From contig CM037585.1 of the NCBI GenBank assembly GCA_021018995.1, positions 118,504,331-118,568,330 on the forward strand: a DNA stretch of 64,000 nucleotides. The letters run 5' to 3'. A program made the position numbers and the translations under genes. How positions within the stretch are numbered: position 1 is the stretch's first letter; each line of letters opens with the position of its first letter. The notes beneath the pieces are model-generated. The model saw only the letters and a program-made list of their open reading frames with translations, did no database searches and was not told the origin of the DNA. Below, in pieces: positions 1 through 64,000 of this stretch. Source of the stretch: Chloranthus sessilifolius (Eukaryota; Streptophyta; Magnoliopsida; Chloranthales; Chloranthaceae).

Positions 1-99
1 GATCATCATGCTACCATGAAATAGCCTGATTTTAATTCCACGTGTCATACATCTTAAAAAATGATCCGAGGACTATGTTTGATGTATGTCTAAGATCAT

Positions 100-265
100 G
101 TTCATTGTTTGGGATGTATGCCATGTGGAATCAAAATCGACCGTATAATGTTAGACCCTTGATCTCAAGATCCAACATTGGGAAGAAAAGTGATCATAAG
201 AATGATCTCTATCGCCAAGTTCAAAGCAGTCAACTGTTTAAGCACCTAAAACTTGGGTTGAAAAG
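100..265. repeat. Relic of a foldback MITE family
   Basis: The words GGGATGTATGCCATGTGGAA, a GATCTCAAGATC core and AGCAGTCAACTGTTTAA occur in the same order as in the long-inverted-repeat MITE at 13058-13478 in the FPP gene. This looks like one arm of a degraded copy. Another relic lies near 2705-2835. Confidence 0.5.
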
Positions 266-1029
266 GAAGAATCTTCAACCAAGGTACCCTTGATAGCCAA
301 GTTCATTTTACGAGCATATATGTACACCTTTTAAAATTCAGATTCAGTATCAAAACATTTGGTGTATTCGCTGTTACACACAAAAAACTCCACATCAAAT
401 CTTGATTGAAGAGGAATTTCTGCCAGCTTTAGGGTTACTTTTGGGAAAGTCTGAAGAGTTTAAGCTCTGCTTTCTCTAGGTAAGTTACGGACAGTTTCGC
501 CATTTCACAAATTGAAGTCGCTTTAATCAGTTCTGTCCTTCGGTGAAGGCAGAGGTATTTTTGTTATTTTGTCCCGAAATAAGTCCCATTTTAGCGATTT
601 TCAAACAAAACAGAAGTTTTGTGGGTCCCGCTGCGAAAGGTATTTTTGGGAAAGAGAAATTATAAAAAGTAAAAAACCCACGCATGCGTTTTATAAACTG
701 ACGAGATTGCCCATGAGCAGACGGCTTTGCTCCCTCCCTGCCATGGGAAGGAATCCAAAGTAGGAAAACGGCGAAAAAACGGAGAGAGGCATTTTTAGCA
801 AAGAGAAAAGTCACCCCAAATACACCCACTACTTAGATATACTCAATCTAACACGAAAGTTCCAAAAATTTGCTGCAACTTTGGGGTTTATATGGGTGTT
901 TTTTGTTTTTATTTTTTTATTTTTAATAAAATTATTATTATTTTTTTATTTTATAAAGTAGTTGATAGTGACATGACCAGACCAAGGTTTTAAAAATGAT
1001 ACGTATCGGTCATATCCGGCAGCAGTTAG

Positions 1030-1600
1030 ACCGACATATATATCGGCTGATACCAATAACTCAACTGTCTTGATCAATATTTTAAACCCTTTCTAAAACT
1101 TTTTTTTAATAAATTATTTTAATTGAGAAAAAATAAATAGATATTGATTAGAGATATTTTCATTATTTAACCTATACATATCAGCCAAATGGCTGAAGAT
1201 AAAATATGCATGGCATACAACTTTGATCAATCTAATCAGTCTACCTAAAATCTCATCCTTGGCATGTTTCATGATAGAAAACCATCCTATCAAAGGATTA
1301 GAATCGCCTGTCCGAAACCGACATCTCAGCTGTATCGATCAATATTTTAAGCCCTTTTTAATTTATTTATTTTTAAATATTTTAATTGGGAAAAAATAAA
1401 TAGATATTGATATTTTCAATATGATATATATCAGGATATGCATCAGTATCGATTGATGTTTAAACCCATGAATACGGCACGACATACAACTTTGATCAAT
1501 CTAATCAGTCCACTTAGTATCTCATACTTGACAAGTTTCAGGAACGAAAACCATCCCTATCAAAGCATTAGAATCGGCCGATTGATGAACTAAACCATCG
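1030..1600. repeat. Two-copy tandem duplication of about 270 bp
   Basis: The second unit (about 1330-1590) repeats the first (about 1045-1310). Shared landmarks in order are GATCAATATTTTAA, AAAAATAAATAGATATTGAT, CATACAACTTTGATCAATCT, AATCAGTC and AAAACCATCC. The duplication is diverged and therefore old. The start of the array (near 1000) also carries GATACGTATCGG, a word abundant in the MITE at 6536-6759. Confidence 0.65.
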
Positions 1601-2704
1601 TATTAGAATGCCTAAACTAGAGAGTTTGAATCCCCCAATACATGAATTTTTATGCCTATATTTTCATTTTTAGGCTTATTGATGCAACCTATGGTTTCTA
1701 TTTTTATTTATTTATTTGTTTAAATTTATTTTAATTAATAATCTTATTAAGAGCCTGACCCAATTAATGGTGGTTTAATGGATGGGGCAATAGTTGCTCG
1801 TTTACTAAGCCACGTGGTGCACATTGCACATCTTTGACATTCATATTAGGAAGCCATTACTTCCACTCGAAAACTTGACTCTTGCATCTAATTTAAAATA
1901 AAGACTTTTGAGTTTTCTGCTATATGAAAATACCATCTAAATCGTTTGATTTGAAGTCCATCATTTAGAGATATTAAGCGCAAAAGATTAACATGAAATA
2001 TAATCTTTATCATGTGATTAAATATAGTTAAAGGCTATTATTTAATTCAACGATTGACAATAATAAATCATATGATAAATATCGTGTTTTGCTCTAATCT
2101 TATCCACCAAAAATCTATAGCTTATGAACTTAAATCAAACGGCCCAAATTGAATTTTCACATGTCACATGTCCATAAAATATAAAGTATTTCTTTAACTT
2201 CGGTGTAAGGGCCACATTTCGGAGTGTAAGCATTGGCTCCCTAGAATGGTGTAATTATATTTTTAAATATTAATCATTAAAAAAAAAGTGCAACTATTCG
2301 TATTAGAGGGCCATTTGATTGGATATCTCAAAGCTCTCTAACAATGGGACTATAGGCCTCCGGCATGGCATATAGACTATCACTTTGATTACTTTGGGAG
2401 AAGTGCCACTGTCCCACATTTCCTACAAATGAGGCATTTAAAGTCCAGTCTTTAAAATTTAGCTCTCATAATCAGTTAAGGGAGGGACTATTTACACTCG
2501 TTTTTCTTAAAAAAAAAATAAAAAATAAAAAAAAAAATAAAAATATCACAGAGTGGCTTCAATCAAAAGATGAAGATAGTTTTTCAGCACAATTCTCTAC
2601 ATAATAAATCTTGAGATCAAAACGTACTTATCAAATGATCAAATCATGATTCCACATAATACGCATCCTTGAAAGTGACTAATATCATAAATGTACCATC
2701 AAAC

Positions 2705-2835
2705 AATTACTTTCGGGATGTGTGCCACATGGAATCAACATGTGACTGTCTGATAGGTGCGACATGATTTCAAGATGTATTTTTTAAAAAATTGAGACAA
2801 AAAACTATCTCTATTGTCTGATTCAAGACAATCAA
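2705..2835. repeat. Second relic of the foldback MITE family
   Basis: The words GGGATGTGTGCCACATGGAA and a diverged TTTCAAGAT core followed by AGACAATCAACAATT resemble the arms of the inverted-repeat MITE at 13058-13478. This is only a fragment and its ends are not identifiable. Confidence 0.4.
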
Positions 2836-3399
2836 CAATTTTGGAAGGTGGAAACCGTGTGTTCTTAACAGGTTTAACGGGTGTAGATAAAGCCACCCTT
2901 CCAGTAATCATTTAAAAAATTGGACTAATCGAGTCAAAAGCTGAATCACACATATGTCATTGCCCTTGAAATCCTTGGAGGTCGCATTACTTCCGTGACG
3001 GTGGTTAAAAACGGTTTGTAACCTCAGTAGCCTTATAATGCCTTTAAAGACAATCAATATCGATTCAAACATCCTACCAGCGACACAGTACTGATCTCAG
3101 TCAAAGAAATCTACACCTTTGCTCGCAATCCAACGGTGTAAGATACTCTCTCATACACTATCTAATATTCAAAGGAGCCACGCAGTATACAAGCCAGTAA
3201 AATTAATACGAAAGAAAAAAAAAGAGCATTGATGGAGGGCATTTTGGGCATTGGAACTTTGGAAGAACAAAATACAGGTATGTTAACCAAATACTAGATT
3301 TTTAATTAAATATTAATTTTTATTTAGAGCCTTAATTAAGTGGCATTGTTTTGGAGCTTTTGCCTTTAAGTGAGACACCTAACGCGAATAATTTTCAGC

Positions 3400-3571
3400 A
3401 CTCTTCTCTCTCCCTCTCTGCAACTGAAGAACCAAGCAAGAAGAAGAAGCAGTAGCTTTGATTTTTTTCGAATAAAAAAAGAAAAAATTTGAAAACTATG
3501 TAATATTCAATCGTTTATGTACCAGATCTGATATGATTTTTCAATTTTTCTTCCTGCATTGATACTATCAG
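3400..3571 (+). other. Probable 5' UTR exon of the FPP gene
   Basis: A CT-rich leader (about 3405-3420) is followed by GAAGAAGAAG and runs to a good donor, CAG|GTAAGC, with GT at 3572. No in-frame coding sequence joins the next exon, so the exon is read as non-coding. It is followed by a 1.9-kb T-rich intron (3572-5474) whose acceptor, TTTGCAG, sits 15 bp before the start codon. The 5' end is an estimate. The 89-aa frame at 4284-4553 lies inside this intron and is ignored. Confidence 0.6.
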
Positions 3572-5489
3572 GTAAGCCTGATTGATTCTAAGATAATATA
3601 TACATTTTTTTCCTCTTTCGTTAGAGTTTTATTTTCTGCTGTTGTTCTTCTGTTTAATCATTTCGATTATTTGTTTCTTTGTTCACTGTCTAACGTTTAA
3701 TTCGGTTTCACATTTGTTTTTTTCGGTTTGATTCAGTAGATGATGCATCGAGTATATACGATAGTCAATATGCGATGGGCTTTTATTTAGGAAAATTTCT
3801 AATTTAATTTAATTTTATTTAATCGTAATTTTGTATTTTAAGTGGTTAAATTGTTTGGATGGAGATTTTTCAAATTTAGCGAGTTCTATGAGTTTTCTAA
3901 CTTGAGAATTAAGTATTCTATTCATGCATCTAATAAAAAATTGGATTCAGTATCGGTAGATAATAGTATTCAGATCGGGACTTATGATGATTCAAGAGCC
4001 TTTTATTATATTTTGAATTAGATATTAGGTTGATTGAGTTTTGGTCATCAATGGATCTATCTCCGTGAGTGACAGATTATCTTTAGTGATTATTGAATTT
4101 GAGGACGTTGAGGCTCTTTATCGTCATCGTCTCATTGATTCGATTTATAGCAGTTTCTCAATTTATCAGAGAGTACATTGTTCTTTTTTCGGTTAATTAT
4201 TTAGATTATACTTAGAGTTATCTAAATCTGAGGTGCATGTTGTTTTAGATGACAATGCTGGCAGTTGATTTGCATGTCTCTATATGTTTCTTTCTAGAAA
4301 TCATGTGCTCCCATTGCTGCACCGTGAAGGTTATTCTGTTTCTGAATCTGTTAATTCTTTGAAGTTGTCTTTGAATCCGTTCGCATTGTTGCGGAAGGTG
4401 TCTGTATTGCAAACTTGTACAGAGGTTGGATTTGCTTACTCTGTATTTGCACTGATCTCAGTGAACTGGTTTTGGTTTGGTTCGATTCGTTATCATGGTT
4501 CATATGTTGTAACTCATGGAATGGAATCAAGAGACAATAGTCTGATTTGGTAATGATTTGTTAATGGTTTTGTAATTTCAGTTCACCAGCTGGTCTCCTA
4601 TTTTTTGAATCTTTGTATCTTAAGGGCATTTACCAATTAGGATGACCAACTGATTGCTCTAATAATAACCAGTAATTCACTCTCGACTTGTCATGTAAAT
4701 TTCCGTGCCTGGCCCCAAAGCCCTTGAGAAAAAAAAATGTCTAGCCTGTTGTCTTTGTTGCTTTTTGTAATTTATGAATTATTAGGTTTCTTTTGGAAAA
4801 AACATTATTAATTATTATGAGGTTGTAATGGTATGTTATCCTTTTGTTTTTGTCCTAATTCCATGCCGTTTTATTTTTTAATTTTTCGATTGGTGCGTGT
4901 TTAATTTTTCAAAACACATGAATGTCTTTCTTTTTTTTCCTGCTCGCTGTTTTACACGTTCCCATTTTTCTCCTCCACCCAGATTTGACCACAGTTATTT
5001 CAACAATTACAAACTGTTCCTGTTGTAAGTAATTGGGCATTGTCACCTCCTTTACGATGAATGTTTATTGTACATGCAGCCAAAAGATTGGATGTTATTA
5101 GAGTACTAATCAGTCATTTTATTCTGAACTTCTATTGCTGCATACTTTTTTAACTTACTCTGCACATTTGCTTGATGGGAGTGCTTGTTATAGGCTTTTT
5201 ATTCACAATTTCATTACCCTATTTCTCCTCGTATCTTGCTCAAGCTATTCATTATTTGGAAATTTTTTACTGTATCATTTTAGTCATACAGTTGAATATA
5301 TACGTTTCTCACTTCCCCTTTCCAACTATTGTTTCACCTATGTGGGTAAATTATGGTTATAAATGTTGAAAAATATGACAACTCTTGCATCTTTCTCATA
5401 TCCATTTCTGAATCTACTATGTTTGAAGCTATCTTGTATATGAATTCCAGTTTTACGCTTACCCACATTTGCAGGCTATATATTTCAAG

Positions 5490-8400
5490 ATGGACCGCCG
5501 TAGTTGGCCTTGGAAGAAGAAATCATCTGAGAAAACGTTTACCGCAACAGAGTCCATTGGTGCATCTTTGGCTAGTTCAATTGGGAATCAAGTGGATCAG
5601 GTGTGTTCGTTATGTTTGATCTGTGATTGATGTTTTTATGTTTCAATATTTTGGTTAATTAAGTTGAAATTTTTTGTTGCATTATTCTTTTTTAAAATTT
5701 TGAGTAAGTGAGTTTATTTTCTTCCATTAATTGATGGGGGATGAATTTTTCTTTTTTTTTTTGTTTCCCTTCAAAAGTATTATTCTTCTAAGCATGTCAT
5801 GCTCCATTAATGAAATGAACAATCTCCATCTCTATTCCCTTTGCATCCAATATTATTTCCACATGCAATCTTGTTTGGGATTTTTTTTATTTTTATGTCA
5901 CTTGTACAGCTTGTCATTTAACAAGCATGCTTCAACTGTCCATGAAGTGGAAAATTTGAATGCATTTACAGTTGAAAAGTTTCTACGATGAACCTGCATT
6001 TTCTGTGTTTTTTAATGACTAGTTGGTCGATAGGGTTTTTGATGGCTAGTTGTTCAATAGGCATGGTTTTTTTTCTATTTCCCTAATGAAACAAAAATTA
6101 TACAAATACCTGTGATGAATATAAATAGCGACTTGGGTGCAAAGCATGTAATAAAGTCTCAAAGGTGGAACTTTTGCAAGCTCCAGCCCTTCACTACATA
6201 CTCATCCAGCAACATTAGTCTTGTAGATTCCAGGAAGTGTTTAATGAAACTGTTATCTGTCTTAGCAGTTTCAAATCAGGTGTCGCTGTAAATATTTCTA
6301 GCTGCAGGTAATCAACCCTTCCTGAAGAAGTGCCTGTATAAACAAGATGCAGTGTTGTTTTCTCTGATGCCATTTGATGATATTGAAAATAATATCTATC
6401 GTCAAGAGATCCCAGCATTTTTCTAAAAATGTCATTTAACAGTCTCCTATGCAGATTTGACACAATGGAATGATGCATTAATTTACACAATGTCGGCAGG
6501 TTTGTCTGCTAGTGTAGTAAGTGCTTCACATCCAAGGATCAAAATGCCGGTTTTCCGGTACGTATCGTCCGGGCCGAAAACCGGTACGTATCGGACGATA
6601 CGTACCAGAACAGTATAATACCGGACGATACATTGAATGTATCGTCCGGTATTAGCCATATAAATGGGCGATACGGTACATTTAATGTACCGTATCGTCC
6701 ACCTCCGATACCGATACGTATCGTCTGATACGTATCGGTATCGGACGATATTTTGATCCATGTTCCCATCTGTAAGTATTTGGTACCTGCTTTTGGCATG
6801 AAAGGCCCTCAGCTTTCTACATAGCTATATCGGGATGGTTCCTGATTTCTAGAAAATAAACCACTGACCCGTATGGCCTCTTATACTCAATCCAGTTAAA
6901 TAATTCTTAGCTACAGTGCTGCTAAAGATTTCACAATTATATCTATCCAATTGGAGCTGGTAATGGCCATTTACTTTCAGGACAGTCATTAGATGGGTGG
7001 ACAAATTCGAGCTCATTTGAGGATGGTTTAAATTCCTAACTACCAATATAATTTCGTGAAATGTGTTCTTATTGTTAAACATGGGGTCATATAAAATACC
7101 ATCTTAAAAACGAACCATTAAGTCATAACCTAAGGATTGCTTGCATCTGCTTTCGCTTAGTAAGAGCCATCTACATTGTGCTGCTTCAATCCTTGTTTGC
7201 ACAGCTTAGGATCTCAAATTAGAGGTGTATCTTTTAAAACAAAATCTATTTTCTCTTATCTATGCTGAGTGTATTAATCAATACGCTGTACCATCATATA
7301 AAACTAGTTGATATCTAGATTCTTACCCTTTTATATATGTTCTTAAGGAATGTGGTTCCTACCAACAAAGACTACTTTCCTTTTATCCTGCTCTGTTTTG
7401 ATGCCAAAGAATCTTAAGTGGGGAAATCTGTTGATGCCCCATACGATGGGTATGCATGATGCTTGCAATCCAACTTCATACTGTTCTCTCAGTTTATGCC
7501 ATTTATTTTTAGTATCACATTTGAACACTATTTTTTCCTGCTCTATTTTGCCACTAAATCTCTAATGGGGCAAGCTACTGACGAGCCCCTCATAAAATGG
7601 TCCACCTGATGCTTCACTATATAATTTTTTTTTCTTGTTTTACCAGTTAGCTCTCTTTAGTATTGCAAATCATGAACTGCCAATTTTTCCTCATGCCTGT
7701 CATTTTTTTCAACAATCCAATGATCTAATTTACTTATCTTTTGTTGATTCTATATCTTTTAATTGGATTAATCTTTCTTGCTTGGAATTGCTTCATTTCT
7801 TTTGACAGAATAATTCCAAGAATGAAACTTATGTCCAAATAACTGTGGAAACATATGCACATCTAAATGGTTTGGAGGAGCAAGTGAAAATATTGAACGA
7901 GAAGTTGGCCTTATCAGATGAGAAGCTGGTCTCAGCCCAAACAGAGATTACCACCAAGGAAAGTTTAGTAAAACAGCATACAAAAGTTGCTGAAGAAGCT
8001 GTCTCAGGTATAATTTTGCTATTTTTCTCAAGCTACAAAAGAAAAAAGTACAAGAAAGCTTTCCATATTTATATTCCTGTTCTTTATTTCAGATTCTGGT
8101 TTATTTATGGCATACGAATAATCCTTGGAATTGAGTCACCTTTTTAGGTTCTCCAGCTCCTTTATAGGATATTCATTCATGAAACTCATTTTATGATCTT
8201 TTGTTTTGACAAAGGGTTTTACTAATGCTGTGTATTTCAGGTTGGGAGAAGGTTGAAGCAGAAGCTTTGGCATTGAAGCATCAACTTGAATCCGTCACAC
8301 TGCAAAGGCTAAGTGCTGAAGAGCGAGCATCCCATCTGGATGGTGCTCTGAAAGAATGCATGAGACAGATAAGAAGTGTGAAGGAAGAAAATGAGCAAAA

Positions 8401-11400
8401 GCTTCATGATGTTGTTTTTATGAAAACCAAGCAATGGGAAAAAGTCAAGTTTGAGCTTGAAGCAAAGATAGGTGATTTAGAGCAAGAGATCCTTAGGGCC
8501 TCGGCTGATAATGCTGCACTTTCAAGGTCACTACAAGAACGTTCCAACATGCTAATGAAGATCAGTGAAGAAAAATCTCTAGCTGATGCTGATATTGAAG
8601 TTTTGAAGAGCAACATCCAATCATGTGAAAAGAAGATAAATTCGTTTCAGTATGAGCTTCATATGGTTTCCAAGGAGCTTGAGATTCGTAACGAAGAAAA
8701 GAACATGAGTATGAGATCTGCAGAAGTAGCAAACAAACAGAATCTGGAGAGTGTCAAGAAAATAACCAAGCTAGAAGCTGAATGTCAGAGATTACGTGGT
8801 CTTGTTCGGAAGAAGTTGCCTGGGCCTGCTGCATTGGCTCAAATGAAACTAGAAGTTGAGAATCTTGGCCGGGATTATGGGGAACCTAGATTGCGGCGAT
8901 CTCCTGCTAAGAGTTCTTCTCCACATGTGCCCCCTCCCACTGATTTTTCCCTTGATAATTCCCAGCAATACCACAAAGAAACTGAATTTCTCACAGCACG
9001 TTTGTTGGCGATGGAGGAAGAAACCAAGATGCTAAAAGAGGCCTTGTCAAAGCGTAATAGTGAACTGCAGGCTTCGAGAAACATGTGCGCTAAAACAGCA
9101 AGCAAGCTTCGCAGCATGGAAGCACAGATGTTTATGTCAAATCAACAGAAAAGCCCCCAAAAATCAAATGCTGAGATCCCAATTGAAGGTTCCTTGCATC
9201 AAATATCCAGTAATCCACCAAGCTTGACTTCCATGTCAGAGGATGGCATTGAAGATGAAGGAAGTTGTGCTGAGTCTTGGGCTACAGCATTGATCTCAGA
9301 GCTATCTCATTTCAAGAAAGAAAAGAATGCAGACAAAGGTATCAAGGCTGACAATTCTAGTCACTTAGAACTTATGGATGATTTTCTAGAAATGGAAAAG
9401 TTGGCATGCTTATCATCAGAATCAAATAGGTCAATTTCTATTTCAAACAGTGTGACTGACAAAAAACCTGTAAATGCTGATTCTAATGCATTGATTGATC
9501 ATGCAACGGGTGGGGACCTCCAAACAGAAAAGCAGCTTGAATTGGGTTCATCTGCAAAAATGATTTCTTCAAATGAGGAATCATCTATAGTAGAGTTTGC
9601 TACTGATAAAACTCAAGTGACATTGCCGGAACTTCAATCACGGATAGCTTTGATCTTTGATTCTCAAGCTAATGACACTGATATTGGGAAGATATTACAG
9701 GATATCAAAAGTGTTCTACAGGATATAGAGGATGGTAGTTGTGAGCAGAACCCTTGCTCTCAAGACACTGGGGAAAGGTCAGAAAGTGGGGGTTCTTTAG
9801 TTGACAACAGTAAACCATGTATTGATTCTGAAAACGCTACAAGTGATGACTTGGAAAAAGCCATTTCTCAAATTCATGATTTTGTAGTGTCACTTGGTAA
9901 AGAAGCGATGGAAATCCAAGATCGGTGCTCAGGTGGTCATGCCTTAAGTCTGAAGATCGAAGAGTTCTCTGAATCTGTTAGTAAGGTTTTATGTAGAAAA
10001 ATGAGTATGGTTGATTTTATTTTTGACCTTTCTCATGTTTTGGCTGATGCCAGTGACCTGAGCTTTAATGTGCCTGGTGATAAGGGCAATGAAGGAGAAA
10101 ACAATAGTACTGATTACATAGACAAGGCAATACTTGAAAAGAAGGTAGATTCATCGAAAGAGAGATTTTCAGGTGAATGCACAATTCTTTCTCACTCGTC
10201 TTCTGATTCTGAAATTCTTCACCAAAGAGCAGGCTCCGGTTCTGAACTGAAGCCTACATTGTGCCAATGCTCACTGGAAGAGTTTGAACAAATGAAATTA
10301 GAGAAAGATAGCGTGGCAGTGGATCTTGCTAGATGTACTGAAAATTTGGAACACAAAACATTTCAGTTAATGGAAATGGAGCAGCTTTTGGGAGAACTTA
10401 AATCACAGTTGGCATCTTCTCAAAAATCAAACAGCTTAGCTGAGACACAGCTCAAATGTATGGCAGAATCTTATAAGTTACTTGAATCACATGTCCAGGA
10501 ATTAGAAACTGAATTGAGTATTTTGCGAACAAAAGCTGAAACTTTAGATAATGAACTTCAAGAAGAAAGGCATAGTCATCAGGATGCATTGATGAAATGC
10601 AAGGACCTTCAAGAGCAGATTCAAAGGTTAGCACAAAACACCCTTGCTTTGCATTTATTTTTTTTAGTAAATTTATACCGGTTTACTTATTTTTAGTAGG
10701 AATTTTCTTCTAGCATTCCAGTAATATGAGATGTTGTGTTGTGTTTTAGTGAATTATTCTTTTGACTTCTTTGCATTTTTCTCATTTGCATATAGGAATG
10801 AGAAGTGCTCAACCTGCTCAATTTCTTCCACTGCTGATGTTGACATCAAGAACAAGCAGGTAACAAATATAAATATCCAATGCTTACAAAATCAAAGACT
10901 GTCCACTAACTTTCACTTCTTCCACCGAGATTGTCAGTCAGAAATTTAAAAATTTCAATCTCGTTTTTGTTTTCATTCTTAGTTCCTCTTAATCTTAGTT
11001 CAAATAACTTAAAATAATTGTTTACATAAGATTAAAAGCATGTGGACTTATGATTCATCTAATTACTAGGATTAATCTTGGCTTTCTATTGAAATATCTA
11101 GTGACTAGCGTTGTTAGAGGCGCGCCTAGGCAAAACGTCTAGGTACAAGGTGAACCTATTGTTCCTGCCCCTGAGCTTTTAGGTGCTGGTGTAGCCAAGC
11201 GGGTGCCTAGGCGCACATTTCAATGCTTGTAACTTGATTGTTTCTCGTTTGTTAAAATTGTGTGATGTTTATTTGTTTTTGTTTTTATGTGTTAATTGTT
11301 ATTGTTCTTTATATACATTTTTATCATAACAAATTCTAATTTATAAACGTGTATAGAAATTTATTAGTCAATGATATCGTCTTTCCTTTAGGCGGGTCAA

Positions 11401-14400
11401 GAGATCAAAGATTGGTACTTCACATTCAAAAAACGATATAGATCATTTACACTAATATATAAATACTTAAATAAATGGATGCATTAGATAAGTGTATTAT
11501 ATATAAAAGATAAATAAGAATGTGCTTAGAAAAAATTCCGCTCGACTTAACACATAGGCCATGCCTAGGCCACGACCCCTGGCGCCTCAGGCATACCTTG
11601 TGCATTTGACTACACTGCTATTGATTCCACTTGTTATTTAAGTATGATTTTGTGTGCATATCTTCACACTACGTCTTATTTCTTCTTCATGTTGCTAGTT
11701 GCTACCGATGACTAGAATATCAGCAATGAAATGTGTATCCACCACTAAGGAAATTCAAAACATATTGTCAATACAAAATGAATTACACAATAGATTATGA
11801 TTTTTTTTTCTTGATAAAAATTAAAAAGTCGAGAATTGTCGAAATTATTCTAGAAATAGAATTAACTGATAAATAATATGTTGTAATTCATTTTTCTTAC
11901 ATAATATGATGTTTATATATCAATACATATATAACACATGCATTAGGGCAACGTGGGTAATGGATGAGTAATCGTATCAACATGCTCCAAGGGGGAATAC
12001 TTATTGGGTATTAGTATCATCTGGGGTGATACTTCAATCCATGATTACAGTGCATTATAATTCATTATGAGGAATGTAGTCTTTGTGCTTCAACCAGGTC
12101 ATAGGATCAACCTGGAGAGATAATGAAGCTTAATGACTTGGCAATTGGCATAGGTTAGGTCAATGATATAAATGGAACATTGAAAGAAAAAAGAAGGAAG
12201 TTTGCACAGAATTTTGAATACAAACATATCCTTCACATCCATCTGGAACAAACTCGTTTTTCAATTGACCCAATGTCTAATGGTAGAAATCTTTACAGCT
12301 AGTGTAAAGGTTCTTATAGTCAATACCATTTTCTTTTGAATATCCCCTAGTCATCAGTCTACCTGTATAATGTTTGGTCAAACCATTGGCCTTCGTTTTA
12401 TAATGTACACACATGTAAACATGACAACATGCATGCCAGGGTGCAGGTCAAAGTCAAACACCTTCCAACTCTGATTCTGATGTGTATGGCATCAATCTGT
12501 CTCTTCACTGTTTGCGATCAATTTGCTTAAGAAGAAACCCCAAAATAGAAGTTGGCATATCATGGTATTAACTGTCTCAAAGGCTTCTTGAAATGTTTGA
12601 GACTACCGTGAATATATTCACTGATTAAGAGGTTTATCTATTTTCACAATAATAGATATTCATTGCAGAGAAACATAAGATAGTTGGGTTGATTGTGTTT
12701 GCCAGTAAACTGATTAAGAACAGATGATGGACATGAACCTTTTCAGCCCAGCATTTATGAACTTGCAAATTGGCAGTAGGTAATGGAGATTCACCAAGTC
12801 ATGTTACTAGAAGACGATGAGAAGTCCAGTGGAATTGTTATAAAGTGTAACCTTTCCTAGCATAGACTGACCACAAATTGATCCCTGAACAATATTTTTG
12901 TGATTTAATTGCTACATATTGAAAAGTTCTATTTCTCATTTATTTATTTTTTTCGCAACTTTGTATTATAGTTGGGACTTAATCTATTTGAAACACAGTT
13001 TTTTGCAATTACTCATTTTTTAAAAAGAAAGGACCAGTTAAAACTAAGAGTTGTTATCGGGTCACTGACCCATTCCAGATGGTGATTTGGAACGGGTCAT
13101 TTTTTGGGGTGTGTGCCATGTGGAGTCAACAGGTGTGCCATTTGATGGTATGCCCATGATCTAAAGATCTTTGGTGCTGAAGATTGGGACTAAAAAACAT
13201 GTCCATCAAAGCAGTCAACGCCCTTTAAATGAACAGATAAACTGATTTTAGAGATTTACATGGTTCCCCTTCATTTTAAAGGCTGTTAAGCTGTTGACTG
13301 CTTTGAATCACATGATAGTCATGTTTTTTTTTTTGTCCCAATCTTCAACACCTTAGATCTTTAGATCATGGGCGTACTTTCAAACGACCACCTGGTGATT
13401 TCACTGTCACACATCCCAAAAAGTTACCCATTCCAAATCAAAGTCTGGAACGGGTTGGTTACTATATACCTACTCTAAAAGTAAATATCCTTTTCTTGTT
13501 ATCTTTTTTGAACTAAGTTAAAACAGAGACCTTTGTTTCTCATTTTGAAAAATCTAACCTAGAGCTTGAAAAATTAAAAAACCTGAGTTTAAACCCATTT
13601 TCGTCTGGGAAATTTTCCTTTGCCAAATTAGTCCCAAATTTCGACTTCATGACGATAGTTCTAAGTTTTGAATTTTTTTTTCTTTCTTGAGGGGTATGTA
13701 GGAATGTCAACAGGTGAGGCAAGCTTGTCGGGCTTGACTGGGTGTTTCTACGGGCTGGGTTGGGTTTGAATTTGGTTTGGTTGTCTGGGATCGTTCCTAA
13801 AATTTCAGGTCCAATTACTAATTTGGCCTGGCTTCAATCTAATATTTACTATTTTACATATAAGCCTGAAACACACATCAATCTTGGTCCGTTATACCGT
13901 TTCATGGTGGGCAGCCAAATCATTAAACGGGCCAGGTTCAGGCCAGGCCTTTATGCCTGATTTAAAATTGGGTCAGTTCATTCTTGGAATAAACACCGTC
14001 CGGCCTAGTAAATTGAAATCCCTAGTGAGAACTAAGAAGTTACAAGGATTTCTCTGAGTTTTCGACATTAAATATTTCCAACTGAAAATTCTGTATAATA
14101 CTAAGGGGAAAACTTGATCACCGGGATCCAATGGTTTCTGGATTCTTTATTGTTGCTAAAACTATCATCTGATTGGTTGCTGGTCCGGTGGTTTTCAACA
14201 TAGTCACAAAAATCGCCGAATTTTTGAAAAATTTGCAAATAATTCGCGAATTTAAGGTCCCCCGAATTATTCCCAAATTATTTGCGAATTTTTCGAAAAT
14301 TCGCCAAATCACCGAACTTCGCGAATTATTCCCGAATAATTCCCGGATTTTTCAAAAAAATTGTGACAAACTAATTTTTTTAATATATATATATATATAT

Positions 14401-15620
14401 AAAATTTTAAATCTTTTTATTTTTATTTTTAATTAAATTTTTCCTCCGAATATTTCCCCAAACTTCCCGATTTTGCCGGATTTTTCTGAATTTAAACCTT
14501 GCCGAACCCTGATTTTGTGACTATGGTTTTCAACATTGGCTGCTGTTGGAACAATCCCTCTCAGAAAAGCAGTATCGTTCTCATATAAACTTTCGTGTTC
14601 TCATTTCCTGGTTAGATTTTTGAATTTGTTTTTTGGAGTATCCTCATTAGATTCATGTGAACTTTACCATATACATACTAATGCACAGAGAAACAATATT
14701 GTTTTATTTTTTTAATTTTTAATTTTATTTTGATAACCTGGGAGTCCGGGCCTCTTAGAGCACCCGACTAATCCCCAGGGGCACGAGCGTGCCCCAAGCT
14801 TGCCCTTCCCGGGTGAGCACAGGACATAAATCCGTAACGTGGCCTCAAAGGGGGATTTGAACTCAGGTCTGCCGCTTCCTGAGGTACTTGGCCAGCAAAC
14901 CAAACCCCTTGAGGTTAACAATATTGTTCATTCGTTGATCTCTGGAAGTCTTCTGCTGTGTAAAAATATATAGGTTATAGTGTTGTATGTTTCTACATTT
15001 TTTAGATTTAATAGTTTCAACACCCAGTTTATTCATGCGAATCTATGACATCCAGTTACGTTCATTTGTTATTATTATCCTCATTGTTTCATTCACTACA
15101 TGAATTCTTATTTAGACATTTGGAAACTATGGAGAATTTCAAAAGCTTGACGCATTTTCACTTTGGTCTGCAGGAGAGAGAGATAACAGCTGCAGCAGAG
15201 AAGCTGGCAGAGTGCCAAGAGACTATATTTCTTCTCGGCCGGCAACTGAAAGCAATGCGTTCATCTCCGACAGAGGTCACTGGTTCGCCAAACAATGAGA
15301 GGCATCAAACTCTGGATGAGTTATCAGAAGATGAACCAAGTCCAAGTGGCTTGAATCCAAAAGACTTGGATCACTCTGAGGTGGATAGTACTTCCTCCAA
15401 TACACGAACAATGGGGAGTGGGTCCCCTTTACGGACATACAGCAGCGCCCCCATGAGTCCATCCGATCCTGAACAGAGCCCAAATATGAGATCACCCAGT
15501 AACTCAAAGCGTCCGAAGCACAAGCCATCAAAGTCTAACTCTACCTCTTTGGTCCTGACTCCTGAGAAACACGGACATAGTTTTAGCAGGTTCTTCGCAA
15601 GGGGAAAGAGTGCTCACTAA
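5490..15620 (+). CDS. Filament-like plant protein (FPP4/5/6-like), long coiled-coil protein
   Basis: The coding exons are 5490-5600, 7809-8007, 8241-10626, 10796-10859 and 15174-15620. All introns are GT-AG and phases are consistent: 111+199+2386+64+447 nt, giving about 1068 aa. The start is fixed by the family N-terminus MDRRSWPWKKKSSEK. Residues 38-330 form a heptad-rich coiled coil containing the family words EEAVSGWEKVEAEA and ASHLDGALKECMRQ. Another coil around 345-400 is followed by an acidic Ser-rich linker with the signature SCAESWATALISELSHFKKE. A third coil (about 770-960) ends in LAECQETIFLLGRQLK, and the tail is Ser/Pro-rich, ending FSRFFARGK. FPPs are plant-specific long coiled-coil proteins (DUF869), reported to bind WPP-domain nuclear-envelope partners or to act at cortical microtubules; which applies here is unknown. 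The length fits the long subgroup (about 980-1050 aa in Arabidopsis). No frameshift or stop interrupts the exons, so the gene looks intact. Confidence 0.93.
6536..6759. mobile_element. MITE-like element in FPP intron 2
   Basis: The ends are inverted repeats (GGATCAAAAT at the left, ATTTTGATCC at the right). The roughly 224-bp body is packed with nested palindromes of the type CGATACGTATCG, GTACGTATCG and GGACGATACATT/AATGTATCGTCC. There is no coding capacity and no clear target-site duplication. It lies in the 2.2-kb intron 5601-7808. The rest of that intron is T-rich unique-looking sequence. Confidence 0.6.
11105..11625. repeat. hAT-like MITE or foldback repeat with GCGCCTAGGC ends
   Basis: The left end reads TAGCGTTGTTAGAGGCGCGC followed by CTAGG. 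The right end, inverted, reads TAGCAGTGTAGTC with GCCTGAGGCGCC and GCCTAGGC further in. The terminal repeats are imperfect and no convincing 8-bp target duplication is seen. The middle is AT-rich and non-coding. The hAT assignment rests only on the TAGNG-like tip. Confidence 0.4.
13058..13478. mobile_element. Long inverted-repeat (foldback) MITE in FPP intron 5
   Basis: Arms of about 155-190 bp face each other. The left arm (about 13065-13200) and the reverse complement of the right arm (about 13335-13475) share CCATGATCTAAAGATCT, GAAGATTGGGAC and GATTTGGAA in the same order. Inner arms also match (AGCAGTCAAC against GTTGACTGCT). The loop is short (about 13225-13285). It carries no ORF. Two relics of the family lie upstream of the gene. 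Confidence 0.75.
14200..14524. mobile_element. Mutator-type MITE with 10-bp target-site duplication
   Basis: The terminal inverted repeats ATAGTCACAAAAATC and GATTTTGTGACTAT are flanked by perfect 10-bp direct repeats GGTTTTCAAC (14190-14199 and 14525-14534). A 9-10 bp duplication is the mark of Mutator-like elements. The 325-bp interior is non-coding, rich in GCGAATTATTC-like palindromes, and holds a (TA)n run near 14382-14400. Confidence 0.8.
14704..14916 (-). mobile_element. tRNA-derived SINE (inverted copy) in FPP intron 5
   Basis: Read on the - strand it has an A-box-like TGGCCAAGTACC, a B-box-like GAGTTCAAATCC about 25 bp further on, a GC-rich body ending CCCAGGTTATC, and an A-rich tail (T-rich at 14704-14732 on +). 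Perfect 12-bp target-site duplications AACAATATTGTT flank it (14692-14703, 14917-14928). It is closely related to the copy at about 51081-51296, which defines a family in this genome. Confidence 0.85.
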
Positions 15621-16226
15621 GGTCCGGTTTAGAGCTGAATGCAATTGTTGGTTCCTAGATAAATTATCTGTTGGCGACTACGAAGCAGTTTCCTTTGGAC
15701 TGACCAACTTCTGAATTCCCAAGAAATAAATCGGAAATGAAAAATGAGTTATACGACTCGGGTCCTTGGCGATGTTTGACGACCCCGGTGTCTGTTCATT
15801 GAAAAAGAGGATTTTCCAGGTGTAAGGGGGATGATGCAGTCATTATATCTTTGTTCTTTCATTCTCTCATGGTAGAATTTTGTACAGTTTTACATGCCTA
15901 TAAAGTCATCCCATTTGAAATTTACAATGCAAAATCGAGCTATAATCTGATATTGTCCGATTGGATCTAGATCAATACCCTCTGATTAGATCAAGATCCA
16001 TATTGTCTAATCGGATCAAGATCACTGTCAGATTGGATCAAGAGATAACGATTGACGACGAGGACTTTCAAACTATAAGATTTGGCAATTGAGCTAGTTG
16101 CTTTTCATGAGGGAGGATTCTACTGTTCAATTGGATGAATGGGGACTTCACACTTGGTTCTTTTGGCATTCTCTATGCTTGTTATCAAAGTTTTGTGCAG
16201 ACTTACTGTCATTCTCCGAAATCTGG
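15621..16226. other. FPP 3' UTR and adjoining intergenic DNA
   Basis: The stop codon TAA is at 15618-15620. The 3' UTR probably runs a few hundred bases; the poly(A) site is not identified (an AATAAA lies at 15725). About 15955-16045 holds a short degenerate tandem repeat of GATTGGATCAAGATC-like words. No gene is seen. Confidence 0.55.
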
Positions 16227-16379
16227 TACGTCACTCATTTCGGTGGGTGAACACGTTTAGTAAACAACGCTCAAATATAGGAAACAAAATGCGTTTGATA
16301 AATCCTCTCAAAAAAACAAAAAAAAAACTACACGTTTAATAAACAAACCTCAAATAAAAAAACATACGTCACTCATTTC
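16227..16379. repeat. Small insertion flanked by a perfect 15-bp direct repeat
   Basis: TACGTCACTCATTTC occurs at 16227-16241 and 16365-16379 and brackets 123 bp with A-rich stretches. The pattern resembles a target-site duplication around a short retroposed piece, but the insert has no recognised identity. It sits immediately before the first recognisable Athila gag sequence. Confidence 0.4.
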
Positions 16380-16434
16380 CAGGCTGACCTCACTGCCTGC
16401 CAGGAGCATAACCATGCCTGCCATGAGTATAATC

Positions 16435-17412
16435 ATGTGGGAGGAAATGCAATCCAAAATTTTAAATGAATACTTCCCTATTGGTAGGACGAATCAGATT
16501 TGCCGAACAATTCAGGATTTTAGGTAGCAGCCTGTCGAATTGTTTCATGAGAGTTGGCAATGCATGAAAGACCTATTGAGAAAGTGTCCTCATCATGGCT
16601 TGTCGAACTGATCAATAGTATAGAGTTTCTATCAAGGGTTGATTGAGACTAATCAGTTGATAGTTGACGCCATAAGTGGAGGAGCCTTTATGGCTCAAAA
16701 CGGCTAGCAGTCTAGAAATTTATTCGAGAAACTGGCCGATAATTCAAAGCAAAAACAGGCCTTGCTAAGGTCTGATCCAGATGTCACTCGTTACACTCTG
16801 CTCATGAGGGGTGAACTTTACGATACCGATAAGGATAAAGTAAAGATAGAAGATGACATGGGTGCTAAAGTGTTGGCTCTTGAGTAGAAAATAGCAACGT
16901 TAATGAGTGCCAAATAAAACACTCCGGATGGACCCATGGCAAACTGTTCTCATTGCCAGACTCAAGCATACACTGAAAACCCTGCTGTACCATCGTACCA
17001 AGAGGTGGTGGAAATTGAACAAGTAATGACTTTTCAGAGGGGAGATTATAGGAATACCGACAATCCGTCGTGGATGAACCATCTAAGATTTAACTACAGA
17101 TCCACAGTAGGGGCACAATTAGTCCCAACAGTTGTGCAGCCCCGATTTCTCCAGACCCAAGTTTTCCATCAGAGACCTCAAATGTTGATTGCTGAATTCT
17201 CAATTCTCTCAAAGGATTTACACCAGCTCGCTCAATTATCTCAAACACTTCACTCACACACACAATCCATTACGAAGTTGGAAAGCCAGATAGGCCAGCT
17301 AGCTTCGCAAGTGGCAAAGAGAGAAAGTGGCCAATTGCTGATGCAGCCAATCAATAATCCTAGAGGCCAAACATTCTTGGGGGAGACATCTGCTCCCCAT
17401 AACCCAAATTAG
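16435..17412 (+). pseudogene. Athila-type gag pseudogene
   Basis: One reading frame runs through with about six stop codons. It starts with WEEMQSKILNEYFPIGRTNQ and continues through CMKDLLRKCPHHG, YQGLIETNQLIVDA and FEKLADNSKQKQ, the order of the Athila/retrotransposon gag domain. The 3' part, an open 158-codon frame at 16936-17412, holds the gag-end motif LESQIGQLASQVAKRESGQL and NNPRGQ. Several stops are one transition from Gln codons (for example in FR*QP). Gag would form the RNA-binding shell of the particle; this copy is dead. Confidence 0.8.
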
Positions 17413-18032
17413 AAACCCTCATGAATTGTCGAGCTACCAACTCATCCGTAGCACATTTGTAAAATATGTAAAGTTGTTTCTTTTTTTTTTTAGATTAGGC
17501 ATTACATTATGAGCAAAATCGTTGAAAAATGATGGATCGTAATTTAATCCCTATTGTACACCTCTACGAACACTCGTATGGATTTACGATTGATCGTCTT
17601 ATTGTTTCTTTTCGCCTATCCGTCGAAATGCAGCGATTGCGATTTCTCTTATACGAGAGTTCATAACTATCATTGCTGGAAGCTAGAATCGACCGATGAC
17701 TCTAGGTTAAACACGTGTGACGACCGATCTAGCAGGTCCCATTATCGAACTCTCAATTTTTGCCCCCATTTTTCTCTCTATTTTTCAAAAATCCATCGAC
17801 TAAGACTCAACCGTTTTTGTTCTTAAAAACTTCCCTTGTATCTCCTGGTTGACCTCAAAAACCCTATTCAAGTCCTAAGTAACATCCTAAAGCTAGGGTT
17901 TGTTGATCAGTCAAGATCAAGGTAATAATTTTCGAACAGAGAAGTCTTTGCAATTGATTTTCAATTGACATATGCGAGTTGCGATTTATTAAATAATACT
18001 CTCTATATCTTACAGATAAAAGGAATTGCAGA
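17413..18032 (+). other. Spacer and candidate spliced leader of the Athila-A extra ORF
   Basis: There is no ORF of note. A possible 94-bp intron, AAG|GTAATA (GT at 17922) to ATCTTACAG (ending 18015), lies 17 bp before the ATG of the extra ORF, consistent with a spliced subgenomic mRNA. The segment also contains CGATTGATCG and CGACCGAT dyads. Confidence 0.4.
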
Positions 18033-20556
18033 ATGTCGGGATTAACAGAAAAGCGACCGAGAGAGGACGACGGTAACAATTTAGATAACTCCCCTCTTAT
18101 CATCCATATAGCACGGTCTACTGCCATTAAAGCTAAATCAAAAGTAGCAGACCCGCCTAAAAAGAAAGCTAAGTCCTCAGGGGTGGTTATTAGAGAAACA
18201 TCTGAAGAGGGATTAGGAACTGAACCAATTTCTACCCCTATAAAGGATAAAGGCAAAAAGCCGATGTCCTTTGAAAGGACATTGGATCAGATTACAACTT
18301 CCACAAAACACCATTTGGTGGGATCTGAGGTTGCGATGGAAGTTGCTTTTTGGGAAGATTTCGAAATTAGTGGGGAAGCTATTAAATATTTTAGGGATGT
18401 AGGGCTTCACTACTTTTTAGAGCCCGGAGTTACACAAGTCCATCCAAGATTGGTGAGACTGTCTTACAAAAATATGACTAATAGTAGCAAGGGTTTAACA
18501 CCAATTCTGTCCACAACCATTGATGAATTCCTAATTCTAATAATAAAGGCAATGGTTGCTGGGGTGATGAATGCACCCTTGGGAAGAAATGAGGTGTCCC
18601 TTGACACTCCAGAGGCGAACATACTTAGAGAACCACCCGAGACCCTTCTGAATTTTTTATTCAAATGGATACATAATTGCTAGGCAAACCCCCAAGGGAT
18701 AGATCATTTTTCTTGCGAAAGGATTTAGAAGAAAGGAGTTTGCTACTTCACTCCTTCGATATTTTAATTCATAAGACTATTCACCCCACGGGTCATGGTA
18801 CACAAAGACGAGCACTTTTTGCAAGGCCATTGTACCTAATGGCTAATCACTATTGGTTTGATGTTCCTTCTTACTGTTTGGAGGTATGAATACCGTGAGG
18901 GAGAAATTGAGTTTGAAGAAGTATCAGACACATAAATTATATCTGTCCTTTGGAGGTCTAATTACAAATTTATTGATGAATGTGGGATATAACATTGATC
19001 CCAAAGAAATGACCTTGCCTAGAATTGAAAAGAGTCTCACAGCTAAGGTTTATAGGAGAACTCTAAGTGCCGCGAACAAAAAGAAAATCCCTATTTCGGC
19101 ATAAACAGAGAATCCCTCTTCAATACCTGAAACCACCCAAGAACAAGATCGTACCATAAGTCTACCGGTAGAATCTTTGGCTCAAGAAGGAACCGTCGCA
19201 GAAGAAAGGGTGACTACTTCTACCCCAACTCAAGCACGATTAGAACATGAATCTCCGATACAGGAGAAGCTAATAGAGTCTGATGAAAGAAATTCACCAG
19301 CAGAAGAGCAAGTCCCCCTATATGACCTAGCATTGGAGTCACCAACTGTGCTTGTTTTACCCCCTTCTACCGAGGCAGACACACTACCAATCATTACAGA
19401 AATAGAGCCGGTGATTGCAATGATGACAACTGCAAAAGAAACACTTCCACCAAGAGAGGAGCAAATTGTTGAATTGGCTACTTCTAGCCATGCTCCTGCA
19501 CATGTAGAGTCTGTCGTTTCACCAACAGTTCCAGTGGCTGCAGAGCATACTCCAATATTTCAAGCCCCAGAAGTAGGGCCAAGTTTTGAAACTCCAAGGG
19601 TCGGTTTCATCAAGTTAATGACCCAAGAAACATCTCTGCCAGTCACAATTATAACAACACCAACATCCTTCGAAGCATAGCATGACCTGGAGAGGAGACT
19701 GAGAGAAGTGGAACAACGGCAGAGTATAAATGCGCCCAACTTAATACCAGTACTAAGAGCCATGAGGAAATTAATGGAAGAATTCACAAGATTGAAAAAT
19801 AGAGTCATCGAGGTTATGCCCATTGCTCAAGAAAGATAAGAAATAGTTGAAAATTTAAAGTGGGAAGCCGCAAGAGAACAACATGCACGCTGGACTGATG
19901 ACAAAAATAGAAGAGTCCAGGAGGCTACTATAGCTCTCCAGGCACAAATAGCACAACTGCAAGCCCAAAACAGGATGATGCAAGAACACCAGTAAGCATG
20001 GGAGAATGAGAAAAAGGAATACGAGGATAAAATTGCTAGTTTGATTGAGCAATTCAGTGAATTGATGAAAGACCCAAGAGTAATAGAAAATAGAAGAGAA
20101 AAATTACATCAAGAATACCAGGAGACCCTCAACAATCTGCTGAGTGAGAAGACTCATGCATTCACTGCAACAGAAGGTAAATTGCAAAAAATGCAAGAAG
20201 CTAAAGATTTCCTAAGCCTGACATGTGAGGAACAAAAGAAATATATTGAGTCTGTCAGAAATAAAAGCTGGGTCGAAATAACAAGAGGAATAGAGGAGTT
20301 AGCGAGACTGAGGGATGAGTTAAAAGAAAAATCTGCTGATAATGATACCCTTAGAGCTACTCTACAGAAAAAGAAAAAAGAAGTAGAAAAGCTGCGACTT
20401 AAGGTCCAGTTGAAATCCTCTGTGATTATTAAGCTGCAAGAGGATACCACTGATGTTCATGACAAGGAGGCTGAGCCTGCAATTCAATGTGAACCACTTA
20501 CAGTAGAAGAATCTGATTGCTCTATCGATTTTATGCTTGACTCGAAGGAGGAATAA
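18033..20556 (+). pseudogene. Athila-A extra ORF (plant-transposon-protein-like N-terminus, coiled-coil C-terminus)
   Basis: The remnant is about 840 codons long, now in three frames: 18033-18683, then 18677-18889, then 18886-20556 with stops near 19102, 19678, 19838 and 19994. The N-terminus is basic (KRPRED, PPKKKAKS), a possible nuclear localisation signal. Residues 100-200 resemble the putative plant transposon protein domain of retroelement ORFs (FWEDFEISGEAIKYFRDVGL, and later YLSFGGLITNLLMNVG). A Pro/Thr/Glu-rich linker and a long heptad-rich helix (about 19680-20500) follow. It occupies the env-like position of Athila elements, but I see no signal peptide or membrane segment, so env function is not supported. 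Its function is unknown. Confidence 0.65.
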
Positions 20557-22600
20557 TCAGGCAGTCATTCTCTATTGCTAGCCCTACCAGCGCCAGCTCC
20601 ACCTACATCAACCCTTGTACCATATCCATCATCTCCTAGTGAGTAAAATTTACAGAACATCGTAAACCTCACAGGTATGAAAATTTTGTTAATTTTGATT
20701 ATCCCCTATTTTTTTTGTGCCAATGAGGGCTTTGTCCAGTGTAAGTTTGGGGGGATATAAAACGTGTATATAGAATAGTTGTAGTTAATAACACTTCATT
20801 TTTTTTTTACTAATATCATTTTTGCAGAAGAATTTTTTTTTTATTGTTACAGTTTGTTAGTTTTTAATAATTCTTAGTTTAAATATAGTTCTTAGTTTAG
20901 AATTAGTTTAAAATTTTATTTATTTTTTAGTTAATCATCATATGTGAATTATGATAGAAAAATTTACGATTCTAAAATTTTTATGATCCATCATAGAAAA
21001 GTTCAATAATCAACACAATAGAGCAGCACAATCCATGTTTAGTCTTTTTGAGCACTGTATCAGAACTGAATGTTTGAAACTATAAGTTGATCTAAATTAT
21101 AATATTTAGATTATAGTTTCTAAATCGTATAATCAATGAGCTTTTAGGCTATATTTCCTTTCTTTGGAGAGAGACTGCTATCTATTCATGCTTAAATTTC
21201 ATTGATTTTTTTTTTAGAAATTTCATATTGTTGAACTTAGGATAAAAAATATTCTGTGATTATGATTATTTGTTTACTTTAGAACTAACTATTAAATATA
21301 TCAAAATAATAAGACATCCATGCTAGTAAATCATGAAAATGATTAAAGGCCATCTTTTGATAAGTCAAAGCTAAAAAGACAAAATCTCACAGAAAAAGTT
21401 TATCCTTTGAACCCATATAAGAATCCTAAACCAAAATTTTTTTGTACTAAAATTTTATAAACCTTTAACCTTATGTACTATCCGAAGCTTTCAACCTTTA
21501 ACCCTTACAATTTCTGAGAATTTAGAATGTAAAAGAAGGGAGAAGAGGGAGTATGAGAAAAATAGATAAGGGGAATGCTGAGAAGTGTACAATTGAAGAA
21601 ATTATGTGAAAAGAAATATGAGAAAATGAGTAAAAATTGTAAATACGATTCTGAAAAAAAAAAAAAAGAAGAGAAGCAAAAAGCTTCCAAAAGTTGAAAA
21701 ATCCAAAGGATATATATATATATATATATAAAGAAAAAAAAGAATGAGATTTATAGAAAGAAAATGGGAAGAAGTTATCCAACTTTTTGGATACTTATTA
21801 TAGTAGAAAAAAAGAAAAAGAAAGAAATGACTAAATTCTCAGAAATACTTTGAATCCTATCTACCATTCTTTTGAAACTTAAAATCAGAGCCTCATTACG
21901 AACGGAAGAAAAGACCTTTTTGATTTACGATTTGTAATAGGATGAGTCTAGTAGAGATATATGCTATAGATACTATGAATAAATGGAGAAGTCATATGAA
22001 TAAAATTGATTATCCATTCTATGAGATTTATTTTCCAGTCAATTGCCTTTGAAATTATTATATATCATACATTGAGAGAACCCAAAATTTTTGATATATT
22101 TTTGAGAGTATGCCAACAGTGAGAGTTTGAATGAAAATATTTTTTAAATCTGCAGTTTAAAAATTTTTATGAAGAATAAACTGTTCACTGGTACATATAC
22201 ACACTCCATGCTTTACAGAGTTGAAAATGCTGAGTTCTGATAAAGGATAATTGATATGATGGAAACTGAAGATGAAAGATTTGTAAATTTGAAAAATCAT
22301 AATAATCATATGATGATTGATTGATTTAGTAGTGTATAAAATTTGAATAGAATTTTAATTTTTTTTTACTTTTGTTTTGAAAAAATTGAAAAATCAAAAA
22401 AATATTTGAAGTTTGTAGGTAACTTCACTGAAAACCTTAAGGAGACTATAAGTCCTCCACTAGGGATCACCTAGGGGTTTAAAGGCTTGTTGCATCTGCT
22501 AAATGCAATCGCGCTCCCTACGAAAGTGGCAAATTAAAATTTTTAGAATAATATTTCTTTTCCTTGTTTGCTAGGGAATAACAAAGCTTAAGTTTTGGGG
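20557..22600 (+). other. AT-rich 3' non-coding region of Athila-A
   Basis: There is no credible ORF; two ORF shadows at 21505-21782 are low-complexity. It contains GATTTACGATT-type dyads (20967, 21925), a (TA)n run near 21711-21730, and at 22430-22550 a block with ACTAGGGATCACCTAGGGGT and AATGCAATCG that recurs before the Athila-B PPT. It ends in the polypurine-like AGTTTTGGGG directly before the LTR tip TGTGATC. Confidence 0.65.
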
Positions 22601-23733
22601 TGTGATCAGTCACATAATTTATCAATTTACCACTCTTAATTTAATGATGCTAGACTTTAATTTGCTACTAACGAGTTACTGATATACAAACATCAAGGAA
22701 AAAAAGTAAAACAGTAAAAGAGATCAAAAGTGTTAATCTTCATAAAAAAAACTTATAAAGCAATAAAAAGACGATTGAGCGTAAAAAGACGATTTGATGA
22801 GTATTGAAAGCCAAATAATCGTATTTTACGATTGAGCGGAAACAAAGAAATGAGAAATCATATTTTACGATTTTCCAAAAAGTGTTCAAAAGTAAAAGAT
22901 GATATAGAAGAACGATCGATCGTTATCTGAAGAATCGTCATTGGAGAAATTCAAGTTAAACAGAGAAATCGTGATTTACGATTCTACGAATATAAAGCTT
23001 TTCCTTGTTACTGGCGAAGAGAAAGTCTACACTGCCATGAACCAAATTAGACGAACTTTTGAATTAGAAGTTTGGTGGATGTAGGACTCGAGAAGATTCC
23101 TAGAAGATCTTGATTACTGGAATAGAGAACAATCTAGAAGCATATCTACTACTCCAAGCAAGGAAGAATTGAGATTAGAAATTAGAGTTATATTAGGATA
23201 CTTTAATTTTTAGAATTTTCTTTTATTAGAATTAGATCTCTGTAAATCGACCACTTATGATCTATAAATAAGAGGGCTCGATATAAGAATAATCATCGAA
23301 GAATTTCATAGCATCAATTGACAACAAAGCTCTATGATTTCTTTCGATTAATAGTTTAGAGTAGTGTAGATATCTGCAGTTTCTCAGAATTAATTGATGA
23401 CTACTGCTGAGTAATGAAAGATATATTTTATTTTACTTTCTAGTATAGATTTATTTTTATGCAATTTACTGCTTTATAAACATCTTCAAATTTTGGTTTG
23501 ATTTGACGACTCAGATTTAGGTTTGCAGATTAGTGTAACGGTTTTACTTTTCCATCTTTAATTTTCTAGAGTTTGATTGACACCCAAATTTCTGGTAGAT
23601 TGTTGATTAGTATAAATCTATATTAAAAGATTTTAGTTTTTGATTGACGACCAAATTCTAGAAAACTGAAATATAGTGTAACAGTATTTGAAAATTGTAA
23701 ACATCTGATAGCAGAAGATTGTGATTAACGACC
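22601..23733 (+). repeat. 3' LTR of Athila-A, first part (continues at 47006)
   Basis: It starts TGTGATCAG after the PPT and carries repeated AATCGT-N5-ACGATT dyads at about 22813-22829 and 22967-22983 with looser copies between. A TATA box, TCTATAAATAAGAG, lies at 23261-23274. It is cut at 23733 by the Ogre-like insertion. Joined to 47011-47245, the LTR is about 1.37 kb. Confidence 0.7.
23261..23274 (+). promoter_or_regulatory. TATA box of the Athila-A LTR
   Basis: TCTATAAATAAGAG in the U3 portion, with transcription expected to start about 30 bp downstream. This is inferred from motif and position only. Confidence 0.5.
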
Positions 23734-25319
23734 TGTGAAATCGTGAGATTTTTGACGATCCCGTCACGACGATGCGTTCGCTTGCAAAAAATATAGAGTC
23801 GTCACCCGGAGCTTTTGGTGTCCCGGGAAACCTAGTTCATTTTTATGAGCACCGAAGTGCTAAAAATATAACTCTGAATCCGGTCCACACCAAAGGCTCT
23901 TGGGTAGGGGCTTCGGTTATTGATCGGGAAGGTGTTAGGCACCTGATCAACTTGCTTAACGCGGTCTCTACTAATGACCAACACAAAAATAAAGTAAAAG
24001 AAAAGAAAATGACTTCCTCTTACCCAAATGAGCCTTAAATCCTATTTGTGCCCCTCCATTCCTACAAAAAATTCGGCGGCGTAACGACACAAATGAGAGG
24101 ATGGGAAGAGCTAAAGAAGAGATAGGAGAGCCGGAGCCCTTGGGACCTTGTAGCACCAAAGGAGAGCCTTGCATTGGATTGCTTTGATGAGCTTTTGAAG
24201 GCTTGAATGGTGGAAAAAGAGGTTCTAACTCCTAAAGCTTAAAGCTAAGAGGTAGAGAGGGAAGGCTAAGGGATTACACACACCTAACCTAAAGGCTTTT
24301 AGTGAAATGCTAAGGTCTAAGGGAGCTTTTTGAAATATGAAAGTTGTATGGGAAGTGTGCACCAAAGGGAGAAAGATCTTCTCACTTTAAGCTCTTTCTA
24401 TCTTAGGCCAAAATTCTCAACCCCTAAATCAAAGGGAGGGGGGCTCTATTTATAGGAAATGGGTGGGTTAGGAGACCACTTAAGTGCTAATTGGGGTTAG
24501 CAATTAGGTATTCTCAAATCTAAGGTTTCCTAGGGTTTTTGAAGCCTTAAAATATGTGAGAAGGTCCTCCAATGGTGGATAATGGGGTGAGGCCTTAAGC
24601 CACTTAAGGGGTTGCAAATAGGTAGTGAGTGGGTGCAATAAAACTATCAAAACACACCCCAAAGGTCGAGGTGGTCAACAAGTCAAACTCTAATCACAAA
24701 TTTCGAGATAAAAAACATGGTTACTGTTTATATGCCTGACGCAACTAATAGTTGCGTTAGGCAAATGTACAGTAAAATAGTGGTGAACAGTGTCTGGAAG
24801 TTGGCTCGCGAGGGTGGGGCCCACATTTAAAATTGGCGCAACTATTAGTTGCGCCAAGCTTAATTTCTGGGAGAAGTGGCCTGGCGCAACTAATAGTTGC
24901 GCCAAGTCCCTAGGGGGCCCCACTCGATTTTACTATTTTACCCTATGGGTTCGGACCGCTATATCTTTTGATGTACAACTCTGATTGGGGCAATTCTTGG
25001 ACCGTTGGAAAGTTGACGTCCTCTACTTTTCAATGGTATGAGATTCGATCATAGTAGAAGGGCGTACCTAGTCCTGGTGCACCACACCCTTTTCTAAGGT
25101 TTTGAAAGGTTAGGTTTAGGTTCAGAACAGGTTCTAAGGGTTGGGATTGATTTTTAAAGGTTCAGGGTAGGTTTTTAAGGGATCTAGGGTGATTCCTAAG
25201 GGTTTGGAAGGGTTCTAGGGTGGTTCCTAAAGGTTCTATACATGCCATCAAAAGCTCGGAAGCACACCTTTCTCAAAATGTGTTTCGATCAGGCTTTGGG
25301 CCAAATTTGGGTGTTTACA
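23734..25319 (-). repeat. 3' LTR of the Ogre-like element
   Basis: 1586 bp, with tips TGTGAAATCG (left on +) and GGGTGTTTACA (right on +). On the - strand a TATA box CTATAAATAG lies at 24446-24455. Three copies of the element-specific palindrome lie at 24734-24762, 24833-24857 and 24882-24904. The ORF-like stretches are not conserved as protein. Confidence 0.88.
24734..24904. repeat. Ogre palindrome cluster in the 3' LTR (3 copies)
   Basis: The consensus is arm CTGGCGCAACTA, one central A/T, then its reverse complement TAGTTGCGCCAG. Copies are at 24734-24762, 24833-24857 and 24882-24904. The second and third pair without internal mismatch over 23-25 bp. Confidence 0.9.
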
Positions 25320-25336
25320 GATGTCCCTCTTTGGTA
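25320..25336 (-). other. Polypurine tract of the Ogre-like element
   Basis: On the - strand ACCAAAGAGGGACATC abuts the LTR tip TGTAAACACCC. A purine-rich run directly before the 3' LTR is the expected plus-strand primer site. Confidence 0.6.
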
Positions 25337-25454
25337 TCCGATCACTAATGATCGAATGCTAAAGAAAGAGACATTCGAAGAGGCCCATGACATTACTGAC
25401 GGGTCCACTGTATTCAGAACGAACTTCAAACATCAGATGAGTAACATGCTAAGA

Positions 25455-25600
25455 AAACGAAAGCCCTGGATGTCAGGCTAAACATTCGTTTCTCAAGGTA
25501 ATCGGTCCCCAAGCGCTTAGCGACATTACTGGGCATAACCAAGGTGGAACGAGTTGCGAAAGCCCTGTATGTCAGGCCAAACATTCGCTTCTCGAGATGA
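25455..25600. repeat. Two-copy repeat of about 40 bp, spaced 97 bp
   Basis: CGAAAGCCCTG, ATGTCAGGC and AAACATTCG occur in order at about 25459-25497 and again at about 25556-25597 in the Ogre 3' region. No coding role is apparent. The surrounding stretch 25337-26940 otherwise holds no recognisable gene. Confidence 0.6.
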
Positions 25601-26960
25601 TTTAAAGGTATTTGATATTTAAGATTCATTCTGAATGCAACAACTTCGTAAGTAAGAGGGGTGATCGACCCACATTCAAAGATAGGCGCAAAGTAAATAT
25701 ACGTAAGGCTCCACAGTTTGCATCCAATCCTACGAGGCATTTGATTGCCCCATCTGACTATTCACGAGTGCCCTTGCTGAAAGCAGGGTTTGAGATCTTT
25801 GGGCGAACCCATCGACCCTGAAGTTTATTTAGCATGACTGCCTGAGCAAAGTGAATAGATATCACAACGCTTTTTGGGAGGACGTGCAATTTTCGAAGAT
25901 GTGCCCCAAATCAATATGACCTAGAGCATCTAGCTTCAACTACCTTGAACAGATCCAACCAAACATTGGGCATCTCATAAAAGGGACATCCAATCCAAGT
26001 TTTTGCCAATAATGATCATAAATATTATTTAACTATGCATTAACATGCAGTAATTAGGGGCAACAAGTAACAAAGGCGATGGAAGCCCCGACCCGGACCT
26101 GCCCAGGTATAATTTACGAGAACAAACGACTATCATACGGATACCCAGACGCATGGCGTACACTTTACAAGGATACCGCTGCCAATACAGGTTTTAAGCC
26201 TGCAGAAAATAAAGGGGAAATGAACCCTTCTGGATGCATGGTTGCACATAGTTTGATTGATACGTAATCTCATTCTCAACAAGTTGGTCTTAACCAACGA
26301 TTGACCTTTTCCAATGGAGAATTTGAAGCTTGAGACAGTTAAGTTCCAAAACAGAGAGCTCATCACAAAGATTTAGCAGTGGAGTTAACTCGATCGAAAT
26401 ATTGATTGTTTGATCGGGACTGATGCCGTTGCTCCTACCTTAAAGTAGGATCCAAAGATCCAAGGCAAACCTTAGACTCAGGACTTTAATATGGCACAAC
26501 TGCATTGCTGATAAAATATTGACATTTTATCACCTTATGCTTGTGCGTCTTTGCGGGGAAACACAAATAAGTTGTGATGATTTTTCTATCATTTTATGTG
26601 ATTTTTTTTTTATTTTGAAACTATTATTTTATGTGATTTTTTGGATTTTTCAAGTTATTTTAAGCGATTTTCCTATTATTTTTTGTGAATACTTTCGGCT
26701 TCTCTATGGGGATTTTATTTATTTATTATCATTCACCATTTTTGTTAGATTTTTCTTCATATTTTCTTGTGTAGGACCGGGGTGCTTATTGATCTTGGTT
26801 TGCTTTTATTCTAGCACAGCTTCCTTGACAAATCGAAGGATGATCGAGATGCCATCTCGAGAGCGTGTGCATCTGTCGGGAGCGATAAGACAAACAAAAA
26901 GAGTGGGGGGACCGGCTTTCCTATCTGACCCGTACTAGGCCCAAGACCCGACCTAAGTGC

Positions 26961-27912
26961 CTGGCGTAACTATTCATTGCGCCAAGCCAATAGGGGCCTT
27001 GAATTTGCTTAGCGCAACTAATAGCTGATATCGTATCGTTCTGAACGTAGGACTTCAACTCGGCCATGGAGTATGCGGCGTATCATCGCCACATTGCAGA
27101 GCTCAGGGAGGTGGAGACGGTGAGTACCTTACTGCTCTACTTCTCCCATTTGTTTCATTGTTATTTGTCCCTTAACTGATCCTGACTTTTGATTTTGATT
27201 GTGCCTTGCAGCGTGCCTGTGCCAAGGAGTCGTGCTCTTTGCTTAGTAGGATTTTGCAGGCGTGGTCTCGGGTGGGGGACATGCGGACTTTCCAGAGCTC
27301 CTCTCGTCATCGGAAGAAGCCAAAGGGTGCGGGCAAGGAATAGACTTTAGTTTCTGCCTTTAAAACTCAGTACTCTTGGGATTGGATTTGGATTTTATTT
27401 TGTTTAGACATGTTTTTTTTTTGGGTGGATGATGTGGCACTTTGGATGATATTATTTTTTTTTGGAAGATATTTTTAGTGCTTTGGTTTTGATTTTATGC
27501 CATGGCTTCCTTGCACCATATCTATTTTTCTGCAGGACGTGTCTGCCAAATGCTCTTAGAAAGCGACTTTTTGGGTCGCATGCCTTGATGTAGGAGCAAT
27601 CTTGCTCATAAAGAAACAAAGCAATTGCCAAACTGTTAGTGATAAAAGTTTTATCAAATAAAAAAAACAAAAGGGGTGAAAGGAAGTAAAAAGTCCCCCC
27701 CTCCCCCTTAGGTCCCGAGATGGCTAAAGAGGGAGGATCTTTAGTCTGGCACAACTATTAGTTGCGCCAGACTAAGTCCCAGGGAATTTGTACTGGCGCA
27801 ACTAATAGTTGCGCCAGGCTAAGGTCCCGGGGAATTTGTACTGGCGCAACTAATAGTTGCGCTAGGCAAAAATGGGGACAAAATGCACTGGTGCAACTAA
27901 TAGTTGCGCAAG
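26961..27912. repeat. Ogre palindrome cluster in the 3' non-coding region
   Basis: A degenerate copy at 26961-26984 and a half copy at about 27010-27026 are followed by four well-kept copies at 27746-27770, 27793-27817, 27841-27865 and 27888-27912. The last four are regularly spaced 47-48 bp apart. Spacers share GGAATTTGTA in part, so this is a small array. The antisense mini-ORF lies between the two groups. Confidence 0.9.
27066..27343 (+). CDS. Antisense two-exon mini-ORF in the Ogre 3' region (hypothetical)
   Basis: An ATG at 27066 opens 18 codons (MEYAAYHRHIAELREVET) to a donor ACG|GTGAGT (GT at 27120). An acceptor TTGCAG ending at 27211 resumes the frame for 43 more codons and a stop at 27341-27343. 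The predicted 61-aa product has a basic tail (HRKKPKGAGK). Both splice sites are strong and the phase is kept, so the structure is credible, though it may be the surviving end of a longer ORF. It runs opposite to the element and upstream of the PMD-like ORF. No known function. Confidence 0.4.
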
Positions 27913-28141
27913 GCTTAACCTGGGGAGCTGTGGGTCCTTATATACCCGAGTTAGCCCAAAAATTATTGTTTCTTTCTGTTTAACTTGGCCCCTTTGACCG
28001 ATTCTTTTTGCTCTTGCTTTTCCAAGGCGGGTTCATCACCATACATCGATTTTTATCTTCTCAAAAAATATTTGTACGTCTATAGACTCGCCTTTTAACC
28101 CTCCCTTATGTGGAGGGCCCGGAGCCAATTTAACCCCTTCC

Positions 28142-29579
28142 TTGGGCTTGGGGCTCAAATTTCTAACAACTTGGGTTGGGAGTTTGAATGAGAGTGAGCT
28201 CGCTGAGTTGGAGTGCATTGGGCTATCTCACCTTCCTTCCTTTCTTGAGGTTCCTCCACGGTGGGACCTTCTTTACACTGCCGCTTCATTTTGGGATGTA
28301 AATTTCCATGTATTCCATTTTGGGAAGCGGGAGCTAACCCCAAGCCTTGAGGAGCTATCCAATCTGTCTGGCCTGAAGCTTCATAGGGGCCTTGTAAGAG
28401 TCACGCCTTAGCCGGGCTACTCCAAATCCATTCACCTTACTCTCGGTTTGAAGAAACTTGAGTATGAGAAAAGTTTCATTGGGGGGCCCACAAGGTGTTC
28501 GCTAAAATTCCTCAAAGAACTTTTCGGTGACGAAAATCTTCAAAAACTACCGGATAGGAACATTTTCAACGCAAAATCTTTATCCCTCGCTCTTATCTCA
28601 GAAATCCTCTTCTTTACCGGGGGGGGGAGCTTCTCCTTGGAAATTTGTGACATTCTGACCGAGTTGGAGGCGGGCCGATCTATGATGCATTTGGTGCTTG
28701 CCGAGCTATATCGATGCCTTGATGCGTTTACTTTTGGCAAGGTGGAGGGCCTTCGAGGGTCTTCCTTACTGCTTTAGGTTTGGTTGTGTGAGCATCTTGC
28801 TATCTTGGGGCCCGTGCCCCACTTTTATATTGCCCGAGGTGAGGTGGCTCAGTGCTTTTTGGGTAGGTGCCACTTGCTTCTGTAGGGTGACTTGTCAGTT
28901 TTGAAGCTTTGGTTGATCGACGCCGAGCTGACATGGAGGCTTCCTTGGTTGGACCGGACCTTCCCAATAGTTCGCTCTAGAGACCATGAGGGCATCACTC
29001 TCCTAGGATTGACTGGCAACACCTTCTACTTCCCATTCTGGGTGTTGCATCAGTTTGGTTGCTCTCAGTAGGTGCCTTATGAGGCCAAACCCCCTTTATG
29101 TGAATTGATCTTTTCTAGGGGGTCCTTTGAAGATATAGATAGGATTGCTGCTCTTTGGGAGACGTGTCAGTCGACACTGATGTGTGATATGGAGCAGAGA
29201 GATTCGATTCAGTCTTCTCCTGAGTACGAGGCCTAGCTATCAACCGAGCGGCCTGTTGCTGATGGTCCAGATTCAGCAGAGATTCTTGACACTGGAGGCC
29301 CCTGGCCAAAGAAGGAGACGGTACTCCGAGCCCGTATCGAGCTACTGGTGGACGTGAAGAGTCATGCAAGAACTTTTGTCACAAGAAAAAGTTAGAGCAG
29401 AAATAGCAGAGAGCGAGGTCCTCTGTTTGAGAGGGTCTTTGAGTGTCGCCTTTGGAGCCACGGATTCTTCTCGGAAGAGGTATAAGAGCCTGCATGGTCG
29501 CTGGTTGACCGAGCAGAATGTCTGGGAAGATGACCTTCATGCTGAGATTAGCGCATTGAAGCACGATCTGGGCCGCTAA
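28142..29579 (+). pseudogene. Antisense extra ORF resembling a plant mobile domain (PMD) protein
   Basis: One frame runs from 28142 to about 29395 with stops near 28409, 28775, 28889, 29069 and 29235. The end (29364-29579) is in another frame and is coil-like. Wording typical of PMD proteins includes RWDLLYTAASFWDVNFHVF, FGKRELTPSLEELSNLSGL and FPFWVLHQFGCSQ. PMD proteins (MAIN/MAIL type) occur as host genes and are carried by transposons; Tat elements are known to hold extra ORFs between pol and the 3' LTR in either orientation. It fits such an antisense accessory ORF, about 480 codons, now disabled. Confidence 0.65.
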
Positions 29580-30746
29580 CTCCTTCCTGCGCACATAACT
29601 TTTTGCACATATCAGATATACAGAAAAAGGGGCGTAACAAAGCCCTTTTACAGATACACACACTTTTTTGGTAGATATATTTTCTTTATATTTTTTGTTT
29701 GTTGCTTTTTTTGTTTTTATAAAAAAAGGAAAGAAAGGAGGCTAGTCATCACATCGGCTATTTTTTGGGATGTGATGTAAGCGGTGCATTTGTAAAAGAA
29801 GGGAAATTATTGTATGCACAGACTCTTTTTTTTTTGTTTTGTGTATTTTCCCCTTCTTTTTTTTTTGGGTGTGGCGCCTCAATTACCGGGTGAGATCTCA
29901 CGTCTTCTTTTGAGCATGGTTGAACCTATTTTCTATGGTTGGGCCTGAGTGAGTTTCAGCAGTTTCACCAAGGCTGGGGGGTCAATCCCTTTGGATTGGG
30001 TCAAACCTTTCTCCTTACCTTGGGTCATGCGTTTGACAAAGCAGTTTCACAAAAACAATTCTGGTCGAGACCCGATTTAAACTAGCATGAGCGGCCCAGA
30101 AAAGGGGATCAGGGAGAGTAACTAAGAGGGCTCCTTAAACATTAATCAATCATTTCAAACCCTTTTTTTTTTCTTTTTTCTTTTTATTTATCTCATTTTT
30201 TACCTGTAGCGCCTTTTCGGGTTTTCACTACGTCCATGGGTCTAGCTCTCTTACCCCAAGCGCCCTTTCGGGTTTTCACCTAGTCCACACAAACTCGCTG
30301 TTTTTATCCGTAGCGCCCTTTCGGGTTTTCACTGCGTCCATCTTGCTTTGGGCTTGTATTTTTATTTTATTTTATTTTTTTCTTTTTTATTTTTTATTTT
30401 TTCAAAAGCCACGACATTGATGTCGATTCCATCATAGCTGGCTAGATGGGATTCTGGTGTCGTTTCACAACTCGGCTTGTGTTGACTTAACAAATATTAT
30501 GACTACTTGTAAACTTAAAAGAGGCTTTCTTTGGGGTGTAGCTTAGCTATGGGTTAGGTTAGGATTTGAAGGTATGCTAGGCTAAAAAGGATTTCCTTGA
30601 CATGACTTCAGTTTTCTTGACATGCTTTCTTCCTTGGGGAACTTGCTATACATGCCCCACGATTTTTTATTCTTTTCGTTTTATTTCAGACAATCTTTTT
30701 TTGAGGTTTTGCTTTTATGATTTTTTTGGATTTTGATGGTGATTTC
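29580..30746. other. Ogre 3' non-coding region with short tandem repeats
   Basis: No ORF is seen. T-rich runs alternate with three copies of a roughly 30-bp unit with core GCGCCCTTTCGGGTTTTCAC (about 30207, 30259 and 30309, spaced 50-52 bp). The stretch ends at ATTTC (30742-30746), the target duplication of the nested LTR. Confidence 0.65.
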
Positions 30747-33700
30747 TGTTATGACATGAGTCTTTTTGAGACCTATCTAATGGTGATAGATGGGGTGGAG
30801 CACCAAGCTCAATAAGGGTGCTCCACACTCTAACACACCTTGTGTATTTAATTAGGGAGAGAACACAAGTCCTTTGGACTATTTCTTTCTTTATCTCACT
30901 CTTTTTTCTCTCTCTCTCTCTTTCTTTATTAAAGACCCAACTGGGTACTCTCTCTCTTTCTTTCTTTTAGCAGGTATTAGAGTCACATAGGACTCTTGGC
31001 TTCTTTTCTTTTACTCTTTTTTTTTTTAAATTATTGGCAATAGCCCAACCGTCCTCTTCTCTTTCTCTCTCTCACCATTAAACCCAAGCAACCCAAGCCA
31101 TTAAAACCAACCGCCCATCCTCTCTCTCTCCCCTCTCTTGTTATATAAATATATACATATATATACCCATCTCCCTTCTTCTTAAGAAGAAACCAACGGT
31201 GATCTTGATGGAGTCGCCAACGGCCGAGCCGTTTGCTTCAACTCATATCGACGCGTCGAACCCGATGTACGCCGACCCGAGACCATCTGAATCAATCGAA
31301 TCTTCGCGAAATCTTCGCAATCACGCTTCAAGAGGTGGGTTTCCTTCCGATTCCACTCCGATCTATTTTGTGGCCTCTATAATATTAATCGGCCCCGTTC
31401 GATTGACAAAAACCTTAAAAATCAGGTTTTATGGGTTTCGGGCACACTTCAAGAGGCCATAAAAGTCAAAGGGCTGACCCGATGGTCAAACCCTCTGACC
31501 CCGATGTAGGGTACCTAGTACCCTTCATTTTTCGTTTGAAAGTGCTTCGACAAATAAACCGATATGAGCCTCGAAACTGGGGTCAAAGACCCCCAGCCGC
31601 AGCAGTCCACAATACTACACACATACACCAACACACGTTTTGGACCAGGGTAAAGGTCATGATTTGACCTTCCCAATCTCAGACCCATGGACCTTTTCGG
31701 TAAAATATCAGTAGGGAGACCCTCCATACTCTCTGATGTACTACCTATCTAACGGTTCAAATAACCTTTTATCACGTTTAATATACTATTTTAGAGCCCC
31801 TAAAATCAGTGAAAATTTCTAACACTTGGCAGAAATTTTATTCCTGTTATTTGTTAATTACCTACATGTGATAAAGGGGGGTCACTTTGACCTCACAAAT
31901 TACTTTAATGGAGATTGTTTTCGGATTCAGCTCAGTAGGATAACCCCTTCTAATTTTATGCCTACTTCACATCGGACGGTCATTTTTAATCATAAATTAA
32001 TTGTCTGCCTTTTTTTACGTGTGGTATTACATCAAGAAAAGAAAAATTATAAACACTCAACTATTATCGGGTGATCACTTTGACCACTTTTACATCCAAA
32101 CTATGGACCATTGGTTCAAGGCCATAAGCCAAATCTTGTACCATCTGACCATCTATAGAATGGATGGTCAGATTCTCTTGAAAATACATATACCCCGGCC
32201 TTAGTGTCTCTTCAAAAATAGAAAAAGCCTCATGACTATTGTATGTGTGTGCCACATGGAATTTTAAGTCAGGGTCATCTTTGACTCCTTAAAATTTTGA
32301 AAATCGGGGCGGATCAGCCAATGCACTCAAGTTTATAATGATCTCGACAAAAACTTAGTCAAGTATGTCAGATCAAAATAATCTCATCGTGTCTATTGGC
32401 ATGCTTTCCAAAGCATGAAAATCTCGGGAAAATTAAGGGATTTGAGCCGTGTATAATTAGGATAAAGGGGTCAGTTGATTGACCCAATTTTTGGTCAAAC
32501 TAATGTATTAGCTGAAATACGAACCCAGCCTAATGTTTAAAATTTTTTAATGTCTCTAAGCCTAATCGCTCTTGATGAAATCCGATGGCTTAAAAACAAA
32601 GTTGCCTAAATGCACATGTGAGCCCTTCTTATTATAGATCACTTTGGGCGCCATTTCATGTGGATTCTTCCACATTCGACAAAAGTTTAGTGGGCGAAAA
32701 AGTCTTCTTTTTCACTGATTTAGGTCCACCAAAAATTTTGGATTTAAAATCTTTATTGAATCTCAGGATTCACAAAATGCAAGATTCATGGTCATTAGGT
32801 ACCGTCAATAAATTTTGAGTCTGACTTTCCTTAGAAAAATTGGGCCATCACCCATATACATAAGGTCTGGTCCACCGATAATATGGGTCATTCAAGACCC
32901 CCAATCATCACAAAGGATCATGGGTCTTGTGGGCCCGTCTAGTCTATGGACCCTTAATGAGGTCGTATATCCAATGTAGTTAAACGCGCGTTTTAATAAA
33001 CCGCGAACCAATCTTCAATGAATGGCCTAAACCCAACTCCTAAACTTAGAATAACTTGTTAGGTATATATTTTGCTCACACCACGAGAGCGTAGACACCT
33101 TGATGATCGTATCTAACATGATCTTGACTCGAATCGATGACTTTCTAGATAAGGGTGGTCCAAATGACCAAATCAAGGGTCGAAACTTCGAGAGACCGAA
33201 ATATCATATACTCTGAATATATCTATAAGTTTAGATCGATCTAAATTGGATTATATATACCATGAAAATCATGTAACAAAGATCTGACGGTCGAAACTTG
33301 TTTGAGTCATACAGGAGTCAATCCTTAGTCGAATTTCACAAATGACTAGTCCGTTTTCATCAGATCGATAAGATCTATCTGATGAGGTTAGTCTAGCATC
33401 ACTTTGTAATACACTTTCTGGTACTCAGGTAGCTTCTTTTTTTTTTTGGTCGCCTTCTTCTCTCTCTTAATGATGAGTGAGGCATTTCGAATTACGAGTA
33501 ATATTAGTTTCTCTTATGGTTAGATGCTTTCTTATTTTATATATTATATTTATATTGTGTGACATTCATCATTTAGAAGTACGTTAGGATATATGTATGT
33601 TAAGAAAAAAAAAGAATAAGATATGACACATGACTTATAAGCCTTCGTCACGGTGGGGTTTCTTTCACAGTCACGTGGAACTTGGAATGTAGGCATCCAT

Positions 33701-34933
33701 GTGCAGATGCAACTCCTCTATGGTAGTATGGGATGCCACACGAAGTACATCCAGGTTACTACGGAATCCGTCCCTTGGAAAGCGTGATTTGTGTAGCCTA
33801 TCGCACTGTGGCTCATCTAATTAAGTTAAGGAAAGATGAAATATTAATATATTAAGATACAAGATGTTAAGAAAGTGGGGACTTAAGCCCACACAAATAT
33901 GAAATCGGGGCGGGGACCTAAGCCTATAATCAAATAATGTTATGATATGTTAAGATACGCTGTGAAGGCTAGCTGAATATGAAATTAAGTTTCTACACAT
34001 GTCATGTCTTGCGTGCCACCGCAAGATCCAACGTCTGCAGCCAAGACGGGTCTTAAGGACAATATAATACGACAGTGTCTCGACTTAAGGGGACACTGAT
34101 TTTTATGTGCGCATCCTCATCGGGCTGGATGGTGGTTTATGTTATGATATGGAGGTTAGGTGGTTATCTACACGTGGACCTCGCGTGATAGGCTCGAGTA
34201 GAGATTCTGGCACAGATCGTTTAAATAAGATAAGTAAGATACGAAGTACGTTGTGTAGGTGTATGGAGAAACAATAAGACTTTCGATATGCCACGTAAGT
34301 TAAGTTGACAAGACAAGTAAGAAAAGTATAAGCATTAGAAGCATCATCTGCATTGAAATATGTTATGTTACATCAGTTTATTAGTTTTATAGTTATATGA
34401 TGATTATGAGAACTTTTATTATGCTGTTTATATGAATTTTTAAAGGTTTCACCTTCACTCACAAGGTTGCACCCACGATCACCTGGGTAGTTTGTGGTGG
34501 ATCGGTTGTGCAACCCACTGAGTTTACATGATTGAGGAAACTCACCCCACCAAAAACTAACAGCTGCAGGTGAAGATATGGACTATATTGCCCAATGGAC
34601 TTGATGCGTTGGAAGATGATACGGATTATAAGGGTGACGACTTGGATGATCAGCTAGACGACGTCAGGTATATATTAATTGTTTAGAAGGATCTTCCAGT
34701 AGTTGATCGAACCTCTATTTTTGGTCAGTTTGTTTATCGGACTCAAAATTCAATGTAAGCTTATTGAAAAGAATTTATAATGTAGAAGAATTTTTGGTTC
34801 ACGATTTTTGGAAGCCCAATTTTATGTAAGATCTTAGAAGATATGTATGTCTGCTTATCGCCTTAACAAGCGTGCGGGGTCATTACACGGGATTCTAGGC
34901 CCTCGAGGTCGGGTAGGATTCTGGGTCGTGACA
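30747..34933 (+). mobile_element. Nested solo LTR, 4.2 kb (Tekay/Del-like)
   Basis: It starts TGTTATGACA and ends GGTCGTGACA, flanked by identical ATTTC duplications (30742-30746, 34934-34938). No gag or pol lies inside, so it is a solo LTR from LTR-LTR recombination. A TATA box TTATATAAAT at 31141 follows a CT-rich U3. The piece 33500-33960 is homologous, inverted, to about 62980-63310. Its terminal GGGTCGTGACA fits the Tekay/Del chromovirus style, but lineage is inferred from the ends alone. The small ORFs inside have no recognisable product. Confidence 0.75.
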
Positions 34934-35144
34934 ATTTCACTTCTCTTTTTTGTATGGACATCCACACACACATTTTTTGGGAAAGGGGTTATTGAAAGAA
35001 AGGCCTAGGCTTAAATAGGGTAGCAAAGGATATCATCATTTTTAGGGATGCTTTTTGGCCACTATGTTTAGAATGGTGACCTCTTTTGGGTGATTCTTAA
35101 GCAGTCATGTATCTGTTTCACCAATACTTACCTTATCGCAATAG

Positions 35145-36260
35145 ACTAAGAGTAGAACCGTCGAACGTATCCAGCATTGATGGGCTCAGGAAGATGATCT
35201 CCGTCCATGGTGGCAAGGCGGATGGCGTGTCCTAGTAGCACTTCTCGGACGATGTAAGGTCCTTCCCAGTTCGGCTTGAACTTCCCTCTCAGATCGGTGT
35301 GGAGGGATGGGAAGATTTTCTTCAGTACAGTGTCTCCTACCTTCAGATCTTGACTGCGAACACGTTTATTGTAAGCCTATGTGATTCGCCCCTGGTAAAC
35401 CTGAGTATGACACAAGGCTAGGAGTATCTTCTCGTCTAATAAGTTTAATTATTCAAAGCGGGATCTCTCTCTCTCTCTCTGCTTCGGGTAAGCCTGATTC
35501 CATGAGAATTTGGAGCGAGGTTACTTCAACCTCAATTGGTAGGACGACCTTAGTTCCATACACAAGGGGGAACGGTGTTGCCCCTGTAGCGGTACTAATC
35601 GATGTTCTGTAGGCCCACAAAGCAAACGTCAGCATTTTGCTCCAATCTTAGTAAGTGACGACCATTTTCTTGAGGATGCAGACGACTGTCTTGTTCGCAG
35701 CTTTCACGACTCCATTAGTTTAAGGCCGATAAGGTGACGAGCGATGGTGCTTGATTTTATATTGCTCGCAGAAGGCTCGGATGCGCTTATTCGCAAAGTT
35801 AGTGTCATTGTTCGTGGTAATATCCTTGGGTACTCTAAATCAGTACATAATATTATTTTTGAGAAACTTCTCGATGTGATTGGCCGTGATGTTGGCATAT
35901 GATGCCGCTTCTACCCACTTGGTAAAGTATTCAATGGCGACGAGGATAAATCGATGCCCATTTGATGCTTTCAGATTAATCATTTCGACGACGTCAAGGA
36001 CCCAAGTAGTAAATGGCCAAGGAGTGGTCATGCAGTGAAGATCGAAGGCAGGAGCATATATTAGACTGGAGTGTTCCTGACACTTATAGCATTTCTGAAT
36101 ATATTTGCAGCAATCTGATTCCATAGTGGTCCAAAAGTATCCCTGCCGTAAAATTTTCTTGGCGAGCATGTGACCGTTGACGTGGGCTCCACATCTCCCT
36201 CATGGATCTCCTTCATGATATTAATCGCTTCACTTTCTGTAAGGCATCTGAGCAAGAGGT
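35145..36260 (-). pseudogene. Ogre-like integrase pseudogene
   Basis: The HHCC zinc finger is readable after one frameshift: HVNGHMLAKKILRQGYFW, then C-KYIQKCYKCQ. The catalytic core follows with WVLDVVEMI and FILVAIEYFTKWVEAASY, then TNGVVKAANK and FALWAYRTSI, and the C-terminal NWEGPYIVREVL ends near 35145. The position normally holding the catalytic Glu (GAVEAANK in relatives) is Lys. A Gln and a Lys codon nearby have become TAA. Integrase would join element DNA to the chromosome; this copy cannot. It follows the second RNase H without a gap. Confidence 0.85.
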
Positions 36261-36539
36261 TATTGTAGGATCATTTGTAAAGGCACTCTTCACAAATGAT
36301 GTAGCCTGCTGTTAAATGTTGAATAGTTCGTTGGTTGGTCTTAGATGTACCCTCAGGGAAAGTTAAGGTCTCAAGGAAATTTTTGATATCTGAGAACCAA
36401 GGTGGCTCATCATCAGGCTTCATAGGTTCCTCAATCTGGAGGCAGAAGGCCGGCTCATTCCTTTGCTCGATCATGATTGGCTTTATTTCAGCACCATGTA
36501 GGAATTCCATCATTGATGCCAACGTCGCTAGTGCATCGA

Positions 36540-37420
36540 CAGAATGATTCCTTATCCGGGGACATATGAGAATGTCACGTCTTGGAAGTAAGCTATCAAA
36601 TCCTTGAGATGTTCATGATAGGGGATCAATTTCTCGTCTTTCATCTTTCAATCACCATTTGTCTGGCATATGATCAACTGCGAATCGCCAAACACTCAAA
36701 GGTGAGTTATATTCAGATCGAGGGCCGCCTGTAGACCAACGGCACAAGCTTCGTACTCAGCCATGTTGTTAGTGCAAGGAAAGTTGAGCTTGATAGAGAC
36801 GGGTACATGGGATCCTTTCGGCGAAATTAGAATGCGCGAACTCCTTGACCCTCGACATTTGCTGCCCCATCAAAGTGCATTACCCATGACTCCTCTGCTT
36901 CTTCAATATCGTCTTCCGTCATGAATAGGATGTCCTCATCGGGGAACTTGGTTCTTAAAGGCTCATAATCTGGCAAAGGATTATCGACAAGATGATCGGC
37001 GAGTGCCTGCCCCTTAATCAACTTTTGAGTGACGTACGTGATGTCAAACTCAGACAATAAAATTTGCCATCGTGTGGTTCGCCCAGTGAGAGCCGGCTTC
37101 TCGAACAGGCATTTCAAAGGATCCATGAGGGCCAAAAGTAGAATGGCTTGGGATAGCAAGTGATGGTGGAGCCTATGAGTAGCCCATACAAGAGCCAGGC
37201 ATGCCTTCTCTATATGAGAATAGCGCGTCTCATAATCAGTAAATTTCTTGCTGAGATAGTAGATGGTCTACTCTCTTATTCCTATCTCATCATGCTAACC
37301 TAAGACGCATCCCATCGAGACCTCCGTCGTGGAGAGATACATTAAGAGTGGTATCCCTGGCTCAAGTGGTACCAAAACAGGTGGGTTAAGGAGGTAGCTT
37401 TTGATTTTATCGAATGCTGC
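36540..37420 (-). pseudogene. Ogre-like RNase H and second (archaeal-type) RNase H
   Basis: The first domain continues from RT, with YLSKKFTDYETRYSHIEKAC and RTTRWQILLSEFDITYVTQK (near 37090), separated by stops at 37263 and 37312. The second domain, after an acidic linker, has WVMHFDGAANVEGQGVRAF, then NNMAEYEACAVGLQAAL and VFGDSQLIICQ, which supply the D-E-D pattern. A duplicate RNase H after the usual one is diagnostic of the Tat clade. It is disrupted by stops from about 36650 on. Confidence 0.85.
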
Positions 37421-38559
37421 CTAACAGTCGTCGTTCCATTCAACGAGCGAGTTCTTCCTTAGTAGCTTGAAGATTGGCGTGCAAATTAGAGTTAGCTGTG
37501 CAACGAACCGACCGATATATTGTATTCTACCCAGGAACCCTCTGACTTCTTTCTCGGTAGATGGTGGAGGCATTTTAGTGATAGCTTTGACTTTAACTGG
37601 GTCGACCTCGATCCCTCTTATGCTGACGATGAACCCCAACAACTTTTCGGACATAGCACCAAACGCGCACTTTTGTGGGTTCAGACGTAGTCGATACTTT
37701 CTCAACCTCTCAAACAGCTTTTGAAGGTTTACCAAGTGATCGCCTCGCTTTGGTGACTTGGCTATCATGTCATCGACATATACTTTAATTTCTCGGTGCA
37801 TTATGTCGTGAAATAGCGCAGTCATAGCTCTCTGGTATATTACGCCGGCATTCTTTAGCCCAAATGGCATGACTCTATAGAAAAAAGTTCTCCAAGGGGT
37901 AATGAACATTGTATTCTTGCGATCAACCTCTGCCATCTTTATTTGATTGTATCTTGAAAATCCATCCATGAAAGAAAGCATCTCGTGCTTAGCAGTATTA
38001 TCGACCAAGATGTCGATGTGTGGCAGTGGGAAATCGTCCTTCGGGTTTACCTTGTTCAAATTTCAGAAGTCGATGCACATGCGGACGTTTCCATCCTTCT
38101 TCGGCACCGGCATAATATTGGCTAGCCACTGCGGGTACTTGGATACCATGAGAAACCCCGTATCATACTGCTTGATGACCTCATCTTTGACTTTTAGCAT
38201 CCATTTGGGTCAGAGACGTCTTAGCTTCTGCTTGACCGACTTCATAGCGGGGTAAAGAGGCAACTCATGCTCAACCAAATTGGTGTCCAGACCAGGCATG
38301 TTCTCGTACGACCAGGCAAAAATGTCTTGGTATGACCGAAGGAAGTCGATCATGCTTTTTCTCTCCTCGGGAGACATCGACATTCTAATTTTGGTTATTC
38401 AGGGAATCTCCTCAGTCCCTAGGTTAACGTCTTCGGTCTCTTCGACAACGGGGGTGGGGCCATGCTCAAAGTTGGCAAACTGGTCAAGGAGCTCATTGGG
38501 GAGCTCCTCCAAAGGACTATCCTTGTCCAAACTCGCAAGACCTACCTCTTCTTGTATTT
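37421..38559 (-). pseudogene. Ogre-like reverse transcriptase pseudogene
   Basis: Reading from the candidate intron acceptor, DIFAWSYENMPGLDTNLVEH marks the start of the RT domain. NIMPVPKKDGNVRMCIDF, FPLPHIDILVDNTA, MPFGLKNAG and the catalytic VYVDDMI follow. The intact frame is 38059-37421 (212 codons). Upstream there are in-frame TGA codons at 38210-38212 and 38063-38065, each matching a conserved Arg (CGA to TGA), plus one at about 38401. RT copies element RNA into DNA. The YVDD box is present, but the stops make the copy inactive. Confidence 0.9.
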
Positions 38560-38887
38560 CTACAAGGAAGGGGGATTTTATATGGGATGAGTATTTCAAT
38601 TAAGGCATCCTTTTGTGGAACTTTTTCTGGAATTTTAAATAACGATATTTTTGGACTTTGGATTTTTTCTATATTTTGGGGATTTTATATTTTTTCCATA
38701 TTTTTGAGATTTTTTATTTTCTTTGGAGGTGGACCCTTGGCAAGGCGGGTTGCTATATATATACAAGGTATTGCCTGCCAAGGGCTTATCTCACTTTTTA
38801 TAGGTTGTTTTTTTTTTGGGAAACAAATGTTAAACTTAGGCCACTCCCTGCTTCCAGAGTTTGGGGTAAAGATGCCCAGTTGCGTAC
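38560..38887 (-). other. Candidate Ogre-type intron between protease and RT
   Basis: On the - strand the donor is CCTCAG|GTACGC (GT begins at 38887) and the acceptor is CCCCCTTCCTTGTAG, ending at 38560. The 328 bp between is strongly A-rich with stops in all frames, in contrast to coding sequence on both sides. Ogre elements carry an intron at this place, whose partial splicing sets the gag/pol ratio. With these exact sites the downstream phase is off by one or two bases, so the true sites or a later indel remain open. Confidence 0.5.
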
Positions 38888-40051
38888 CTGAGGGGCTGCT
38901 CCTTTACCTGTTTGGATGGAGGGTGCTGATTGATATGGCTCATTGGAGTCAACCTCCATCATATTGATCCCCAATTCGTCCGAGATGATGCCCTCAAACG
39001 TCAATACCATTTTGTGGTGATTTACCACAGGGGGTGTTTGTTTAGGTACCGGCAGTCATTCCTCGAAGAGGGACCACACAGCTAAATCTATTTTCAGGCT
39101 GAGAAGGGAGATCTGGGGATTGGTGGGATGTATTGGGGCTGTGGGTTTGTGTAAATCAATTACCCCATTTCGGTCAATCTTTACGACCCTAGCACTGACA
39201 AAGGATTCCCTAATGTGTGGCCTAGGGCGAGGTTTCTCTTCTATGTTGATTCCTCGATCTCTTACAACTGTGGTGACCCTGGCTTTCTCTTTAGCTTCTC
39301 GGACCTCTTCCTTTGTGGGCTTGTATCCCAGCCCGAATAGGACCTTTTACCCCTTAGCAATAACTGGCTCTTTTCTGCCTTGCAGCCTAGGCCCAAGCCC
39401 TCGATCTTTCTGATAGCCCCACTTTTGGAGCATAGCTACCGCTGCTATCATACCGCCTCCCATTTTAGGCATGATGCCCTCAATGGGCTCCGGGAGTATT
39501 GTTGATACCTCATATTCAAAACTGCGGAGGTCAACGTCCTCAGTAGTGTGCGACACATCCAGTACATTGGGCTTCTCCATGCTGTTGGTGGCCTTTTCTT
39601 TTTCACTATGCCCCTCACCGATGATCATGATAATCTTGTGCCCAGATGTAAACTTGAGTTTTTGGTGCAAAGTGAAAGGTATGACTCCAACCTCGTGCAG
39701 CCACGGGCGCCCCAACAATAGATTAAATGAGGATTTGATATCCATTACTTGACACAAGATGGAAAAGGTCATTGGCTCAATCAACAGCTCAAGATCAACT
39801 TCTCCCATTATTTCTCTCCTGGTATTGTCAAAACCTCTTGCGCTAGTCCTCGTGGGCCTCAACATGCAGGGGTCCACACCAATTTTGGTGGCAGTTCTCA
39901 ACCGGCACACGTTCAAAGCCGACCCGCTATCAATTAGAACCAAGGGAATTATCATATTTCCAAATTCGACAGTAATATTGAGGGATTTAGCATGACTGTT
40001 TCCCTCCTCTGGTAGATCTGCGTCTGAAAATGAAATGGCATTGGGTGCCAT
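38888..40051 (-). pseudogene. Ogre-like aspartic protease with G-patch domain
   Basis: The 234-codon open frame (40051-39347) holds the active-site motif VLIDSGSALNVC (Asp at about residue 41) and the flap/hydrophobic stretch FNLLLGRPWLH (about 125), a retroviral-type aspartic protease. At about 195-230 GGGMIAAVAMLQKWGYQKD with RGLGPRLQG is a G-patch, an RNA-binding module known from Tat/Ogre protease regions. Past one stop the same frame continues (LGYKPTKEEVREAKEKARV) to the candidate donor at 38888. Protease would cleave the gag-pol polyprotein. Confidence 0.85.
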
Positions 40052-40432
40052 TACTTGTTCGATTATTTACATGACTTCGTCTGGGCTAACTTGTTGGGAC
40101 ACATGTGCATTCTTTAACGCCCCCATTAGAGCTTGGAAATGGAGTGAGGACGTCATCAGAAGATCCCAGACAATGATATGGGATGACATCCTTCTTAACT
40201 AAGTCTCGAGAATGTGCTCCCGGCCCATCTTCTCAAACGAGTGGATTGCGCTGTCCTTCTTCCCCTCTGGCCATGTTGGTGCTATTGCTGTTGTTGCCTC
40301 GGGCTGTTTTGAGATTCTTCTCGATCTAGTAACGAAGTCTACTGCCCCCTCCCTGCTGCTGCTGCCGGTGTTAGCATTGGGTTGCTCATAGCTCAGCGGG
40401 ACCTGATGTGGATCATAGGTTGGTCCTGAGAG

Positions 40433-40933
40433 CTAGAAAGGTATGGCCATCAGCACCTGAAGTGCATGTACTGATGGCTCTGGGAGGGTAGGTATGACCT
40501 GGCTTACCTCAGTGATGGATGGATGGGTGGCAAAATTGGGACAGGTAGGGGTGGTGAAGTTTACCGATAGTTTCACTGGGGGTAGTGGGGTGGGCGTAGG
40601 CCATTGGTAGTTGATGGGTGCGGGCGAAGGATTGGGGGTTTGATGGGCCACTAGGGAATTGCTGGGGGTGGTAGAGTTTGTGGGTGGTTGAAATGGGGAT
40701 AATGGGGATAATGGGGTGAGTGTAGGCCACTGGTAATTGATGGGTGCGGGTGGGGAATTTAGGGTCGAATGGCTTATTGGGTAATTCAAGGGGTTGGTGG
40801 AGTATGGCTGATATGCATTTATTTGTACGTAATTTATGAGAGTGGATGGTGGAAAATATGCCTTAAGATCTAGGGGTTCAGCTTGTGGTGTAGGAGTGGG
40901 AAAGTAATCCGCTAGATTCAGGGGTTTAATCAC
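40433..40933 (-). pseudogene. Proline/Asn-rich gag-protease linker with internal duplication
   Basis: The 166-codon frame is rich in Pro, Thr, Asn and Ser. PAPINYQWPTLTPL and PAPINYQWPTPTPL are a duplicated unit of about 35 codons, also visible in the DNA (about 40575-40630 and 40705-40760). It lies between the gag capsid part and protease and starts with repeated LDLADYFPTP-like units. It is probably a flexible linker; no catalytic motif. Confidence 0.6.
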
Positions 40934-41114
40934 CCTAATGGTTCTTTCATCTTGGTCTTACTGCCTGGGGATCACAAAATTTTCTCTGTTACTGGTAATC
41001 AGAGGGGTCAAATTCATACTCTTCCTCAATTTCCTCTACCATCCCTATGGTGGGTCTGGGACCTGCTATTCTGGTAGGGTGTGATGGTAAAGGCACCTGA
41101 TGGATATTCACATA

Positions 41115-42300
41115 CTAGTTTTCTTGGGTGGGTGCAGGGGGAATGATCTTCCCAGCATCGATTAAGTCTTGGATCGCATGCTTCAATGGGAAGTAGAGAT
41201 CAGTCGGGTGACCCGGACTGATCTCTACTTCCCATTGGGAGGAGGTCGTAGTTGTGGTGTGGTGGTAAAGGCACTTGATGGAAATTGTAATGAGTATTGG
41301 GGTCAAAATTATATGGAATCAGATTGGGATGAGGTCGTAGTTGGAGAACAGTTATTAAACCCTTTTCAATTAATAATGGAAAAAGTACACTCAGGGATTG
41401 CCCCAAGGGCGTAAAGACTCGATCATAATAGGCACTCCTCTCTGGGGTCATATGCATTCCCTGCCCATTCTCGACTCTTTGTACTGACCTTGTCCTGACG
41501 GGAGCTGGTTGCGCTGCTTTAAATTGGAAGGGGGCTACATTGTTATTGTTGGGCCAAGTGTTTATAATATTCTGTACCTCTGCTCCTGTTCTTCTATCGT
41601 TTCTCTGTTCGACAAACCTCCTAACCTCACTCAATCCCTCGGATGCATTCTTGTTCAACCGCCCTTCTCTGATGGCGTCCTCATAACGGATGACATTCCT
41701 TACCAAGTCAGTAAAACTGGACTGTTACTAGTATACAAGAAAATCTGAGATCACTGGCACGATATTTTTTGAGATCATTTCTATCTGCTCGTCGTCAGGT
41801 ATCCTGTTTCTGACTTGAGCCGCCAGTGCTCTCCAATGCCCTAAGTAATCACTGAAGGTTTCATTAGAGTTCTGCTTCAATCGGGCTAGATCTGACTTGC
41901 GGCTCAATGCCTATATTGTAGACATATTGCTCTTGGAATAGGTGGGTCAGATCCTTCCACATTTTAATCAATAATGGTTCAAGAGATGTGAACCATCTTA
42001 AAGTTGGGCCGGTTAAACTTTTCTGGAACACCTTGATGAGGAGTCGTTCGTCTCTGCCATATTGGCACATGCTCCCACAGTAGGACTTAAGGTCTGTAAT
42101 AGGGTTGCCGGTGCCATTGTATTTGTCGAACGTCGACATTTTGAATTTTGAGGGTAGGGGGACCTCAGCAAATAGGCATAAATTCATGAAGTCTGTGGTG
42201 TGGATTTTAGCACCACCCATCTTTTGTAATTACTTATGGATTTTATCCAATTGTTCTTTCAGCTATTTCGACTCCTTTGACATGGGAGCCATCTAATTAT
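41115..42300 (-). pseudogene. Ogre-like gag capsid domain pseudogene
   Basis: The first part (42220-41864) reads FKMSTFDKYNGTGNPITDLK, FQKSLTGPTLRWFTSLEP and WKDLTHLFQEQYVYN, the standard retrotransposon gag domain. After a frameshift the second part (41706-41200) ends LLIEKGLITVLQLRPHPN. HPTDLYFPLKHAIQDLIDAG (about 41215-41155) is the expected continuation in another frame. The join is disturbed by an inverted duplication at 41189-41235. No CCHC zinc knuckle is seen. Gag would form the particle. Confidence 0.8.
41185..41240. repeat. Near-perfect 47-bp hairpin inside gag
   Basis: The arm CAATGGGAAGTAGAGATCAG is followed, after a short GGGTGACCC-like centre, by its reverse complement ending CTACTTCCCATTG. 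The arms pair over about 22 bp without mismatch, with a one-base bulge nearer the centre. It interrupts the gag frame. Confidence 0.85.
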
Positions 42301-42399
42301 TAGCCTGGACTCACTTTGAGCTGCCAAGGGTGGGGTAATTACAGGTAGAGGATTGGCATTGGTTGCTGCCCCGACATAGGCTCCACTATTTCTGATCTC

Positions 42400-43880
42400 T
42401 CCTCATACTGCTGGTCTATATAGGGTGCAGCGAGGGCGGGATTCTCTTGTTGTTGTTGCATGGGTTGGATGGGAATGACATGAGTGGGAGCTGGGTGAGC
42501 CCATTGGGGGTGAGGAAGGGTTTGCTGGGTGATGGGATAAATGAAAGTTTGGTTTTGGGGCGGGGCCTAATGGGGCCATTGGATATGGGGGAAGGTTGAG
42601 AGATGACCTTGTGGTGTGGGGCCATGAGAAAATTGGGTTTGGGGAATGGCATGGGTTTGACCTGGCTGTGAAGGTTGGGTGAAATGTTGGGGGTATTGTG
42701 GAAGGTATGAGTGTGGGGTTTGGGCTTGGGCCATGAAGCCTTGGTCATGATAAGTTTGGGCCATGGGCCATTGATAGGTTTGGGCCATGGGTCCTTGATA
42801 GGTTTGGGCTAGGGCCCTTGGTAGGTTTGACCCATGGGCCCTTGATGGGTCTGGGCCGTGGGCCCTTAGTGGGTCTGGGCCATGGGCCATTGGTGAGTCT
42901 GGACCATGGGCCATGGGTAGGTTTGGGTGGTGGGGTACTGGGCCATGGGGCCCTAGGATATGTGGGAAAAGGGGGTTTGGGCCAATGGGCCTTGGGGCAT
43001 GTGGGAGGTTGGAGATTGGGCCATGGGGCCTTGGGGCAAGTGGGTAATGGGGGTTTGGGTGATGTGGATTATGGAGGGTTGATGGGGGTCATGGGAGAGT
43101 AAGGCATGGAGATTGGCTAGGGTATGGGATGGGTTCATGGGCATGGGGTGTGGAGGAGAGGTATTTTGGGAAGCCTTCTATGAGGAGTAGGCTTGGAACA
43201 TCTCCTCCATCATGACCATGGAAGGGGGATCAAATGTGGATGGTGGATTTAAGGGATGATTGAGTATGGATGGGATAGAGGTGGAGGAAAAATTGGGCAT
43301 GGCCCTGGTAAGATCGGGCATGGCCATGATAGGTGGTAGGATATGGGGTGGATTGGAGAGTTGAGGTGGGGCAAAGGGTGGGGAAGGATTAGGGATGAGG
43401 ATTGGTGGGGTGTGGATGCTTGGAAAAAATCGGGCGTGGCCCCGGTAAAAACGGGCATGACCCGGATAGATGGGGGGATTTGTGGGGGGTTGGATAGGGT
43501 GGAAGTGGTGTATGTGAATGTGGGTAGATTGGGCATATAGGGGGGAGATGGGAAATGGGGCATAAATGTGGATTGGGAGTATGGGTGTGGGTTTTGTATA
43601 GATGTGGATGGAAAATGTGTTGGATTGGGCATGGATATGGGAGGGAGAATGGGCATGGTTTGAGCAAAAGATGGGGAATGGGGGGGGGGGGGGGGTTGAT
43701 TTTGGATATTTTGGGGGGTAGTGGTTGGAAAAATGGAGGCACCAAATGGGCCGGTAACGGTAAAGGGGGGTTGGGTGAGGGGGATGGTGGAAAAAAATTC
43801 TCCCGAATGGGAGTGGGTTGGAGAATGGGGCGGGGATGAGTCGGGATCGGTGTAAGCCGGGTCCACGACCCACGACATTT
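42400..43880 (-). pseudogene. Proline-rich N-terminal region of the Ogre-like gag
   Basis: The + strand is extremely G-rich and overlapping - strand frames (43878-43249, 43144-42953, 42914-42567, 42748-42416) all read as Pro/His/Ser-rich low-complexity protein. An octapeptide repeat of 24-nt units (PDPSRAHG, PDPLRAHG, QTYQGPMA) spans about 42756-42918. A 16-G run (43680-43695) sits in the middle. Which frame was translated cannot be decided. It precedes the gag capsid part, so it is probably an N-terminal extension or separate upstream ORF, as in Ogre. Confidence 0.55.
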
Positions 43881-44368
43881 TACGGGAATGGGTTGGGTAA
43901 GGGTGCCCTGGATAAGGCCCAAAAATACTCCTCCTTCTTTCCCTACAGGACGGCGGAGGGCAAGATGATATCGTTGTGCCGGCACCACAAACTATTTTTT
44001 TTTTAGGTTTTGATTTGCTTTTTTATTTTTTTGATTTTTGGAAAAGGTTTTTGAAAAAATAAAGGTTCCGAGGCCTTGGAATTCCCTTTTCGGGTGGCTC
44101 CCGTACCCTAATTCAAGACCCATAGCGACGACTCCGACTCACTTCGAAAGAATCGAAAGAGAACCTTCGATCTATTGAAGGCACAGAAATCGAGGTAAAC
44201 AACCCGATCCCCCAGAATGAGCCAAACAGAAGTTGCTCTATTTTGATCGACGGGGGCGTATTGGGTGTCGAAGATGGTGGGGCCCAAACAAGGCACTAAG
44301 CGCATTGATTGGGGGACTTGGAAGGTGAAAAAGGCCACGGATTTGGGCTGGTATTGTGCAGAACAGAC

Positions 44369-44535
44369 CTGGCGCAACTAATACACGAGCCCAGGTAGCA
44401 GGACCCTTTTTTTACACTGGCGCAACTATTAGTTGCACCAAGGTAAAAAGTGAGGATTTAAAGCTGGCGCAACTATTAGTTGCGCCAGTTATAAATTCTA
44501 GCTTTTTACACTGGCGCAACTAATACTTGCGCCAG
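44369..44535. repeat. Ogre palindrome cluster in the leader (4 copies)
   Basis: Copies are at 44369-44393 (right arm decayed), 44417-44441, 44464-44488 (perfect) and 44511-44535. Spacing is 47-48 bp, the same period as the 3' array at 27746-27912. Confidence 0.9.
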
Positions 44536-45039
44536 GTAAAAAATGCTGCTTCAGAACTGATGATAGCAGGCACCAACACCCGGAATGAGTCTCTTTTTTT
44601 GGTTTTTGTGGAAGCTAGGCTTCCGAGAACTGAGCTATTTTTTTGTGATCGATTCTCTCCTCACTGCACCTAAAGGACTTGAGTCTGGTATAACTCGCTA
44701 GCGCTCTCCCCAAGGGTTTTAAGCTTTGGAATGGGAACCCACCCGATATACCTCCGGCACGAGCGCCTTCTCAGGTACTAGGTGGGCTAGAACTTTTTTG
44801 GATCATCACCACTAGGGGCTGCCACTAAACTAAGACCCGGGTGGTTGTGTGTTTGCCTAATCCCAACCCTTTTAAAATCTACCCCATAAAAGCAATTAAT
44901 TAAGCTCCCTAACTTGGTTCAATTTTAATTTTTTTTCAAAGCTTTTCTTCTTTATGGAAGTTTTCTTTAGTTCAAAGACCGGGGGTGATGATCCCGTGCC
45001 GCCACTACGGGCTGGCGTCCACTGTTGTAATATGCTTGC

Positions 45040-45235
45040 ACAAGTAGGCCCGCCAAACAATTAAGACACTTTAAATGATAAAAAATTAAAGAAATTGAAA
45101 GATCATTCTCAAGTAGGCCCACCAATCGGCTAAGGCACTAAAATGATGAAAAAGTAAAGAAAATTAAAAGACAATACGCATGTAGGCCCGCCAATCGGCT
45201 AAGGCTCATAAATGACGTAAAAGTAAGGGTGAGTA
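45040..45235. repeat. Three-copy tandem repeat, about 70-bp period
   Basis: GTAGGCCCGCCAA(T)CGGCTAAGG-like starts occur near 45043, 45114 and 45183, each followed by an A-rich half with AAATGATGAAAAAGTAAAG. It lies in the leader near the PBS. Confidence 0.75.
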
Positions 45236-45346
45236 AAATGACTTAATCAGAGGGGTGAGTAAAAATAAAATAAAAAACAGTAATAAAAGGTTAGTAAAAA
45301 TCAAAAATAAAAAAGTCAAGTTCAAGGAGAAGCTTTACAAAAAAAT

Positions 45347-45363
45347 CTCCAGCAGAGTTGCCA
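45347..45363 (-). other. Primer-binding site of the Ogre-like element
   Basis: On the - strand TGGCAACTCTGCTGGAG starts two bases after the LTR. It closely resembles the Tat/Ogre PBS complementary to a tRNA-Arg 3' end (TGGCGACTCCGCTGGGG style), with C-to-T changes. It primes minus-strand synthesis. Confidence 0.75.
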
Positions 45364-45365
45364 TC

Positions 45366-47005
45366 TGTGCAACCGTGGGATTTTTGACGATCCCATCACG
45401 GCGATGCGCTCGCTTGCAAAAAATATAGAGTCGCCACCCGAAGCTTTTAGTGTCCCGGAAAACCTAGTTTATTTTTATGAGCACCGAAGTGCTAAAAATA
45501 TGACTCTGAATCCGTATCCCCACCAAAGGCTCTTGGGTAAGGGCTTCTGTTATCGATCAAGATGGTGTTAGGCACCCGATCAACCCGCTCAACGCGGTCT
45601 CTACTAATAGCCAATACAAAAATAAAGTAAAAGAAAAGAAAATGACTTTCTTTTGTCCAAATGGGCCTTAAATCCTATTTGTGCTCCTCCGTTCCTATCA
45701 AAAATTCGACGGCATAACGACACAAATGGGAGGATGGGAAGAGCTAAAGAAGAGATAGGAGAAGAAAGGGGAGAGACGGAGCCCTCGGGCCCTTGTAGCA
45801 TCGTAGGAGAGCCTTGCGTTGGCTTGTTTTGATGAACTTTTGAAGGCTTGAATGGTGGAGAAAGGTATTCTAACTCCTAAGGCTTGAAGCTAAGGGGTAG
45901 AGAGGTAAGGCTAAGGGATTACACACACCTAACCTAAAGGCTTTTAGTGAAATGCTAAGGTCTAAGGGAGCTTTTAGAAATTTAAAATTTGTATGAGAAG
46001 TGTGCACCAAAGGGAGAAAGATCTTCTCACTTTAAGCTCTTTCTCTTTTAGGCCAAAATTCTCAACCCCTAAATCAAAGGGAGGGGGGCTCTATTTATAG
46101 GAAATGGGTGGGTTAGGAGATCACTTAAGTACTAATTGGGGTTAGCAATTAGGTAATCTCAAATCTAAAGTTTCCTAGGATTTTTAGAGCCTTGAAACAT
46201 GTGAAAAGGTCCTCCAATGGTGGATGATGGAGTGAGGCCTTAAGCCACTTAAGGGGTTGCAAATAGGTAGTGAGTGGGTACAACAGAACTATTAAAACAC
46301 ACCCCAAAGGTTGAGGTGGTCAACAAGTTAAATCCCAATCATGAATTTCGGATCAAAAAGACATGGTTACTGTTCATATGTCTGGCACAACTAATAGTTG
46401 CGTCAGGCAAATGTACAATAAAACAGTGCTGAACAGTGCCTGGAAGTTGGCTCGCGAGGGTGGTGGGGTCTATATTTAAAATTGGCGCAACTATTAGATG
46501 TGTCAGGCTTAATTTCTGGGAGAAGTGGCCTGACGCAACTAATAGTTTGCGCTAGGTAAAATTATAACTGGCGCAACTATTAGTTGCGCCAAATCCCTAG
46601 GGGGCCCACCTGATTTTACTCTTTTACCCTTCGGGTTCGGACTGCCATATTGTTTGATGTACAACTTCTATTGAGGCGATTCTTAGACTGTTGGAAAGCT
46701 GATGTCCTCTACTTTTCAATGGTATGAGATTCAATTATAGTAGAAGGGCGTAGCTAGTCCCGGTGCACCACACCCTTTTCCAAGGTTTTGAAAGGTTAGG
46801 TTTAGGTTCAAAACGGGTTCTAAGGGTTGGGATTGATTTTTAAAGGTTCGGGGTAGGTTCCTAAGGGATCTAGGGTGATTCCTAAGGGTTTAAAAGGGTT
46901 CTAAAGTGGTTCCTAAAGGTTCCATACATGCCATCAAAAGCTCGGAAGCACACCTTTCTTGAAATGTGTTTTGATCGGGCCTTAGGCCAAATTTGGGTGT
47001 CTACA
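45366..47005 (-). repeat. 5' LTR of the Ogre-like element
   Basis: 1640 bp, tips TGTGCAACCG and GGGTGTCTACA, aligning with 23734-25319 along its full length. A TATA box CTATAAATAG lies on - at 46091-46100. Four palindrome copies lie at 46382-46406, 46482-46506, 46530-46555 and 46568-46591, one more than in the other LTR. Confidence 0.88.
46382..46591. repeat. Ogre palindrome cluster in the 5' LTR (4 copies)
   Basis: The same 12+1+12 palindrome as in the other clusters. The fourth copy (46568-46591) is absent at the equivalent place in the 3' LTR, so copy number changed after insertion or one LTR lost a unit. Confidence 0.85.
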
Positions 47006-47245
47006 CTACCACAGTCTGAAGTTTGAAGGATTAGGATTTATTTTCTTGCAAAAATGAGTTTAAGAATCATTCTTTTATTCATATTTCTCTAGTATTTTAG
47101 ACCCTTAAAGATAGATATAAGTTTTCATAAAAACGACATATTAGATGAAATTCTATCTCCGTGGGAACGGTCCTATACTAGCTCTACAATTTCTATTGTG
47201 CGCTTGTAATAGGTTAAGACAACCTTAGTTAATGAAAGATACACA
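47006..47245 (+). repeat. 3' LTR of Athila-A, second part
   Basis: It resumes after the Ogre target duplication CTACC. The end has the Athila LTR wording CTCCGTGGGAACGG, then CTCTACAATTTCTATTGTGCGCTTG, comparable to CCCTGTGGGTATGACACTCG and GTGCGCTTGCAAGG at 62418-62478. The exact end (ACACA at 47245) is a guess. Confidence 0.6.
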
Positions 47246-47282
47246 TAAGATAGCAAGTCAGGAAGGATGTTCCTTTTAACCT

Positions 47283-49105
47283 TGATGCCAATTGTATGAA
47301 GGCCTTTTGAAATTGAGAGAGTTGCTTTCAAATGCTCCGGTGATCAAACCTTCGGATTACTCGCTCCCTCTTGAAATAATGTGTGACGCTTCGGACTATG
47401 CAATGGGAGCAGTCTTAGGACAAAGGGTAGGTAAATTACCCCATGCAATTTACTATGCTAGTAAAACACTGTTGGACGAATAGTTGAATTATACCATGAT
47501 AGAAAAGGAGTTATCGTCTGTGGTATATGTGCTGGATAAATTTTGCTCATATTTGCTAGGTTAAAAAATAATGGTTTTTTCAAATCACTCGATGTTAAAA
47601 TACTTGTTGGCGAAAAAGGATGTGAAACCGAGATTGATTCGATGGATTCTGCTTCTCTAAGAATTCAACTTTGAAATTCGTGATAAAAAAAGAATTGAGA
47701 ATGTGGTCGCCGATCACCTGTCACGAATCTTACCTGAAGAATCATCCTCGTTAGAGACCATCCATAACACAATTTCGAGTAAACAATTAATGGCAATAGG
47801 TGCGGCAGCAAATAGAGCCCCTTTGTATTTGTGGACTATTTGGTCACTGGGAGAATCCCTTCGCAGTGGGATAAAAATGACAGAGATCTATTTTTCTCTC
47901 AAGTAAAATACTATTTCTGGGATGAACCACACTTGTTCAAGATTTGCTCAGACCAAGTGATTAGGAGATGCATGCCGGAAGAAGAGAAAACTAGCATTAT
48001 GAACTTTTGTCATGCTAGGGCATGTGGAGGCCATTCCGGAGGACAAAAGATCGTGCATAAAATTCTTCAAAGCGGGTTTTATTGGCCCTCCATTTTTTGG
48101 GATACATCAAGGTACTGTAAAGAGTGAATAAGATGTCAAAGGCTGGGAAACATTTCAAGAAGAAATATGATGCCATTGCAGCCAATTTTAATCGTCGAAG
48201 TCTCCGACGTGTGGGGAATTGACTTCATGGGTCCCTTTCCTCCATCTTTTGATTTTCTTTACATCCTGGTTGCAGTGGATTATGCATCAAAATGGGTGGA
48301 AGCAATAGCCACCAGATCAAATGATCCCAAGGTTGTCGTCAAGTTCTTGAAGGAAAATATTTTCAATCGGTTTGGAGTACCGCGAGCCAATATTAGTGAT
48401 GGTGGGTTTCATATTTGTAATCGCTACTTTGATTCACTAATGAAGAAATATGCTATTATGCATAAAGTAGCTACGTCATACCACCCCCGGACCAGTGGAC
48501 ATGTGGAGGTGTCAAACCAAGAGATAAAGAGAATCTTGGAAAAGACTGTGCGACCGGATAGGAAAGATTGGTCATTGCGCTTGTCTGACTCCTTATGGGC
48601 GTATCGAACAACATTCAAGATGCCAATAGGGATGTCGCCCTTTAGACTTGTGTTCAGGAAGGCTTGTTACCTCCCGGTTGAATTGGAACATAAGGTGTTA
48701 TGGGTGATAAAGCATTTCAATTTCGATATGCAATTGGCTGGGTCGAATCCCAGTTTACAATTGAACGAACTAAAAGAACTGCTCTATGATGCATATGAAA
48801 ATTTGAAACTTTACAAGGAGCGATCCAAGAAGCTACATGATCAATTAATCTCTCAGAAAGAATTCCACCCAGGACAAAAGGTGTGGTTATTCAATTCAAA
48901 CTTGACGTTCCATCCAGGAAAATTGAGATCGAGGTGGGAAGGACCTTTTCAGGTCATATCACTTCCACCCATGGTGCCGTTGAAATTTGTGATTCAAAAG
49001 ATAACCATGTGTTCAAAGTCAATGGTCAACGCCTCAAATTGATGTTTGAGCCGATGACCCAAATATCTATTAAATCGATTAATCTCATAGATCCCAAAGA
49101 TTGAG
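47283..49105 (+). pseudogene. Athila-type RNase H and integrase
   Basis: RNase H reads LRELLSNAPVIKPSDYSLP, MCDASDYAMGAVLGQR, then RLIRWILLL and VVADHLSRILP. After frameshifts integrase shows the zinc-finger end (CHARACGGHSGGQK) and an open 291-codon frame (48167-49042). That frame holds [31 protein letters not shown] and [11 protein letters not shown], so D, D and E all remain. FPGK-like [18 protein letters not shown] and FKVNGQRLK end the protein in an overlapping frame. RT is absent upstream. Stops near 47481 and 47562 and at 48125 disable it. Confidence 0.85.
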
Positions 49106-49251
49106 AATTTAATGGTCGAGCTGTCGACAACTAAACTCAACGCCTACTAGGAGGCAACCCAGTTGATTTGTTTGTCATTCATAGTGTCTTCTAGTTCGAC
49201 TTGTGTAGGGTCCATTATTAATCAATTGATTTTTATAAATCAATCGAGTGA
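49106..49251 (+). other. Post-pol junction of Athila-B
   Basis: CTAGGAGGCAACCCAGTT (49147-49164) matches the conserved block found right after pol in Athila elements. A pair of element motifs (CAATTGATTT and CAATCGAGTG, 49223-49250) follows directly, and the second is cut by the nested LTR. Confidence 0.65.
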
Positions 49252-51080
49252 TGTAATGTCCCAAAAATTTTAACCTTTAAACAATACACCTCGGTGTGCG
49301 TGCTCGACTAGTCACGTACCCGACTGGTCATGTACCCAACTTTGTGAAAATAAATTGGCAAGTTATGTTAGGATATGTGTTAAGTGAAATAAGAATGATT
49401 GAGATTATGTATGAACCCTTGGATGAGTTCAGAGACACCTAGTTACGGCGTATGTGCCTAACACTTAAACCTATAGCTAGATATAAGAAATAGAACTGTT
49501 AATCTCTGAAAAGTACCACTTTTCACCCCTTAACCTGGCCTTTAATAGATCTTTGAGCTGATTAATAATGGTTTTTAAGTGTGTTTGTGTAAATAAAAGG
49601 AAATTATAGCTTAGTGCCACAATCCTTCATTTTCAAGCCAAGAAGAAAGAATTCTTTGTTAAGTTGTGGAGCTGACGAATTTATTAGGTGTGCACCATGA
49701 TGGTTCATATCATTGGGGTGTTTTACATACATCTGGGTCCTAGAAAGCTTGCTGAGAGAGAGTGGCTAAACCCAAAGTTGATGGAGTGCCGCAGAGGAGT
49801 TAAATGGAGCAGCCATAGAGCACATCAATGAGTACAACAATTCAAGTGGCACATTACAACTATAGTTCTTCCATTTCAAGCTGCTTGAGAACCATATTGC
49901 TGAAATATAGCAGCTACAGATTTGAAGAATTAAAGGACTCGAGCAGCCACACTGCTAAAATCCAAAGCAGCATTGCTGATATCAAGCTGCAGCAGAGAAG
50001 CCCAACTTTACAAGCTGCAACATTCAAGTCAGGCCAAGCTGTATATCTGCTGCATCCACTTATAGAGCAGCTGCTGCAGAATTGAATCCCACATGATGAA
50101 GACCTGAAGACTTGAAACAAGAGCTGCATTGCCTGATTTAAACTTTGTTGCATTCAACCTGTGGAGAGGCATTGTTGAAGCCAACACCTAGATCGAGCAG
50201 TTCACAACCTCAAAGCTTCAATCACTCACCAGTTGAGCTGTTGTTGTAATCACTCAAGGAAGCTGCATCTACTGCACCTCATCTTCAAAAGCTGTTGCAC
50301 CAATCAAACAACTGATGCACTCCACTTGCAAAGCTTCCGCTAAAATCACTCAAAATAGTTGCTGCAATCTTTGCACCTGTCGAATAGTTGCAGACTTGTG
50401 CCACTAATGAACTCGAGCAACTGCCTTGAACCTTTCGAGCAGATGGCTTGTGATGTTTTTGAGACACTAGAACAGCCCACACCCAATGGAGTGCAGCAAC
50501 AGAAGCAACCCAAGTATTCGAGCAGCTGCACATAATGAAGCATACTTGAAGCTGTCAAGTATTCGAGCAGCTGAAGACAACTACTCGAGCTATCGAGTGC
50601 TGATGTATGGAAGTCTAGCAGTTAAGGCAGCCTCTCGAGCAGTTTGAAGAGCTGCACCTTTAAGAACCCGACAGGCTCCTTGCAGCTTACACATGAACTA
50701 TGTGAGCTGTGCATGCTTAAAATGATCCACTCGATAGGTTCATGCATGCTTAAAATGATCCACTCGACAGGTTCATGAACCTTTCGAGCTGTTTAAATAT
50801 TGCTGCATTAGAACCCCACGAGCAGCTGAATTGAACCTGTCGAGCTACAGCCTGGAGAGAATCAACCTGGCGAGCTATTGCTTTTAGGTAGATGAGCAGA
50901 TCTTGAGTGGTTCAACTCCTTGCTGCCTTGAACCTGCTGAGCTGTGTACAGCTAAGAGCTGTAGCACACTAAGCTGTCGAGCAGCTGGAAAACATCTACT
51001 CGAGCTCACCATGCAGCAATAAGCTGTCGAGTTGCAAATACTTAAAGCGCATCCTCACGAGCTGCATGGAGAAGCAACCT

Positions 51081-51296
51081 ATTGAGCTGGGTTAGGTGAG
51101 CTGGCCAGGTACCTGCTTCCAAAAGTAGGAGACCCGAGTTCGAATCCCCTCTCCCCCTTGAGGCCAACCTAGGGATTTATATCCTTTGCTGACCCGGCAT
51201 ATGCTGAATTTGGGGTGCGCATGTGCCCCTGGGATTAGGCGGGTGCTCTAAGAGGCCTGGATACCCAGGTTATCAAAAAAAAAAAAAAAAAAAAAC
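51081..51296 (+). mobile_element. tRNA-derived SINE inside the 4.06-kb insertion
   Basis: A-box-like TGGCCAGGTACC, B-box-like GAGTTCGAATCC, body ending CCCAGGTTATC, and a poly(A) tail of about 21 A ending at 51296. It is colinear with the reverse complement of 14704-14916. The target duplication is unclear (ATTGAGC against ATTGAAG). The longer, purer tail suggests a younger copy than the one in the FPP intron. Confidence 0.85.
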
Positions 51297-51789
51297 ATTG
51301 AAGCCCAGCATCTACTTGTGCAGTCTATAATTATTTTATACAACTTGTCGAGCAGCTGCAGTGCAACCATTGATGCACTCGAGCACTTAAAGTGCAGCTG
51401 TCATCCTCTTGAGTTGCTGGGCAGCCTATCGAACTGAAGTGCTGAAGGTTTTAATGCACTTGAGCAGTTCATTGTGCTGATTTTTATGGAGTAAAGCAGT
51501 TTAAAGGCTTGGTAAAGCAACCGCTCGACTGGTATTGCTGAACTCGAGCATTTTAGAGCTTAAAATCCAACCTCTCGAGTCATTGTTTGAACCCCATGAG
51601 CTGTGATGCTTCTGAGGCATTTTGTCGGGCAGTTGCAGTGCTGAAATATACTGCATTTGAACCTGGCGAGGCTGCATTTGAACTTGGCGAGGTTGCATTT
51701 GAACCTGATGAGGCTGAATTGAACCTAGCGAGCTGCTGCAGGCAACCTGTTGAGTTACAGTGCTGAAAAAAAGGCTTATTTTAGCCTGG

Positions 51790-51910
51790 CGAGAACCTAG
51801 CAAGGTGAAATTCTGAAGCTAGGAACGTAGCGAAAACCTAGCGAGGTGAAATTCTGAAGCTAGGAACGTAGCGAAAACCTAGCGAGGTGAAATTCTGAAG
51901 CTCTATCCTC
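51790..51910. repeat. Three-copy tandem repeat, 41-bp period
   Basis: Units with AACCTAGCGAGGTGAAATTC and TGAAGCTAGGAACGTAGC start near 51792, 51831 and 51872. They appear to be an amplified form of the CGAG box that populates this insertion. Confidence 0.85.
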
Positions 51911-53082
51911 GCGAGGCACGAATTCCAGCCACTTGTTTTCACACTCCAGGGATATTTTGGGGATTTCACAACTTCTAGGGCACACATCCCAATGTCCCAC
52001 ACATCCCAAAGCATCCAAGGGCTGCAAATAAGCCACGACGCCAACTCCAAACCTCCTCATTTCTGATTGGCTATTGCACATAGCTGCTGTAAGGATTGTA
52101 TAAATTGAGTTATATTATATTTTCTAAAACATCCAAAATAGCTAGATCACTTTTAGGTTTTATTTTTCTAGGGTTTCGAGTCAGACTTGTTTCCCTTTTA
52201 TTTTTCATTTCTTCCTCCTTTAGCCCAGCGGCAATGCTGAGTTAATGTTCTTTGTAGCAGCTAGGTATATTCTAGTTTTGCAATTGGTTTTGTAATAACA
52301 TAGAGAGCTGTCTTGAGATTTTGCAAGGACTGCTGCCTTGAGGGCAATCATTGTAAGTTAATTTTAATCAATGAAATGCCATGTTTAAAGCTCCATTAGA
52401 TTTGTATTTTTCTGTGTTTTTTCACACAAATTTTTATAGGTTTTGATGTTCCCATGGTTGCTTGAGCTTGTAGCTCTGCAACCATGGTGGCAGCAGTAGT
52501 TTTACTGTTTTATCTTCAATCTCAATGATCCGGATAACCTATGGGATAGCTTGTGGTCATTAAAGTGGGTAGGGTATAGTCCTAAGGCTGGTCCATATCA
52601 CAGGGCTGAGATAGATTCTTTTTCTTTGCACTTAATCTTGCAGCCAAGTGAGAGATAGTTGCAGAGCAAAACTCTCCTCTGTTTTACATCTCCATTTTCA
52701 GTGAATAGACCTGATATTTTGTAGAGATTATAGACTTGTGAGCTACGTCACTGTAGGTCTTTTTGTAGCAATGACCAGCTGAGTCTAAAGCCCCATTCAA
52801 CCCATTGATTTTTATGTTTTTCACCTGATTTTTAAGGGTTGTTTGTCCATATGGTTGCTTGAGCTTGTAGCCTTCCAACCATAGTGTCTGCAATAGGTTT
52901 TATGTTCTGATTTAATCCAATGATTGGATGAAATCCCTGGGGTATTTTGTGACCATTTAAGTGGACAAAATACAACCCTAAGATCAGTCTAGACCTCTTG
53001 GTTAGGTTAGATTTTTCTACCTAGCAGATGTACTTGTTGCCATCTAAAGGATTGCTGTAGATTCAGTTATAGATCTGATTTA

Positions 53083-53200
53083 CATTGCTGATTTACCCAC
53101 AACTGTCTATTTCTTCATCTTTTATCTTTATTTTACCATACCATTGCTGATTTACCCACAACTGTCTATTTCTTCATCTTTTATCTTTATTTTACCATAC
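53083..53200. repeat. Exact 59-bp tandem duplication
   Basis: The unit beginning CATTGCTGATTTACCCAC is repeated head to tail (53083-53141, 53142-53200) with no difference visible. It is much fresher than its surroundings, or an assembly artefact. Confidence 0.9.
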
Positions 53201-53919
53201 CATCATCACCCTTCTTTATCCCCTTTCTTTAGTTGTAGTTTATTTTTAGTATAGTTTAGCTTTGTGACACTTAAACACCCTCTCTTTACCTTTCTTTCTA
53301 GTTTAGGTTTAGAGTTATTAGATCTATAACTAGATCTGGAGAATTACTATGTCCTTATAGTTTAGATCATCACTCCCTGTGGCACAAACTCTTAATTGAT
53401 TAAAACTTGTTACAACAGGCCCTGGATCTTACAGGACTGTGTATTTTAGAGTGTTGTTTATATGTTTTTTTCACCTCATTTCATCTCCCTTTGTTTTGTT
53501 TTACTTTTATCATTGTTTTCAATAAAATAACAGCAACACTTTAAAATACCAACAAGAACCTTAAGAGAATCTATTTCTCTTGTGAAATGGTTGTGAGAGA
53601 GTTATTTAGAGAGAGAGAAGAGGGAAGAACAATTAATACGGTTGTGTGAATGTGTGTATGAAGAAGTTTAGGTTGTGTATTAAGTGCGAGGTTGGATTGT
53701 GAGGAATCCGAAGCTCTAAGCTACAAAGCCCTTATTGTGTGCGAGAGCGTGGATCAAAGTATTGATCGACTTAAAGGTAAGAATTCTTAATGAATGAATT
53801 CTTAATGAATGAATATGCTCATTTAAGTTGTGCATATGGGTGAAAGATTAGAAGGAGAAAGATAAGATTTGAAGGAAAATGGGTTGGAGAAGTTCAAACC
53901 CAAGTTGGGCGAAATCTGA

Positions 53920-54265
53920 TAAAACTGACCGGTCGATTTGGAAAATCGACCGATCAATTTTGTCAAAGCTATGAACCTAAGGTATAAGAACGAAACCGAC
54001 CGATCCAAATAATTTCGGTCGATTTGGAAAATCGACTGATCGAAAGAAGATCTACCAGTTGATTTTCACAAAACAGGAAGTGTGTAAATTAAGTTCTTGG
54101 GAAATCGACCAGTCGATTTCGAATCGACCAGTCGATTTCGAATCGACCGATCGATTTTGAAAACCGACTGGTTGATTTTAAAACCGATCGATCGGTATCT
54201 GAGTACTAGAAGACTGATTTTCTGAAGGAAATCGACCGGTCGATTTGGGAATCGACTGATTGGTT
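53920..54265. repeat. Dyad array in the Tekay-like LTR
   Basis: About ten imperfect ATCGACC/GGTCGAT dyads. Centres lie near 53930, 53951, 54110, 54129, 54148, 54169, 54189, 54237 and 54257, so neighbours are 19-21 bp apart. Related CGACTAGTC and CGACTGGTC occur near the LTR start (about 49302-49330). Confidence 0.85.
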
Positions 54266-55734
54266 TTAGCAGTTTCAGGACTTTGGTTTGTTTTAAAAGG
54301 AGGGCTTTGTGGAGACTTTGTATCTCCCTGTTTTGCGTCATATTTTTGACGTTTTGTTTATGTAATTGTATGTGTTAGGTATAAGCTTGAGCAATGGGAT
54401 AGAAGGGCTAACATGAGCTAAGGAAATTAAGTGTGACTTCGTGTGAGGTAGGAAAAACTCTGCAACACGCATATTTGATTTTGTTAGCATGCTTTTATGA
54501 TATGATAGGTGTGTGTATGAATGGTGGTTTTGTAAATCATTCAGCATGGGTTCGTTTAAGTATTTAAATGAGATAGATGTGAGTGAGTATGAAATGTGAT
54601 AGGTGAGCATGTGACATTTGTAAGAATTAAGGATATGTGTGAGTGACACCAGGAATATGATATGTGCGTATGTGAACTTCAAAATCAAAACTAATATGAA
54701 TTATCACAATATACGGTGAATAACTATATGTAGATTTTGCACGTTGATTTAAGGTTATGTATTGAACACCCTACCGAGGCGGTGGTATACCCGCAACCAG
54801 TACGGTGGGATATCCGTAATTATGCTCTGGTATGGCGGGATATCCGTTCTTTGGTTTCTAATATGTGGAAATACTTCGTTTGGCATAAGTCTCCTAATTC
54901 GAAGGGGCTTGGGCAATTTCATATGAATGGTTCATTGAATGACGATGTTTGGGGTGTTCCATCGGTATATATATGGCTTTCAATACTATATTTGCTCGAT
55001 AGATTATTTAAGTGATTTGTTTAAGTATATGTGTGCGTTAAGAGAACAACTTGAGTAATCATGATAAGCATGTTTGAAGCTTTGCATCCGATATATATTT
55101 TAGTCAATTTAAATGCTTTTAAATTGTAACTCATTGTAAGAGAAGCATGTTTTTGATTGTGTCATGAAATATATGTTTGACATCATAATATGCATCTTGT
55201 TTAAGTTTTCCTATTGAGCTTAGATGTAGCCCTTCGACTATACGTCACAGGTTCAGAGGTAGCTGCGGGGACTAAGGACGTAGATTCTGAGGACTCGGAG
55301 TACATTCCTAAGGAGGAGACTGAGCCCCCTCTAGAGGAGTTCTTCTAGTAGATTGAGTTGCGCTTGTGTATTTTGAGAGCTATGTTGTAAGGCTTAGTAC
55401 GTCCAGCCGGTTTAGTTTTGTAAGGATAATTGTATATGTCATGCAGTATATTGTTTTGCGAACCATACGTTGGTGACGATTGTTGTCACTCCTGGTTTGG
55501 TTCTTTCTGCCATGTGAGTACATGGGGTTAGAACTCTCTTTTGTGATCTTTTGAGTTGTCTTGTATAGAAATGGAAATTTCTTTCTTGTGATGACTCTAT
55601 CTACTTGTTAGATGTGTACTTTGTTCCTCTTTGAGTGTGGATGTGCCAAGTGTTCAGTGAGTTATAATGGGTTTGGCCTTAAGGGCCTTACCGACGGCAC
55701 CGATTTTCGGGGTGTGAAAATTTGGGCTATCACA

Positions 55735-56420
55735 ATTGAATTGAAAATGTGGATACCACGTTTATGAAGTAAACTCTCAATCGATTGAGTTAAATCAATT
55801 GATTGAAGTCACTTCTTAGCATATGTCTTGGCTGCATCTTCTGCTCGTGCAAGTGATCAATTCAATCGATAGATTGCGTTGAACTCTTACGTACACTTTA
55901 ATTCATTAATATCAACCATTGATTTAGTAAAATCAATCTATTGACATCAATGAATTTTGTAACCCAAGTGTCATTCTTCGCGTCTTTTCAAATGTCATTT
56001 GAAACGTCACTGCTTTTATGCCAATTGATTGAGTTTCCAAAATCAATCGATCGACATAATGAGTCGCCTGACGGTTTCCCAGTCCCAGAGCAACTTGACT
56101 CGCGTCTTTTCAAATATTCATTCGAAACGGCGTCGCATTAAATTCAACCGATTGATTTTCTCAAATCAAATTCAATCAATTGATTTTCTCAAATCAATCC
56201 ATTGAATTCAAGAGGTCTACTACCGAACAGTCTTGCATTAAAATCAATCGATTGAAATTTTAAATTCAACCGATCAATTTTAGCATTCTCAACCGTCTCT
56301 AGCCGCGAGAAATTTTAGTTTAAGGGACACTCTTGGTCCCTTCTCCACCATTCTCTGAACATTCTCCTGAAGCCCTCTCCTTCCTAGTACTCTCTTGCAC
56401 CTTTATCCCTGACTTTCTTC
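55735..56420 (+). other. Athila-B non-coding block rich in CAATCGATTG dyads
   Basis: About ten to twelve copies of CAATCGATTG or one-step variants lie between 55777 and 56282, many in pairs. They stop about 140 bp before the ATG of the extra ORF at 56421. The last stretch (56320-56420) is a CT-rich leader. Confidence 0.8.
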
Positions 56421-57569
56421 ATGGCTGATGGTGCTAGTCCCGCGATTCAATTATCACCACTCCCCAACAATGTTCCAAGAAGCATGCAGTTAGAAGACTA
56501 CACCGATCGGCAAATCTAAACCGAGAATTTCTTCGATCTTATCGAGTTTCACCGAATTCCTGAAGTAGTGCGCTCCATCGCTAACATCGAAGCGGCTCAT
56601 CTCGAGATGCTACTCGCGCCTCCACCTATTGATGCATCCTTGGGCATAATCTGCCTATTCTATCAAAATATGGAATGGATACCGGCATTGCGTTCTTAGT
56701 TAGGATTCGATTACATCTGCATTAGGATTGATAACTGGGTCTATAGGGTTCAAGCTTTGGATCTTACCGAGGCATTCCATTTTTATGTGCACCGACCTTT
56801 GAACCATCAAATTGAGCGGGAAGTAGATCTTAGCCAAGAAGAAATGATTGCTAATATGGCTGGGAGTAGACATGGGTCGGGGCTCTCTACGCCTCGATCG
56901 GCCTTGCCCTGCGACATTTTGTTTTGGGATATTGTGATGTCTACCAATATCCTACCTCATGGGACCAAGAGCGAATAGACTGGAAATTGTGTGGCGGCAC
57001 TTTACGTAGTTCACACAAACACATGGATTGATGATCCGATAATGATGCTTGATGAGATGTATCGATGCCACAACGACATCGCCACATTGATGCAACGTCG
57101 GGAAAGTTTGTTGCTTTACTTCCCTCATTTTGTCATGCACCTTCTGGATCATCTAGGGTGCCCGATATACAATGACGAGGCGTTGGGCGATATGCAGTTC
57201 TACCAGTACGGGCGAAATGTGTGGAACAAGAGCATGAAGGCTCTCTTCAGGAATGTGCCAGGAAATATTCAAGATGATGCACCACCTCTTCCCCAACCAA
57301 ATCCTGAACAATGCCAATGTGGTAGATATCGAAGGCCTTGTTCCGAAGAGGCCCCTGATTTCAATGCCGAGGCGGCTATCTCACACCTCGAGGCGCGGAT
57401 GGATGGATTTGCTATGAGGATTGGTGGTATGGATCGAAGATTACATTACCAGGGTTCCCTCATTACCCAGATCGCTAGGGAATCATTCCTAGGGCAGGCA
57501 GATGGGTTCATTGCACGAGCGCGAGCGACAATGGATAGAGAGGGTGATGACGAAGATGATGAAGATTGA
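56421..57569 (+). pseudogene. Athila-B extra ORF 1
   Basis: A single frame of 382 codons with three stops (56517, about 56697, 56976). It starts MADGASPAIQLSPLPNN. The N-terminal half has the plant-transposon-protein-like pattern (FDLIEFHRIPEVVRSIANIE, LFYQNMEWIPAL). The C-terminal third has a Cys cluster (EQCQCGRYRRPC), a helical segment (AISHLEARMDGFAMRIGGMD) and an acidic end (EGDDEDDED). Its position equals the extra ORF of Athila-A. No signal peptide or membrane segment is seen. Function unknown; no CAATCGATTG motif lies inside it. Confidence 0.65.
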
Positions 57570-58220
57570 GAATGATTGGGTTTAGAGAATGAATTTTGGT
57601 TTTCTGATGCTTTGACGTTTGGTGTTCTTGTGTGTTAGGATTTTTAGTTTGGTTAAACGTTTTGGTTGTTTTAGGTTTTTATGATTAGGGTAGTTTAATT
57701 TCGATGTTAGTGTGTGATTGAATGTAAAAAGTTTTCAACTTTTAATGGAAAAATCAACTGGATTGTGTTCTGTTCGAACTAATGTGAAGTTGCTCACTTT
57801 TTCAGTCGATCGATTGAAAATTGAAAATCAATCGATGGACTGATGCGTATTGAAAACATCTTCAATTGTTCAAAACACATATCAATTGATTGAAATGTCA
57901 ATATGAATCTATCGATGTGGTGTAGGTTCGTATTTCCAGACTTTAAGAAACTTTCTCAATTTTAATGTTCTGCCCAAAATTGGCATTTTCTATAGAAATA
58001 AAGTTTCTTCTCACCAGCTGGTCATTCCTACAACATGACCACATCAATTGATTGATTTCCAAAAATCAATCGATCGACTTTCAAAAGTCCTAGATCCTAT
58101 TCGGAAAATTGCAATTTTTATTATTTCCCCTTAGATTCTTCCTCTTTTAGGCTATTGCCCTTAGTTTTTCATAATTAGTTTCCTTAATTCTTAGTACTTC
58201 TCATCCCTCAAATTCGATTA
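57570..58220 (+). other. Spacer between Athila-B extra ORFs
   Basis: Non-coding, with paired CAATCGATTG-type dyads near 57803-57837, 57886-57925 and 58044-58076 (centres 22 bp apart in the last pair). Confidence 0.75.
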
Positions 58221-58607
58221 ATGAAGAGCATTAAGTACCACACCCGTGCTGCTGTGAAACGCTTGAATGAGCCGGCCTGAATAAAGGCTCGTAGGGATGC
58301 TCCACCAGAATCGTTGGATTTATCTAACATTGAAGTGATGGATCTGGATCCGGTTTTTCCACCCCCTCCATCCCCGCGTTCACCACTTGATCTCATGCAT
58401 ATCGATCCACCACTATCAACTTTTCCTCCGCGAAACCCCCACCCATTCACTCGTTCCTTGTCTGCGTTGAATTCTATGACGGAGCTGCCTAATGTCCTTG
58501 ATTTAATTCCAACTTACCTTTGGGCAGAGCTGAATCTGCAACCCAAAAAACATCGATCCGTCACCACCACCATCCACCCCACCACGTGCTCCAATTTTCG
58601 CTCCTAG
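58221..58607 (+). pseudogene. Athila-B extra ORF 2 (small, proline-rich)
   Basis: The ATG at 58221 opens MKSIKYHTRAAVKRLNEPA, a TGA follows at 58278, and the same frame continues to 58605. The downstream part has acidic and Pro-rich runs (DLDPVFPPPPSPRSP, IDPPLSTFPPRNPHP). No family recognised. It contains no CAATCGATTG motif although its flanks do. Confidence 0.45.
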
Positions 58608-61041
58608 CCACGCTGGAATCACCAAAGAAATGTGGAATTTTATGTTCCCAAAACCAAAGCCAGGGATGACTAGTAATGAGGATTATGGATATAGATTTCG
58701 TTTGAGTTTTAGGATTTAGGATTTGTTTTAGGGTTGGTTTTATTTTTCATATTAGGTTAGTTTGCATTTTTTAATTCATTAGGCTTAGTTTTTATTTTAA
58801 ATAAGTGTAATAAGCACATAGAATTAAATAAAAATTTAGTATATTTTATTAATTTTGCATTGTGTGTGTTTCGATTTGTTCTTTCATGATATTTATTGAT
58901 TTTTAACCTGTAATATTAATTATGGGGCATGATATTTTGACACCTGATCTGCCTTATGGCTGTGATAAGTTTTTATCAGGTTTGGGGGTTCCCAGATTCA
59001 CTTTCGCATAATGAGGACATTGAACCTGATAGGTTTGGGGTGATAAACATCATGCATTCGATACCAAGTTATTGCTTTTCAATAGAGCATAACGGCTCAA
59101 AAACAAGAAGAGTCGGTTCTCGGAATAGTTGAAATCGATTGAATTCTTGAAAATCAATCGATTGACTGACAATTATTGACCAAGAATTCTTTTGGAGCTG
59201 ATACATCTCAATCGATTGACTTTCACAAATCAATCGATTGACGGACAACTATGGCCCGAGATTGTTTGTAATATGGTGCAAATCAATCAATTGATTTTCA
59301 AAAATCAATCGATCAATTGTGCACAGTAAAGCCTATTTTCAAATTTCAATGTGTTTTCAGGATTTTTAATTGCCGATACTCGTGAAGATTTTGTGAAAAT
59401 TATCATGCCTTGTTAAGATTATAATTGCCTATGATCATTAGTTCAATGTGAAGTTTCAAAACATGATTCTGCAGTTCATGACTAGAACTTGTTGCACCAT
59501 TACCATGCTTGAATGTCGAAGTCAAGGGACTAGTTTAAAACTTTGAATCCTAAGATTCTAGTGGAGACTAAAAACTCGTTAGCTTTAGATCCATCCATTT
59601 GTTCTTGATGAGTGCTCATACGAATGCGGAGTGTTTTTGAATACGTACCAATTTTATTTAATCTCATACGTTGTTTATTGGTTTGTTTACTTTACATATG
59701 TTGTATCATCGTACTAGAACACATTGCCCTTTTACTCAAAATAAATAGGCATGCTTACCATCTTGGGAGGAGGTGATTGAAGGCCATCTTTGGCTCGTTT
59801 GTGCTTAAAATATCCTACCTCATACAGTGTTTCTTTTAGCAACCCCTTTGAGTCGTATTGAAAAATTGCCCTATTATGTTTTTGATAAACCACGATAACT
59901 ACACCATTACACTATTGCTGAAAATTAAGCCTTAATCTCTGAAAAATCGGGAAACAGAAATAAGAAATAAATGAAAAGAGAGTATGTGGAGATGTGTGAT
60001 AGTGGTGACCATTGGGAGATAGGGCAGAAATTTTGAAGAAAAAGGGTGAAAAGAAGAAGAAAAAAAATATTTATGTGTGAAAGAGGTAGAAAAATAATAT
60101 ATATATATATATATATATATACGAGGTGATGTCGAAAAGAAAAAGAAAAAGAAGGAATGAAAGAAAAGAAAGTTGAGAAAAGAGAAAGAAAAATTCTGAA
60201 AAATTCAAAAAGGAAAGAGTGAAAATAAGAAAATCAAATGTGTTTCTTTTCCCGATTTCTCAGAGAAATTTGAATCAAATTTCCCTTTCTTCCATAACCT
60301 TCACCCGAGCCCCATTATAACCCTGAAAAAGACCGTCTTGATCCAATCTTGATTGGTAAATGCCTTGTGGAGAGTGAGAGTGTAATGTCTATGGTGTGTG
60401 ATGTAGCGTGCTTCAGATACAAACATCTTTTTCAATATAAGATTCATTTTCATTCATTGATGCATCATGTTTCATTTTAACATGTGAGGTCCTTTTAGCT
60501 TTGTTGTAATACTGTCTCACATGTGTGCAAAAACTGAACCATTCATCAGAGCGATTCTATTTTGAGTGTATATCTCAGGTGAGGATTGAGTTGAGACATA
60601 GGATTCAAAGATTCCCTGTTTGAGCTTGTTCCCTGATGAAAGGATTTTTGCATTGGTAAAGCACACACGACACTCTACGCGTGAATGAAAGAATCATCTG
60701 AAGAGCAAAGCATTAAATTGATTTGAATGGGCATTGATAAGATTAGCATGGCGATGTGTTTGATATTAAAGATTCACTCGTTGCAAACAATCGATGGTTA
60801 TGAAAACTATTGTTGAAATTTAAAGGCCTTGAAGGTTGTGGGTATATTCACTGAAAACTTTTAGGAGACACAACTCTTCCACTAGGGATCACCTAGGGGT
60901 TTAAAGGCTTATTGCATAAGCTAAATGCAATCGTGTTCCCTACAAAAGTGGCATTTATTTTCTTAGGATGTTAGTTTTACTTTGCTTTGACATATTTATC
61001 ATTTTCTTTACTCAAGGACTAGCAAAGTGTAGGTTTGGGGG
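58608..61041 (+). other. Athila-B 3' non-coding region and PPT
   Basis: No ORF. Three motif pairs lie at 59131-59165, 59208-59242 and 59281-59318. There are A-rich stretches with an (AT)n run near 60094-60120. CCCCATTATAACCCTGAAAA (about 60311) is wording common in Athila 3' regions. A conserved block (60835-60955) shares ACTAGGGATCACCTAGGGGT with Athila-A. The PPT is AGGTTTGGGGG at 61031-61041. Confidence 0.7.
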
Positions 61042-62495
61042 TGTGATCTGTGCCAAAATATAACTATATTTCATACCCTAATACCAACATTTGGTTGTCC
61101 AATGAAAGTAATCTAACGGCTGTTGTGTAGTTTTAGTGGTTTCAGGTGTTCTTGACTGTTGGATCTTGCATGAGTATAAAGGAGCATAATTAAAGACTAC
61201 ATGGGAGCATTAAACCATGAAGCCATCGGAAGCACCAAAATCTATGAAAAGAACCAATTGATCCATCCACTACTAAGAGAATTAAAAATGTCACAGGTCT
61301 AACTCAATCGATTGAGGTTATGACACCTATTTTACAACCCAAAATCAGAATTTAAAATCAATCGATTGAATTTCAAAAATCAATCAATTGAGTTTGTGAC
61401 AACTATTTTTCCTCTCAAATTTGAATTTAAATTTAATCGATTGATTTCCTAAAATAAATCGATTGATTTCAAATTCAGATCAAAGTTCAGATTTTAAATT
61501 CAATCGATTGAATTTTGGAATTCAATCGATTGACCTGTATATGGAAGATTTTCTCTATGCACCTTATATAAACACAACATTGTTTAAGGCTTTGGGGACT
61601 TCTTCTTTTGCCGAATTTCTTAGTTTTTTTTTTTCTAATTTTTCTCCATTATTTTTAGTGCTTAGTTTAGCTTTTGATAAGTACTTTGTAAATAGGAATC
61701 AAAGCTTTGTAAGGTTCCGAATGTCTTCCTAAAAAGTTCCAAACATTTGATAAATAAAAGAATGATTTTGATGATTTTGAGTTCGTGTGTTGCATTCGGA
61801 TCGAGGATGAGCGACTAAACACCGCGATCGAGGAGGACGTGAACCCTAGATGAGTAACTAATTTATTTTAAATTCCATCATTTCTTGTCATATTTATTGA
61901 ATGGTACGGCTATAGTTTGAGCATACCGATACATCCTCGAATACTCATTTATAACAGTTGATCTTGTTGATCGACGACAATAAAAGATTTATTCCACCTA
62001 GATCAATCTAGGATGCCGTACGATTGATTATCCTTGTTATGGTTATGAGCTTGTGATATGCTATACCTTTCGCATAATTCATATCGTGATTGAATGCGTC
62101 ATAGTATTAGGATAGTGTATGCTGATTATCGTAATCACATTTTTATCAAATCATTTTACTTATAGTAAAATGAGAGTTAATAAATTGTGATTGGAATGAT
62201 TGGATTATTTGTAGAAAATTACACATCTAGGGGTAGCGGAATCGTTGATTATTCATCATAAGTTATTTTATTTGTCATTGTTCATCCTTGCATAAGTTTG
62301 TTTAGATCTTTTTAATTATGTTGTGTAGTTGTAATCTTTATTGTATCATAAATCTCGCCTTTAGTACTTCCTTAGATTTGTTACACTCTCTTGAGAATTA
62401 ACGAAATAATGCGCTTCCCTGTGGGTATGACACTCGTATTCTTGCCTTGCTACAACAAATCTTGTGCGCTTGCAAGGGTATTATTTCTAAAACCA
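61042..62495 (+). repeat. 3' LTR of Athila-B
   Basis: It starts TGTGATCTGTGCC and ends after GTGCGCTTGCAAGGG near 62490-62498 (exact end uncertain). Motif pairs lie at 61300-61545 just upstream of a TATA box TTATATAAAC (61564). It is diverged from the Athila-A LTR except at the tips. Confidence 0.7.
61564..61573 (+). promoter_or_regulatory. TATA box of the Athila-B LTR
   Basis: TTATATAAAC lies 30-70 bp downstream of a dense group of seven CAATCGATTG dyads (61305-61535), so the dyads sit in the proximal promoter position. Confidence 0.5.
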
Positions 62496-64000
62496 TCAGG
62501 TGCTCCAATAGCCAATGATTAATCTTGAATGGCGACCACACATACACACACACACACCTATATATGTATATATATATGTTGAAAAGCATACACATAGGTG
62601 GGTACTCCAATGTGTCTTCTTCTTCTCAAGTGAGTTGTGACGATGCTGATGACGACGACTCAGACCCACATGCCACAATGTTGTTCGGTTCTGGGCTTAT
62701 ATCACTGCCCCGATTTTGTTTTTGGTATGGGCGTTACGTTTCACCTTTCCCACCCAAAACGCGTCATGACATGTAGTGTCTGCAATCACATATAGCCCAG
62801 GGTCAGGGCTTTTCCCTATCCGATGTGAGACTATTACAATATTTTATTCTTGACATGGGTGCTACGTATCGCTGTCCCCATATCATTTATTCAATGGGTG
62901 TTACGTATCACCGTCCCTATATAATTTACCCAATGGGCGTTACGTATCACTGTCCCTATTTTATATTTGCGTGGGCTTAAGTCTCTACTTTCTTAACATC
63001 TCATGTCTTAATATATTCATTTCTCATCTTTACTTAAAATTTAATTAGAATGGGCTACGGTGCACTAGACTTCACTAACCACGCTTTTCAAGGGACGGAT
63101 TTCGTAGTAACCTGGATGTACTTCGTGTGGCTTCCCAGACTACCATAGAGGAGTTATATCCGTACATGGAGACCTATATTCTAAGTTTCATGTAATCATG
63201 AAAGAAGCCCTACCGTGGCGAAGGCTTATATTATGCGTCATACTTTATTCTTAACTTAACATGCGTATGCCCTAACGTAATCTTCTATATGATGAATGTC
63301 CTGTGATGATGGTGAAACATATAACTGAAAGAAACTACAACATGCACCCTAAATATTGCATATTCAATAAGAAATCAACAAGGATCATAAAATGTGAAGC
63401 ATTGAGTAAAATCAGAAAATAAGAATTATTTAACTATGCTTATTCCATGTTTGAGTCCAATTACTCTTCATTGGAGGAAAAACGTGTCAGCATACACAAT
63501 GGTTGATTGATATAGTGATCGGATATGTTTTGAACTCTAAAGTGGCACACGTGTCTATACAATATATAATGAATATAATGAAAAAGGGTACATACAATTG
63601 TGTGATATTCAATATCATATATACTTTAAGTATGTTTGGTGCATGTGCATATATAGTTTATCTTTTCCTGTAGAAAAGTAAATGGTTATTGGTTTTTGTT
63701 AGCATGGTCATGTGGAGTTATATGATGAATCAAGTTGGGCTAAGTACTGAAAAAGTTGGGCTAAGTACTCACACAACAAAGAGGAATAGATCAGTTGGGT
63801 TGCTGGCATGGGCACTATTCATGGGGTCAAAGGGTCTGAATTTTCTCTTCTTTACTCCAACTTACATCCTAAGGCCTTAGATCAAAGGTAAACTTTTCTA
63901 TTGATTTGTGGTGTACGTGACCATGTGCACACCGTGATTTTTGGGTCAGATCCTAACATTTCAATCCGTTGGATTGAAAGTTTAGGCGATTCTAAGGGGA
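62496..64000 (-). repeat. Partial inverted LTR relic, related to the solo LTR at 30747-34933
   Basis: About 62980-63310 is the reverse complement of about 33560-33890 at roughly 80% identity by eye. Shared words include GGGACGGATT, GTAACCTGGATGTACTTCGTGTGG and ACTACCATAGAGGAGTT. A tandem repeat of about 39 bp with GGGCGTTACGTATCACTGTCC precedes it (62850-62960). A (CA)n run lies at 62540-62558. No gene is seen to the window end. Confidence 0.65.

Follow-up and report, generated by a model that had tools for sequence, protein, structure and literature searches.

The Ty1/copia Sireviruses carry a palindromic, element-specific repeated motif (RM) in 8-32 copies, which form clusters ahead of the LTR's TATA box and, in elements with an ENV gene, ahead of that gene as well. 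A CGG-CCG core is found in 12 of the 13 published RMs, and the sections of PMC2829016 dealing with the motif call it Sirevirus-specific within Ty1/copia. A second system is provided by VANDAL elements, in which the VANC21 motifs (YAGTATTAY) all point the same way, often as part of tandem repeats, and are bound by a protein that the element itself encodes (PMC5735166). Antisense ORFs have also been described in LTR elements: nearly all those of Retand carry TRP28 (PMC11963269), and that of maize Grande has its own promoter upstream (PMC7264820).

We analysed a window of 64,000 nt from Chloranthus sessilifolius (GCA_021018995.1, CM037585.1, forward strand, 118,504,331-118,568,330) that contains nested retrotransposons, with one copy per family. 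These include an Ogre-like element, Athila-A, Athila-B, a Tekay-like LTR and a 4.06-kb insertion, each with a short repeated motif (Table 1). The Ogre-like and Athila lineages, the name Athila-A included, were presumed on the basis of gene order, and the name Tekay-like, likewise presumed, follows the earlier note. In the Ogre-like element, the reverse transcriptase (RT), RNase H, integrase zinc-binding and G-patch families scored above the Pfam cut-off, and gag and protease below it. Its ends were set by eye, with a cgacc/ctacc target repeat containing one mismatch, and its LTRs share 87.6% identity across 1,643 aligned columns. A separate 24-bp CCATGG minisatellite lies on its gag side (42748-42927). 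No Pfam family exceeded the cut-off in the Athila-A region, the LTR of which seems to resume at ~47011-47225, past the Ogre-like insertion, and the Athila-B pol remnant contains an integrase core (E=7.9e-13). The presence of RT and integrase supports the assignment to LTR elements, and not to Mutator-like DNA transposons. The two Athilas have in common a 126-bp non-coding block (87% identical) and the PPT/LTR start, and the first piece of the Tekay-like LTR contains CGACTAGTCA and CGACTGGTCA, with a possible target repeat AGTGA/ATTGA.

Table 1. Elements, motif arrays and extra ORFs in the window, in window coordinates.
Feature	Positions	Strand	Details
Athila-A	16380..23733	+	gag remnant, spacer, extra ORF, 3' region, LTR from ~22604; from sequence reading
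Athila-A half-sites	17517..17591		two ACGATT, 442-516 bp upstream of extra ORF
Athila-A extra ORF	18033..20555	+	broken
Athila-A LTR array	22771..22983		8 ACGATT half-sites, 280-492 bp upstream of TATA 23263
Ogre/Tat-like element	23734..47005	-	LTRs 23734-25319 and 45366-47005; gag-pol on minus strand
Ogre 3' LTR array	24737..24904		3 sites, 283-450 bp upstream of TATA (24454, minus)
Two degenerate Ogre sites	26962..27032		~0.9 kb upstream of antisense ORF
Ogre antisense-side array	27747..27911		4 sites, 47-48 bp apart; upstream of antisense extra ORF
Ogre antisense extra ORF	27998..29576	+	broken
Solo LTR, 4,187 bp	30747..34933		TG...CA ends, target repeat ATTTC; negative control
Ogre leader array	44370..44534		4 sites, 47-48 bp apart
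Ogre 5' LTR array	46383..46591		4 sites, 284-492 bp upstream of TATA (46099, minus)
Athila-B pol remnant and start of spacer upstream of extra ORF 1	47226..49253	+	motif sites at 49216 and 49238
Tekay-like solo LTR, first piece	49254..49496		from sequence reading
4.06-kb insertion	49497..53554		4,058-bp solo LTR, TG...CA, target repeat AGAAC; within Tekay-like LTR
4.06-kb LTR array	49661..51890		AACCTGTCGAGCTGC, 21 sites, all ahead of plus-strand TATA 52099
Tekay-like solo LTR, second piece	53560..55731
Tekay-like array	53922..54266		12 sites; 7 of 11 spacings 19-21 bp
Athila-B remainder	55732..62499	+	spacer, extra ORFs, 3' region, 3' LTR from ~61041
Athila-B array, extra ORF 1 side	55775..56279		10 sites, 142-646 bp ahead of ATG 56421
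Athila-B extra ORF 1	56421..57569	+	in-frame stops
Athila-B array, extra ORF 2 side	57804..58079		5 sites, 142-417 bp ahead of ATG 58221
Athila-B extra ORF 2	58221..58640	+	broken, end approximate
Athila-B 3'-region array	59129..59318
Athila-B LTR array	61302..61535		7 sites, last 30 bp upstream of TATA 61565

Motif models built from hand-picked seeds, with a threshold of 2e-5 per position, identified 17 sites for the Ogre-like motif TGGCGCAACTA-W-TAGTTGCGCCA (0.41 expected), 29 for the Athila-B motif AATCAATCGATTGATT (0.18), 12 for the Tekay-like motif AAATCGACCRRTCGATTT (0.04), 21 for the AACCTGTCGAGCTGC motif of the 4.06-kb insertion (0.09) and 4 for the Athila-A motif ATTTACGATT (0.15). 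At this threshold the Ogre, Athila-A and Athila-B models presented no sites in coding DNA, within limits that we set ourselves; at 1e-4, Ogre and Athila-B presented one each. The earlier note had held that such private motifs are confined to non-coding DNA, and a hold-out test, in which models trained on LTR copies alone were used to score internal DNA, bore this out for Ogre and Athila-B, the motifs being commoner in non-coding than in coding or shuffled DNA. Ogre yielded 10 matches in 5,406 bp of non-coding DNA and 1 in 10,453 bp of coding DNA (shuffled non-coding DNA: mean 0.32, maximum 3), and Athila-B 22 in 3,892 bp and 1 in 3,445 bp (mean 0.35, maximum 3). Enrichment in the non-coding DNA of the motif's own family was hence observed within this window. 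The control solo LTR does lack such a motif, as had also been noted, with no match to either LTR-trained model and no CpG dyad array. Athila-A is a weaker case: ACGATT occurs 14 times in its non-coding DNA (shuffled mean 1.9, maximum 7) and once in its coding DNA, and the best CpG hexamer of its LTR alone (8 copies) was matched by the best of 200 shuffles. Motifs are largely specific to their element, with off-element matches in the window at 2e-5 numbering 0 for Ogre, 2 for Athila-B, 9 for Tekay-like, 2 for the 4.06-kb insertion and 1 for Athila-A. The proposal of a different motif in each element must nevertheless be relaxed for one pair, since the Tekay model matches Athila-B 14 times and these two motifs are therefore related.

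An annotation-free scan for CpG dyads, using an exact 12-base dyad as seed in 63 windows of 2 kb, placed 23 windows above all 30 shuffles. All but one of these rest on six motifs (Ogre, Athila-A, with 3 dyads, Athila-B, Tekay-like and two new ones); the remaining one, 19001-21000, contains a single dyad against none. A 20-shuffle run placed 21 of the 63 windows above, one of them, 49001-51000, marginally. Windows within the Ogre gag-pol and the solo LTR were not flagged, and neither was 57001-59000. Two arrays overlooked by the earlier note are located at 6536-6760 and ~14217-14360. Dyad symmetry, formerly claimed for all motifs except perhaps that of the 4.06-kb insertion, is clear in the Ogre, Athila-B and Tekay-like models (0.91-0.95), weak in Athila-A and absent from the 4.06-kb motif, whose model has a correlation of -0.35 with its own reverse complement. 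Both-sided changes, in which the two members of a dyad pair are altered, number 3 in Ogre, 7 in Athila-B and 3 in Tekay-like, where independent variation of the half-sites would give 1.6, 5.0 and 3.0. When the arrays within an element are compared, motif copies share 84% (Ogre) and 77% (Athila-B) identity, versus 36% and 38% for their 15-bp flanks. Some of the arrays take the form of tandem repeats, with units of 47-48 bp in Ogre and 75 bp in Athila-B, and 10 of the 24 Athila-B neighbour distances below 200 bp are of 22 bp.

A new observation is the tendency of arrays to stand ahead of a TATA box or ORF, the Ogre antisense ORF included. In the Ogre, Athila-A and Athila-B LTRs, for which orientation is known, the array is followed by a TATA box (Athila-A presents a second match at 23611). 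The same would hold for the 4.06-kb LTR only if it reads on the plus strand, three minus-strand TATA matches being present too; in this LTR, TCGAGC occurs 16 times ahead of TATA 52099 and 0 times beyond it (p=0.001). Arrays also precede the Athila-A extra ORF, both Athila-B extra ORFs and the Ogre antisense ORF, and the Ogre leader array lies 348-512 bp ahead of the first minus-strand ORF, which ends at 44022. A TATATA is found at ~27939, some 27 bp past the antisense-side array, where the strict TATAWAW matches the opposite strand only. Sites no more than 600 bp upstream of such an anchor make up 15 of 17 in Ogre, 20 of 29 in Athila-B and 10 of 14 in Athila-A. The corresponding rotation test (p of 0.039, 0.037 and 0.18, respectively; combined, 0.011) is weak, was devised after the arrays had been seen and fails for Athila-A alone. 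As exceptions, no ORF follows the 3'-region sites of either Athila, including the Athila-B array there, and two Ogre sites are 0.9 kb distant. It is also a new observation that Athila-A and Athila-B, despite their common non-coding block, differ in the motifs that occupy similar places.

The closest precedent for these arrays is the Sirevirus RM, closer than VANDAL/VANC, judging from the account of the motif in PMC2829016. As in Sireviruses, Ogre, Athila-B and Tekay-like reach at least eight palindromic copies (17, 29 and 12), unlike the 4.06-kb insertion and, given its weak motif, Athila-A; arrays lie upstream of TATA in LTRs, and copies lie upstream of an extra gene in Athila-A, Athila-B (both extra ORFs) and Ogre (the antisense ORF). 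The Tnd-1 RM ACAATCGATTGT (PMC2829016) has CAATCGATTG in common with Athila-B. In contrast, the CGG-CCG core is absent from the Ogre and Athila-B consensus, with Tekay-like sites partly CCGG; the motifs are carried by Ty3/gypsy elements (Ogre-like, Athila), by a Tekay-like LTR and by a solo LTR of no assigned lineage; a leader and the region ahead of an antisense ORF have arrays as well; and one motif is non-dyadic. The sections of PMC11963269 and PMC7264820 on the Retand and Grande antisense ORFs mention no motif common to LTR, leader and antisense promoter, and the Ogre antisense ORF presents a weak DUF7745 match in place of the TRP28 of Retand.

We lean, by a modest degree, towards the view that the arrays are a Ty3/gypsy counterpart of the Sirevirus RM, acting as cis-regulatory arrays. 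Each family would carry an array of its own putative DNA-binding site, both by the LTR promoter and by extra ORFs that are expressed separately. The majority of the motifs are dyads, frequently with a spacing of some two helical turns (22 bp in Athila-B, 19-21 bp in Tekay-like) or of 47-48 bp (Ogre). The arrays are probably bound by a dimeric protein, which could load on them and coordinate the promoters of one family. A host transcription factor would be a likelier reader than a protein of the element itself. The motif may be swapped quickly between related families while the places of the arrays are kept, which would endow each family with its own regulatory address.

The earlier note had drawn an analogy with VANC, with the motifs perhaps read by the extra ORFs or by a host factor. 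In a VANC-like form of this idea, a protein from each element's extra ORF would bind the private motif and thereby activate or de-silence that same family. Part of this analogy stands: there is good support for a cis-motif system that is particular to each family and located in non-coding DNA, and VANDAL families likewise carry dense short motifs in such DNA that differ between related families (PMC5735166, PMC10398659). Three elements (Ogre, Athila-A and Athila-B) have extra ORFs adjoining arrays, the first piece of the Athila-A ORF contains basic, NLS-like stretches by eye (KRPRE, PKKKAK), DNA binding is predicted for the antisense ORFs of Retand (PMC11963269) and sunflower Tekay elements can encode an extra ORF (PMC12844716). 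Furthermore, 151 candidates included no relative at E<=1e-3 for the Athila-A piece 17997-18680, and 7 candidates none at E<=0.01 for the first piece of the Ogre antisense ORF, versus 4,978 relatives found for the Ogre RT, as might be expected of a fast-changing specificity protein. The analogy is only partial, however. VANDALs are DNA transposons with same-orientation motifs, whereas here three of the five motifs are clear dyads with unrelated flanks and the 4.06-kb motif is not symmetric; two of the five carriers (Tekay-like and 4.06-kb) are solo LTRs with no visible ORF; and binding by the own protein and methylation loss were demonstrated for VANDAL (PMC5735166, PMC10398659), both being putative here. 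The Athila-A pieces and the searched pieces of Athila-B extra ORF 1 match no Pfam family above the cut-off, DNA-binding or otherwise, and the DUF7745 matches of the Ogre ORF lie below it (27998-28408, E=0.0034; 28886-29068, E=0.039). Between the Ogre LTRs, CpG differences affect 2 of 12 motif positions and 24 of 94 others, small counts that give no sign of protection at motif sites; the non-motif figure, compared with 118 of 1,422 other positions, suggests past methylation. We hence consider self-recognition unlikely. Its broadest form is slightly more doubtful: Ty3/gypsy lineages would have independently evolved self-addressed regulons, with a private dyad at each promoter, sense and antisense, read by the family's own extra-ORF protein to lift silencing or activate that family only, and related families would keep the places but exchange the motif, thereby evading one another's regulators as well as the host.

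Folded palindromes might alternatively serve RNA packaging or dimerisation, or yield small RNAs used in host silencing, as could be read from the reported small-RNA excess on Sirevirus palindrome clusters (PMC10760457, in its passage on Bousios 2016). Eight of 12 folded arrays reach z <= -3.6 (Ogre leader -6.8, Ogre antisense-ORF array -6.2, Tekay-like -4.8; controls -2.0, -1.0 and -0.7), and 8 of the 13 both-sided changes keep pairing. Any palindrome folds, however, and two-strand CpG decay alone yields complementary changes; one-sided changes dominate (113 versus 13 pair positions in three motifs), Athila-A folds no better than shuffles (z -0.8) and three more arrays (-2.4 to -2.5) barely exceed the solo-LTR control. 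This makes a role as RNA hairpins quite improbable. We regard as marginally less plausible still the absence of any function, with slippage or unequal exchange multiplying repeats in fast-evolving non-coding DNA and selection only clearing ORFs. The tandem arrays and the unequal site numbers of the two Ogre LTRs (4 and 3) fit this account, but the motif persists while flanks differ, recurs at several separate places per element, is lacking from the solo LTR and, in the two Athilas, occupies similar places.

Should the favoured interpretation as cis-regulatory arrays prove general, a feature regarded as Sirevirus-specific within Ty1/copia would become a recurrent trait of plant LTR retrotransposons, Ty3/gypsy included, with other motifs. 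It would also give the unexplained extra ORFs a testable role as readers and antisense ORFs one as genes co-regulated via the same motif, and the different motifs at similar places in the two Athilas would make the separation of family regulation directly testable.

Motif counts were obtained over the nested elements listed below, whose lineage names combine domain matches where present, sequence reading and the naming of the earlier note, and are in part our presumption. A profile search of the Ogre-like element placed RT, RNase H, integrase zinc-binding and G-patch domains above the Pfam cut-offs, with gag and protease matches falling below them. The boundaries of coding DNA were drawn manually, guided by ORF pieces and domain matches. 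Two further repeats were observed: tandem units of ~51-53 bp at 30196-30342 in the Ogre-like element, between its antisense ORF and the solo LTR, and an inverted pair (33561-33909 / 62954-63300, 81% identity) with one member in that solo LTR and the other outside the nest.

Host gene and nested LTR elements in the window
Feature	Position	Strand	Remarks
Host gene, filament-like plant protein (FPP)	ahead of LTR-element nest		domain matches
Athila-A	16380-23733; LTR apparently resumes ~47011		interrupted by Ogre/Tat-like element
Ogre/Tat-like element	23734-47005	minus	inserted in Athila-A
Solo LTR, 4,187 bp	30747-34933		inside Ogre/Tat-like element; target repeat ATTTC
Athila-B	about 47226-49253 and 55732-62499		interrupted by Tekay-like solo LTR
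Tekay-like solo LTR	49254-49496 and 53560-55731		interrupted by 4,058-bp solo LTR
4,058-bp solo LTR (the 4.06-kb insertion)	49497-53554		target repeat AGAAC

The motifs proved genuine: counting k-mers, listing palindromes and fitting position weight models all gave the same arrays, and an annotation-free scan for CpG dyads placed 23 of 63 scan windows above 30 shuffles, 22 of them corresponding to six motifs. No flags fell on scan windows inside Ogre gag-pol or the solo LTR, nor on those inside the main FPP exon. Dyads lacking CpG also exceeded shuffles in 15/63 scan windows, mostly on the same arrays (12 windows; two others mapped to a CCATGG minisatellite on the Ogre gag side and one to another weak dyad), so CpG is frequent in the arrays but does not define them. 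The earlier note's claim that base composition does not account for the arrays held, since they were absent from shuffles preserving neighbouring-base frequencies and from the 4.2-kb solo LTR. Tandem duplication as their sole cause was rejected, and protection of CpG within motifs was unsupported, on small numbers.

The same scan identified two arrays missing from the earlier inventory. The one at 6536-6760 (225 bp), upstream of the FPP exons found, consists mostly of GATACGTATCG-type palindromes, presents inverted ends resembling GGATCAAAAT/ATTTTGATCC and has an RNA fold z of -7.4; it is possibly a small transposon. A short array of TTCGCGAA-type palindromes at 14203-14367, ahead of the last FPP exon found, resembles it and is bounded by GTCACAA...TTGTGAC (fold z -3.6). 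The CCATGG minisatellite mentioned above (24 bp) occupies 42748-42927, within the Ogre gag-side ORFs, and contains a GGGCCATGGGCCC-like dyad.

The proposed avoidance of coding DNA was borne out by models trained on LTR copies alone and tested on internal DNA, which avoids circularity. Non-coding DNA contained 10 sites in 5,406 bp for Ogre and 22 in 3,892 bp for Athila-B, versus a single coding site each (in 10,453 and 3,445 bp); the Fisher values (p 1.6e-4 and 1.9e-5) exaggerate independence, because motif sites cluster. Shuffled non-coding DNA yielded means of 0.32 (Ogre) and 0.35 (Athila-B) sites, with a maximum of 3.

Arrays were located upstream of a TATA box in all three LTR types of known orientation, ending 30 bp ahead of it in Athila-B and ~280 bp ahead in Ogre and Athila-A. 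The final site of the 4.06-kb LTR lies ~210 bp ahead of a plus-strand TATA, and counts as upstream only if that LTR is on the plus strand. Additional arrays precede the extra ORF (aORF) of Athila-A, each of the two aORFs of Athila-B and the antisense ORF of Ogre, and one more occupies the Ogre leader. At the antisense ORF, TATATA follows the final site by ~27 bp, with the strict TATA pattern there on the other strand only. No ORF was found downstream of the Athila 3'-region sites. A rotation test, exploratory because its anchors were picked once the arrays were known, returned with 600-bp windows p values of 0.039 for Ogre, 0.037 for Athila-B and 0.18 for Athila-A, combined 0.011, and p values of 0.011 and 0.009 with 400 and 800 bp.

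Such arrays might act as DNA sites or as RNA hairpins. Folding z was at or below -3.6 in 8 of 12 arrays (-0.8 for Athila-A; -2.0, -1.0 and -0.7 for three controls); palindromes necessarily fold. Over 187, 232 and 108 pair positions in Ogre, Athila-B and Tekay-like half-sites, 29, 54 and 30 deviations were one-sided, and both-sided changes numbered 3 (1.6 expected), 7 (5.0) and 3 (3.0). Compensatory RNA pairing was rejected on this lack of excess, although 8/13 both-sided changes were complementary. CpG decay is visible in Ogre and Tekay-like motifs only, where C-to-T plus G-to-A changes make up 16/35 and 18/36 deviations, versus 11/68 in Athila-B. Neighbouring sites are spaced at 22 bp in 10/24 cases (Athila-B), 19-21 bp in 7/11 (Tekay-like) and 47-48 bp in 9/12 (Ogre). 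On balance, these sequence patterns favour a protein dimer on DNA, alongside possible RNA effects.

Candidate readers were sought among the aORF proteins. None of the pieces searched matched a Pfam family above cut-off, no relatives were found for two pieces (Athila-A, Ogre antisense) in a database returning 4,978 relatives of Ogre RT, a weak result given how short and broken the pieces are, and two structure models had a mean pLDDT of about 35. In viral_contigs, the Ogre motif and the paired Athila-B motif had no match, no relative of Ogre RT or Athila integrase was confirmed (21 and 16 pattern matches, respectively, failed confirmation), and the Tekay motif occurred in four contigs, taken as chance. 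A literature search with six motif strings matched two unrelated papers and no transposon paper. In other literature searches, the titles and abstract openings among the matches listed (20 of 59 in one search) reported no such arrays in Ty3/gypsy elements.

The VANC parallel drawn in the earlier note was upheld in part: VANC systems (PMC5735166, PMC10398659) share privacy and non-coding location with the arrays and differ in symmetry, arrangement and a proven reader. Sirevirus repeated motifs (PMC2829016) resemble the arrays in their symmetry and number as well as in privacy and placement. One of these motifs has ten central bases in common with the Athila-B motif. Their carriers belong to another superfamily, and their core is usually different.

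The two Athila elements have in common a 126-bp non-coding block (87% identity; 22406-22531 / 60829-60953) directly ahead of the PPT and, at 77% identity, a 47-bp stretch at the PPT and the beginning of the LTR. Coordinates compared by eye revealed sites of different sequence at similar positions: ahead of the first aORF, ~0.4-0.7 kb past the last aORF and ~170-490 bp into the LTR. Two extra 3'-region half-sites in Athila-A and the array ahead of the second Athila-B aORF lack counterparts. For this one element pair, with its weak Athila-A signal, the comparison suggests that positions are retained while the motif changes.
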